In this document: one piece after another, positions 1 through 64,000 of the stretch
Numbering within the stretch: position 1 is the stretch's first letter
Layout: every line of letters begins with the position of its first letter
Assembly: GCF_040869045.1 (NCBI RefSeq)
Contig: NC_090319.1
Coordinates: 231,935,832-231,999,831, forward strand
DNA: 64,000 nt
Origin: Eurosta solidaginis
Lineage: Eukaryota > Arthropoda > Insecta > Diptera > Tephritidae
Reading direction: 5' to 3'
Notes under the pieces: model-generated
The model's input: only the letters and a program-made list of their open reading frames with translations
What the model was told of the DNA's origin: nothing
Databases searched by the model: none
Translations under genes and position numbers: made by a program

Positions 1-735
1 CAATATATTTCAGAAAAGAACACGCAATAACTTTAAAGGTAGATTTCCAACCACAGTGCAGCTTTGTGGCGAACAGCTGTGAATGGAGATAGTCCAGTGG
101 TTCCGAACTCTTGAAGGCGTTTGGCTTCAATGGGAATTATGCAGTGGTATGTCAACGTCCCTTTCACTGTTACTGCCTTCTTAAATGTAGCTTCAAGGTT
201 CTTTCCTTCTTTGTAGTATTCCTCGTTTTCCACATATTTAAAAGAAATATAAGGGGTTTTCGCTTTTGCTGTGTCCGGTCGCTTTTCTCGATGTCAAAGT
301 TCATATTCTTATTTTAAATCTTATAATTGCCGTGATACCAAATGTTTTGTTAAGTATAGTTCATTACATAATTCTGTGTATTGTGGTGAAGTAAAATCCT
401 GCCTTTGGGAAGTTATTTTGCTAATTTAGTGCTTTTAAATTTATAAATTTTTTGTGTTTTGCATTTGTATTCCACAAGAATACACATACATACGTTCATA
501 TATCTACATTCATTTGCTGCATTCATTTTTGTGTATTTTCTTGTCTTCTTTATTTTTTGTTCGAGGAACAGCTGTTTCAGTGCGTTCTAGCAGTCATTGT
601 GCTATTGCTGTCTTAAAGCTGATAATCTAGTGCCTCTAAATTGCTTATATTTTTCTTTGATATTTCAGTGGCTCTCAAACTGCTTACTTTTGTTTTTAGC
701 CCTTTTCAAAAGTAACCATATTCAAGTTTATATTT
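1..735. repeat. Copy 1 of the tandem composite unit, left part (unclassified flank, then LINE-B 5' end)
   Basis: This stretch is almost base-for-base the same as 21268-22009 and 29742-30478, so it is the first visible copy of a tandem unit that starts left of the window. The last ~60 bases, from about 675 (TCAAACTGCT), are taken as the 5' end of LINE-B because LINE-A starts with the same string at about 2584. A minus-strand reading frame at 33-233 is open in all three copies. It differs by several amino-acid changes in copy 3, so I see no sign that it is a conserved gene. Confidence 0.7.
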
Positions 736-879
736 TTATACTCAGTTGAGCAGAGCTCACAGAGTATATTAAGTTTGATTGGATAACGGTTGGTTGCACA
801 TATATAAAGGAATCGAGATAGATATAGACTTCCATATATCAAAATAATCAGGATCGAAAAAAAATTTGATTGAGCCATG

Positions 880-1990
880 TCCGTCCGTCCGTCCGTCCGT
901 TAACACGATAGCTTGAGTAAATTTTGAGGTATCTTGATGAAATTTGGTATGTAGGTTCCTGAGCACTCATCTCAGATCGCTATTTAAAATGAACGATATC
1001 GGTCTATAACCACGCCCACTTTTTCGATATCGAAAATTTCGAAAAACCGAAAAAGTACGACAATTCATTACCAAAGACAGATAAAGCGACAAAACTTGGT
1101 AGATGAGTTGAATTTATGACGCAGAATAGAAAACTGGTAAAATTTTGGACAATGGGCGTGGCACCGCCCACTTTTAAAAGAAGGTAATTTAGAAGTTTTG
1201 CAAGCTGTAATTTGTCAGTCGTTGAAGATATCATGATGAAATTTGACAGGGACGTTACTCCTATTACTATATGTACGCCTAATAAAAGTTAGCAAAATCT
1301 GAGAAGGACCACGACCACTTTAAAAAAAAAATTTTTAAAGTAAAATTTTAACAAAAAATTTAATATCTTCACAGTATATAAGTAAATTATGTCAACATTC
1401 AACTCCAGTAATGATATGGTGCAACAAAATACAAAAATAAAAGAAAATTTCAAATGGGCGTGGCTCCGCCCTTTTTCATTTAATTTGTCTAGGATACTTT
1501 TAACGCCATAAGTCGAACAAAAATTAACCAATCCTTTTGAAATTTGGTAGGGGCATAGATTTTATGATGTTAACTGTTTTCTGTGAAAACGGGCGAAATC
1601 GGTTGATGCCACGCCCAGTTTTTATACACAGTCGTTCGTCTGTCCTTCCGCATGGCCGTTAACACGATAACTTGAGCAAAAATCGACATATCTTTAATGA
1701 ACTTAGTTCACGTACTTACTTGAACTCACTTTATCTTGGTATGAAAAATGAACGAAATCCGACAATGACCACCCCCACTTTTTCGATATCGAAAATTACG
1801 AAAAATTAAAAAAATGCCATAATTCTATACCAAATACGAAAAAAGGGATGAAACATGGTGAGGTAATTGGATTGTTTTATTGACGCGAAATATAACTTTA
1901 GAAAAAACTTTATAAAATGGTTGTGACACCTACCATATTAAGTAGAAGAAAATGAAAAAGTTCTGCAGGGCGAAATAAAAAACCCTTAAA
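880..1990. repeat. Ancient internal duplication in the 5' half of the Helitron/DINE-like element
   Basis: Block 1 (about 890-1110) and block 2 (about 1655-1870) share the same order of motifs: GTTAACACGATA, a TTGAGYAAA stretch, AAAATGAACGA, CCAC(G/C)CCCAC, TTTTTCGATATCGAAAAT, then an A-rich run. They are clearly diverged. The element therefore carries two old copies of a ~220-base module, separated by about 550 bases with GGGCGTGG...CCGCCC palindromes at about 1156 and 1455. Confidence 0.55.
883..902. repeat. GTCC microsatellite in the Helitron/DINE-like element
   Basis: Four to five GTCC/CCGT units in a row follow GAGCCAT near the element's 5' end. A degenerate counterpart sits at about 1630-1660 (CGTCTGTCC) in the second internal block and again at about 52200 in the other copy, so it is an inherited part of the element. 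Confidence 0.8.
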
Positions 1991-2048
1991 ATCGTGGCAG
2001 GTATTACATATATAAATAAATTAGCCGTATCCAACAGATGATATATTT

Positions 2049-2583
2049 TTGGTCGATATCTGGAAAACGCCTTCACATATACAACTACCACCACTCCCTT
2101 TTAAAACTCTCATTAATACCTTTAATTTGATATCCATATCGTACAAACACATTCTAGAGTCACCCCTGGTCCACCTTTATGGCGATATCTCGAAAAGGCG
2201 AACACCTATAGAACGAAGGCCCACTCCCTTTTAAAAATACTCATTAACACTTTTCATTTGATACCCATATCGTACAAACAAAGTCTAGAGTCACCCCTGG
2301 TCCACCTTTATGGCGATATCTCGAAAAGGCGAACACCTATAGAACGAAGGCCCACTCCCTTTTAAAAAATACTCATTAACACCTTTCACTTGATACCCAT
2401 ATCGTACAAACAAAGTCTAGAGTCACCCCTGGTCCACCTTTATGGCGATATCTCGAAAATGCGAACACCTATAGAACTAAGGCCCCCTCCCTTTTAAAAT
2501 ACTCATTAACACCTTTCGTTTGATACCCATATTGCACAAATGAATTCTAGAGTCACCCCTGGTCCACCTTTATGGCGGTATCT
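2049..2583. repeat. 130-bp satellite array, left part (about 4 units)
   Basis: The landmark CCTTTATGGCGATATCTCG recurs at 2174, 2305, 2437 and 2567, a period of 130-132 bases. Each unit also carries ACTCCCTTTTAAAA, CATTAACACC, GATACCCATAT and TCTAGAGTCACCCCTGG. The fifth unit is cut off by LINE-A and the array resumes at 6509, so both parts were one array before the LINE inserted. Confidence 0.9.
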
Positions 2584-2673
2584 TCAAACTGCTCAAACAG
2601 TGATTTTCTTACTGTGATCTCCAAACTATTTTCACTGCCTCCGTCTGTTTAATCAATTTTACTTTAACTTATA

Positions 2674-3558
2674 ATGTCTTGCAATTTTGTTAACTGCCAA
2701 TTGAAAGGTGATACCGAGCGTTTCGTGTCGTGCTGGCTTTGTGATGAGCTTGCTCATATGAAGTGCGCTGGTTTGACAGCAAGGGTGTGTGATGCGATCA
2801 ACGATGACAAGGGTGTGCGTTGGTCGTGCTTGAAATGCAGATCCACGGAAGTGGATCTTTTTAAGCTTTTCAAACATACCCGAAACGCATTCTCCGAAAT
2901 CGGTAAGGAACTTTCTACATTAGGGGATAAATTCAATTATTATGAAAACTTGTTTAAAACTTTCAAATGTATTACCGATTCAGCTGCTAATGCTAACAGC
3001 GACAGTCGTGACAGCAAACGAAAACGAACTGATGTCTCGGCTGGCGTATTGACCCTAGACCCCGTTCAAAACATCCAGAACCCAATCGTTCCTACACCTA
3101 GCACGATAGAATTAATAAACTTAGCATCTCCAAGTCCTCTTACAGTAGAGCCTTCAACATCAAAGGCACCTCCTACAAAACTAGCAGCTAGAAAAAATAC
3201 TGAACCTGCAAACCGTTCTCAGGCGACTGAGCCTGGAACTAGGAAGTTGGTTGTAGTCCCTCCTAAAAAATCGATATTCGTGTCAAGATTCGAGAGGGAT
3301 ACTACTGAGGAGGATCTGAAATCGTATATCTTCTCAAAAACGAAAACCCATGACGTAACAATTCGGAAATTTAATTTTAGTTATGAAAGAAACGTATCTT
3401 CCTTTAGATTAGATGTACCTATTGACCATTTTGACACTATCTTGAGTTACGATTTTTGGCCCTCTGGGGCACTTGTGCGGGAATTTGAATATAGGCGGAA
3501 TAAGAGTGTTCCAAACTTAGCAAAGATCCCTGTTAATAACACTGAGTCAAAAAACTGA
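2674..3558 (+). CDS. LINE-A ORF1 protein with PHD-type zinc finger
   Basis: 294 codons, intact. Residues 3-55 form a PHD-like zinc finger with Cys3, Cys8, Cys20, Cys23, His28, Cys31, Cys52 and Cys55 (C-X4-C-X11-C-X2-C-X4-H-X2-C-X20-C-X2-C). The middle is a Ser/Thr/Pro-rich linker with a basic patch (SKRKRT, about residue 113). Residues about 195-280 (SIFVSRFERDTTEEDL to FWPSGALVREF) resemble the RRM-like C-terminal domain found in PHD-containing LINE ORF1 proteins. Expected role: nucleic-acid binding and RNP assembly during retrotransposition. ORF2 overlaps the stop region. This is the only intact ORF1 of its family in the window and the best preserved coding region here. Confidence 0.8.
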   Translation: MSCNFVNCQLKGDTERFVSCWLCDELAHMKCAGLTARVCDAINDDKGVRWSCLKCRSTEVDLFKLFKHTRNAFSEIGKELSTLGDKFNYYENLFKTFKCITDSAANANSDSRDSKRKRTDVSAGVLTLDPVQNIQNPIVPTPSTIELINLASPSPLTVEPSTSKAPPTKLAARKNTEPANRSQATEPGTRKLVVVPPKKSIFVSRFERDTTEEDLKSYIFSKTKTHDVTIRKFNFSYERNVSSFRLDVPIDHFDTILSYDFWPSGALVREFEYRRNKSVPNLAKIPVNNTESKN

Positions 3559-6400
3559 ACGAAAAATCTGCTTTAGATATACTTTACCAAAATGTTAGAG
3601 GCTTAAACACCAAGTTAACAGAACTGTTTTTAAAATCATTTAACTCAAGCTACGATATAATTGCTTTAACCGAAACCTGGCTGAAACCTCATGTTTTTAA
3701 CTCAGAGATCCTCTGTAATGACTACCAGATATATCGAAATGACCGCCTGAATAGGGTTGGAGGTGGGGTTCTGCTTGCTGTACACTCTTCAATACCATCT
3801 GAAGAGATTTGCGTAACCGCCACCGATACAACTGAGTTCTTGTGCATACGCACACAACTAGCAAATATCCACATTTATTTGGCCATCTGTTATATCCCGC
3901 CATCTTCTTAACTGTCCGTTTATATGCATCACATTTCCTTGCTAAGAACTGTTAATTCGATGCTAAAGCCTTCCGATTCCATTATTGTCTTGGGTGACTT
4001 CAATATGCCACACATATCATGGTGCATCTCTGACTTTAATATCGTACCAGTTTCGTCAAAGTCTTCCAACAATGAATTTCTAGACGGAATGTCTGAGCTG
4101 TGCCTTCAACAAATCAACATCCAATCGAATAAATTCGGAAGAGTGTTAGATTTAGCCTTTGTGGATGATGAATCTAAATATTTCATTAGTCGATGCGAAC
4201 CCATTATTGAACCTGAAGATGCTTACCACCCTTCCCTCAAAATAGTTTACGAAGTTGTAAATTATGCTTGTAACAGCGGAAATAAACGATACAACTCCAG
4301 TTATCGCTTCGACTTTGCGAAGGCCAATTTTAAAAAATTAAATCGTGATCTATCTCGAATAGTGTGGCCAATATTTAATGCTGATGTGGAGCAAAGCGTT
4401 TCTCACTTTTACAATACCATTTACTGTCATTTTGAAAAATACGTACCTAAGCGGATTTGTGTACATTCCGATACAAGCCAAGTATGGTTCACTAAAGAGC
4501 TGAAAATTTTAAAGAATAAAAAGTCTCGATCTTTCAAGTTGTTCAAAAAGACGGGTTTACATAACCATTACTTACAGTACTCGATTCTACGCTGCAAGTA
4601 TTTTCAATTGAACAAAAAGTGTTACAAAGCTTATCTTTGTAAAATGAAAAGAAATATAACTTGCAACCCGAAGGCATTTTACGGATTCGTAAACTCTAAA
4701 CGCAGGGTGAAATGGTTTCCATCATCCATGAAATTCCAAGATAATATTTCCAGCGATGATCAAGAGATCGCCGACTTCTTTGCGGAATTTTTCAAATCAA
4801 ATTACTCTATTGAGACCAACGTTTCACCTAATGAATACCCATACCATATTGATTCATGTTATTCAATCAGAGCTCCATTTATATCTTCAGAAGATGTATT
4901 ATCTTATTTAAAAACTTTAAAAGTATCATATTCATACGGCCACGACAGGATCCCGACACACTTTCTTAAAAAATGTGCTGCAAACATCTATCAGCCGCTA
5001 ACAGATTTATTTAATTTATCTTTAATTTATGGCGTTTTCCCAACAATATGGAAGGAATCTTTTCTTATTCCACTTCATAAAAATGGAAGCAGGTCTTCAA
5101 TAGAAAACTACCGGGGCATAGCAAAGTTATCCGCTATCCCAAAGTTATTTGAGGCTATTGTTACCTACCACCTAACATTCTCTATTTCCCCCATAATTGC
5201 AAGCTCGCAGCATGGGTTCTGCAAGGGCAAATCACCTATCACCAATTTACTAGAATTTACCACCCACGTTTCTAATGGATTTAGAAAAGGCCTTCACACT
5301 GATGTAATTTACACCGATTTCAGTAAAGCTTTCGACAAAGTATCACACCCATTACTTATTCATAAGCTCAGTCAACTCGGGTTCAACCCCGTCTTATATG
5401 TTGGATTTCTTCGTATCTTGGTTATCGTACGCAAAAAGTAATCTTTAAAAATACACTTTCTGGGGTCATCAATGTTTCTTCTGGTGTTCCTCAGGGCAGC
5501 CATCTTGGTCCGATTCTGTTCTTGTTGTTCATAAACGATATATCTGGTAAAATTAAATACTCAAAAATCTTGATGTACGCAGACGATGTAAAACTTTTCA
5601 AATCATGTGCCTCGGTTGAGGAACATTCCTTGCTTCAAATGGATTTAAATCACTTGGTTACCTGGTGCAATGTAAATTATATGCCGCTCAATCTCAAAAA
5701 ATGTAAATTCGTGTGTTTTTCTCGGAGAGTTTCGCCACCAGCTTCATATACAATTAACAACTATAGTCTAGAAACTGTAAATAATTTTATTGACTTGGGA
5801 GTCATGATGGATTCCAAACTTAGTTTCAATCTTCATATTAATGCTACAGTGAATAAAGGCAAAGGTGTTTTTGCATTTGTTAAACGGTGGTCAAAAGAAT
5901 TTAACGACCCTTACATAACTAAAGCACTTTTTACAACATTAGTTAGGCCAATATTATAATACGGCTCGATAATTTGGAATCCGCGTTATCAAGTCCATGC
6001 AGACAGTCTCGAATCAATACAAAAACAATTTTTACTATTTGCCTTAAGAAATTTCCAATGGGACTCTTTAACTAATCTTCCACCTTATACTAATCGATTA
6101 TAGCTTATCAATCTTCCAACTCTTGCTAGTCGAAGGGAAATGCTTGGTGTAATATTTATGACAAAACTTTTAAATGGATCAATTTCGAGCCCATTCCTTC
6201 TGAATGAAGTGAACTTTTGCGTTCCCTCTCGGACATCGAGACACTTCAAACCTCTTCTGCTGAAACAATGTAGAACGAATTTCGAACAAAATGAACCTTT
6301 TCGGCGTTTATGCCAAGATTATAACTCTCACTCAAACACATTTGATAGCTCGGACTCCCTTTTTTCTATAAAAAAGATTGTTCTCACCTCTCTAAATTAA
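3558..6400 (+). pseudogene. LINE-A ORF2 endonuclease-reverse transcriptase, broken
   Basis: An apurinic-type endonuclease comes first (YQNVRGLN about 3588, LTETWL about 3666, LGDFNMPHISW about 3990, YHPSL about 4225). A reverse transcriptase follows, with DFSKAFDKVSHPLL about 5314, GVPQGSHLGP about 5484 and catalytic YADD at 5575-5586. The C-terminal region ends at 6400. Defects: in-frame TAA at 3909-3911, a frameshift near 5425-5440 between the FSKAF and GVPQG motifs, stops at about 5957 and 6101. Catalytic motifs themselves are intact. It would nick the target and prime cDNA synthesis from element RNA. As read, it cannot make a full protein. Confidence 0.85.
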
Positions 6401-6508
6401 TGTATAATACGTTTGCTTCTGTTCTCTTTAAGTATTACGCTTGGCTGATGAAATTTCTTCTGTAGCTGAGCAGTCTCAGATCGTGACGCTTGACAATCCG
6501 CTGCCCAT

Positions 6509-8420
6509 CAAAGACTCTCGAAACGGCGTCCACCTATGGAACTAAGGATTACTCCCTTTTAAAATCCTCATTAACACCTTGCTTTTGATACCCATATTGT
6601 ACAAACAAATTCTAGGGTCACCCCTGCTCCACCTTTATGGCGATATCTCGAAACGGCGTCCACCTATGGAACTAAGGATTACTCCCTTTTAAAATACTCA
6701 TTAACACCTTTCTTTTGGTACCCATATTGTACAAACAAATTCTAGGGTCACCCCTGGTCCACCTTTATGGCGATATCTCGAAAATGCGACCACCTATACA
6801 ACAACCACCACTCCCTTTTAAAACCCTAATTAATACCTTTAATTTGATACCCATATCATACAAACACATTCTAGAGTCACCCCTGGTCCACCTTTATGGC
6901 GATATTTCGAAACGGCGTCCACCTATAGAACTAAGGCCCATTCCCTTTTAAAATACTCATTAACACCTTTCGTTTGATGCCCATATTGTACAAAGAAATT
7001 CTAGGGTCACCCCTGGTCCACCTTTATGGCGATTTCTCGAAACGGCGTCCACCTATGGAACTAAGGATTACTCCCTTTTAAAATACTCATTAACACCTTT
7101 CTTTTGATACCCATATTGTACAAACAAATTCTAGGGTCACCCCTGGTCCACCTTTATGGCGATATCTCGAAACGGCGTCCACCTATGGAACTAAGGATTA
7201 CTCCCTTTTAAAATACCCATTAACACCTTTCTTTTGATACCCATATTGTACAAACAAATTCTAGGGTCACCCCTGGTCCACCTTTATGGCGATATCTCGA
7301 AACGGCGTCCACCTATGGAACTAAGGATTACTCTCTTTTAAAATACTCATTAACACCTTTCTTTTGATACCCATATTGTACAAACAAATTCTAGGGTCAC
7401 CCCTGCTCCACCTTTATGGCGATATCTCGAAACGGCGTCCACCTATGGAACTAAGGATTACTCCCTTTTAAAATAATCATTAACACATTTCGTTTGATGC
7501 CCATATTGTACAAAGAAATTCTAGGGTCACCCCTGGTCCACCTTTATGGCGATATCTCGAAACGGCGTCCACCTATGGAACTAAGGATTACTCCCTTTTA
7601 AAATACACATTAACACCTTTCTTTTAATACCCATATTCTACAAACAAATTCTAGGGTCACCCTTGGTCCACCTTTATGGCGATATCTCGAAACGGCGTCC
7701 ACCTATGGAACTAAGGATTACTCCCTTTTAAAATACCCATTAACACCTTTCTTTTGATACCCATATTGTACAAACAAATTCTAGGGTCACCCCTGGTCCA
7801 CCTTTATGGCGATATCTCGAAACGGCGTCCACCTATAGAACTAAGGATTACTCCTTTTTAAAATACTCATTAACACCTTTCTTTTGATACCCATATTGTA
7901 CAAACAAATTATAGGGTCACCCCTGGTCCACCTTTATGGCGATATCTCGAAACGGCGTCCACCTATGGAACTAAGGATTACTCCCTTTTAAAATACTCAT
8001 TAACACCTTTCTTTTGATACCCATATTGTAGAAACAAATTCTAGGGTCACCCCTGGTCCACCTTTATGGCGATATCTCGAAAAGGCGACCACCTATACAA
8101 CAACCACCACTCCCTTTTAAAACCCTCATTAATACATTTAATTTGATACCGATATCGTACAAACACATGCTAGAGTCACCCCTGGTCCACCTTTATGGCG
8201 ATATTTCGAAACGGCGTCCACCTATAGAACTAAGGCCCACTCCCTTTTAAAATACTCATTAACACCATTCGTTTGATACCCATATTGTACAAACAAATTC
8301 TAGAGTCAACCGTGATCCACCTTTATGGCGATATCCCTAAATGGCGTCCACCTATAGAACTAAGGCCCACTCCCTCACAAAATACTCTTTAATGTCTTTC
8401 ATTTGATACACATGTCATAC
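6509..8420. repeat. 130-bp satellite array, right part (about 15 units)
   Basis: CCTTTATGGC recurs at 6632, 6762, 6891, 7021 and then every 130 bases to 8061, followed by 8190 and 8320. Units from 7021 to 8060 are nearly identical. The outer units are more diverged. Two distinctive neighbouring units (ACAACAACCACCACTCCC, then ATATTTCGAAACGG) occur at 6762-7020 and again at 8061-8319, ten units apart, which points to block amplification by unequal exchange. The last units decay into unique sequence before the 3' hairpin. Confidence 0.92.
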
Positions 8421-8504
8421 AAAAACACGGTTTCCCTCGGTTCATTTTCCTACATGGTTATTTTCCCTTATGTTGTCACCATAGCTCTCAACAGAGTATG
8501 TAAT

Positions 8505-8522
8505 GTTCGGTTACACCCGAAC
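8505..8522. other. 3'-terminal hairpin of the Helitron/DINE-like element
   Basis: GTTCGG, loop TTACAC, CCGAAC: a perfect 6-bp stem about 20 bases from the element's right end. The identical hairpin is at 53262-53279 in the second copy although the flanking sequence has diverged. Such a 3' hairpin is a known hallmark of Helitron-type elements. Confidence 0.7.
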
Positions 8523-8576
8523 TTAACCTTCCTTACTTGTTTATATTTTATTTGCTTAAATTTTTGGACGACTATA

Positions 8577-9279
8577 ATGAAAACTTCTTGCGTATTTATA
8601 AATTGTAATGTGAAGAACGACTCTGACCGTTTTGTAGCATGTTGGTTATGTGATAGCCTCGTGCATATGAAATGTGCTGGTTTGACTGGAAGAGTGGCTG
8701 ACGCTTTGAATGAGGGTAAAGGGGTTCTCTGGTCCTCTCGAAAGTGTCGATCTACTGAGGTGGATCTTTTCAGGCTCTTTAAAACAGCAAGAAACGGTTT
8801 TCTTGAAATCGGTAAGGAGCTTAAGTTCATCAACCAAAAATTTCAGACTTACGAAGCGGCATTAAATGTTTAGAGACATAACCAGCAAGAAAGGGGAAGC
8901 AAACTACTAAAAACTACTTGTGGATGATGCCCTGGGCTCGAATTCAGCCTCTTCTGCTTCTAGTGTACCTATTCCTGTTTCTTCCTCGAACTTAATATCT
9001 GCTGCTTTACCTATTCCTGTCTCTACCTCTAGCTTTGGCAACGAATTGTCCATCTTCATTTCGCCAGGCACTCAACAAGAACCTACAAGGTCTAAATCAG
9101 ATGTTAATCAGGGGTATTCCCCACTACCTACACCCTCTACGATGGCGTTATCGATGACGCCGTCGACCTCATTTGCTCCTATTTCGTCCACAACTTTTGG
9201 AAATCAGCTGTAACGACCCAGCGTTTCAGAAGATATGACAACTTTGATGGCTCAATCAACTCATAATTTACCAAACGCT
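8577..9279 (+). pseudogene. LINE-B ORF1 (copy 1), 5' part, interrupted by RTE
   Basis: Starts at ATG 8577. The N-terminus matches LINE-A ORF1 (FVACWLCDSLVHMKCAGLTGRV), but the penultimate zinc ligand is lost: LWSSRKC here versus RWSCLKC in LINE-A. An in-frame stop comes at 8871. Ser/Pro-rich sequence (ASSVPIPVSSSN and similar) continues in another frame to 9213. At 9280-9292 (TAATAATGCGGAA) the RTE element begins. The C-terminal half is absent in this copy because the tandem unit ends inside the RTE. Copies at 22047 and 30521 share the Ser replacement, so the zinc finger was damaged before duplication. Confidence 0.8.
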
Positions 9280-9292
9280 AATAATGCGGAAG

Positions 9293-11626
9293 GGCAGGAG
9301 GGTGGAGCCGTGTGTAGAAGACAACGAAAGTGGGGAAAGCTTCTGACCGCCATTCACTTGGGAATGGCCAGAGTGATTCTTTTGTATGCGGTTCAATTAG
9401 CTCACTAATGCCGGTCGCTTGCGGTCTAGTATCCTTTGGGTAGCCGCTAAACATCCGTTTAGCGGTGAGCTAATGTGAGAAGGCGACAACCTGGCTTGGC
9501 CACTCTGATATAATCGGTTTAAGGGCTAGCCGGGGGAGATCTCATCGGCAGCGTCTGTACACCTCTAGGTGCGGCTGCAAGCGGGCGTCTGTCTTGGAGC
9601 AAGCGGCTCGCTATATAAACGTGCCAAGTAATATTTTCACCCCCGCTGAGCGGGTTGTGCGCTGGGCTTGGGACCCGCCACGTAAAATCATACTCCAATG
9701 AAATATAACAACAAGCCTCGGATAAATACACTCTCTATTGATGACGCCATGGCAAACCTTTGAAGGACAATGAATTGAGTACATGCACCTGGAACGTCCG
9801 CTCCCTGAATGGGATTGGTGCAGATTCCCGGCTGGTTGATTTCCTCGTCAAAGCAAAATCTGACATCACCGCCATCCAAGAAATGCGTTGGACGAAGCAA
9901 GGAAGAAAGAAGATCAAAAATTGTGACATCTACTGGAGTCGCCAAGTTCTGGCGTTCACACCTGTGGATGAACGTCTCACCGCTATCCGAATAAAAGCAA
10001 ACTTTTTTAATATATCACTCATCTGCGCCCATGCGCCGACAGAGGAGAAAGAGGATGAGGTGAAAGACACTTTTTATGAACAATTAGAACGCACATACGA
10101 GCGCTGCCCTCGTCACGATATAAAAGTCGTGGTTGGTGACTTTAACGCCAGGGTGGGCAAAGAATGTGTTTTTGGCCCTACAGTCGGAAAGTTCAGCCTA
10201 CACAATGAAACTTCTCCTAACGGACTGAGGCTGATTGACTTTGCCGGTGCTCGAAACATGGTCATATCCAACACGAGGTTCATGCATAAAAGGATACATC
10301 AAGCTACATGGCTGTCTCCTGATCGAAATACTCGCAATCAAATCGATCACGTTGTGATAGACGGATGGAATGCCTCCAGTGTTTTAGATGTGCGCACGAT
10401 CCGAGGACCTAACATCGATTCGGACCATTATCTCGTTGCAGCCAAAATACGCACCCGCCTCAACGCGGCTATAACCAAGGAACAAAAAACACTAGGAAAA
10501 CTAGACCTCGAAAAGCTTCAACCACAACGGACTGCCAATGATTTCGCAACTCGACTCTCACACGTGCTCTCTGAGAGCACAGCTCATCCTGAAGGAATAC
10601 AGGAGCAGTGGGAGCATATTTCCAAATCACTTCGTACTGCCGCCGAGGAAAAAATTGGTTACCGGCGACCACGAAAAAACAACTGGTACGATGAAGAATG
10701 CCGCGTTGCAACTGAAAGAAAAGACGCTGCCTACAGGGCTACGTTAAAAGCGAGGGCGACAAGAGGAGTGTGTGAACGCCACCGTGAGTTGAAAAAGGAA
10801 GCGAGACGCCTTTTCAGGAAGAAAAAAGCAGAAGCAGAAAGGCGTGAGTGCGAGGAGCTTGAGCTGCTAGCCACCAGGAATAACGCCCGAAAATTTTACC
10901 AAAAAATACGGCAACAAACGGAAGGTTTTAAGACCCGGGCAAACTCCTGTAGGAACGAAAACGGCGACCTTTTAACTGATGCCCAGAGAGCGCTTAGATT
11001 ATGGAGGGAACACTTCTCTGTTCTCCTAAATGGAGGCAGCAATTCACCGCGCAGAGATGAAGAACTCAATCCCGCAATCGATGATGATGGAATATATGTC
11101 CCCCGCCCGATTATGACGAAGTTAGAATAGCAATAACCAGATTGAAAAACAACAAGGCCGTGGGCGCTGATGTATTGCCTGCGGAGCTATTCAAGTACGG
11201 CGGCGAAGAGTTGATAAGGCGCATGCAGCAGCTTCTTAGCAAAATATGGACGGAAGAGTGCATGCCCGACGGTTGGAATCTAAGTGGTCTTTGCCCAGTC
11301 CACAAGAAGGTTGATACTGCAAAATGTACCAACTATCGTGGTGCCGAGGTACCGCGAACCGGCTGATGGGACCGTATCAGTGCGGCTTCAGACCTGGGAA
11401 ATCTACCATCGACCAGATTTTCACAATGCGCAAAATCTTGGAAAAAACCTGTGAAAAAGGAATCGACACACGTCACCTCTTCGTCGACTTTAAAGCCGCC
11501 TTCGACAGCACGAAAAGGAGCTGCCTATATGCCGCTATGTCTGAATTTGGTTTCCCCGCAAAACGTATACGGCTGTGCAAAATGACGTTGAGCAACACCA
11601 TCAGGTCAGTCAGAATTGGAAAGGAC
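9293..11626 (+). mobile_element. RTE-like LINE, copy 1 (3'-truncated by the tandem-unit junction)
   Basis: Begins directly after the 13-bp target TAATAATGCGGAA (9280-9292) with about 400 bases of GC-richer leader. The coding part runs from 9698. Sequence matches copies 2 and 3 to about 11626, then switches to BEL sequence at the point corresponding to about 33555 in copy 3. The 3' third (rest of RT, TAAG tail) is missing. Strand and order match the endonuclease-RT layout of RTE-group LINEs. Confidence 0.85.
9698..11626 (+). pseudogene. RTE-like endonuclease-reverse transcriptase, copy 1
   Basis: Endonuclease motifs: TWNVRSLNGIG about 9787, IQEMRW about 9874, VVVGDFNARVG about 10129, DSDHYLV about 10419. 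A long basic linker (RLFRKKKAEAERREC) and the first RT blocks follow, with GFRPGKSTIDQIF about 11383 and LFVDFKAAFDS about 11478. Defects: a 1-base loss near 9744 after the likely start, a 57-base in-frame deletion after TGGAGT at about 9937 (shared with copy 2), a 1-base loss in the C-run at about 11100 that gives a stop at 11130, and a deletion between NYRG and GPYQCGF (about 11345) found in all three copies that removes an RT segment. Confidence 0.82.
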
Positions 11627-11792
11627 CACTGATTATTCCTTTTTGGTATTTCTTCCAACTCCCAGAATTTACGAAGCTGACTATGTAAATTATTATCTTC
11701 TCCTATCGACACTTTGGTAGCAAAGCAAGAGACGTCTGCAGTGTCCGATGCCCCAGTGACAATCCACCCGAACACGATCTCTTGAGATAAAA

Positions 11793-12524
11793 GATTTTTA
11801 TGAATTTTTTAAATATAAACGAGCTCTAGGCCAAATATTTGTATATTCTTAATAAAACACAATACGTGAATTTTTGATATACAATTATATTATTTAATTT
11901 GTCGATATTTCGACTTCAGTCTGAAGTCATCATCAGGACTAGGTACGAAAAGAACAAACATACATATTAAAATCATAAAAATACACATTTGCACAAGTAC
12001 AGAACTTACATTTTTGAATGCAATATGTCGACTAGTGTAACAAAAATATAAGTTTACGAACAGTGCAAAGCAAATAACAATAAAATGTAAATAACACACA
12101 GCCGTTATCATAAACAAAAAATGAACATAAGCAGAAAGTTATCTAAATGAGTAGTGAGCGCCGCTCAAGTGATATCAGCTGCAGCCTGCAGGTGAACTCT
12201 TTGGTAAACAGTGGGAGATGCTCTTATCTATTATTGTTGTTGTTGTTGATCAGCTGCCTAAAGGCAGAGGCAATACCAATTGTATCAGATTTGAAGTTCA
12301 TCCGTTTGTCGCTGGGTGTATTTATTATGTGCAGCATCTCTAATATGTAGCGTTTGTTGTAATTCCTCTCTTGCTGTAGAATTTCTACATTTTCTAAATT
12401 GGGAGAGTGTCCAGTTTCTCTGCAATGCTGTGTTAGCGCCGTTTTGCCATCATTAGGGTTGTTGCGATTTTTAATATTCGTTTTATGCCCGGAAATCCTC
12501 GTTTTTAATTTCGATTTTTATGAA
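11793..12524 (-). mobile_element. 5'-truncated Penelope-like element with 12-bp target duplication
   Basis: GATTTTTATGAA occurs at 11793-11804 and 12513-12524. Copy 2 has this 12-mer once (about 25210) with no insert. The 708-bp insert (11805-12512) reads on the minus strand as the end of a Penelope GIY-YIG region: KTRISGHKTNIKNRN, KTALTQHCRETGHSP, NYNKRYILEMLHI. The terminal region with a hammerhead-like motif follows. The reverse-transcriptase part is missing, as expected for 5' truncation during target-primed insertion. Confidence 0.85.
11901..11937 (-). other. Hammerhead-ribozyme-like motif at the Penelope 3' end
   Basis: On the minus strand: CTGATGA (11930-11936), a strong hairpin GACTTCA...TGAAGTC, then GAAA (11908-11911). 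This matches the CUGANGA...GAAA hammerhead core, which is reported in Penelope-like elements. One extra base lies between CTGATGA and the stem, so self-cleavage is uncertain. It could instead be only a conserved terminal hairpin of this element group. Confidence 0.45.
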
Positions 12525-12539
12525 GACAACGTTTCACGC

Positions 12540-14190
12540 CATCTAACATAACTTTAGGGTATACATCTCCTCCAGTTAAAACATCTATAGGACCACTTTG
12601 TAAAAATTTCGAATCCGCTAAAGTTACTTTAGGGAGCTAGTCGAGAATGGTTTCATCGATAGACGTCGATGGCAAGTTACCTGTAATTTGTGGTAGTACG
12701 AATGCCGTGGCTTCTATGAAAAGGTTTGTGTCACGTGGTGAGCCCAAAATAAAGGAGAAACCTTTCGAAGAATTATTGCAGACCTTTTGGCTTAACCCTG
12801 AAATAACCACGTTGATTTTCGAAACTGGTAGCTTAAGAAGGCTCCGTATTCGCTCCGAAATAAACGACGCTTCTACAGCAGAATCAATTAACGCACGCGC
12901 GACGTATGTTGAACCCAAATAACAAATGTGAACCAAGGCGGTTCCGAGAAGGGCAGAGGATAAAGCTGACGATTTCAGATTATTTTTATCTAATGGTAAA
13001 TTTGTTTTCGAAGTGGACTGTATATTTATGTGGAGTGTTTGTGAAGAAGTTCCAGCTGGAGCTTCTTTAGTCGTTTGTGGTTTGGAAGACACTCTATGAA
13101 GTAGAGTGTGGTGCCTACTCTTGCACGTAGTGTAGGAATATTGACTTATACAGTCCTTTATTGAATTGCCTTTCCTGAGGCAATTGAGACAGCAGTTGTG
13201 CTTTTTTATTGCTGCGAACCTATCGTTAACGGAAAGGGCGAGAAATTCGGTGCATAACCGTAGGGGATGGTTTTGCTTCGGACATAACACGCAGTTTGAA
13301 TTTGAAACTTTTGTAACAAGAGCTACTTTCTTTTGGCTCGCGTTGTTGCTCGAATGTGCCGATGATTTTTGAAGGGTGTTAGGCGACGATGATGAAGGTG
13401 CACCTTTCACATCCAGTGTAGACTCCAGGGTCCTGTACCGCTGTCTCAAAAATGTATCCATTTGTCCCCAGTTCGGTAGAGCCGCTTTGTCCGCTGAGGA
13501 TTGTTCCCATAAACCGGGCGTTGTCTCCCGTAGGCGATTCGAACACAGATAAATTAGAATTAGGTCCCAATCCTTGACCTTGACGTTATACATTTCCAGG
13601 GCGAATAAGCATCCATAAATGTCTCGCTGGAGCTGCTTTAACGATGTTGCACTTTCAGTCCGAATGACTGTAAGCGAAAAAAGCGCCTTTAAATGACTGT
13701 TGACCAACACCCGTTTATTTTCGTATGCCGCTTTCAAGTTAGACCACGCCATTTCGAAGCCTAAATTGGTTATGGGGGCTTTCGCGACGATTTCCTTTGC
13801 TTCACCACTTGTTCTCTGAAGCAGGTGGTAAAGATTTTCGACGTCCTCCAGTCGCGAATTTTTAATGTAAATCGCTGTGAATAGATCGCGAAAGGATGGC
13901 CAAGACACATAATCACCATGGAATATTTCCGCATCACATGGCGGTAAACGCAAACTATTTGAGGATGTGGCTACTTAGGCAGGGACAGTGGCTGGAGCAA
14001 CGCTTGCTTCGGCCTGTTGGATGTATTCAGTAATGCATGACAAGCAGGATATATAATCCCTAAGACATGTTGACTGCTTTGCTTTGACCGCTTCTACTTC
14101 GTCCTCATTATTCAAGGATTGTAAGCATTTTTCATATGCTAACTTTGTGTTCGACCAAGCGTCGATTAATTCTGCTTTTACAATTTCCAA
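12540..14190 (-). pseudogene. BEL/Pao Gag-protease, copy 1
   Basis: Read from 14190 leftwards. The N-terminal Gag helix region (MEIVKAELIDAWSNTKLAYE) ends in a stop at about 13974 (TTAGGC where copy 2 has TTGGGC). The BEL-type Gag domain (DUF1759-like) follows, with AEIFHGDYVSWPSFRDLF. Next is a nucleocapsid with C/H boxes (CVLCPKQNHPLRLC, then CLNCLRKGNSIKDC, whose His is Asn here but His in copy 2), then an aspartic-protease segment with ALIDSAVEASF. The usual catalytic D-S/T-G is DSA in both copies. A stop after ETILD (about 12637) is also shared. The frame then continues as the protease-RT linker (GPIDVLTGGDVYPKVML) to the Penelope insertion. Confidence 0.85.
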
Positions 14191-16102
14191 GGAGGTTTTC
14201 GAATTTTCCTTTAAATAGGCTTCATTGAAATCCTCGTTGAACTCAACGATCTGAGCACCTAGTAAAGTATCTTAAGACCATATTTACTCTCAAATGTACA
14301 ACGTTTTATATGCCGAAAAGAAAGGGTTCGAAAAATGGCCAATAATGGAGTGCTTCAAAGTGTTAATACAGTCAAAGGGAATGATAAGCGCCCCCAACTG
14401 GATCTAGAGATCAAAATATTTCGCGTATTTTGCGAATTTAATTCAATGCTAATGTTTGAAGAATTTCCTACGGTGTCAAGGTACAAATTTCGTACTGGGC
14501 TGTATGTTCCTACAAATGTACCTTGTATGTATATGTACGGTATATCAAAATAGGAAAAAGGTAAAGTCAACAAATGAGTGATCACAATTGAACTCTCATG
14601 TAATGAGAACAATAAGAAAAAGGTTGGCGAAACAAAGAATTATACGTATGTATGTACCGAATTTACCAATGTTGGGTTTTTATATTGGGTGACGGCGAAA
14701 AGGGGGAAGAACACGACTTTGATGAGATCGTATGTCGGTCAAATCGCAAACGAGCTAATTCGTTTTTACCTAAGTAAATAACCGGCTGATATCAAATATT
14801 TGAAACTAAGAGGGGAAAAGCGCGAAATATTAAATATTCTCTCCGTTCGAGAGATTGGATTTGGAGTGCTATATGTAAATTTGTATGAAAGTTTATATAT
14901 ATGTATGTATGTGTGTATGTATATACAACACTTTCCAACCTCACTACGAAGTTCTTAAAACGAGCAGACATCTTGGATTTTAGGCTAAATAATCCGCCAC
15001 GAAAATCAAAATAGGTACTTTACTAAAAAAATTAAGTCAAATTAATTTAACGCAACTTCAATAAGGATTTTATATGAAAATTTAAAACTTTCCAAATAAA
15101 CCGACGGATTAGAATTTATTAGCACAAACTTACACGACCATATACATCTGTTTATTATACGATTTTTAATTTTTGTGCACTTCTTGAAAGAAAACCGAAG
15201 TCACTTAAACAATTCACTTTAAATCAAATTTAATTGAAATTTAAATATAATCTATAATAATTTTTTTATTTTTTTCCCCTTTTTTCAAAACTTTGACACT
15301 TTTGCTTTTCATTAGTTTTTTGTTTAATTTTGTTTTGGTTTCCTTTCTTACACTTGACACTTGTTTGCACTTAAACAGATTTAATTTATGTAATTAACGC
15401 ATAAAAGAACGACGTTTGTTTGTTTTATTTTATTTCAATAATCACTGCACTAAATATGCACTCAACAATCTATTTTTTAACTTACGAGCACCTGATTTTC
15501 CAAAGTTTTTTTTTTTTTTGATGTTGTGGTTTTTGTCCAATTTCTTTTTCCTTCTTTCCTTTGTTGTCTCTCCCGATTTGCATTTTCTTTTTACTATAAG
15601 ATTGTATTTTTTGAATTGAGCCGATTAGTACTGTTGCTGTGGGCTCGTCGGCTCGAAGACCAAATGTTTATCTACACAAACAAAATAGTATGCCAGTTCG
15701 AACTCACGGCAATTCGACGAAACGAAAAAGAGGAAAAGAAAAAAAACGGTAATTAATGTTTTAATCATATATAGAGGTAAATATGTTAAAGACAATAGCG
15801 GCATATACACAGATATATGCGGATTTAGGAATTAGAAAAGGTAAAATTACAATGGATTAAATATACTGAAAAATAAGGATTTTACCTTAGCTTGAAAATG
15901 TTGCTTTGGAACGCTGTCTCAACTGCTGTCATAAGTAGAAGACTTAAGGCTCTTCAGTTGAGCGCAGCGTTCGTGAACTCCAATAGCGTTTTCTTATCTG
16001 GCAAAAGTGTTACGCTTTTTGTACGCCGCGCAAGGGTTGTAAATATACTTTGTTCTGTTCTAAAAAGCAGGTAACCCCTTCACGGGGTATTTCGTTCTTT
16101 TG
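14191..16102. other. Probable BEL/Pao leader and LTR region, copy 1
   Basis: No gene. Lies upstream (right) of the minus-strand Gag. It is AT-rich, with a T-rich tract at 15505-15520 and a TATG/TGTA microsatellite at about 14895-14935. It pairs base-for-base with 26880-29435 apart from the MITE there. GTTGGGGGCGCTTATC on the minus strand near 14385-14400 could be a primer-binding site just outside the LTR, but I cannot match it to a tRNA with confidence. Small open frames here look accidental. Confidence 0.4.
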
Positions 16103-16110
16103 TGAAAATT

Positions 16111-17235
16111 CATATATTTGTACTACCGACTTGTTTCTTTATTTATTGTAAATTTGTTTTTTGGTTTCGGGTTTACAGTCCAATGAATCAGAAAAACGCC
16201 TTTTTCATTTTCTCGCCAACGTTTCGACCTTTTATTTTGGTCTTCTTCAGGGCCTAATGACAAAAATATATAAAACTTAGTATATAAGGCCTTGCATTGC
16301 AAAAGAGGGTTAATAATTATTAATTACATATACACACAAAAGTACATATGTATATAACATAATTGAAATCACAGATTCTGTACTCAAAATTACTGCGTTC
16401 TTCCTTGTCCAGTTGTTTTGTATAGATGTTTTGTTTTCTGCATTGTGCAGAAATGGTCATATATAAAATTTTAAATTATAGGACTTATTTATAAATTTGA
16501 ATAAAATTTAAAAGAAATAAGTAATAAAATGAACACAATGTAAATTCAAACAACAAACTATATATATACGTATTTGGCGTTTGTTGATATTTTGTCAGCC
16601 GGTTCGTGCTTGATGGACTATGTAGAGCAGCTGATGATTGTTGACATCGTTAGAAAATACACGTATAGATGTCGCTGATGTTTTTAGCTTCTACGCTTCT
16701 TTTATTAACGCAGTTTTTATCAGCTTTAATAAATATTTCTTGTAATAGGATTCTTTTTCCCCAACTTTTCTCTCTAGCCAATACTTTAGTTCCTTCGAAG
16801 TCAAATCTATGTCCAAAAGTAATAGCGTGGAGGGCGAGTGCACTTTTTTCTGTTTCTTCTTCGCAACAGTTTTTCTATGTTGATTTAGGCGTTTGTATAA
16901 ATGTTGAGATGTAGTGCCTATGTAACTTTTTCTTCGCTGGCAGTCAATACAGTCTATTTTGTATACAACGTTCTTTTCTTTATTTGTTGGTATTTTGTCT
17001 TTAATCTTGTTGTACATTTTCCCAACATTGTTTTTATTTTTGTACGCAAAACGGACGTTCGCAGTGAACTCTTTGAATTTGTTTGTAATACATTTTGTAA
17101 TATACGGGAAATATGAAATTGTCATAGTTTTAATTTCTGCTAATTGCATAAAATTAGCAAAACTTAGGGCGCGGAAATTCTTTTTACTCAAATGTCGGAA
17201 AAACAATATCATTCCAAAACATATAATAAATAACG
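16111..17235 (-). pseudogene. Penelope-like copy, internally deleted (minus arm)
   Basis: Read leftwards from 17212. The first ~22 residues (ILFFRHLSKKNFRALSFANF) look like the start of a Penelope ORF. They are joined directly to LAEIKTMTISYFPYI, which in the plus copy lies after the RT. The whole RT is therefore deleted, probably at a short shared string around GCAATTAGCAG. The GIY-YIG endonuclease follows: VVYKIDCIDCQRRKSYIGTT, with the tail frameshifted (KKKQKKVHSP versus KKETEKSALA). The arm ends in the terminal hairpin region near 16210-16250. Confidence 0.8.
16211..16252 (-). other. Hammerhead-like terminal motif, left Penelope arm
   Basis: Minus strand: CTGAAGA (16244-16250), GACC/GGTC stem with an A-rich loop, GAAA (16222-16225), then CGTTGGCGAG. 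Same layout as the motif at 20888-20917 and analogous to the one at 11901-11937 from a different Penelope family. One base separates CTGAAGA from the stem. Confidence 0.4.
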
Positions 17236-18152
17236 TAGGGTAGAGGGGGGAGGCTTCGACAGGTTAAGAGAAAATAATTTTTTTAGAGAAACTAGAATGA
17301 GAAATAGATAACTCCTTTCATAATTACTGATGCCATGTATGTTTATGACACTTCGGATTTGTGGTTAATATTCCACATGCTTTTTTTTTCTAAGTTATAA
17401 TCAAATAACCAAAAACAAAAAATATGACAAAACCTCCCTTTTTCGGGGAGGCTTCGTCAGTCATCTGGGTGGCTTCGACATTGGGTGGGAGGTTTCGACA
17501 TTTATCAAATATAGCAATTTAACCAGCAAAATAAAAAGAGGATGTTGGAAAAAACTCTAAATACGATTTTTAATTCATATTTGTTGTTATTTATTTCAAT
17601 ACAGTAAAAATAAACAGTAAAAATAAAGTATAACTGCACTTTTAACGAACATCTAAATTTGAAAAATCAAAGTTAAAAATAAACTTGCTTTGCGCACGTG
17701 AAGTTCCTGGTGGATGTTCAGTTGTGGGCAATATACTTTTTATATCCTGCTTTGAAACCAAGTGTCTGTCTTCTACAATCGGTTCATAGAAATATTGGGT
17801 TTTATTTTGATGTCTGAGGAATTTCGCGACGTACGTCGAATTTTCAACTCTCAACTTCAAATCTTAATTTTATTGCAATATTAATGGGCAGAAAACTCAT
17901 GTTATATATTCTATATTGTACACTTTACACGCGAATACTTACCAGCAATTTTTACATCAACACTTTTCAAAAATAAAAAATCTCGTCTGCATACTACCGC
18001 CGTTGAGCAAGCACTGAATAGCTTTCATGACAGCGTCACACTCAATTTGGTTACTGTTTATTGGTGGAATAAGAACAATGGCAGTAATAACGGCGGCCAA
18101 ATTTGAAAAAGTCGAAGCCTCCCTCATGTCGAAGCCTCCCCCTTCTACCCTA
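17236..18152. mobile_element. pogo-like DNA transposon remnant with TA duplication
   Basis: TA flanks the element at 17236-17237 and 18151-18152. Terminal inverted repeats start GGGTAGAGGGGGGAGGCTTC (left) and, as reverse complement, GGGTAGAAGGGGGAGGCTTC (right), and continue CGAC. More GGCTTCGAC copies lie inside at about 17449-17500 and 18115-18140. A minus-strand ORF at 17642-17860 ends in a pattern (VEDRHLVSKQDI...FNFDFSNLDV) like the C-terminal tail after the DDE domain of pogo/Tigger transposases. The catalytic domain is gone, so the element is non-autonomous. Confidence 0.75.
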
Positions 18153-20490
18153 AGCTGCACCTTCCAAAGTTTTGAAAATGACGCACCATACAACAAACAG
18201 ATTGGCCACTTAATTTCAGATTTTCGAAGGAAAATACTTAACTTGGAAATAAAAATCTCCTTTTGGAAGATAAATCGACTAGAACAACAAATCAATAATG
18301 TAAGATCAATTATCCAATCCAGAAGCTTACCTAACACGAATGATTTTTTCCGAACACAAGAAATTAGCTATCAAAATAGACACGAAGTAACCATAAATAA
18401 CTTGAACACAAAGTACAACAAACTAGAATCAACTCAAATACAAACACACATCACATCTGACACAACATGCTTTATACACAATGCAACAACTATAAATTTA
18501 CCAAAAGACGTTATGCTCTTAATGGGCTTAGGCCCAAACTTTGGACTACCAACAACTCCTAACAAGCTACCAACCAAACAGATAATAGCAGAAGTGGAGT
18601 GCATTATGCAAAATTGCGTAGATCCCCAAAACAGAAACGAAATCAGACAAACGGTGACACGCACAATATTACAAGCGAAATCAACAGCAAGAAAATCCAA
18701 TTTAGAAAACTTCCTACTACAAAAAGAAAAAAGTTGCATACAGTTTTTTTAAGAACAATCCTGAAATAATATGCGCTAGATCGGATAAAGGAAATAAATC
18801 TGTGTTTATGTACAAAAACGACCTATTAAAACTTGGAGAGGAGATGCTCAGCGAAACTGACATATACAAGGCCATAACTGACCCAACAAACAAAATACAA
18901 ATCAAAAACAATCTGTTTGTAAAAACCCTATTCAATAGAGGTAAAATAGACTCCCTAACTAAACGGAAACTTACAACGTACAACGCAAACCCACCAAGGA
19001 TATAAAAAAAAAAAAAAAAAAGGATATACTTCGCACCAAAACACCACAAAAACGAAATTCCAATGCCACTTAGACCGATCTCCGCCGACTATGATGGACC
19101 AACAACAGCACTGTCGAAATATGCAACAGCGATTCTAGCCAAAATACCAAAATCGCAGTCCCACATATACAATTCATTTGAATTTAAAGCATTCATCGCC
19201 CAACAAACACACGAACCGGGCCAAATACAAGTATCATTTGACGTAAAAAGCCTATTTACAAATCCGTCAGTTGATTCTATTTTAATAATCTTAACCGAGA
19301 GGTGGAGGGAAATTGAATCCATCACAAATCTTTCGCAAAGTGAATTTATCGAAATGATTACTCTTTGCACAAAAACAGCTATTTTCAATTTAACGAACAG
19401 TTCTATGCACAGAATTTCGGTTGCCCAATGGGATCACCCATCAGCTGTATTCTAGTAGAAATTCTAATGGACAACGTTTTAGAACGAGCCATTCAGAGAG
19501 TAAAAGAAGAACTAGAATTCAACATTAGCATAATTAAGAAATACGTAGACGACCTATACCTACTACCACCTGATCACATCCTTCCATCGGTCTTAAAAAT
19601 ATTCAATGCCATAGAACCAGGAATCGAGTTCACATTTGAAAAAGAACAACAAAATATGCTACCATTCTTGGATATGGTTATTTTCAGAAACGCACAGGAT
19701 GGAATCTTTAACACGGACTGGTACCGTAAACCAGTCTCATCAGGTCGTATTTTGAATTATAGGTCAATACATCCATTAACCCAAAAAATCAGCACCGCAA
19801 AAGGGTTAATAAACAGAGTTCTTAACTTAAGTGATGAAAAATACCACAACAAGAACAAATTAATTATAAAAGGCATCCTCAAAGCGAACGTATATCCGCC
19901 AAAATTGGTTTCAAGATTAATAAATCATTATAAAATATCCATCGACAACAAAAACACCGACCCAATATTATACGAGCACCAACGCTCAACAACAATTAGC
20001 AGAAATTAAAACTATGACAATTTCATATTTCCCGTATATTACAAAATGTATTACAAACAAATTCAAAGAGTTCACTGCCAACGTCCGTTTTGCGTACAAA
20101 AATAAAAACAATGTTGGGAAAATGTACAACAAGATTAAAGACAAAATACCAACAAATAAAGAAAAGAACGTTGTATACAAAATATACTGTATTGACTGCC
20201 AGCGAAGAAAAAGTTACATAGGCACTACATCTCAACATTTATACAAACGCCTAAATCAACATAGAAAAACTGTTGCGAAGAAAGAAACAGAAAAAAGTGC
20301 ACTCGCCCTCCACGCTATTACTTTTGGACATAGATTTGACTTCGAAGGAACTAAAGTATTGGCTAGAGAGAAAAGTTGGGGAAAAAAAATCCTATTACAA
20401 GAAATATTTATTAAAGCTGATAAAAACTGCGTTAATAAAAGAAGCGTAGAAGCTAAAAACATCAGCGACATCTATACGTGTATTTTCTAG
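18153..20490 (+). pseudogene. Penelope-like reverse transcriptase-GIY-YIG endonuclease
   Basis: The N-terminal region (from 18153; the upstream open frame lies in the pogo element and is not part of the gene) contains CTFQSFENDAPYNKQIGHL. It shifts frame near 18730 (then NNPEIICARSDKGNKSV). RT: FAPKHHKNEIPMPLRPIS about 19030, VSFDVKSLFTN about 19232, frameshift near 19370, GCPMGSPIS about 19422, catalytic YVDD at 19542-19553, MLPFLDM about 19660. A further frameshift near 19990 leads to the GIY-YIG domain: VVYKIYCIDCQRRKSYIGTT about 20171. The ORF ends at 20490. A 24-base insertion at 19003-19026 adds an in-frame stop. It would nick and reverse-transcribe at the target. Confidence 0.85.
18998..19027. 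repeat. A18 tract flanked by GGATAT direct repeats inside the Penelope RT
   Basis: GGATAT (18998-19003), eighteen A (19004-19021), GGATAT (19022-19027). The expected coding sequence has GGATAT once (P-R-I-Y-F-A). The net insertion is 24 bases and creates TAA without shifting frame. It looks like a minimal poly-A retro-insertion with a 6-bp duplication. Slippage alone would not duplicate GGATAT on the far side. Confidence 0.6.
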
Positions 20491-20883
20491 CGATGTCAAC
20501 AATCATCAGCTGCTCTACATAATCCATCAAGCACGAACCGGCTGACAAAATATCAACAACCGTCAAATACGTATATATATAGTTTGTTTTTTGAATTTAC
20601 ATTGTGTTCATTTTATTACTTATTTCTTTTAAATTTTATTCAAATTTATAAATAAGTCCTATAATTTAAAATTTTATATATGACCATTTCTGCACAATGC
20701 AGAAAACAAAACATCTATACAAAACAACTGGACAAGGAAGAACGCAGTAATTTTGAGTAAGAATCTGTGATTTCAATAATTGTGTTATATATGTACTTTT
20801 GTGTGTATATGTAATTAATAATTATTAACCCTCTTTTCCAATGCAAGGCCTTATATACTAAGTTTTATATTTTTTTGTCATTA

Positions 20884-20932
20884 GGCCCTGAAGAAGACCA
20901 AAATAAAAGGTCGAAACGTTGGCGAGAAAATA
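20884..20932 (+). other. Hammerhead-like terminal motif, right Penelope arm
   Basis: CTGAAGA (20888-20894), GACC (20896-20899), A-rich loop, GGTC (20909-20912), GAAA (20913-20916), CGTTGGCGAG. It is the mirror of 16211-16252 and lies about 30 bases before the element's outer end, as expected for a Penelope pseudo-LTR. Confidence 0.4.
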
Positions 20933-20955
20933 AAAAAGGCGTTTTTCTGATTTTC

Positions 20956-21954
20956 TGAAAATTGTTGCCTACTCGCAACGCAAAAGCGTTACACTTTTAA
21001 CCTGCATAAAATGACGGTGTGGCAGTGCAACTCTGCTAAACTAGCTGATCAAGACTATTTATTTTCGTAACTTTGCATATGTTTAGGCGAAGAAAATTGA
21101 AATGAAGGAAATAATTGCTAATGAATTTTTATTATCATTGACAGCGCGTTTGTGAAAATCAGCTAATACACGGGGTAACCATTTATGTTCTTTCCATGCA
21201 CTATAAATGGTCAAAATTTTCTGGGGTAGGAGTAACTCTATTAAGGTTTTACCATTTACTCAGGCAACAATATATTTCAAAAAAGAACACGCTACAACTT
21301 TAAAGGTAGATTTCCAACCACAGTGCAGCTTTGTGGCGAACAGCTGTGAATGGAGATAGTCCAGTGGTTCCGAACTCTTGAAGGCGTTTGGCTTCAATAG
21401 GAATTATGCAGTGGTATGTCAACGTCCCTTTCACTGTTACTGCCTTCTTAAATCTAGCTTCAAGGTTCTTTCCTTCTTTGTAGTATTCCTCGTTTTCCAC
21501 ATATTTAAAAGAAATATAAGGGGTTTTCGCTTTTGCTGTGTCCGGTCGCTTTTCTCGCTGTCTAAGTTCATATTCTTATTTTAAATCTTATAATTTCCGT
21601 GATACCAAATATTTTGTTAAGTATAGTTCATTACATAATTCTGTGTATTGTGGTGAAGTAAAATCCTGCCTTTGGGAAGTTATTTTGCTAATTTAGTGCT
21701 TTTAAATTTATAAATTTTTTGTTTTTTGCATTTGTATTCCACAAGAATACACATACATACGTTCATATATCTACATTCATTTGCTGCATTCATTTTTGTG
21801 TATTTTCTTGTCTTCTTTATTTTTTGTTCGAGGAACAGCTGTTTGCGTGCATTCAGTGCGTTCTAGCCGTCATTGTGCTATTGCTGTCTTAAATAATATG
21901 ATAATCTAATGCCTCTAAATTGCTTATATTTTTCTTTGATATTTCAGTGGCTCT
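20956..21954. repeat. Unclassified flank of tandem unit, copy 2
   Basis: About 1 kb between the Penelope insertion and LINE-B. It matches 29436-30424 and, from 21268, also 1-674. No gene is supported. It contains an inverted echo of an upstream motif: AACGCAAAAGCGTTACACTT at 20978 against AAAAGTGTTACGCTTTTT at 16000 and 29330. This may mark the edge of a further, unrecognised element, possibly the BEL LTR. Confidence 0.5.
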
Positions 21955-22046
21955 CAAACTGCTTACTTTTGTTTTTAGCCCTTTTCAAAAGTAACCATAT
22001 TCAACTTTATATTTACATTTTATTTGCTTAAATTTTTGGACCACTG

Positions 22047-22680
22047 ATGAAAACTTCTTGTGTATTTATAAATTGTAATGTGAAGAACGACTCTGAGCGT
22101 TTTGTAGCATGTTGGTTATGTGATAGCCTCGGGCATATGAAATGTGCTGGTTTGACTGGAAGAGTGGCTGACGCTTTGAATGAGGGTAAAGGGGTTCTCT
22201 GGTCCTCTCGAAAGTGTCGATCTACTGAGGTGGATCTTTTCAGGCTCTTTAAAACAGCAAGAAACGGTTTTCTTGAAATCGGTAAGGAGCTTAAGTTCAT
22301 CAATCAAAAATTTCAGACTTACGAAGCGGCATCTAAATCTTTTAAATGTTTAGAGACATAACCGGCAAGAAAGGGGAAGCAAACAACTAAAAAGCGGAAG
22401 TTTGTGGATGATGCCCTGGGCTCGAATTCAGCCTCTTCTGCTTCTAGTGTACCTATTCCTGTTTCTTCCTCGAACTTAATATCTGCTGCTGTACCTATTC
22501 AGATGTTAATCTGGGGTATCCCCCACTACCTACACCCTCTACGATGGCGTTATCGATGACGCCGTCGACCTCAGTTGCTCGTATTTCGTCCACAACTTTT
22601 GGAAATCAGCTGTAACGACCCAGCGTTTCAGAAGATATGACAACTTTGATGGCTCCATCAACTCATAATTTACCAAGCGC
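22047..22680 (+). pseudogene. LINE-B ORF1 (copy 2), 5' part
   Basis: ATG 22047. Residues correspond to copy 1 with the same PHD finger missing one ligand (LWSSRKC). Here the frame runs on to AASKSFKCLET before a stop at 22359; copy 1 has lost 12 bases there. A further ~95 bases of the Ser/Pro-rich linker are deleted at about 22500 relative to copies 1 and 3. ORF1 is cut at 22681-22693 by the RTE insertion. Confidence 0.8.
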
Positions 22681-22693
22681 TAATAATGCGGAA

Positions 22694-25044
22694 GGGCAGG
22701 AGGGTGGAGCCGTGTGTAGAAGTCAACGAAAGTGGGGAAAGCTTCTGACCGCCATTCACCTGGGAATGGCCAGAGCGATTCTTTTGTATGCGGTTCAAGC
22801 AGCTCACTAATGCCGGTCGCTTGCGGTCAAGTATCCTTTGGGTAGCCGCTAAACATCCGTTTAGCGGTGAGCTAATGTGAGAAGGCGACAACCTGGCTAG
22901 GCCACTCTGATACAATCGGTTTAAGGGCTAGCCGGGGGAGATCTCATCGGCACCGTCTGTACACCTCTAGGTGCGGCTGCAAGCGGGCGTCTGTCTTGGA
23001 GCAAGCGGCTCGCTATATAAACGTGCCAAGTAATATTTTCACCCCCGCTGAGCGGGCTGTGCGCTGGGCTTGGGACCCGCCACGTAAAATCATACTCCAA
23101 TGAAATATAACAACAAGCCTCGGATAAATACACTCTCTATTGATGACGACCATGGCAAACCTTTGAAGGACAATGAATTGAGTACATGCACCTGGAACGT
23201 CCGCTCCCTGAATGGGATTGGTGCAGATTCCCGGCTGGTTGATTTCCTCGTCAAAGAAAAATCTGACATCACTGCCATCCAAGAAATGCGTTGGACGAAG
23301 CAAAGAAGAAAGAAGATCAAAAATTGTGAGATCTATTGGAGTCGCCAAGTTCTGGCGTTCACACCTGTGGATAAACGTCTCACCGCTATCCGAATAAAAG
23401 CAAACTTTTTTAATACATCATTCATCTGCGCCCATGCGCCGACAGAGGAGAAAGACGATGAGGTGAAAGACACTTTTTATGAACAATTAGAACGCACATA
23501 CGAGCGCTGCCCTCGTCACGATATAAAAGTCGTGGTTGGTGACTTTAACGCCAGGGTGGGCAAAGAATGTGTTTTTGGCCCTACAGTCGGAAAGTTCAGC
23601 CTACACAATGAAACTTCTCCTAACGGACTGAGGCTGATTGACTTTGCCGGTGCTCGAAACATGGTCATATCCAACACGAGGTTCATGCATAAAAGGATAC
23701 ATCAAGCTACATGGCTGCCCCCTGATCGAAATAGTCGCAATCAGATCGATCACGTTGTGATAGACGGACGGCATGCCTCCAGTGTTTTAGATGTGCGCAC
23801 GATCCGAGGACCTAACATCGATTCGGACCATTATCTCGTTGCAGCCAAAATACGCACCCGCCTCAACGCGGCTAAAACCAACGCGGATATAACCAAGGAA
23901 CAAAAAACACAAGGAAAGCTGACCTCGAAAAGCTTCAGCCACAACAGACTGCCAATGATTTCGCAACTCGACTCTCACACCTGCTCTCTGAGAGCACAAC
24001 TCATCCTGAAGGAATACAGGAGCAGTGGGAGCATATTTCCAAAGCACTTCGTACTGCCGCCGAGAAAAAAATTGGTTACCGGCGACCACGAAAAAACAAC
24101 TGGTACGATGAAGAATGCCGCGTTGCAACTGAAAGAAAAGACGCTGCCTACAGGGCTACGTTAAAAGCCAGGGCGACAAGAGGAGTGTATGAACGCTATC
24201 GTGAGTTGAAAAAGGAAGCGAGACGCCTTTTCAGGAAGAAAAAAGCAGAAGCACAAAGGCGTGAGTGCGAGGAGCTTGAGCTGCTAGCCACCAGGAATAA
24301 CGCCCGAAAATTTTACCAAAAAATACGGCAACAAACGGAAGGTTTTAAGACCCGGGCAAACTCCTGTAGGAACGAAAACGGCGACCTTGTAACTGATGCC
24401 CAGAGAGCGCTTAGATTATGGAGGGAACACTTCTCTGTTCTCCTAAATGGAGGCAGCAATTCACCGCGCAGAGATGAAGAACCCGATCCCGCAATGGATG
24501 ATGATGGAATATATGTCCCCCCGCCCGATTATGACGAAGTTAGAATAGCAATAACCAGATTGAAAAACAACAAGGCCGTGGGCGCTGATGGATTGCCTGC
24601 GGAGCTATTCAAGTACGGCGGCGAAGAGTTTATAAGGCGCATGCAGCAGCTTCTTTGCAAAATATGGGCGGAAGAGTGAATGCCCGACGGTGGGAATCTA
24701 AGTGGTCTTTGCCCAGTCCACAAGAAGGTTGATACTGCAAAATCCACCAACTATCGTGGTGCCGTGGTACCGCGAACCGGCTGATGGGACCTTATCAGTG
24801 CGGCTTCAGACCTGGTAAATCTACCATCGACCAGATTTTCACAATGCGCCAAATCTTGGAAAAAACCTATGAAAAAGGAATCGACACACGTCACCTCTTC
24901 GTCGACTTTAAAGCCGCCTTCGACAGCACGAAAAGGAGCTGCCTATATGCCGCTATGTCTGAATTTGGTTTCCCCGCAAAACGTATACGGCTGTGCAAAA
25001 TGACGTTGGGCAACACCATCAGGTCAGTCAGAATTGGAAAGGAC
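22694..25044 (+). mobile_element. RTE-like LINE, copy 2 (3'-truncated by the tandem-unit junction)
   Basis: Starts after TAATAATGCGGAA (22681-22693), the same target site as copies 1 and 3. It ends at about 25044 in the same RT codon as copy 1 and joins BEL sequence. Identical insertion site and identical end show that copies 1 and 2 descend from one event and not from separate insertions. Confidence 0.85.
23100..25044 (+). pseudogene. RTE-like endonuclease-reverse transcriptase, copy 2
   Basis: ATG 23100 (MKYNNKPRINTLSIDDDHGK) opens the endonuclease domain, in frame to about 23910: TWNVRSLNGIG, QEMRW, VVVGDFNARVG, DSDHYLV. A one-base loss near 23920 (also in copy 3) shifts the linker. The right frame resumes downstream (from about 24185) through the basic linker to a stop at 24677-24679 (GAGTGA for GAGTGC). 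The RT blocks GFRPGKSTIDQIF and LFVDFKAAFDS follow from 24784. It shares the 57-base endonuclease deletion with copy 1 and the NYRG-GPYQ deletion with both other copies. Confidence 0.82.
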
Positions 25045-25049
25045 AACTG

Positions 25050-26879
25050 ATTATACCTTTTTGGTATTTCTTCTAACTCCCAGAATTTACGAAGCTGACT
25101 ATGTAAATTATTATCTTCTCCTATCGACACTTTGGTAGCAAAGCAAGAGACGTGTGTAGTGTCCGATGCCCCAGTGACGATCCACCCGAACACGATCTCT
25201 TGAGATAAAAGATTTTTATGAAGACAACGTTTCACGCCATATAACATAACTTTAGGGTATAAATCTCCTCCAGTTAAAACATCTATAGGACCACTTTGTA
25301 AAAATTTCGAATCCGCTAAAGTTACTTTAGGGAGCTAGTCGAGAATGGTTTCATCGATAGACGTCGATGTCAAGTTACCTGTAATTTGTGGTAGTACGAA
25401 TGCCGTGACTTCTATGAAAAGGTTTGGGTCACGGGGTGAGCCCAAAATAAAGGAGAAACTTTTCGAAGAATTATTGCAGACCTTTTGGCTTAACCCTGAA
25501 ATAACCACGTTGATTTTCGAAACTGGTAGCTTAAGAAGGCCCCGTAGTCGCTCCGACGCTTCTACAGCAGAATCAATTAATGCACGCGCGACGTATGTTG
25601 AACCCAAATAACAAATGTGAACCAAGGCGGTTCCGAGAAGGGCAGAGGATAAAGCTGACGATTTCAGATTATTTTTATCTAATGATAAATTTTTTTTCGA
25701 AGTGGACTGTATATTTATGTGGAGTGCTTGTGAAGAAGTTCCAGCTGTAGCTTCTTTAGTCGTTTGTGGTTTGGAAGACACTCTATTAAGTAGAGTGTGG
25801 TGCCTACTCTTGCACGTAGTGTAGGAATATTGACTTATACAGTCCTTTATTGAATGGCCTTTCGTGAGGCAATTTAGACAGCAGTTGTGATTTTTTATTG
25901 CTGCGAACCTATCGTTAACGGAAAGGGCGAGAAATTCGATGCATAACCGTAGGGGATGGTGTTGTTTCGGACATAACACGCAGTTTGAATTTGAAACTTT
26001 TGTAGCAAGAGCTACTTTCTTTTGGCCCGCGTTGTTGGTCGAATGTGCCGATGATTTTTGAAGGGTGTTAGGCGACGATGATGAAGGTGCACCTTTCACA
26101 TCCAGTGTAGACTGCAGGGTCCTATACCGTTGTCTCAAAAATGTATCCATTTGTCTCCAGTTCGGCAGAGCTGCTTTGTCCGCTGAGGATTGTTCACATA
26201 AACCGGGCGTTGTCTCCCGTAGGCGATTCGAACACAGATAAATTAGAATTAGGTCCCAATCCTTGACCTTGACGTTATACATTTCCAGGGGGAATAAGCA
26301 TCCTTAAATGCCTCGCTGGAGCTGCTTTAACGATGTTGCACTCTCAGTCCGAATGACTGTAAGCGAAAAAAGCGCCTTTAAATGACTGTTGACCAACACC
26401 CGTTTATTTTCGTATGCCGCTTTCAAGTTAGACCACGACATTTCGAAGCCTAAATTGGTTATCGGGGCTTTCGCGACGATTTCCTTTGCTTCACCACTTG
26501 TTTTCTGAAGCAGGTGGTAAAGATTTTCGACGTCCTCCAGTCGCGAATTTTTAATGTAAATCGCTGTGAATAGATCGCGAAAGGATGGCCAAGACACGTA
26601 ATCACCATGGAATATTTCCGCATCACATGGCGGTAAACGCAAACTATTTGAGGATGTGGCTACTTGGGCACGGACAGTGGCTGGAGCAACGCTTGCTTCG
26701 GCTTGTTGGATGTATTCAGTAATACGTGACAAGCAGGATATATAATCCCTAAGACATGTTGACTGCTTTGCTTTGACCGCTTCTACTTCGTCCTCATTAT
26801 TCAAGGATTTTAAGCATTTTTCATATGCTAACTTTGTGTTCGACCAAGCGCCGATTAATTCTGCTTTTACAATTTCCAA
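25050..26879 (-). pseudogene. BEL/Pao Gag-protease, copy 2
   Basis: Gag starts at 26879 and is open through the stop site of copy 1 (APATVRAQVATSS). It then stops at about 26302 (QRGI-stop; copy 1 reads QRDIYG). It resumes to 25335 with the nucleocapsid boxes CVLCPKQHHPLRLC and CLNCLTKGHSIKDC (intact CX2CX4HX4C) and the protease ALIDSAVEAS, where 12 bases are missing relative to copy 1. After the shared stop at 25334 the linker (GVKRCLHKNLLSQEIVFGWIVTG) reads to the junction. Together the two copies show that different lesions arose after duplication. Confidence 0.85.
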
Positions 26880-27218
26880 GGAGGTTTTCGAATTTTCCTT
26901 TAAATAGGCTTCATTGAAATCCTCGTTGAATTCAACAATCTGAGCACCTAGTAAAGTAACTTAAGGCCATATTTACTCTCAAATGTACAACGTTTTATAT
27001 GCCGAAAAGAAAGGTTTCGAAAAATGGCCAATAATGGAGTGCTCTAAAGTGTTAGTACAGTCAAAGGGAATGATAAGCGCCCCCAACTGGATCTAGAGAT
27101 CAAACTATTTCGCGTATTTTGCGAATTTAATTAAATGCTAATGTTTGAAGAATTTCCTACAGTGTCAAGGTAAAAATTTCGTACTGGGCTGTATGTTCCT
27201 ACAAATGTACCTTGTACG

Positions 27219-27870
27219 ATATGTACTAGGCCGGGTCGATTTGGGGGAAGGCAAAAAAATCGCCCATTGCTCTGTGAAAATCATATTCTAGGGATCAAAA
27301 TAAGGAACTTTGCCGAAGGAACCATACCCCTAAAACGAATTCTGATGTCCCCCCGCCTTTGGGTCGTAGTGGCAAATTTTGAAAAATCCCACTTTGAAAT
27401 GCCTATGTTTTTTCTTTTTGGAGTTTATTTTTCCCTTTAGAAATTTATTTAGTCAGAACATATGTAAATGAAAAATGAATTTAACTTAGTAATAGAAAAG
27501 AAATTAAAAACAATTATTAGAAATTAGCGTTTCTACAACCCCCTTTTAAAACCATGTTGCATTTGCATGTCGTAAACATAGTTGTGTGGGTTTTTTATTC
27601 AACCGTTTTAAAAAATGAGGGTATCACTGTGACACAATTGCAGATCGTAAAATTGCTTGTGTTGTTTTTTTTAAGCCACCACAAGACACAGCAGGTAGAA
27701 TTGAAATTGCCCCTACCCAAAAGTTCGACCCAAAGGGGGGGGGGGGGGGGAGGGACATCAGAATTCGTTTTAGAGATATGGTTCCTTCGGCAAAGTTTCT
27801 TTTTTGATCCCTAGAATACGATTTTCACAGAGCAATGAGCGATTTTAAATCGACCCGCCCTAATATGTAC
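27219..27870. mobile_element. hAT-type MITE with 8-bp target duplication
   Basis: ATATGTAC lies at 27219-27226 and 27863-27870. Copy 1 has it once (about 14531) without the insert. The 636-bp insert starts TAGG and ends CCTA and has very long imperfect inverted repeats of about 120 bases (CATTGCTCTGTGAAAATC, CTTTGCCGAAGGAACCATA, CGAATTCTGATGTCCC in both arms). A run of about 17 G lies at 27735-27751. The 8-bp duplication and TA(G)GG-type ends suit a hAT-derived MITE. No coding sequence. Confidence 0.8.
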
Positions 27871-29435
27871 GGTATATCAAAATAGGAAAAAGGTAAAGTC
27901 AACAAATGAGTGATCACAATTGAACTCTCGTGTAATGAGAACAATAAGAAAAAGGTGGGCGAAACAAAGAATTATACGTATGTATGTACCGAATTTACCA
28001 ATGTTTGGTTTTTTATATTGGATACGGCGAAAAGGGGGAAGAACACGACTTGATGCGATCGCATGTCGGTCAAATCGCAAAAGAGTTAATCACTTTTTAC
28101 CTAAGTAATTAACCGGCTGGTATCAAATATTTGAAACTAAGAGGGGAAAAGCGCGAAATATTAAATATTCTCTCCGTTCGAGAGATTGGATTTGGAGTGC
28201 TATATGTAAATTTGTATGAAAGTTTATATATATGTATGTATGTGTGTATGTATATACAACACTATCCAACCTCACTACGAAATTCTTAAAACGAGCAGAC
28301 AGCTTGGATTTTAGGCTAAATAATCCGCCACGAAAATCAAAATAGGTACTTTACTAAAAAAATTAAGTCAAATTAATTTAACGCAACTTCAATAAGGATT
28401 TTATATGAAAATTAAAAAACTTTCCAAATAAACCGACGGATTAGAATTTGTTAGCACAAACTTACACGACCATATATATCTCTTTATTATACGATTTTTA
28501 ATTTTTGTGCACTTCTTGAAAGAAAACCGAACTCACTTAAACAATTCACTTTAAATCAAATTTAATTGAAATTTAAATATAATCTATAATTATTTTTTAT
28601 TTTTTCCCCTTTTTTCAAAACTTCGACACTTTTGCTTTTCATTAGTTTTTTGTTTAATTTTGTTTTGGTTTCCTTTCTTACACTTGACACTTGTTTGCAC
28701 TTAAACAGATTTAATTTATGTAATTAACGCATAAAAGAACGACTTTTGTTTGTTTTATTTTATTTCAATAATCACTGCACTATATATGCACTCAACAATC
28801 TATTTTTTAACTTACACGCACCTGATTTTCAAAATTTTTTTTTTCTGATGTTGTTGTTTTTGTCCAATTTCTTTTTCCTTCTTTCCTTTGTTGTCTCTCC
28901 CGATTTGCATTTGCTTTTTACTATAAGATTGTATTTGTTGAATTGAGCCGATTGGTACTGTTGCTGTGCGCTCGTCGGCTCGAAGACCAAATGTTTATCT
29001 ACACAAACAAAATAGTATGCCAGTTCGAACTCACAGCAATTCGACGGAACGGAAAAAAGGAAAAGAAAAAACACGGTAATTAATGTTTTAATCATATATA
29101 GGGGTAAATATGTCAAAGAAAATAGCCGCATATACACAGATATATGCGGATTTAGGAATTAGAAAAGGTAAAATTATAATGGATTAAATATACCGAAAAA
29201 TAAGGATTTTACCTTAGCTTGAAAATGTTGCTTTGGAACGCTGTCTCAACTGCTGTCATAAGTAGAAGACTTAAGGCTCTTCAGTTGAGCGCAGCGTTCG
29301 TCAACTCTAATAGCGTTTTCTTTTCTGGCAAAAGTGTTACGCTTTTTGTACGCCGCGCAAGGGTTGTAAATATACTTTGTTCTTTTCTAAAAAGCAGGTA
29401 ACGCCTTCACGGGGTATTTCGTCCGTTTGTGAAAA

Positions 29436-30424
29436 TTGTTCCCTACTTGCAACGCAAAAGCGTTACACTTTTAACCTGCATAAAATGGCGGTATGGCAGT
29501 GCAACTCTGCTAAACTAGCTGATCAAGACTATTTATTTTGGTAACTTTGCATATGTTTAGGCGAAGAAAATTGAAATGAAGGAAATAATTGCTAATGAAT
29601 TTTTATTATCATTGACAGCGTGTTTGTGAAAATCAGCTAATACACGGGGTAGCCATTTATGTTCTTTCCATGCACTATAAATGGTCAAAATTTACTGGGG
29701 TAGGAGTAACTCTATTAAGGCTTTACCATTTACTCAGGCAGCAATATATTTCAGAAAAGAACACGCTATAACTTTAAAGGTAGATTTCCAACCACAGTGC
29801 AGCTTTGTGGCGAACAGCTGTGAATAGAGATAGTCCAGTGGTTCCGAACTCTTTAAGGCGTTTGGCTTCAATAGGAATTATGCAGTTGTATGTCAACGTC
29901 CCTTTCAGTGTTACTGCCTTCTTAAATGTAGCTTCAAGGTTCTTTCCTTCTTTGTAGTATTCCTCGTTTTCCACATATTTAAAAGAAATATAAGGGGTTT
30001 TCGCTTTTGCTGTGTCCGGTCGCTTTTCTCGATGTCAAAGTTCATATTCTTATTTTAAATCTTATAATTGCCGTGATACCAAATGTTTTGTTAAGTATAG
30101 TTCATTACATAATTCTGTGTATTGTGGTGAAGTAAAATCCTGCCTTTGGGAAGTTATTTTGCTAATTTAGTGCTTTTAAATTTATAAATTTTTTGTGTTT
30201 TGCATTTGTATTCCACAAGAATACACATACATACGTTCATATATCTACATTCATTTTCTGCATTAATTTTTGCGTATTTTCTTGTCTTCTTTATTTTTTG
30301 TTCGAGGAACAGCTGTGTGCGTGCATTCAGTGCATTCTAGCCGTCATTGTGCTATTGCTGTCTTAAAGCTGATAATCTAGTGCCTCTAAATTGCTTATAT
30401 TTTTCTTTGATATATCAGTGGCTC
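29436..30424. repeat. Unclassified flank of tandem unit, copy 3
   Basis: Follows the BEL region directly, without the Penelope composite seen in copy 1, so it shows the pre-insertion arrangement. No gene. Matches 20964-21954. LINE-B is taken to start near 30425 at TCAAACTGCT. Confidence 0.55.
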
Positions 30425-30520
30425 TCAAACTGCTTACTTTTGTTTTTAACCCTTTTCAAAAGTAACCATATTCAAGTTTATATATACATTTTATTTGCTA
30501 AAATTTTTAGGACGACTATA

Positions 30521-31235
30521 ATGACAACTTCTTGTGTATTTATAAATTGTAATGTGAAGAACGACTCTGAGCGTTTTGTAGCATTTTGGTTATGTGATAG
30601 CCTCGGGCACATGAAATGTGCTGGTTTGACTGGAAGAGTGGCTGATGCTTTGAATGAGGGTAAAGGGGTTCTCTGGTCCTCTCGAAAGTGTCGATCTACT
30701 GAGGTGGATCTTTTCAGGCTCTTTAAAACAGCAAGAAACGGTTTTCTTGAAATCGTAAGGATCTTCAGTTCATCAATCAAAAATTTCAGACTTACGAAGC
30801 TGCATTTAAATCATTTAAATGTTTAGAGACATAACCGGCAAGAAAGGGGAAGCAAACTACTAAAAAGCGGAAGTTTGTGGATGATGCCCTGGGCTCGAAT
30901 TCAACCTCTTCTGCTTCTAGTGTACCTTTTCCTGTTTCTTCCTCGAACTCAATATCTGCTGCTTTACCTATTCCTGTCTCTACCTCTAGCCTTGGCAACG
31001 AATTGACCATCTTCATTTCGCCAGGCACTCAACAAGAAACTACAAGGTCTAAATCAGATGTTAATCAGGGGTATCCCCCACTACCTACACCCTCTACGAT
31101 GGCGTTATCGATGACGCCGTCGACCTCATTTGCTCCTATTTCGTCCATAACTTTTGGAAATCAGCTGTAACGACCCAGCGTTTCAGAAGATATGACAACT
31201 TTGATGGCTCCATCAACTCATAATTTACCAAGCGC
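30521..31235 (+). pseudogene. LINE-B ORF1 (copy 3), first half
   Basis: ATG 30521. The PHD finger has lost two ligands: FWLC for CWLC as well as the shared LWSSRKC. A one-base loss near 30755 (EIVRIF for EIGKEL) shifts frame. The Ser/Pro-rich linker continues in another frame (877-codon region 30877-31170). The RTE element interrupts at 31236-31248, and the second half is at 34555-34870. Confidence 0.8.
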
Positions 31236-34200
31236 TAATAATGCGGAAGGGCAGGAGGGTGGAGCCGTATGTAGAAGTCCACGAAAGGGGGGAAAGCTTC
31301 TGACCGCAATTCACCTGGGAATGGCCAGAGCGATTCTTTTGTAGGCGGTTCAAGCAGCTCACTACTGCCGGTCGCTTGCGGTCAAGTATCCTTTGGGTAG
31401 CCGCTAAACGGGGTGAGCTAATGCGAGAAGGCGACAACCTGGCTAGGCCACTCTGACATAATCGGTTTAAGGGCTATCGGCAGCGTCTCTAGGTGCGGCT
31501 GCAAGCGGGCGTCTGTCTTGGAGCAAGCGGCTCGCTATATAAACGTGCCAAGTAATATTTTCACCCCCACTGAGCTGGGCTTGGGACCCGCCACGTAAAA
31601 TCATACTCCAATGAAATATAACAACAAGCCTCGGATAAATACACTCTCTTTTGATGACGACCATGGCAAACCTTTGAAGGACAATGAATTGAGTACATGC
31701 ACCTGGAACGTCCGCTCCCTGAATGGGATTGGTGCAGATACCCGGCTGGTTTATTTCCTCGTCAAAGCTAAATCTGACATCACCGCCATCCAAGAAATGC
31801 GTTGGACGAAGCAAGGAAGAAAGAAGATCAAAAATTGTGAGATATATTGGAGTGGCCGTACGAATAAGCGAAGTTTCGGCGTCGGATTCGTGGTGGGAGA
31901 GAGACTTTGTCGCCAAGTTCTGGCGTTCACACCTGTGGATGAACGTCTCGCCGCTTTCCGAATAAAAGCAAATTTTTTAATATATCATTCATCTGCGCCC
32001 ATGCGCCGACAGAGCAGAAAGACGATGAGGTGAAAGACACTTTTTATGACCAATTAGAACGCACATACGAGCGCTGCCCCCGTCACGATATAAAAGTCGT
32101 GGTTGGTGACTTTAACGCCAGGGTGGGCAAAGAATGTGTTTTTGGCCCTACAGTCGGAAAGTTCAGCCTACACAATGAAACTTCTCCTAACGGACTGAGG
32201 CTGATTGACTTTGCCGGTGCTCGAAACATGGTCATATCCAACACGAGGTTCATGCATAAAAGGATACATCAAACTACATGGTTGTCTTCTGATCGAAATA
32301 CTCGCAATCACATCGATCACGTTGTGATAGACGGACGGCATGCCTCCAGTGTTTTAGATGTGCGCACGATCCGAGGACCTAACATCGATTCGGACCATTA
32401 TCTCGTTGCAGCCAAAATACGCACCCGCCTCAACGCGGCTAAAACCAACGCGGATATAACCAAGGAACAAAAAACACAAGGAAAGCTGACCTCGAAAAGC
32501 TTCAGCCACAACAGACTGCCAATGATTTCGCAACTCGACTCTCACACCTGATCTCTGAGAGCACAACTCATCCTGAAGGAATACAGGAGCAGTGGGAGCA
32601 TATTTCCAAAGCACTTCGTACTGCCGCCGAGGAAAAAATTGGTTACCGGCGATCACAAAAAAACAACTGGTACGATGAAGAATGCCGCGTTGCAACTGAA
32701 AGAAAAGACGCTGCCTACAGGGCTACGTTAAAAGCGAGCGCGAAAAGAGGAGTGTGTGAATGCTATCGTGAGTTTAGCGTGAGATCGAGGAGCTTGAGCT
32801 GCTAGCCACAAGGAATAACGCCCGAAAATTTTACCAAAAAATACGGCAACAAACGGAAGGTTTTAAGAACCGGGAACACTCCTGTAGGAACGAAAACGGC
32901 GACCTTGTAACTGATGTCCAGAGAGCGCTTAGATTATGGAGGGAACACTTCTCTGTTCTCCTAAATGGAGGCAGCAATTCACCGCACAGAGATGAAGAAC
33001 CCGATCCCGCAATCGATGATGATGGAATATATGTCCCCCCGCCCGATTATGACGAAGTCAGAATAGCAATAACCAGATTGAAAAACCAAAAGGCCGTGGG
33101 CGCTGATGGATTGCCTTCGGAGCTCTTCAAGTACGGCGGCGAAGAGTTGATAAGGCGCATGCAGCAGATTCTTAGCAAAATATGGGCGGAAGAGTGCATG
33201 CCCGATGGTTGGAAACTAGGTTTTCTTTGCCCAGTCCACAAAAAGGTGGATACTGCAAAATGCACCAACTATCGTGGTGCCGTGGTACCGCGAACCGGCT
33301 GATTGGCCGCGGTTTCAGACCTGGTAAATCTACCATCGACCAGATTTTCACAATGCGCCAAATCTTGGAAAAAACCCGTGAAAAAGGAATCGACACACGT
33401 CACCTCTTCGTCGACTTTAAAGCCGCCTTTGACAGCACGAAAAGGCGAAAAGGAGCTGCCTATATGCCGCTATGTCTGAATTTGGTTTCCCCGCAAAACT
33501 TATACGGCTGTGCAAAATGACGTTGAGCAACACCATCAGCTCAGTCAGAATTGGGAGGAACCTCTCCGAGCCGTTCGAAACTAAACGAGGTTTCAGACAG
33601 GGTGACCTTCTATCGTGCGATTTTTTTAATTTGATGCTGGAAAAAATTATACTATCTGCAGAACTTAACTGCACTGGAACAATATATTATAAAAGCGTGC
33701 AATTACTGGCATATGCGTAGACATTGATATCATCGGCCTAAACACCCGCGCTGTTAGTTCTACTTACTCCAAACTGGAAAAAGAAGCGGTAAAGATGGGT
33801 TTGATGGCGAATGAGGACAAAACGAAGTACCTGCTGTCATCGAGCAAAGAGTCAGCGCATATGCGCCTTGGCAACCACGCTACTGTTGGCAGCCATAATT
33901 TCGAAATAGTAAAATACTTCGTTTATTTGGGAACCAGCATCAACACTAGCAACAACATCAGCACTGAAATCGAGCGAAGAATCAATCTTGCCAATAAATG
34001 CTACTTTGGACTAGGTAGGCAATTGAAAAGTAAAGTCCTCTCTCGGCGAACGAAAATCATACTCTACAAGTCACTTATCGTACCTGTCCTGCTATATGGG
34101 GCAGAAGCATGGACCATGACAACAGCATATGAAGCGGCTTTGGGGTGTTCGAGAGAAAAGTTCTTCGAAAGATTTATGGACCTCTACGCGTTGGCGATGG

Positions 34201-34554
34201 CGAGTACCGAAGAAGATTTAATGATGAGCTGTACGAGCTATACGCAGACATCAACATAGTCCAGCGAATTAAAACCCAGCGACTGCGCTGGCTAGGCCAT
34301 GTTATGCGAATGAAAGATGATGCTCCGGCTAAGAAAGTGTTTCTATCGGAACCCGCCTATGGAAGCAGAGGTAGAGGGCGGCCCCCAATCCGTTGGAAGG
34401 ACCAGGTGGAAAACGATTTATACTCTCTTGGTGTGACCAATTGGCGGCGGTTGGCGGAGCCAAGGAGGGACTCGCCCGCCTTGTTGGACGGCCATAACCG
34501 TTTAGACGGTCAAGCGCCAATTAAGTAAGTAAGTAAGTAAGTAATAATGCGGAA
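31236..34554 (+). mobile_element. RTE-like LINE, copy 3, complete, with 13-bp target duplication
   Basis: TAATAATGCGGAA flanks the element at 31236-31248 and 34542-34554. The element (31249-34541, 3293 bp) has a leader of about 360 bases, the coding region, and a 3' tail of five to six TAAG units, typical of RTE-group LINEs, which end in short tandem repeats instead of poly-A. Removing it joins the two halves of LINE-B ORF1 in register with LINE-A ORF1. Confidence 0.92.
31611..34528 (+). pseudogene. RTE-like endonuclease-reverse transcriptase, copy 3
   Basis: Endonuclease from ATG 31611. This is the only copy that keeps the 57-base segment at about 31854-31910 (GRTNKRSFGVGFVVGERL). GDFNARVG about 32107, DSDHYLV about 32388. 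A deletion near 32775 removes the basic RLFRKKK linker. RT: GFRPGKSTIDQIF, FVDFKAAFDS, GFRQGDLLSC about 33590. The catalytic YADD at about 33712 reads YA-stop because of a base loss and substitution. Downstream: thumb-like region, LLYGAEAWT about 34094, WLGHVMRM about 34290, RGRGRPPIRWKDQV about 34370, end 34528. Several frameshifts. Dead as read. Confidence 0.87.
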
Positions 34555-35105
34555 ATAACGGTCTGAAGACAATTTATAGTTGTTCCTCCAAGAAAAGTCA
34601 TCTTTGTATCCCGCTTCTCAAGTGATACAACTGCAGACGATATAAATTATTTCATATCGTCAAAAATAAAGCCGAATGAACTGCATATAAGAAAATTTAC
34701 ATTTGACCGCGATAGATGCATCTCTTCTTTCAAGATAGATGTTTTTGCAGATAGTTTTGAGATGCTTTTGGATGAGTCTTTCTGACCAGATGGAGCGTTA
34801 GTCCACGAATTTATATCTAGGTCTCGAAATGTCGCTCGCAGTCCACGACCTATTCCTGCCTCAAAAAACTAGTTGTAGACCTTGGCATCTACTTCTATAA
34901 CCAGAATGTGAGGGGCTTGAACACTAAACTAGTAGATCTTTTTCTTAGCATCCATGACCTTACTTTTAAGGTACTGGCATTTACCGAAACCTGGCTAAAA
35001 CCTCATGTGCTCAACTCTGAAATTCTATGTAATAGATACGAAATTTTTAGAAAAGATCGTCAAAGTAAAGTCGGTGGTGGAGTCTTAATCGCCGTAGAAA
35101 CAAAA
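34555..35105 (+). pseudogene. LINE-B ORF1 C-terminal domain and start of ORF2 endonuclease
   Basis: 34580-34870 reads VVPPRKVIFVSRFSSDTTAD to DGALVHEF, aligning with LINE-A ORF1 residues about 190-280 (RRM-like domain), with a stop where LINE-A has FW. From about 34893, NQNVRGLNTKLVDLF and TETWLKPHVLNSEILCN match LINE-A ORF2. The frame breaks off at about 35105 after GGGVLIAVE, where AT-rich inserted DNA begins. Confidence 0.8.
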
Positions 35106-35199
35106 TATTTTTTTTTTCAGTTAAATAAATAAAAAAAAGTTGTCTTTAGGTTTAACATTAAAGTACGTGTATTTAGAATATGATATGAAAAAGGTTACA

Positions 35200-35450
35200 T
35201 TAAAAACTCAAGCACATGCGTCGGCTTTTCTTTGCCATTTCATCTAAAACTTCATCAACGGTAACAATTTGATCACGGTGGATGCTTAGTGATGCATTCA
35301 ATCGATTTTCGCTCATCATGTCTCTAAAATAGTTTTTAATCAGCCTAAGAGTTGGAAAAGATCTCTCGTTCGTTGCCGTTGTTACTGGAAGCGTACACAA
35401 GATTTTCAACAACATGTGAACATTAGGAAAAGCCACAGAATCGCATTCCT
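35200..35450 (-). pseudogene. hAT transposase C-terminal fragment
   Basis: Minus-strand frame ending at 35200: FPNVHMLLKILCTLPVTTAT, NERSFPTLRLIKNYFRDMMS, ENRLNASLSIH, then VDEVLDEMAKKSRR. This is the hAT dimerisation domain of the ZMYM1/TTF-type subgroup (usual pattern TT-A-ERSFS-LR-IK). Only about 85 residues remain; the catalytic part and zinc finger are absent. It is a different family from the hAT gene at 58640-60891. Confidence 0.8.
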
Positions 35451-35622
35451 GTAATATTAGTCATAGATAAATTGATAAAAAAAAAACCGAAGTACCTCCT
35501 TCAGGAATAAGTAGAATTCATGCTTTTTGAACCTATGCATGAGATCTAACGTATACGTATATAAAATTCAAAAGAAAGAAACTCATCGAATAGAAAAAAA
35601 TTTAATTTAAAAAAGTCATATC

Positions 35623-35885
35623 TACACGGAAAAAACACTAATGTGTTTTTTACATTTTAAAATGCGAAAAACACATTATTTTTCATTTATCAAATAATTT
35701 GAATTTTACATTTTTTAAATGTGTTTTTGATATGAAAAAAAATGTAGATATTACATTATAATAATTTGTTTTCCACATTGAAAATAATGTCAAATTTGCA
35801 TTATATTTCAAAATAGGAAATGTATACTTCGAAAAAATGCTGTAAATTTAACATTATTTAAATGTGGAGAATAAAATCAAAGCAC
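35623..35885. repeat. AT-rich stretch with iterated AATGTGTTTTT / AAAACACATT
   Basis: Short inverted and direct copies of (A)AATGTG(T)TTTT and ACATT(A/T) fill about 260 bases next to the Harbinger-like element. It could be a decayed MITE or simple AT-rich sequence. No target duplication is visible. Confidence 0.35.
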
Positions 35886-37231
35886 GAGAATTAGGGAACG
35901 TACCCAAATTACGTAACCCATTTAGGGGGAGAGGGTCACAGGGGGTAGGGGAGGGATTGGGGCTTTTTCACGTAGTCAATAATCTCTAGAAAATCTCGCA
36001 ATTTTTTTGTGGAATTTATTTTGCGTCAAAAATTTCCACGAAAAATGAGCAGAAAAACGTGCACGGTAATGCATTGGACGTCGTGTCTCGCGTGCTACCT
36101 CTGCATGTCCTCTCCAGGAGACCAAAAGAGATCTTCTATATCGTGGAACAAAACGCGGAGTGGATAGACATCGAGGCTATCGACGAGGAAAAAATAATCA
36201 CGTCTGAGGAAACTCCAGATGCTACTGCTCCCTTAATCTACGATGTATCCCAGTGGCTAGATGCTGGAAGCGTATTCTTTATAAAGTTGAATTAGATGAA
36301 AATACAGACCAATTCCAAATATTCTCGTGGAATTTTGTTTTCGCGGATTTTTTTATTCCCGCGGTAAAATTCCTCCAATTCTTTTCTCCTAGGGAGAAGA
36401 ATAATTGTGGAATAGGAATTTCGAATTTTCGAAGTCAGCTGTTTTCTCAATTGAAATTTCGTTGCGCATTTCTTATTTTGTTTAAAATATTGTAAAGTTT
36501 AATTATTGTTGCCAATTTGTTTGAAATTAAGAAATAAGGTATAAACAACGCACATTATTGCTTTTCATGTGGTATTCACTGAAATGAGTAATGAATTGGT
36601 GCCACAGCACCATCAACAGAGGAGCATAAGAAGAAGACCAGCGGGATAACACAAATCCGCCGGACTTGCCTGCATTCATTCTGCAAAGCAATTTTCTGGC
36701 GGCCAAGTCGAGTTGAGTTTCGCCATATGCCAAAATCTATTTAAGTCTTCTTAAAACATCCTTGCGCAATTTCTGGATGGCTGCATCAAATATGCGAAGA
36801 GCTCTTCCGTTGCTTATGATATATTTTTCGACTTAAAATAAAGAATATTGTGGTAGAATGTAAATACATATTTTAGCACAAATTTGTACAAATAAGTGTT
36901 CTTTCTTAAAATAACCAATTTCCTTTAACGATTTTGATGCATTCCCTTTAATTTAACTAGTGAAAAAACTCCTATAAATGGCAGAGAAATCTCCCTCTCC
37001 CTCACATTCATAATACCTACTTTTCTCCCATAACCGGTTTCCGCTTTTTCGAACATTGTTCAGAATAGGAGGAAAGGGAGAAGTGAAAAAACTCACAAGG
37101 AATTTTTATTTAGAATACCAGGAATGGGAGAAGGGAAAAAACTCGCACGGAATTTTCGTATAGAATTGGGCTGATAAATAAAAGGGAAAAAGACTTTATA
37201 AATTAAGTTGTTGTTCGAATATGTTTTTAAA

Positions 37232-38994
37232 TAGAGTAAGTGCGGGTAATGTGGTATACCCATTTTATTTTCCTTTGTAAAATCAGTAATTTGCATGCAA
37301 TTTCAATGAAAATGGGTTAATAGGATACTACAAGGATTACAAATAAAAGAAGCAAGAAGCAATAGTGTTACAGTTCAAAAGTTAAGAGATATTTAAAAAT
37401 ATGTCTTAAAAGTCATAAATCAGCTCTTGAAAAAATTGGCGGGTAATATGGTATACCGTGTCGGTTAATGTAGTATAGTACACCACAATATCAACACATC
37501 GTACCCTTAGATAATAAGAAAGCAGTTTTACATTTAAAAGCAACAATTTATTACAAAAACTGAAAAACTAAAAATGAAGTGTTTTTAAACCTTAAAAAAT
37601 CGTCTTAGTTTTTAGATAAATTCAATGAATTAAGCCTGTCAGATAACTAATTACAAGCAACACAAAGAAAAATTTCAGTAATTTCAAAAATTAAATAAGC
37701 TGGACTGTTTCAGAAAAGTATCATAGACTTATTTACATAAAACACAAAGAAAAATAGCACTACGGTTGTGAATACACTTTTCATGGACCCAAATTTGCTC
37801 GCACTGTAGGAAATATTTCCTTGGCCTAATAATAGTTGCATGAAGTTTCTTTTGTTGGTGGAATTTTTGGAAACTCTTCACTACCACTTACCACTTTTTT
37901 ATTGTATCTTTTAGCAGGTTGATTAACTGAGGCCTTCCGCTTTTTGTTAATCGTAGCAAGGCTTTGTTGCAAATTATTTTTATAAGGTTTATGACTACTG
38001 ATATTCCGATTTCGTCCACGTTCCAAATACGAGTTGGTGGGAAATTATGTTTTATATATTCTTTTTCAAGTAGCTCGAAAAATGTTGCCACATTTTATCG
38101 AGAAGACCTGCGCACACAGTCGGCGCTTGAACCAGTTGGCTTTCGAAAGCTTGAAATGTTTGGATGTCGGTTGCAAAAGCCTTTTAGCCAATCCTTACCA
38201 GCATACTCTTTCATGATAGAAAATTTATTGGGAATATTGTTCTTTTTCGCAATTTGATAGCCCGAAGACCTGACATCTGCACGTGTTAGTCCCCAATACC
38301 TCGCTTCCACCTCTAACAAATATTTCACCAAGTCTTCCTCAATTGCTGCTGTTAAAATTGGGGCCCGCCCCAGTTTAGTTTCCAATAATTCATCGATGGG
38401 TTTCTCACTTCTTGACATGCCCTGCAAAGTAGTATGAGGGACATTGAATGTTTTGGAAGCCACAAGAATACCCATTTCTCCTTTCCTTACTGTTTGTGTA
38501 GCTTTTTTCATATCCTCTGCTCTCCGTTTTCGTATTTCGCCTTTTTTCGGCATGTTTGTGGTCGGAAGGGTTATTTGGTATACTATACCACTTTACCCAC
38601 CTTTACCTATACCACAATAGCCGACATCGAGTTGTATCCTATCATTTTTAAATAATTAATTAAACACAAATATATGCAAAATATTGCGTTAACAGTTCAC
38701 CAATTCAATACTCACACATTACTTACCGATTAACGAATGTAGTTTAAAATTTTTAAAGTTTTTGTAAAAAATAGTTTTATCTGATCAAGAAAAAAAGTCA
38801 ACCGCACAACCACGCACATTTATTACAACTGACTCACAACAATGCCTACAAAGCACGAGCACAATCATGCGTTGCTTTTATTCTGAGAACGCCGAGATAT
38901 TTGGATAGGTCCCGTTACGTTCACATTTATAGTTTCCAAGAAAAGCTGGTGTACCACATTACCCGCCTACACCACAATACCCGCAGTTACTCTA
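37232..38994 (-). mobile_element. pogo-like DNA transposon with TA duplication
   Basis: TA at 37232-37233 and 38993-38994. Inverted ends GAGTAAGTGCGGGTAATGTG (left) and GAGTAACTGCGGGTATTGTG (right, reverse complement). Variants of GGGTAATRTGGTATACC are repeated inside both ends (37246, 37441, 38570, 38945), likely transposase-binding sites. Length 1759 bp, versus over 2 kb for intact pogo elements, consistent with an internal deletion in the transposase gene. Confidence 0.88.
37826..38553 (-). pseudogene. pogo/Tigger-type transposase, truncated
   Basis: Start 38553 (MPKKGEIRKRRAEDMKKA). An N-terminal HTH (psq/CENP-B type, VASKTFNVPHTTLQGMSR) comes first. The second HTH has the characteristic GRAPILTAAIEEDLVKYL, YWGLTRADVR and WLKGFCNRHPNISSFRKPTG. 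A stop at about 38064-38090 is followed by FFELLEKEYIKHNFPPTRIW and NVDEIG, the first catalytic Asp motif (usually NVDETG). Most of the DDE domain, with the second and third acids, is missing. A basic C-terminal tail (ATINKKRKASVNQPAKRYNK) remains in another frame to 37826. Confidence 0.85.
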
Positions 38995-39269
38995 CATTTT
39001 TCTTCTTAATATTATTAACTTGTAATTATATGTATGCACACACGCTTCGCGTAACGCGGCAGGTGCCGAATTAATAAAAACAAATATAAATCAAATAAAT
39101 TTTTTTTTTAAGTTAGCAAAAAAATAATTTAAAATCATACGTATAAACTACTACGTGAAAACTAAAGGGGGAGGGAGGTCTTAAAATATACTACCGAAGG
39201 TCACCGAGGGGAGGAAGGGGGATAAAAAGTTTTAGAAAATGGGTCACGTAGTTTGGGTACGTTCCCTTA

Positions 39270-39885
39270 GTATCGTTTAGTTCGGCAAAAAAACAGAACC
39301 GTAAGCAATGTTTATATGTATGTTTATATGTAGCTTGTCGCCGTGACGTAAGGGCAGAAGAATCATGCAAATATTCAAACGCATGGAGTTTTCATATTTG
39401 CCTTTTCATTACGATGAATGTAATCGCGATTGAGGCAAACGAGCAAACGCCTGAATTGATTATATTCACGCATGCAATAAGTTGGTTGATTTTAAATCAA
39501 TGTCGATTATGTTCGTTTTAGCACGTTGGATCATTGAACACGATCATGTTGCCGAATGTAATCGAACATTGTTGTGTTCGATTTCTGCTGTTCTCTGATC
39601 TGTATGTAGATGGTCGTTAGGCAAATTTACAAGGAAACTTCTTTATGAAATTATAGTAAAAGTTAACATGTACATTTGTATATTTAATAAATTGCAGAAT
39701 TATTATGAAACAGAATAAAATTAAAATATAAGTGTTCACTTCGTACATACATATGCTTGCATATTAAAAATATAATATCACCAACAAAGTAAATACGTAG
39801 CAGAATTATAAATAAATTTATTAATAGATATAAACATCAAATATTTGAATTGTAACGACATAAAAAATCAAATGATCCTGAGGCA
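39270..39885. other. Unassigned AT-rich sequence at the right of the nest
   Basis: No open frame of note. A TGTTTATATGTATG repeat at about 39308 and several CGAT/ATCG-rich stretches (39400-39600). It could be part of the outermost inserted element, such as a solo LTR, but no ends are recognisable. Confidence 0.3.
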
Positions 39886-42234
39886 AGATGGAGGGTTTAA
39901 ACTACACTACGCCCCTGCTTTAACGAGTTCTTAAACAACCTTGCAGATAGTGTGCTTTTTCAGGTTAACGGCATTCTGAATAAGCTTGGTAAATTCTTGG
40001 ACCTAATATATGTATGTCAGTGATAATTCTACATTATCTTTAGTCCGAACTGAACCGTTGGTATTGCCTGAAGATGTATATCACCCTACGTTGGAGTTAA
40101 TTGCTGAAACCTTTAGGCTTCCAAAACAACGTAACACCTATAATAATTTGTCTGCTGCTAGGTTTTTAAGTTAAGAAATAAGCTTTCCGTTATAGTTTGG
40201 CCCGATTATAGTGGAGATGTTGACGAGAGCGTTCATCAATTTACTAGTGCTTTACACCTCATATTCCGTGCTTGTATCCCCCAAACTAATAGCATTAGAG
40301 TTTCAGTAAATACTGGTTGGTGTACCAAGGAATTAAAATGCTTAAAAAATCAGAAAAAGCGTTGGTTTAAGAAATATAAAAAATCTGGACTTCCAAATGA
40401 CTATAGCAGATATTCTATTCTACGCCCTAAATATAATTCTTTCAGCAAAGAGTGTTACAAAGTCTACATTAATAAGATTAAGCTGCAACTTTCCTATACT
40501 CCCAAGTAGTTCTTCAATTTTGTTAACACTAAACGCAAGACTACTGGATTCCCATTCGTCATGAAATTTAAAGACTTGGTTTCAAGTGACGATGCCACAG
40601 TTGCCGATATGTGTGCTGATTTCTTTAAATCAAAATACGCACAAAATTGCGTGCCCGTCCAACCGAATGTTCTTTTTAGCTCGCCACCGCTTTGCGGTGT
40701 ACGAGCCCCTTCGATATCCTGTAACGACCGTTTTTACATCTAGAAAACCTAAAACTTCTTATGCTAGTGGTCCCGACAGCATTCCTTCTGTTGTTCTAAA
40801 AAGTTGCGCGGAATATTTGTATCGGCCCTTAACGAATAATTTTAATGCTTCTCTAAAGCGAGGTGTATTTCCCTGTTTCTGGAAAGCGTCGTTTATTATA
40901 ATACTGTACAAAAGTGGCAGTAAATCATGTGTTGCAAACTATAAAGGCATTGCAAAACTTAGCGAAATACTTAGATTTTCCAATCCATTATAACTAAACA
41001 ACTAGCTCATTCAGTTTCGCATATCATTAACCCAGCTCAGCATGACTTCTGCAAAGGCAAGTCAACTGAGTTGAACCTGTTGGAATTTACACTCGTTTTT
41101 CCAGAAACTTTAGAAATAATCTACATACCGATGTAATTTACACAGATTAGAGCAAAGCTTTCGATAAGGTTTTCCACACTATTCTCACCTATAAACTTAA
41201 TAGTTTAGGGTTTCCACCTCAACTTCTGAGTGGGATTTCCTCTTACCTAAAAGGAAGGAAACAAAAGGTGTTATTTATAAACAGCGAATCTCAATTCATT
41301 AGGGTTATTTCTGGCGTACCGCAAGGTAGTCACCTTGGTCCTTTGCTATTTTTGCTATTTATTAATGATCTTCCAAGTGCGTTAACCCATTCCAAGATGT
41401 TGATGTATTCTGACGATGTAAAGCTTTTTAAATCTATACTCACTCCGAAAGACAGATTGCTCCTTCAAGAAGATCTCGATAGTTTAGTCAAGTGGTACAA
41501 TATTAATGATATGAGCCTCATTCTAAATAAATGTAAATTCATGAGTTTTGGTAGAAAATCATTTCAAGTGCACAATTGCACGGTTGGTGACTACCGGTTG
41601 GAGCAAATCAGTAGATTTATTGACCCGGGTGTTACATTGGACCCAAAACTTGACTTTAAATTTCATATTGAAACTTGAGTGACCCGATGGAAAGGAGTTA
41701 TTGCTGTTGTTAAACGATGGTCTAAGAACTTTAATGACCCCTGCGTTACAAAATCTGTCTTTACTGCTTTAGTGAGACCTATGTATATTTGAGGATGCAT
41801 CAATCGTTTGGAACCCGCGGTATCAAATCTATCGTGACAAGGTTGAACCGGTTCAAAAACAATTCATACTTTTTGCTTTGAGTCATTTGGCGTGGGATCC
41901 AACAAGAAATCTTCCCTCTCACAACAGTCTGTTAAAGCATATAAACATACCTTCTCTCGAGAGTCGTAGGGAAATGCTTGGTGTGTTTTTTATAGCGAAA
42001 TTATTGAGAGGAACGGTGAATAGCTCGTTTTTACTTAGCGAGATCAAATTTAATGTTCCCATGAGACTATCAAGGCATTTCCATCCGCGTTTGTTGAGCA
42101 CATGTATGTCGAATTTTGAAATGCACGAAGCTCTTCGTTGTTTGTGCCTGGATTTTAACAAGCATTATAGTAATTTTGATACGTCGGGCACGCTTTTCAA
42201 AATAAAGGGGTGTATTTTATTTGAGTTAAATTAG
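39886..42234 (+). pseudogene. LINE-B ORF2, remainder of endonuclease and reverse transcriptase
   Basis: Resumes at FNEFLNNLADSVLFQVNGIL (LINE-A: NEFLDGMSELCLQQINIQ) and reaches the endonuclease end at YHPTLEL, about 40080. Linker: WCTKELKCLKNQKKRWFKKY about 40318. RT in shifting frames: SGPDSIPS about 40765, PAQHDFCKGKS about 41030, GVPQGSHLGPLLF about 41318, and YSDD at 41406-41417 where LINE-A has YADD. The C-terminal region 41878-42234 (SRREMLGVFFIAKLLRGTVN) is open. At least six stops or frameshifts. Confidence 0.82.
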
Positions 42235-42560
42235 TATATATGTATACATATTTCAAAAAATTAACTATAACTTACTGTTACTACATTTTATGTATATATA
42301 ATATGGCAGAACTTTCTGAGCGGTTCGCGTCAGCTCCCTTCTGAGCACCTCTCGATAGCCCCCTACTGGGAGTAAATGTCATCATAAGTGAGAGGATGCA
42401 ATAATTGCAGCTCAGTAAAATAAATATTATTTCACATGAACAAAAGTCGTTAAAGCTTCGGAAAATATATAAAATTAATTAATAAAGTGACTTTGTTAAT
42501 TCGCAAACTTAATAAATAATATTAAAATTTTGTTAAAACTAAAACTGCGAAAGACTATTA
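42235..42560. other. LINE-B 3' region and junction to LINE-C
   Basis: No gene. TATATGTATACATAT palindromic stretch at 42233-42250, then about 180 bases that are probably the LINE-B 3' untranslated region. LINE-C leader begins somewhere after 42415. No poly-A or duplication fixes the border. Confidence 0.35.
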
Positions 42561-42573
42561 AAGAGATTTAAGA

Positions 42574-43680
42574 ATGGCGCCAAACACAAGAATAAATAAG
42601 AAACATAATAAAAAAGAAAAGCTTTTAACCTCAAGCGATTCAAGTGACAACGAAACCACTTCTGCCAACATTTCGTCAACTATAGATAAATTAAACAAAG
42701 AATTTAAAGTGCAAGAAAGAGCGATGACAAAAATAAGAGTCACAAGAGCATATAAATCAGGGCTCTTCAAAATTGCAAGTGCGCCTGCATTAGTGACAGC
42801 GCAATCGTGTGGGTGAATTGATTTTTGATTTGTTCGCTTACTAGCAAGCAACGAGCTAACAACAAGCATATGTATCGCGCCTAATTATTAAAACATATTT
42901 TGATACCGATCAGCCGATATTAATCACCGATGTTGCTACGCCAAGTGCCAAGCGGCGACTAGCTCAATTAACGACGACAGAGCGAATCATATGGGTGTGA
43001 ATAGAGAGGACAATGAAGAGCCCTGATATATATTAAACAAAGAATTTAAAGTGCAAGAAATGGCTATGAAAAAAATAAGAGAGTCACAAGACCACATAAA
43101 TGACAGTTTTGATGCACTAAAGAAGGAAATTGATAGATTAACAAGAAAATAGACAAATAAAGAAGAAATTGAAAGAGCTTAAAGTAAGCGATGAAAACGC
43201 AAAACTCAAAATGAAAACATTAGAGAGAAAGTGATAGAAATAAAGCAAGAAAGAGATAAAAACAACCATTATTATCTACCTCAAATACGTCGACTTAAAA
43301 ACTGTTGGTTTAAAAATTGCTGCTCAAGTCAATGCAAAAATTCACCATGATAACATCCTAGATGTTTATCAAAGTGTAAACGAAAAATTTAAACCATACC
43401 CTTTGATAGTGAAAATAAGCAGTAGCGAGTTTAAAATGAAATGCTTCAAGTATAGAAAAAAAGGTGGGCATATAGACGTAAATAAAATAGTATCGAATGC
43501 AGATATGAAGGGAAAGAACGTCAACTTTCATCAGTTGTTGGAAAAATAGCTCAGCGATTTTATGAAAAAGGTGAAAGACGAAGCAAACAAAAAAAACTAC
43601 AAATATGTTTGGGTCAAAGACGCGAAAGTGTTTGTAAGAAAAACCAACGACACTGCTGCTATCCAAATAAAGGAATAAGA
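42574..43680 (+). pseudogene. LINE-C ORF1, coiled coil plus FP-like C-terminal domain
   Basis: ATG 42574 opens a basic, Ser-rich N-terminus, then a Lys/Glu heptad-like coiled coil (IDKLNKEFKVQERAMTKIR, and after the MITE FDALKKEIDRLTRK). After stops and frameshifts, 43380-43677 reads FKPYPLIVKISSSEFKMKCF, then FMKKVKDEANKKNYKYVWVK and DAKVFVRKTNDTAAIQIK. This resembles the C-terminal domain shared by some LINE ORF1 proteins and the baculovirus FP protein, preceded by an RRM-like strand. Role by analogy: RNA-binding trimer. The domain call is from pattern memory. Confidence 0.55.
42750..43033. mobile_element. Small hAT-type MITE (268 bp) in LINE-C ORF1
   Basis: Element 42758-43025 with inverted ends CAGGGCTCTTCA / TGAAGAGCCCTG. 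Flanks ATATAAAT (42750-42757) and ATATATAT (43026-43033) differ at one base of eight, matching an aged hAT duplication. No coding sequence. Confidence 0.78.
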
Positions 43681-43763
43681 GGATAAAAAAAAAACTAGTG
43701 ATGTAAATCCCATATCCCGAAAATCTCCTAATATACATATTTAAGTTTATATTCTAAAAATTC

Positions 43764-44351
43764 ATGGGCGTTGTTAATGAAGTGAATAATTCAACATTTA
43801 AAGTTGATGTAAAGTACGAAATAAACAAATTAAATTTTATCGATAACAATAATAACATTAATATTTTGTATCTAAATATACAGAGTATTAGAAATAAATT
43901 ACATGACCTTGATATGCTCATTCATCAACACGCAATCGAGGGCAAAATTATTCATGTAATTGCTGTAAGTGAATTTTGGATATACAAAAACGAAAATAAG
44001 TATTTCAATTTGAAAGAATATAATGCTTATTTTGCAAATCGTATATCAAATAGAGCAGGTGGATTCGCGATTTTTGTAAATAGAACAGTTCCATTTTCTC
44101 TAGTATCTGAATTAAAATATAAAGGAAGTAGCTCTTGGACCATAAAGTTATTTAAAGCAAATATGCACATTTCGTGTGTCTATAGATTCTGCACGTGCGA
44201 TATTAGTTCTTTCGTGGAAAAATTTGAAAATGATATTTTTAGATTCAAGAGATCTATCGTAGTTGGAGGTTTTAATATGAATTTATTATCTTCAAATAGA
44301 GAATTGAGTAACTATTTGAATGCGGTATTAAATAAAGGGTTTCTCTTTTAA
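43764..44351 (+). pseudogene. LINE-C ORF2 endonuclease domain, catalytic residues altered
   Basis: 195 codons open. LNIQSIRNKLHDLDMLI opens the domain. The usual TE(T/F)W reads VSEFW. The usual GDFN reads GGFN (VVGGFNMNL, about 44262), losing the catalytic Asp. The frame stops at 44351 before the last motif. Nicking activity is not expected. Confidence 0.72.
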
Positions 44352-44559
44352 ATAGTCTGAATAAAGAGATGTATACAAGAAAAGGCAACGGCTCTAAAAC
44401 CATCATTGATGATGCTCTAACTGATTTAATTGATTACACATATACTTTGCCGTTAGATGATAATGTTATATCTGAATAAAAGTTAAAATAAAAGTTTTTA
44501 ATTACTACCTCTTTGAACAAAATAAACATATAAATAATATAATAACCTAATCTACCTTT

Positions 44560-46560
44560 TCGGAATTTCGTAAACAGCTATGTAGTAGTATTGAAAAATG
44601 CACAAAAAAAAAACAAAAAAAAAAAAAATTAAGTTGTTAAGGAGCCATGGATGAATAACGAAATATTATCTCTAATCAAAGAGAGAAACAAATTTTACAA
44701 ATTAAAGAGGAAATGCATCAATAACTTGTATTTCGAAAACCAATTTGGGATTTTCAAGACCCAAACGCGCAACAAAATGGACAATGTACGAAAAGAGTTC
44801 TATGGAAGGCGGATAGAAGAAAATATTGTATCTAGCACTAAAACGTGGAAGATCTTAAATCAAATTGTTTATGGACAAAATAATACGTCGTCCTCAGATA
44901 TCACGCAGATATAATATAATGAAACCAATACAACAGACCGTTCAAAGATAGCTGATGCTTTTAATAATTACTTTATAAACATTATAAAAACGCCAGACAG
45001 TTTTGAGTACTCTTCTGAACCGGTAAATGGAATAATACATCCTTTTAGAGTATCTCAAGGTCATACTGAAGAAGTACGTCTAGCAATTGGTAGTCTTAAC
45101 CCAAAGTCGGACAACGGACCTGACGGAATCTCTGCGCGACTGGTACAGAAATATAAAGACGAACTTACTGGTCCATTAGCAAAATTTATTAATGAATGTA
45201 TTATATGTTTCAAATATAAACTCAAATTCATGTTTCAAATTCAAATTCAAATACAAATTCAAGTTCAATCTCATACATAGTACATATTGCTAATTATTGT
45301 TAATTAATGCAATAATATTTTTAAGTGTTGATCTAGGCTCTAAGAGTCGTAATAAATAAAATAAATAAATAAATAAATAAGTGATCAGTATCCAGAGGAG
45401 TTAAAAATTGGATCAGTAGTTGCAATTCACAAAAGTGGAAGCAAGGAAGTCTGTTCAAATTATAGACCTATAACGAAATTAAGTCCAATTAGCAAAGTAT
45501 TTGAAAGTATTTTATTAAACAGATTGAAAGAATTCATTAAAATTAATGACATAATTAGCGATAATCAGTTTGGATTTACAGAAAACTCAAGTACTTTGTC
45601 CGCATGCATCAATTGTACAGAATTTCTATATAAAAATTTAGATAGAAAAAATACGTTGCTATGCTGGCGATTGATATTAGCAAATCGTTTGACTCAGTAA
45701 ATCTTTACATCATGATACAAAAGCTTAGAGAGTTGGGAGTTAATGGCACTGCTTTTAAACTCTTCGAAAGTTTTTTAATTGATAGAAAGCAATTTGTCCA
45801 AATAAAAGATACAAAAATTTAATTATAACTATTAAAACTGGTGTTCCTCAAGGATCAAAATTAGCCGCAACTCTATTTGTAATATACATCAACAATATAT
45901 TTAAACTCGAGTTAAATGGAAAACCACAATTTTATGCCGATGACGGGACCTTCTTGTATGCTACTGATACTCTAGACGAACTATTAGTCAATATCCAAAC
46001 GGATATAAAGAAACTTTTGAAATGTTTGAACGTAATTTGCTGAAAATGAATATCTCGAAAACAAATTTTATAATATTTAACAACTATACAAATATTCCCG
46101 GTATGAACGATCTGAAGGGAATTCATCTAGATGGTAGTTTTATTACGAGGGTCGAGAGTCTAAAATACCTTGGCATTTGGTTTGATGCAAATCTAAATTG
46201 GCGAGAACACATAAACAAGCTGAAAATGAAATTAATCCGACTGAATTTCTCGATATACAGAAATCGGAAATTAATTCCAAAAAGACAACTAGGGCTTCTA
46301 TACAACTCTTTGTTCATGTCATATATTAACTATTTGAATCCAATATGGAATGATTGCTCAGAGCAACTTATAAATGAATTACAAAGAACACAAAATAAAT
46401 AATTAAAAACATCAAGTGAGCTGTTATATTGTAATAGGCTAGATATTCGCAAAATATTGCATCTCTCAGACGCTAATAGCGTTCTACAAAATAAAAACTA
46501 TTTTAATTAAACATAATTTGAACATACAAGAAGAACAAACCCCAGAATATGCCCTTAGAA
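44560..46560 (+). pseudogene. LINE-C ORF2 reverse transcriptase, broken
   Basis: Linker KTWKILNQIVYGQNN about 44840. RT begins DNGPDGISARLVQKYKDE about 45113 and is split at about 45199 by a short insertion. It continues KIGSVVAIHKSGSKEVCSNY about 45404, DNQFGFTENSS about 45560, AIDISKSFDSVN about 45664, GVPQGSKLA about 45841, YADD at 45932-45943, then KYLGIWFDANLNW about 46165 and a C-terminal end near 46560. Catalytic YADD is intact, but there are at least four frameshifts and several stops. Confidence 0.78.
45199..45382 (+). mobile_element. 5'-truncated LINE 3' end with AAATA tail
   Basis: Interrupts the RT between FINECII and SDQYPEELK. CAAATTCAAATTCAAATACA-type repeats at the left, GGCTCTAAGAGTCG near the end, and a tail of AAATA/AATAAAT repeats (45346-45380). 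The parent element is not in this window. Confidence 0.6.
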
Positions 46561-46819
46561 CTCGAACAAATATCAAACCACGTTTTTTCGAACAGAAAGA
46601 TGCAAAATCAAATGGATGAATTGTTGCCTGATTGTTGTTACAATGAATCCCTTGAGCAGCATTTTGCACGACAAATGCGTAGTTTTCGGAAAAACCACAG
46701 AGAACGATGCATTCATTTTATGGTAAAGATTCTTTTTTGCTGCTTATAAACTTGTTGGCTTTCAACTATGTATGAACGCAGCACTAATTTTTTTAAACCG
46801 GACTAAAATTTTTGTAAGT

Positions 46820-47760
46820 ATTCATCAACTGGGGATACCATTACTTGCAAAGTGGTTCTATCGACGTTCACCCATTGTCTGGAAATAACTTACTCAATGA
46901 AGCTATCCTCCAAAATTGTTCTTATTTCATCGATCAAATTTTTGTCCGAGGGCACTGGGCACATTTTCCGAAATAACAACTTGTTGATGCATTAAGACAT
47001 AACATACGTTTTAAACAGTCTTGATAGCTTTTTATTGGTGCAAAGACTCAGCAGTTAAATGTTTGATGTTAGCTCCTTCGAGTAATAATTTGACGTTCTC
47101 ATGTATAGTACAAACACATACTGAATGAGTACCACCTGAACCTGCTAGAACACAATGACAAATTTTCAAATTTTGAAAAACTACACTTAACCGTGGGTGA
47201 TTTTCCTTAAACATTTGATGAAGGTCGCGTAAGTTTATCAACATTCGCCTCTTTTACACGTGAATGCGTTCGTTGTTAATTTTTTACGGAGACAAACTCT
47301 TTTTTCCCGGGCATCACACAACTATTTTCTTCTAGTTCATAAAATTGTGTTATTAAATTAATAACTTCTCTCTCTAATGACTCTCGGGATTTGCTTCTTC
47401 CAGAATTCCTTTTTCCTCACAATTTTTTTTAGCAACAGTTATCATATGAACTGTGTCAGAGAAATGATGTTGCATTTTCCGGTGAGGCCAATCTTTACAA
47501 ATAGCTAAAATTCTAAATTGTTTTGCTCGATCACTGGTGGCAGCGAATGTGTCTTTAAGAGTTTGTAATATTTCGTTTCCATCATTTTCATCGAAGCAAA
47601 CGTTGTCATCACTGGGTATGCCAAAAATTTTTCTTGAAATTGCTTCAGAAACATTCTGCATTTTTTCAGTTGAATAGCTTTTTTGATAAACCTTTATGAA
47701 GTAAATATTTTTACCTTCAAAATAAAACAAAAACGAATTACATACGACAAGTCGAACCAA
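46820..47760 (-). pseudogene. Decayed ORF of an unnamed, probably transposon-borne protein family
   Basis: Minus strand, right to left. 47660-47374 reads DRAKQFRILAICKDWPHRKM, an HTH-like stretch, then NCEEKGILEEANPES. Next comes LITQFYELEENSCVMPGKKE about 47300, a frameshift and stop, LINLRDLHQMFKENHPRLSV about 47230, SGGTHSVCVCTIHENVKLLL about 47100, CPRTKNLIDEIRTILED about 46930, and RQWVNVDRTTLQVM about 46870. The order of pieces (HTH, MPGKK, Cys/His-rich HSVCVC-H, VDRTTL) recalls unnamed ORFs repeated in arthropod genomes. I cannot give a function. No terminal repeats were found. Confidence 0.5.
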
Positions 47761-48235
47761 AGATATAGCATTTTGAATGTGGGCAACTTTGCTTACCCAT
47801 CGAATATGAGCACATGCAGATCTCTGAAAACAAAAATTTGTTCGAGGAAATCCTGATATATGTGTTGAATTTAATTGCGAAATTTAGAAATACTTTATCT
47901 GGGTGTGTGTCTCCACTTTCTCCAACACCGTTGTGTGTATGCATTATACACTATGTGGGATATTCATAGTTAAAATAAAGTATGTACTTAAAGTAACCTA
48001 TGGGTAATTTGTAAAAAAAGCAGCAACTTAATTAAGTACCCACTAAATTTCGACTATAAACATGCTCATATGTTCAAAAACAAAATGTCGAAACACATTT
48101 GAATTTTGCGCGGATTTTCCACTAGTGTCACTTTGAAATAACGCCCATTGAAAGTTTCCCTGCCACAATGAACGCGAAAGAAAGAGTCCCATTTCAATTT
48201 TTTGTTATGGTGAAATTTGGATTACAAATATTTAC
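47761..48235. other. Unassigned sequence
   Basis: No supported gene. Probably the upstream part of the ORF at 46820-47760 or its host element. CACACACAACGG-type short repeats near 47900-47945. Confidence 0.3.
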
Positions 48236-48400
48236 AAAATTCTTGGTAATTGAGTTGAATGGCGGAGGAAATTCGAATTTATTTCAGGAAATGTAAAAAA
48301 TTTCAAGAATTAATTGGCAACGTGAGAAAAGTAACATTTTGAATTGTTTTTGTGTACTGATTTGGCGTTGACGTTACGTTGCCTATGGATTGAGAACTTA
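48236..48400. repeat. Direct repeat partner of 53310-53436
   Basis: Both copies share AATTGAGTTGAATGGCG, then GGCGTTG(A/G)C(G/A)TTACGTT and CCTATGGATTGAGAACTTA, in the same orientation and at roughly three-quarters identity. They flank the LOA/jockey/Helitron-like block between them. Confidence 0.6.
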
Positions 48401-48401
48401 G

Positions 48402-48420
48402 ATTAGGTTAGGTTAGGTTG
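48402..48420. repeat. TTAGG-like 3' tail of the LOA-like LINE
   Basis: GATTAGGTTAGGTTAGGTTG on the plus strand is the reverse complement of the LINE's 3' end (CAACCTAACCTAACCTAATC). Three and a half pentamers. Confidence 0.7.
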
Positions 48421-50907
48421 AACTGGCCTGTCCAAGAGGACCTCACATAGACTGAATAACTCCGTAGTATTACCAGAAGTTTAACGACCAACTGGAAAAA
48501 CCCAATCAAAAACAGGACCTATGTTAAAAAATAACTCCGTCTTCTTGGCAAATACTAGAAGCTTCATAGGACTTAAGCCACTTGCTGCTTCAATATCTGA
48601 CAGCTGTATCACCCCTAATAGCTGCAGTCTTAGCCTGGTAAGCGCAGGTCACGAGCACAGAACGTGCTCGATTGTTTCCTCCTCCAGCCCGCACTTCTTA
48701 CATCTGCTATCAGTGAGCAAGCCTAATTTAAAGGCATGTGACGCCAGAAGGCAGTGTCCAGTCAGAATACCCGTCATGAGTATACAGTCCTTTCTTTTTA
48801 ATAATAGAAGCAACATTGTTAATCTAAGGTTGTAAGACCTACACATAACCTTCGACACTTTACAGCCCCGCGCTTGAACCCACGCCTTTCCTGCTTGGTC
48901 GATCATCTGCATATATCGCCTTCGCTTAATCTCGTACGGTCAAATTGGGACGTCTACGGAGCAAGCTTCAAGGGATGCATCCTTTTTAGCGAGTTCATCC
49001 GCTTTTTCATTCCCATCTATTCCCATATGCCCTGGGACCCAATATAGATGTATGCTTCTCCCTTTCGCGATTTTCTCCAGGGACTGCTTACACTCTAACA
49101 GGCATTTAGATGCTGTGCTATGCGAGATTATTGCCTGATAATTGCTGCTTGACTGTCAATATAAAAGTTAACACGATTGCAGCTAAGGCTATTCTCTTCC
49201 AGGGTTTCTACTGCTTTGGTTACGGCTACTATTTCCGCTTAGAAAACGCTACAGTAATCTGGCAGCCTGGGGGTTCTGTTTATTTCCGGATCAGCACAGT
49301 ATACCGTAGACCCTACTCCTTCCACTACTTTGGAACCATCTGTGTACACATGTATCGCCTCGTCCACCTTTTGAGCACCCTTGCGCCAACCGTCCACCTC
49401 TATTGTGGCCTTAAGATCGCCCTCGAAGCGCAGATAGGGAATCAGGTAGTCTGTTCGTCTTATGATTTATGACGCTATACTACTATGGCCGTATGGTCGG
49501 CGCTCAATCTCCCCCGATGCACCGTGCCTGGTTGCAGTTGTTAACGCTATGTTCTTTGCTACCAAGTCTACAGGTGGAATGTGCAGAATGACATACAATG
49601 CAGCAATCGGTGTTGTTTTAAAGGCTCCCGTTGTGCTAAGCGTTGATAGTCTGCATACCGCCTCTAATTTTTTGAGGTAGGTTGTTTTTTGTGTGGCTTT
49701 CCACCAAACAAGAACTCCATAGTATAGAATAAGACTTACAATCGCTGTAAAAACCCAATGAGAAAGAAAGGGCGTAAGCCCCACGTACACCCAGCATTCT
49801 TTTATAAGCTAAAGTGCCGTTGAATCCTTCTTCACCCTCTTCTCCACGTTGAGCTTCCACAGCTTACTGTCTAGGATGATTCCTAGATATTTTATGCAGG
49901 ATTTCTCCTGTAGGGTCACCCCTCCTAACTTATGCCTAATCCAATTTGGGACCTTGTACTCCTTTGTAAAAAAGACCATATCTGTCTCATCCGCGTTGAC
50001 TATCAACCCGACATTTGATGCCCAGTTGTTTGATGACCAGCGTCCACAGCAGAGGTGATAGCACCTCTCCCTGCGGTGTGCCCCTGTCCACTAATTTCGT
50101 GGCCTCGTACAATCCCCACTGTGATGTAATATTCCTGCAATTTAACATGAAGCCGATCCATCTCGTTAACGCTGGATGTACTTTAATGTAATTAAGACCA
50201 TTCATATTCGCCCATTTAGAAACATTACTGAAAGCCCCGGCAATGTCCAAGAAGACTCCTAGGGCATATTCCTTATACTCCAGGGCTTTCTCTATGCTTA
50301 TTACCACCCTACGCAATGCGCTGTCTACCGACTTGCCTTTGTGTACGCATGTTGTGTTGTGGAGAGCAGCTTTTCATCCACGTTGGACTTTATGTACACA
50401 TCTATCAGCCTCTCAAAGGTTTTGAGCAGAAATGATGTTAAGCTAATGGGTCTATAGTCTTTGGGATTCACGTGACCGATCTTCTCCCCTTTGGTAGGAA
50501 AGCTATACGAGCAGTTCTCCAAGAGTGCGGTACATGATTCAGTCTTATGCACCCATCGAATATTATTGTAAGCCATTTCACGACCTCTCTACTTGAAACT
50601 TGTAGCATGGCCGGAAATATACCACCTTAGAAAACGTCTTCACTGCCCATTCGATCTTGGTATCGGTCACCAAGCCCGGCACTACCCGCTCCGTGAACGA
50701 AGTGTGAGTGCTATATGCTGGCTCATCTAAACCATCTCCCAATGGGAAATGTGTATCGAGAAACTCCTCAAGGGATTCCTCACTATTACGTGACCATTCC
50801 CCGTTCTCTTTCTTTATTAGTCCCTGGATTATGTTTCCCTTGCTAGGACTTTTCGCAAATGTGCTGTTTCGCTGGAGCACTCTATGTGCGTACAGAAACT
50901 TTTTCAT
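48420..50907 (-). pseudogene. LOA-like reverse transcriptase-RNase H
   Basis: Linker and RT entry (YAHRVLQRNSTFAKSPSKGN, DYRPISLTSFLLKTFERLID about 50440), GVFLDIAGAFSNVSKWANMN about 50240, DRGTPQGEVLSPLLWTLV about 50075. The segment with the catalytic YADD is deleted at about 50030; the frame resumes at VNADETDMVFFTKEYKVPNW. RNase H: HVYTDGSKVVEGVG about 49345, AEIVAVTKAVE about 49225 with a stop in front, SLEKIAKGRSIHLYWVPGHM about 49075. C-terminal: LTGHCLLASHAFKLGLL about 48750, CKKCGLEEETIEHVLC about 48690. Multiple frame breaks. Confidence 0.8.
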
Positions 50908-50997
50908 GAGATTCTCTTCGCCATGGAAATTTCATGCTTGTAGATTCTCAGCAGATACCAGTACTCTTCCCGACACGCTTCGCTTTCCGCGGTTGGT

Positions 50998-51430
50998 GTT
51001 GTTGTTTTTGTTGTAGCGATAAGAGTGCTCTCCGAAGGCTTTGGGGAGTGTTATCGATGTAATGGTCCTTTGCCGGATACAGATCCGCTACGCTCCGGTA
51101 CCACAGCACCATTAAGGTGCTAGCCCGACTATCTCGGGAACGATTTATGTGGCCACATTAAACCTTCAGGCCATCCCCTCCCTCCCCACTCCCAAGTTCC
51201 ATGAGGAGCTTGGGGTCGCCAGAGCCTCGTCTGTTAGTGAAACAGGATTCGCCGCGGATAGGTGAGGTTGACAATTGGGTTTGGAGAAGCTATGTGTATA
51301 TTGCGCTGGCAACCTGAAGGGTTGCGCTACACAGCCCCTTGAATCTGGTATTTTAGTCGCCTCTTACGACAGGAATACATAACGCGGGAATATTCTCTGA
51401 CCCCCTAACCCGCTGGGGTGATTTCCGTGG
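50998..51430 (-). repeat. Conserved 430-bp repeat module (SINE or LINE terminal region) with CAA-rich tail
   Basis: On the minus strand it starts near CACCCCAGCGGGTTAGGGGG. It carries GTCGTAAGAGGCGACTAAAA, the near-palindrome GTGTAGCGCAACCCTTCAGG and ACAGACGAGGCTCTGGCG, and ends GCTACAACAAAAACAACAAC, a tail type common to dipteran LINEs. GC-rich compared with its surroundings, no protein. I recall this module as very common in fly genomes. Whether it is a SINE or the untranslated end of a LINE is not decided here. Confidence 0.5.
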
Positions 51431-51455
51431 TCTTTGCTACCTTAGGACTGATAAC

Positions 51456-51515
51456 TTAGAAACATAAACAAGTGTGTTCAAAGTCAGCTTTTGACACAAT
51501 ATAAGCGCCAAAACG
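51456..51515. repeat. Short dispersed repeat, copy a
   Basis: AAACATAAAC, GTGTGTTCAA, GACACAATATAAGCGCCAAA and ACGACGCAAAG, matched at 54642-54703 in the same orientation. Probably internal sequence of the jockey-like element. Confidence 0.6.
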
Positions 51516-51782
51516 ACGCAAAGGTCGGCTGCTTGAACAAAATATTTTGATACAGTCAAGCATGGAACGTTACTACAAGACTTGGAAGGGACCCCTCTTC
51601 CTATCCAGAATCTACCCCAACACACATAAGTATGTCCTGCTTGCAACGTTACTCCACAGACATCAACCATCTTTCCAATTGCAATGTAGAACTAATCCCT
51701 CTAGTACCCCTTTCTCTCTGGTCCTCCCTGTTGAAACTGCAAGATTCCTTGGAACCCCGTTAGAGGAAATTAATAACAATTT
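51456..51782 (+). pseudogene. Jockey-like LINE 3' fragment (C-terminal Cys/His domain)
   Basis: LFLSRIYPNTH about 51594, degenerate CNV/CRTNPSS segment, VETARFLGTPLEEINNNL about 51727. It aligns with the better copy at 55553-55805 (LFLSRINPHTYNVCPACNVA, HDTNHLFNCNVE). In that family a CPACN-H-CN zinc-like motif follows the RT. Here the first Cys pair is frameshifted. It is cut on the right by the Helitron-like copy at 51783. Confidence 0.65.
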
Positions 51783-53296
51783 GGCAGTCGTTGAAGATAT
51801 CTTGATGAAATTTGCCAAGAGCGTTATTCCTATCCCTATATGTGTGCTAAATAAAAACTAACAAAATCGGATGACGAACACGCCCACTTAAAAAAAAAAT
51901 ATTTTAAGTGAAATTATAACAAAAAATTTAATATCTTTACAGTATATAAGTAAATTATGTCAACATTCAACCCCAGTAATGATATGGTGCAACAAAATAC
52001 AAAAATAAAGGAAAATTTCAAAATGGGCGTAGCTCCGCCCTTTTTCATTTAATTTGTCTAGGATACTTTTAATACCATGTCAAACAAAAATTATCCAATC
52101 GTAGTGAAATTTGGTATGGGGATAGATTCTATGACGATAACTCTTTTCTGTGAAAACGGTCGATATCAGTTCAATCCACGCCCAGTTTTATACACAGTCG
52201 ACCGTCTGTCCTTCTACTCGGCCCTTAACATGATAACGTGAGCAAAAATCTATATATCTTTACTAAACTTAGTTCACGTACTTATCTGAACTTTCTTTAT
52301 CTTGGTATAAAAAATCTCCGAAATCCGACCACGACCACGCCCACTTGTAATTGGATTGGTTTATTGATGCAAAATATAACTTTAGAAAGGACTTTGTAAA
52401 ACCTTCCATATTAAGTAGAATAAAATGAAAAAGTTCTGCAGGGCGAAATCAAAAGCCCTTGGAATCTTGGCAGGAATACTGTTCGTTGTATTACATATAT
52501 AAATAAATTAGCGGTATCCGACAGATGATGTTCTAGGTCACCCTGGTCCACATTTTGGTCGATATCTCGAAAACGCCTTCATATATGCAACTAAGGGCCA
52601 CTCCCTTTTAAAACCCTCATTAATACCTTGAGTTTGATACCAATATCGTTCAAAAATATTCTAGAGTCACCCCTGGTCCACCTTTACGGCGATATCTCGA
52701 AAAGGCGTCACCCTGTAGAACTGAGGTCCACTCCCTTTTAAAATACTCATTAACACCTTTCGTTTGATGCCCATGTCGTACAAACACATTATAGAGTCAC
52801 CCCTGGTCCACCTTTATGGCGATATCTCGAAAAGGTGCCCACCTAGAGAACTAAGGCCCACTCCCTTTAAAAGTACTCATTAAAAACTTTCATTTGATAC
52901 CCATATCGTACAAACAAATTCTAGAGTCACCCCTGGTCCACCTTTAAGACTATATCCCGAAAAGACGTTCACCTATAGAACTAAGGTCCACTTCCTTTTA
53001 AAATACTCATTAACGCCTTTCATTTGATTCCCATATCGTACAAGCACATTCTAGAGTGACCCCTGGTCCACCTTTATGGCGATATCCCGAAATGGTGCCC
53101 ACCTATAGAACTATGGCCCACTCCCTTTTAAAATACTCTTTAATACCTTCCATTTGATACCCATGTCATACAAAACACATTCCAGGGTTACAATAGGTTC
53201 ATTTTCCTAGATGGTGATTTTCCTTTATTTTGTCTCCAAAGCTCTCAGCTGAGTGTGTAATGTTCGGTTACACCCGAACTTAGCCTTCCTTAATTT
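51783..53296. mobile_element. Second Helitron/DINE-like copy, 5'-truncated
   Basis: Starts at CAGTCGTTGAAGATATCTTG, corresponding to about 1217 of the first copy, and follows it through the GGGCGTAGCTCCGCCC palindrome (about 52025), the second block, a 130-bp array of about five units (52545-53200) and the 3' hairpin (53262-53279). Ends near CCTTCCTTAATTTTT. About 200 bases of the second block, including the TTTTTCGATATCG segment, are missing near 52345. Confidence 0.75.
52545..53200. repeat. 130-bp satellite array in the second Helitron/DINE-like copy (about 5 units)
   Basis: CCTGGTCCACCTTTA recurs at about 52670, 52800, 52930 and 53060. Units are more diverged from each other than those at 7021-8060, and the array is short, so it has not undergone the recent expansion seen in copy 1. 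Confidence 0.85.
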
Positions 53297-53309
53297 TTAT
53301 GATACAAAA

Positions 53310-53436
53310 TTCTTTGTAATTGAGTTGAATGGCGAAGGTATTTCGGATATATTTCAAGATATATTTAAGAAAAACATAAGATTGTTTTTGTGCAGCTTTG
53401 GCGTTGGCATTACGTTTCCTATGGATTGAGAACTTA
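53310..53436. repeat. Direct repeat partner of 48236-48400
   Basis: See 48236-48400. Here the shared end CCTATGGATTGAGAACTTA is followed by AGGGTCTGG and not by the LINE tail. Confidence 0.6.
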
Positions 53437-53439
53437 AGG

Positions 53440-54360
53440 GTCTGGCAAAGTTGACATAGTTATAACGCCATAGCCATAACCCTATTTTTACTTATCCATA
53501 TCAATTGGAATCAGTTATTGGTGCTGGATGAGTTGCAGTGCGTTTTCTAGAACCTTCGACCTTCAACAAAACTTGCGAAAAGTTCTTCAATTAAGGAAAG
53601 CTTAACCGAACAATTTCAATTTAAAATTTGCTCTATTGTAGTTCAATCTTCGATGGTTACAAAGTTAATAATTCTTAAAAGCTAAAAACGAATTCAATGC
53701 TAGCAGAAAAAATATGTAGGAATATATGGAAAAGCCCTGTTATATTCCATTGACATTTACCGTAGAGAATCTCGTATGATTTCTTGAAATAGGTAAACAA
53801 AACAATAAGTGCGAAGAGACCAAAAACTATGCGTGTTGTTATGTGTGCATATCTAAAATAATATGTTTATCCAACAACCCAAATGTATGAATGCTGCAGC
53901 GACTAAGGTGATGACGACGGTAGACGGACAGCGGGTTTGAGTATAAAGCGAAGAAATTAGCTAAATGCAAGCAACGACAACGACAGCGATGATGGGACGT
54001 TACAATCGTAGGTATGATGTGCGAAGTAGAGAGTAATGCAAATTCGAAGACTGGTTGGAAATGCATGTGCGGCGTAGGTTGAGCAATAAGGAGGGGCGTA
54101 AACTGGTGCGTTTAACCTAAAAATCGTGAAATTGTCATAAAAATTAAGAAAACGCAAAAAATTACAAACATATACCACAAAAAATAAGTCTCTTAGTCAA
54201 AACGTATCCAAAACAATAAATAAAAATTACAGAAAGTTAATAAATTCTCCAACTCAAATATTTGAGGTTATGGATATGGCGAAAAACCAAAAAAAATTGG
54301 TTGGCTATGGTATGGTTATGGCTTGGGCGTTATGATATTACACTGATTTCCATAAGGTTG
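53440..54360. repeat. Possible MITE with imperfect inverted ends
   Basis: ATAACGCCATAGCCATAACC at about 53463 is the imperfect reverse complement of GGTTATGGCTTGGGCGTTAT at about 54313. Flanking bases also partly pair (AGTTGACATA against TGATATTACACT). About 900 bases, non-coding; GGATATGG repeats at about 54265 and 54382. No clear duplication. Confidence 0.35.
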
Positions 54361-55540
54361 GTTGGATCAATTGTTTTATATGGATATGGATACTTCGAGT
54401 TTAAACGGCCCTTTAAGCTGCAGACATTGGTGCTTTATTGGTAACCGTATCGGTAACCTTATAACAGCTGATTCGACCAACCTTATGAGAATCAATGCAA
54501 TCGATTATTGTTGCCGCTAAGGTCGTAACCGTATCGTAGCCAACCAATTGGGTTTTGATTAACCGTCGTAAACAGCTGATTACGTTAGGGATACGACTAC
54601 AGCGATACGACAAACGGCACCATTGACTACAGCTTTAGAGACATAAACCTGTGTGTTCAAGGTCAGCTGTTGACTCAATATAAGCGCCAAAACGACGCAA
54701 AGTCGAATGTGTTTGGGCCTTAAGCGTGCTCACTACTCGCGTTATCTACCATTATAAATAAAAAATGTTGCATATCGTGAAAAGTTAAATTTTGATTGGT
54801 ATTATAATTGGAACAAAGTAGCTGCCTAGTTTTAATATTTGTTCCTTATATTCATGCGTATGCCACTACTATGCGTGACCATTTACAAAAAAAAAAAAAT
54901 TTGTTCTGAAAAATGCAACTATAGCTTTGTTAGCGTATTTTGCCAACAGAAACTTACGCACAGCCAACATCCTCTCAACTATCAGCTTTTTCCTCTCATA
55001 GAGAAGAATGTGTAAAAAGGTACGCGAACAGAAATCCACCACAAACTATCACAATTTGCGAACAGCTGATGAATTATTTGGCGGTACAACAAATTATAAA
55101 AAGTTGAAAAAATGGAAAGCTCGTAGAGTTTCTCCATCTTGTTCCGCGAGAGTCACCAAATCATCCAGGTGTTCGCCCTCATTATTTTCATTAACACATA
55201 CCTTTTCCATGCTTTATTTTCCGGCTGCAATACTTGAATTAAATTTTGCAATTTGCGTAAATTACAACCAGCAGTTCTTCGATCAGCTGTTTTTCTGTTT
55301 GCAAATTGCTGTTTGCAAAAATTTTACCAACAGAAAATTGCAGCTCTCAGCAAAATGAAATGCCACTTTACTCTCTCTTTTTCTTCATTTTTTGTTGGAG
55401 AGCCGAATACGCGAACAGAAAAACCTGCAAAATTTGCAAAATTTGCAAAATCAACAGAAAACTGGAATACCCGAATGAAGTTTATGTTATGTGTATTTCT
55501 CAGGTTATGGCAGACAAAATTAAATTACTATTGCCAAATC
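54361..55540. other. Unassigned sequence with a short dispersed repeat at 54642-54703
   Basis: Contains ACCGTATCG repeats (54446-54535), the second copy of the short repeat noted at 51456, an A-tract at 54889-54900, and an imperfect repeat of ACGCGAACAGAAA at about 55022 and 55409. Open frames at 55008-55500 show no recognisable domain and change frame freely. Confidence 0.35.
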
Positions 55541-55860
55541 CTTCGACCAGTACTTTGCGAAGACTTGTACCCCTCTTCCTATTGTGAATCAACCCCCACA
55601 CCTTCGACCAGTACTTTGCGAAGACTTGTACCCCTCTTCCTATCGAGAATCAACCCCCACACATATAATGTATGTCCTGCTTGCAACGTTGCCCCACATG
55701 ACACCAACCATCTTTTCAATTGCAATGTAGAGCAAACGTCTCTAACACCCCTTTCTCTCTGGCCCACTCAGTTGAAACTGCAAGATTACTTGAAATCCCG
55801 TTAGAGGACATTAATAACATTTTGTGAGTAGTCGATGGGGCGAAGCACTTCTACAACAAC
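55541..55860 (+). pseudogene. Jockey-like LINE 3' end with 61-bp tandem duplication and CAA tail
   Basis: LRRLVPLFLSRINPHTYNVC about 55615, CPACNVAPHDTNHLFNCNVE about 55675, TPLSLWP about 55747, then a frameshift before VETARL-like sequence. The 3' end is marked by CTACAACAACAACGG at 55851-55863. CTTCGACCAGTACTTTGCGA occurs at 55541 and again at 55602, so 61 bases are tandemly duplicated at the left edge. Heavily 5'-truncated, as usual for LINE insertions. Confidence 0.75.
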
Positions 55861-55863
55861 AAC

Positions 55864-57950
55864 GGATTGCCAACAATGATTTTACCATATTTTAGCGAGT
55901 TAACGCTACATTCAAGAGGAGTGAATCATTAAGGAAACCCACTCCTGTTATAAAAGGAAAATATTTATTAAATATTTATATCTAGGCACGCAAGTGAACC
56001 AAAAACTTTCTCGTATTGATAACCATCCCCATGGCGCAATAGCACTTGGGATGGTTTAGTACCTATACCAGGCTTCTCTAAATCATAAAAGGGTGCACTA
56101 ATATTATCCTTCCATAATTCCTTCAATTTATTTGTGCTGTTGGTAGTTGCCGTGTCCGCGACTGCTTTTGCTCCGTAGCATCTTTACCAACTACAGCAAG
56201 AACGAACCATCAGTTATAAGTGACTACCATTGTTCTTGATCCCAATTCATATCTTTCAAACAGTTTTGCTTGAGGAAGCGTATTTTAATATACAATTTAG
56301 TATTCAAAAATAATCCAGAATAATTTCCTTAGCCATCATTTACGGATTCAGATACAATGAGAATGGCAAGTATGAACTTGTCGAAATGTAACGTCAAAAC
56401 GTACATATATGCGACGGTTGGTTTTAGTACACGAAAATGCTTAAAAAACACATGAAGTTGTTAAAATGAAGTTGAAAAAATTGATAAAAACTTTGAAATA
56501 AATAAAAACTTTCTTTTTATAACAACAAATACGAGTTATATATTGTATATATACATCATTTGGTAAGGATTAGGTTTTTTTAGAGTTAGAAGTTTTTTCT
56601 TTTGAAACTGAGTCGAGCACTATGCGTGTGAATGTGTGACTTTCAGCGATCAGCTCTTAGTTACGCTACTTGGTAAGATTTACAATGCTATTACGACACC
56701 ACAAAAATTGTGGGAGGACTACCTGAAGGCGCGTTTCGCTCTCAGGAATAATAACCTGGTGGCGGACTATTATTCAATACCAGGGTCATCCGCAGAGGGG
56801 GAGGGGTTTGGGGTTACGCCCCCTCCCCCCCCCCCCCGGGGCTTACAACGACTGAATTTTTTTCTAAAATGTGGTAGATGGAAGATTGCATTTGTTGACT
56901 GATAACCAATAAATATGGCAAATGTTTCTTTTTACTCCCGTTTCTATTAATTTGTATCGCAAAACTAGTCTTTGACAATAGCGGAAGCTTACTATGAGGT
57001 TCCATATGTTCCCTGTGGAGCAGGACTCCACAAAAGTTTAACTCTTCTGTCAAAGTCAAGGCCGGAATATAAAATTCTAAGACAATAAACAATTTTCTTT
57101 TATTTTTTGGTCAGTTCATTACGGCTGCTGAGTTTAGTATCACCCCATGCCGACTGCCTGTTCAAAATCGTCCCATCTCAAAATAGTTTTCAAAATTTTT
57201 TCATTTCAGGATTTGTCACATAAAAGCCCTATATTATAATTAGATTGAAAAACGCCCTATTTCAGGATGCTTTTCATTAACTCCCTCATGTCAAAATAAG
57301 GAGTTTTTGAAACAAATTTTGGGATGAATTTTTGATTAAAATTCTAACGTACGGCATTATTCAATCAAATTCTGAAAGAATGACCAAACCAACATAGATA
57401 GCTCTATATCAATTAACGAAATATTTAGTAGAAACTGAATTATTTTCCCCAAAACCTCTTGGCATTTACAAATTTATTATCACTACTAATGTACTACTAA
57501 AGGTACTTTTCTACTACAATTTTCACTAAAGGGGATTGAATTATTCCCCGTTATCCTTACTTCGTAAAAGCAACCCGTCCAGATTTTTCAATTTGGGAGT
57601 GTCAAAGCTCTGTCATCATTGGAGAACAAACCTGTAGTGATTGAATTATGGTTAAAACAAATTAAGGTTTTCCTTTTCAAAATCAGCATACATAAAGCTG
57701 TTAGCATGGTTTTCCCTAGAAAAGGAATCACTTAGAAAGTTAAACTTTTCATCATGGACTGTCAAAGTGTAAGTCCCTTATACATTAAAAAATCATTGAA
57801 CTTAAGTCTATGGTGATGTATACTAAGGGGGTGATTAAAGTGGGAAACAGTACAATAACGTCCGTAACAAGAAGTCTTAAATTATTTGTTGTTATTTCTT
57901 TTTGTATGTCGTTTTTTAATTTTTATAAGTACACAGATTTAAACAGATCA
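55864..57950. other. Unassigned AT-rich sequence
   Basis: No recognisable gene or element. The frame 56636-56902 has no known domain. A run of C (56822-56834) next to GGGGTTTGGGGTTACG may be misassembled or slippage-prone. Scattered short inverted pieces only. Confidence 0.4.
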
Positions 57951-58097
57951 TACAAGCTTCCAGATCACTGCATAGTTTTTCAGGCGGAAGTAGTAGCCGT
58001 AACCAAAGCAGTAGAAAACTGCAGCCGCGGCAATTTTTATATCGAGTGTAAACAATCCCTGGAAAGAATCGAGGTAGGGGGAAGCATACATGACTAA
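57950..58097 (+). pseudogene. LOA-like RNase H fragment
   Basis: LPDHCIVFQAEVVAVTKAVE followed by CKQSLERIEVGGSIH. The corresponding residues of the LINE at 48402 are LPDYCSVF, AEIVAVTKAVE, CKQSLEKIAKGRSIH. The middle (IDSQAA region with a catalytic Asp) is deleted here. It is an isolated fragment of about 45 residues. Confidence 0.65.
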
Positions 58098-58100
58098 TTT

Positions 58101-58640
58101 TTTTTTGTTTTTTTTTTTTATTTCCTGACAGGGTGGATAAATGATGTATATTGGAACGATTTTCCATCATCTTTTGTCAAATTTTGTTTCGAGACAAACC
58201 AGTAGCCGTTTTGGGGGCCGTCGCCCCTTCGCAGAATCTTCACTCTCACTCTACACATGTTTCACCATTTTCTACTGGGTATTTGTCATTTCTGTAAAAA
58301 CTGCAGTGCACATATTCAATTACAGTAGATTCGCGAGAAAGTTAATCGCCAGTGTTCTCTTTTATTTGAAGTTCTACCACTTCTACCACGCAAGCTCGAA
58401 AAAGGTGGTAGTCTTTTTATAGAAGTTTTTTGGAGAAATCTTTGCCTTTTTTATAAAACTCAAAATAACACCTAGCGATGCTTTGATCACCATTGATTGA
58501 AAAGATAATAAGAAGCGACGAGCTAGCAAGAGCATCAAGGATATTTTTGCAAGCTGCCAAAACTTCAAGAACAGGTCTGCGATGGTACAAATGTAGAAAA
58601 CAGAAGAACTCTTCCACTCTTAACTCATACTAATAATAAT
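58101..58640. other. Unassigned sequence before the hAT gene
   Basis: T-rich at 58096-58120. It may hold the hAT 5' end; ACAGGGTGGATAAATG at 58128 begins like a hAT terminus (CAGGG), but no matching right end was found. Confidence 0.3.
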
Positions 58641-60891
58641 GAAAAAACGTTGCATTCAACATCTATTTATACTGAATCGGGTTCGAAAATTCTATTGTTG
58701 AAAAATACGACTTAGGTGATTTTGTGGGGAAAAAACATTTATTATATGATTATACGAAGTAAAACTTACTAAAATATCCTTGGGTACCACTAGGAGGACT
58801 ATATCTTCCCTTTTTCGAGTCATAGTAAAAGAGCAAAAATAGAAAAGCGATACTTTAAACATCATTTTTTAACTGAATATGAGTGGCTTGTTTATTCTGA
58901 ACAAAAAAACAAAGTTTTTGTAAATATTGTTTCTTATTTGCAAGTGATACTGGTGACTCGAAATCGAATGTTCCTCTCAATGCACTTGTCAAAGTCGTGG
59001 GACATCGTTTGCAAAGTTGTCTGGTAAAGAAGGTGTACTAAATAACCACACTATTAACAAATATCACTCTAAGTCAGCCCTTTTTAGTCAGTCAAGATCT
59101 CATAAAAACTTATGAAAATCCAGGAAAAAATCACTAATTTGCTCTCTTCTCATCGCATGGAACAAGTTGATAAAAATAGAAGATTGTTGGAGATTATTAT
59201 AAAAACTATTATTCTTTGTTGGCGACAGAATTTAGCATTAAGAGGCCATAGAGATGACGGTAAAGTTAACTTTTCTGAATCAACAACAAACGAGGGTAAT
59301 TTTAGAGTAATTTTGAAATTTTTAGTCGCTGCAGGTCATAAAGAGCTTGAAGAACTTATAAATTCTACACATCCAAGAGGTACTTATATAAGCAACACGA
59401 CTCGAAACGATCTTATTCAATGCTGCAAAGATGAAATTCAATCTATTTGGATAGAGAGGGTTAGATTTTTTGCAATTATTTTCGATGAAACTATTGATTT
59501 TAGTCATACTGAGCAACTCAGCCTTTGTTTGCGGTATTTATATGATGGCAATATAAGAGAAGATTTTCTAACTTTCCTTGATGCGTACGATTCGATCTGA
59601 GAAGCAGATATTATAAATGGAGATTGGCACACATAGTGATCGATATTTTTAATAATTTAGGACTACCCTTCGAGGATTGCGTTGGAATTGGAACGGATAG
59701 AAGTTCTGACATCAGAAGTTAAGGGAGCTGTTCAGGAATTTCTTAAAATATGTACCAATGTTCATTGTCCGTGTTTCAACCATTGTCTTAATAACTCGCT
59801 TGCGAAAACGTCGAAAGTTACGTTGATGAAAAAAATTAGCAGTTTTCCAAATCAGTCTCCGAATCGTACCATAGTTTTCAAAAAACATCTGCAGGAGTAA
59901 TTAAGTGGACTATGCGAAACATGATGGTATAATGCAATTTGAAGAAAACATCACAAAAATTGTTGCTTCGTTTCAAGAAATTTCTACTTGCCAAGATTCA
60001 ACAACAAGTTCTGAGGCCTGGTCTGTGTTGAAATCTATTTACGAGACAGAGTTCGTGATTTCAATGATTTGTTTGAGCAATGTACTTTCTTGTACCCGAC
60101 CACTAAGCTTACTTTTGCAAACACCGTCAATAGATTTGAATCAAGCTTCTGAAGCATTGAGTGACACTTTGCGAACATTAATAAACCATAGACTTGAAGC
60201 AAGAAGTCGTTTATCGGGACTTTACAAAAAAATAGTCGCTTTAGCTGATGAGTTGAAGTTTGATATTGTCTTCCCACGAATTGCTAAAAAACAAATACAT
60301 CGAGCGAATTACACTTCATCAGACGCTGAAGAGTATTATCGAAAAGCAATGTATATACCTCTTCTTGATCATATTATTCTTGATTTACAAGGTAGATTAC
60401 CTGAAGATACATTGCAAGTTTTTAATCTTAATTTGCTACTCCCATCGCAAATCATCAAAGATAATACACTGCAAAAAAATAATTTGTCTAAAGAGCTTGT
60501 CCAAGATCTTGGTAAACGATACGCATCTCTTATTGGAGGAAATAAAATTAATATAGATGGAGAGTACGAAGTGTGGTCAGAACGTTTGTCTGATAAGCAA
60601 CACAAAAAATCAATTCCACTATCAGCTGAAAAAGTTTTAAATAATTGCAATGAATATGCGTTTCCATCAATAAATGCTTTCATCAAAATTCTGACCACGC
60701 TTCCAGCTAGCAATGCTTGTGCTGAAAGGAGTTTCTCGACACTTCGCCGGTTGAAAACGTGGTTACGGTCCACAATGTCCCAGAACAGACTCACTGGTCT
60801 TGCACTTTTAAATACCCATTTTGATATTGATCATATAATTGAAAGATATGTAGGTACAAAAGGGAAGCATAGAATTAAATTTACTGTGTGA
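58640..60891 (+). pseudogene. hAT transposase (TTF zinc finger, DUF4371-like), broken
   Basis: N-terminal TTF-type finger in shifted frames: FLTEYEWLVYSEQKNKVF about 58866, CKYCFLFASDTG about 58924. 59112-59597 is open: VDKNRRLLEII, LALRGHRDDGKVNFSE about 59228, then FFAIIFDETIDFSHTEQLSL with the first catalytic Asp, about 59468. After frame changes the GTDRSSD segment (second Asp) is at about 59692 and VHCPCFNHCLNNSLAKTS at about 59761. 59905-60891 is open for 328 codons: an alpha-helical insertion domain, then LTTLPASNACAERSFSTLRR (dimerisation domain, third acid Glu). The layout matches ZMYM1-like hAT transposases. At least three breaks. Confidence 0.85.
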
Positions 60892-61145
60892 ATATGAACT
60901 ATGCAGAAGATAAAAATGATGTCAAAAAATTGGATGTACTATTGTTAATTTGAATAACTAAATGAAACCAAATATGTAATGAAATTATTAAACAATGTAA
61001 AAAAATACTAATAAATTTACCCCTAAAAAATAACGGTCTGCTATGCGTTTCCCTTGTTGTTTTGTCTTGCATTTTCACGTATAAAATATCTTGATGTGAA
61101 CTTTGTTCAAACCACATCAGCTATTGGGAGAAAGAATTACTGACT
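60892..61145. other. Unassigned sequence between the hAT gene and the LOA-like LINE
   Basis: AT-rich, no gene. Presumably the hAT 3' untranslated region and end; the terminal repeat is not identified. Confidence 0.4.
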
Positions 61146-61432
61146 GAACTTCATAGCGCCCGGCTATGGGGCTAAGCGGTTTAGGGCTTGCATCTACGCA
61201 ATTTTGAGGCGGGATGCCGGTGACCTAAAACTGCTAAACCCCCTAATCCAGGGTGTTATGCGAACCGTGCCTATTGGACGATTTGCAACCAGGGGATATA
61301 TTCGGTTGTATTTAAACGGATTCTTCCCGATACTGGACCTCGGGAAATGGTGATGGCCTTACCATAGCAAGGGGCGCTGTTGTGGCGGATGGTTTTTATC
61401 CCCATTTTTAACATAAGACCGCTGAGCCCGCC

Positions 61433-61771
61433 TTGTTGGCAGGTGGTCGTACGACCAAGATGAACTCAAAAACTTTAAGGGAAAGTAAGGGTGCGAAGGA
61501 AAAGGCGATGGCGTCGCAAGCAGGGAAAGAGGAAATCGCTATCAGCGATGAGTCGGACGCGGATAGTGTGCAATCAGTACGCTCGGCAAAGGAGCGGCAT
61601 ACTAGCCCGGACAAAAAATTAATGTTAGAACGGGAACAACGAGATACGGAGCTTAACAGAATCTTCACAAAATATCGGGCTGCTTGGGCCGAGTGGTTCA
61701 CCCAACTAACGATAAGAGCGATCGCTTGGCATAGGCCCGTGAGACAGTGGAAGAAGAAGGCGAAAGGTTGA
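61433..61771 (+). pseudogene. LOA-like ORF1 N-terminal part
   Basis: 112 codons, charged: SDESDADSVQSVRSAKERHT, then LMLEREQRDTELNRIFTKYR, a predicted helix. The Gag-like C-terminal part with CCHC knuckles expected in this group is not readable; downstream (61772-62280) only scattered pieces appear (WDTPSGEGGRN-type frames with stops). Confidence 0.55.
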
Positions 61772-62279
61772 AAGTGGTGGCTAGAGCACTTATCCTCACA
61801 ATACTAAAGGCCAAGGTTTGGATACCCCGAGTGGTGAAGGCGGAAGAAACGCTTAGCATGCTGCAGAGGTAGAACCCAAACATACCAACAAGGGATTGGA
61901 GGGTACTCCACGTATCCCGACCCGTGGAGAGGGGCCAGTACTATATTCTCCAAATTAATAAGGAATCGGAGGATATGTTGCACTCACAGCTTGGGAAAAT
62001 GTCCAGGGGCGCAGGTAGTATATTTATGCGCCTTAAACGGACCTCAAAACTCGCAAAAAAGCGGGAAAAATGCATTGGCTAACCGCAGTGGCGGATAATT
62101 TAGAGGGAGAAAAACAACTCAATGGCCCTGCGAGTCTTGCAGATAAATCTCCAACACAGTTAAGTGGCATCGAGCGAGCTCCTCCTGGCTCTTGACGAGG
62201 GTTCGTTTGATGTGGCGCTGAATCCATGGCCATGGCTTTCATCTGGAGGAAAGGTTTCTGCACTCATCGCGCAGGATTA

Positions 62280-64000
62280 GAGCTGCAGTCATGGTAAGGA
62301 AACACCTATACTCGTGCATGCTATCTAACTTCAGCACCAAAGACCTAGCGGTAGTCGCAATAGAGAAAAAGAAAGAAACTTCCCTTATCCTGGCATCCTG
62401 CTACATGGCCCATCACGTGTAAGCCCCACCAGAGGAGTTCAAAAGGCTGGTGGATCAAGAAGGGTGCAGAGGACGGCTTGTCGTAGGCGGCGATGCGAAT
62501 GCTCATCACAGCGTATGGGGAGGGGACGATATTAATGATAGAGGTAAAGGGACTCACCTCTTGTTACATACTAAAAAGTTTTACAGGTGTCCAACAGGGG
62601 CAGCATGCCTGCATATGCTAGTCCTACGTCAAGCAATGTGCTTGATATCACATTGAATTCTTAGCATGATATATCGGGGTATGAATGGAGGGTCCTTGAC
62701 AGGCCATCATTCTCAGACAATGCATATATCAGCTTCAGAACCCCATAAAGAGGATGAAGAAGGGGGGGGGGGGGGGGAAGCTTTAGAAATCCTAGGGAAA
62801 CGGACTGGTACAAATTTCGGAAAGGTGTATCAGAAAGACTGGGGCAGCCTAAAGAGGCTGCCACCGTAGAGGAGTTGGAGGAGTGCAACAACTTCTTATC
62901 AAAGGTGCTGACAACTTCGTACAACAGAGCTTGTGCTCTGAGAAGATTCAAGGGGAAAGCAAAGCCACCATTGTGAAGTAAGGCTGTAAGCTTAGTCTTC
63001 TTAGAGGGCAGGTAAAAAAGATTTTTAAGCTGGCAAACGTTGCGGAAAGCGAGAGGTGATGGGACGAATACAGAGATCTGTTGAGGATCTATAAACGTGA
63101 AATCAACAGGTCAGTATTGAAAAGTCCTTTGAGGCGCTACTTAACACACACTTGGCATGAGGAGACGATGCGGAAGAGTTATGTAACCACCTCTACAGTC
63201 TTAATACGGAGCGAGAGGTGCCAGGATTGGTGACAAAGGCCAAAATTGAATGAGCAATAAAAACGTTTGCTATGTTCAAATCGCCCACATGGGATATTCC
63301 CTGCTATGCTGCAGGTGGCCGGTAGAACGATTATAGAATGGCTAAGAATATTCTTTGAGGGTTGCATAAAACTGAACCACGTCCCGCAATCTTGGAGAAC
63401 GGCTCGAGTAGTCTTCATACCGAAAGCGAGAAAAGCCAAAAGTCATCTGCACCCGAAAGACTACAGGCCTATTATTTTGACATCTTTTCAACTCAAAACC
63501 CTAGAGAGATTAATAGATGTGTATATAAAATCAAAAATGAAGGGGAATTATTCTCTTCAGCACAACATGCATACACCAAAGGCAAGTCAGTGGATACTGC
63601 ATTGCATAGGGTGGTTATGAATATGTAGAAGGCCTTGGAACACCAGAAATATGCCCTAGGTGTTTTTCTGGACATTGCCGGAGCTTTCAACAATGTCTCG
63701 AAAAGAGCAATCATGGACAGTCTCAACTCGATTGAAGTTCATCCAGCTTAAGCAAATTGGATAGGCTCCATGTTAAGCTGCAGAATGATAACATCGAAAT
63801 TGGGTCTGTGCGAGGCAACGAAATCTGTATAAACCGATTGCTTAGGCGGTTCGCCAGAGGACCAGTCAAACTTACGGCATATGCAGATGACGTTTCTGTC
63901 ATCATAAGCGGCAGATGCTTAACAACACTCAGCTCTCTGATGGATCAGGCACTTCGGGATGTACATGCCTGGGCATCTGGAGTCTGGTTAACCGCCAACG
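62280..64000 (+). pseudogene. LOA-like endonuclease-reverse transcriptase, 3'-cut by window edge
   Basis: Endonuclease remnant: KDLAVVAIEKKKETSLILAS about 62341, VVGGDANAHHSVWGGDD about 62479. A run of G at 62764-62778 lies in the linker. RT: DYRPIILTSFQLKTLERLID about 63459, QHAYTKGKSVDTALHRVV about 63563, a stop, FLDIAGAFNNVSKRAIMDSL about 63667. The GTPQG block is deleted at about 63820. Catalytic YADD is kept at 63880-63891 (LTAYADDVSVIISG). Many frame breaks. Confidence 0.75.

Follow-up and report, generated by a model that had tools for sequence, protein, structure and literature searches.

The available text of Bergman et al. 2006 (PMC1794594) describes tandemly duplicated nests of transposable elements (TEs) in high-density regions of Drosophila melanogaster, with tandem arrays of the invader1→DM88 nest in the Hsp70B region as an example; in the context of such duplicated nests, a figure of 13/23 high-density TE regions is given. 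Among earlier accounts of duplications affecting clustered or nested TEs, the same text cites the repeat on the melanogaster X chromosome of O'Hare et al. 2002, and the birth of satellite DNA from transposons is treated in the accessible part of a review (PMC12628747). The array compiled in Table 1, from the goldenrod gall fly Eurosta solidaginis, a tephritid, is of a kind already known from Drosophila (Bergman et al. 2006) and represents a further case. Literature searches found no work that treats tandem arrays and unequal crossing over together with the transposable elements of a tephritid, and, judging by titles, no Eurosta genome paper. The stretch of DNA analysed here, the window, comprises 64,000 bp (C1:231,935,832-231,999,831) of an assembly of 1.908 Gb in 569 contigs.

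Layout and element content

Comparison of the window with itself, together with alignments, revealed three colinear copies in direct orientation, arranged head to tail; the threefold order of BEL (minus strand), flank, LINE-B 5' part and RTE at one LINE-B site, claimed in an earlier sequence-only reading, was thereby borne out. From left to right, the unit of about 7.9 kb consists of the pol start and gag region of BEL on the minus strand, BEL-side DNA, a short stretch, the 5' part of LINE-B, and the 5' part of the RTE. Identity between units is mostly 96-98%, and the aligned blocks of the self-comparison extend over 1.5-3 kb at 96-97% (gaps uncounted), so that chance likeness is not an issue. 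The array spans approximately C1:231,924,039-231,969,385 and in this assembly holds three units between two native edges; units 2 and 3 are contained wholly in the window, and unit 1 begins in the adjoining DNA to the left. Neither the window nor the preceding 19.8 kb contains any N.

Measured from join to join without insertions, unit 2 has 7,869 bp and unit 3 has 7,881 bp, the join bases being counted to within a few bases either way, which agrees with the spacing of about 7.9 kb previously proposed after removal of private insertions. For the right end of the array, the earlier value of 33,560 misses the actual edge at 33,554 by only a few bases. The copy limits given at 16.1, 20.96 and 29.44 kb, however, were out of phase, the true limits being the RTE/BEL joins at 11,619/11,628 and 25,037/25,046. 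The first two had to be rejected as unit limits because they bound a Penelope-like element inserted within unit 2 (16,111-20,951), and the third because it marks no more than the corresponding empty site of unit 3 (29.43-29.44 kb).

Table 1. Features of the array and its surroundings; positions refer to the window unless a stretch (L031, L032) is named.
Feature	Position	Strand	Remarks
Native BEL pol past left breakpoint	L031 7019-8109		runs through breakpoint at ~8,040
Unit 1, BEL/flank part	L032 6725-9931		in DNA left of the window
Unit 1, right-hand part	1-11,619	+	ends at RTE side of join 1
Unit 1 private insertion	736-8,540	+	element of 130-bp repeats with LINE-A inserted in it (ORFs 2,668-5,959)
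LINE-B first ORF1 match, units 1, 2, 3	8,586; 22,056; 30,530		
Join 1 (RTE to BEL)	11,620-11,627	+	8 bases between last native-RTE and first native-BEL match
Unit 2	11,628-25,037	+	two insertions absent from unit 3
BEL fragment, unit 2	11,628-14,268	-	pol start and gag region (DUF1759); interrupted by 11,805-12,512
Unit 2 insertion	11,805-12,512	-	presumably Penelope-like fragment; 12-bp target-site duplication; absent from unit 3
Unit 2 private insertion	16,111-20,951	+	Penelope-like; RT and GIY-YIG domains; inverted ends 0.96 kb at 98%
Join 2	25,038-25,045	+	position as join 1; 7 of 8 bases common with join 1
Unit 3	25,046-33,554	+	one private insertion
BEL fragment, unit 3	25,046-26,960	-	pol start and gag; broken frame
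Unit 3 private insertion	27,227-27,862	+	636-bp MITE; inverted ends; 8-bp target-site duplication
Unit 3 flank	27,863-29,871	-	large parts also found adjacent to BEL gag on contig C2
LINE-B 5' part, unit 3	30,530-31,248	+	first ORF1 match to RTE insertion
RTE in LINE-B	31,249-34,541	+	whole only across array right edge; 3' end is a TAAG repeat
Native RTE continuation past array edge	33,555-34,541	+	RTE alignments cross 33,554, unlike at the joins
Rest of LINE-B	34,555-42,234	+	interrupted by a further insertion
LINE-B ORF1 C-terminal part	34,567-34,869	+	
LINE-B stretch matching LINE-A	34,900-35,083	+	
LINE-B ORF2	39,922-42,197 or beyond	+	

The gag region of BEL is marked by DUF1759, and between units 2 and 3 it gives a pN/pS of 0.76 on 38 differences, with no clear sign of constraint. 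Much of the flank, in unit 3 at 27.86-29.30 and 29.78-29.87 kb, has counterparts adjacent to BEL gag on contig C2 and, by this position, is probably BEL LTR or leader; for 29.30-29.78 and 29.87-30.53 kb of the same unit, no match was present in the C2 stretches compared. The former description of the duplication as transposon-only is borne out in part: it probably applies to that portion of the flank with a counterpart at the C2 BEL gag, and may or may not apply to these two stretches. A 1.5 kb flank query gave at least 70 genome matches. Among the 40 of 1,952 candidates that were scored, three matches with full cover (100, 96 and 95%) all lay in the array, and the best ones outside it were partial, at 83-89%. 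With regard to a possible mobile composite, this flank piece thus had no further full-length match among the candidates scored. The start of LINE-B ORF1 shows 58-67% protein identity to ORF1 of LINE-A across the three units, and endonuclease and RT of the RTE match tephritid and other fly proteins. LINE-B/RTE homology is unbroken in units 1-3, the nesting site being common to all copies. Nothing in the unit was recognised as a host gene, and searches with Rfam (gathering threshold) and ARAGORN found nothing.

The unequal look of the copies is due to later insertions, i.e. three Penelope-like insertions, the MITE, and the element of 130-bp repeats with its LINE. Those at 736-8,540, 16,111-20,951 and 27,227-27,862 are absent from both other units and are therefore younger than the array; empty sites were located for the second in units 1 and 3, and for the MITE in units 1 and 2. 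The insertion at 11,805-12,512 we take to be Penelope-like from a motif in its translated frame, and the BEL stretch matching its site is missing in unit 1.

Native edges and joins

At the left edge, the native BEL is 87% identical to its C2 relative over 965 bp, and its last 68 bp are 94% identical to the BEL that adjoins each join. Just inside this edge, between the native BEL and the BEL/flank part of unit 1, lie about 8.5 kb of other DNA, which stand in place of about 0.78 kb of BEL retained by units 2 and 3; they comprise a tandem repeat of ~0.85-0.92 kb, within which sits another Penelope-like element, with inverted ends of 1.66 kb at 98.9%. At the right edge, a 13-bp direct repeat, found on widening the search zone, flanks the RTE at 31,236-31,248 in unit 3 and at 34,542-34,554 outside the array; it is the target-site duplication produced when the RTE entered LINE-B. 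Of seven RTE proteins examined in full at 33,554, four gave one spanning alignment and two gave alignments on both sides, the remaining one ending before this position. With 188 proteins aligned to the window, the furthest ends of RTE alignments fell in the bins 11,620-11,629 and 25,040-25,049 at the joins, and 34,490-34,499 in unit 3. Native sequence at both edges indicates that the array grew in place.

Units 1 and 2 stop within the RTE reverse transcriptase at one and the same base, followed by BEL, and the joins fall in coding DNA of both elements and outside any LTR. No microhomology was seen at the joins; on a strict reading, the native edges share no base there. The eight join bases could be decayed parent sequence, and the joins resemble products of template switching or of end joining that left a short filler. 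Three BEL alignments overrun join 2 by ~7 to 86 bases, as judged from 10-base bins, which was counted against the explanation favoured below.

Divergence of the units and origin of the array

In LINE-B/RTE, the substitution divergence amounts to 2.5% (units 1-2), 4.0% (1-3) and 3.8% (2-3). The corresponding values are 2.0, 1.8 and 3.1% for the stretch just left of LINE-B (732 shared columns), and 2.5-3.6, 3.4-4.2 and 3.0-3.8% for BEL gag and flank; one 301-column stretch is more diverged (5.7-6.3%). Changes in BEL and flank were polarised with the BEL relatives on C2 as outgroups, over three stretches with 2,394 columns and excluding 6 sites with neither state in the outgroups, 2 three-way sites, and sites with absent or disagreeing outgroups. 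Private changes numbered 94 (28, 25 and 41 in units 1, 2 and 3), compared to 16 shared by a pair (7 by 1+2, 5 by 1+3, 4 by 2+3). Amino-acid changes in the RTE, polarised by the state found in most of 29 close homologues (from a set of 120) and counted without gapped codons and two three-way ones, were private in 11, 8 and 18 cases in units 1, 2 and 3, and shared in 4 (1+2), 0 (1+3) and 3 (2+3). Given this predominance of private changes, the three copies either separated at roughly the same time or were kept alike by homogenisation up to that point. Somewhat more change has accumulated in unit 3 than in units 1 and 2 (combined p 0.014).

The unpolarised patterns in LINE-B/RTE are uneven, with 71 sites for 1+2 vs 3, 28 for 1+3 vs 2, and 43 for 2+3 vs 1 (p 4e-5); according to the polarised counts, this unevenness would be mostly extra private change in unit 3. 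It would also fit a closer pair 1+2, and on this account was counted against the preferred explanation. To the left of LINE-B the pattern differs (10 for 1+2, 12 for 1+3, 3 for 2+3; p 0.006, one-breakpoint permutation p 0.03), suggesting possible exchange between copies. A simple history in two steps, in which the middle unit would be a clear mosaic, found no support, most polarised changes being private, though the patterns vary along the unit.

With two native edges, two identical joins, colinear units, copy-specific insertions and mostly private substitutions at hand, the array can be rationalized, at a probability of roughly 0.87, by an illegitimate RTE-BEL join at the original locus, duplication, a third copy soon after, and independent decay. 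The starting nest would have been made up of retroelements already dead, with BEL in minus orientation followed by LINE-B carrying the RTE. One illegitimate join, linking a position in the reverse-transcriptase region of the RTE with one close to where BEL pol begins, would yield a head-to-tail duplication of the intervening 7.9 kb, in place. The third copy would have followed soon, by unequal exchange between copies or as part of the same replication-based event; this route is what we infer, as is the mechanism of the join, be it end joining or template switching. The copies would then have decayed independently, each taking its own transposon insertions. Tandem segmental duplication of one pre-existing nest, as the sequence-only reading had it, is thus supported by the common LINE-B/RTE nesting, the joins at the same base, and the native edges.

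A divergence of ~2-4% (5.7-6.3% in the one 301-column stretch) could in principle be allelic, and a copy-number error in the assembly is possible. That the assembly unrolled two alleles, or a two-copy array, into three copies is nevertheless quite improbable: the RTE/BEL join and both native edges already prove at least a duplication, the units carry different large insertions in sequence free of N, and the polarised divergence is star-like, no two units being near identical. Similarly low odds apply to rolling-circle replication on an extrachromosomal circle or elsewhere, followed by insertion. A circle template would be expected to give identical joins and near-simultaneous divergence of three units, but RTE/LINE-B and BEL simply continue at the edges, and exact homologous re-entry at the source would be needed. 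Three separate insertions of the same elements deserve hardly any credence, even though the BEL-side DNA is repeated in the genome and relatives of the RTE are many in Eurosta, since nesting site, truncation points and join are all the same in the copies, and homology passes through the element borders. The earlier argument that identical nested sites exclude independent insertions has held, and both internal joins, also at the same base, add to it.

Significance and relation to known arrays

The array documents that TE-rich DNA can grow by copying of a nest rather than by new insertions, and provides a clean case, in a fly whose assembly measures 1.9 Gb, with both breakpoints and both native edges resolved. 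In counts of transposition events, the extra BEL, LINE and RTE fragments should not be scored as insertions. Forward LINE-B/RTE promoters and BEL LTR promoters are assumed from the element types. Those of LINE-B/RTE would point head-on at the promoter in the BEL LTR of the unit that follows, so that RTE-sense/BEL-antisense and BEL-sense/RTE-antisense transcripts would be possible; that the array acts, via such head-on transcripts at the joins, as a local source of small RNA against both the RTE and the BEL family is nonetheless a very long shot.

As in TE-derived satellites, as far as the available part of the review (PMC12628747) describes them, TE DNA has been amplified head to tail; unlike those, the Eurosta array consists of three units between native edges and is no satellite array. 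With the melanogaster X case of O'Hare et al. 2002, as cited in the text at hand, it shares the character of a kilobase-scale tandem repeat. The closest correspondence is to the arrays in the available text of Bergman et al. 2006 (PMC1794594): in both, a nest of several families is present in tandem copies, some of which carry extra TE insertions. The Eurosta array differs from those described there in belonging to another fly family and involving other elements, in a unit in which no host gene was recognised, and in having both breakpoints and both native edges resolved.

Repeats and insertions, mainly in units 1 and 2

A larger repeat element, seen in two copies, contains arrays of a 130-bp tandem repeat; one copy is interrupted by LINE-A, inserted between two of the 130-bp-repeat arrays. 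The BEL element of unit 1, the first of the head-to-tail retroelement copies, has lost ~0.78 kb, in place of which stands a tandem-repeat stretch broken up by a Penelope-like element with inverted ends of 1.66 kb (98.9%). The Penelope-like element of unit 2 carries its own GIY-YIG end again as an inverted partial copy (98%; window 16186-17146 against 19993-20952).

Features and their coordinates
Feature	Location	Remarks
130-bp tandem repeat arrays	window 2091-2583, 6516-8413, 52531-53182	
Inverted ends, Penelope-like element	window 16186-17146, 19993-20952	
Psq-type helix-turn-helix frame	window 38095-38592	minus strand
hAT-type transposase remains	window 59106-60891	DUF4371 and hAT dimerisation domains
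Tandem repeat in unit 1 BEL	L031 8110 to L032 6724 (left of window)	period ~0.85-0.92 kb
Two BEL gag/LTR-side blocks	L033 and L034 (C2:92838500-92851500)	direct orientation

A possible DNA transposon and an inverted repeat

The Psq-type frame perhaps represents a DNA transposon inserted in LINE-B, the LINE that carries the nested RTE. Self-comparison of the window revealed an inverted repeat of ~0.6 kb between 50094-50694 and 63206-63824 (71% identity).

BEL blocks on a second contig

The two blocks on contig C2, 95% identical and spaced ~8.8 kb apart, are possibly BEL elements with an LTR in common.
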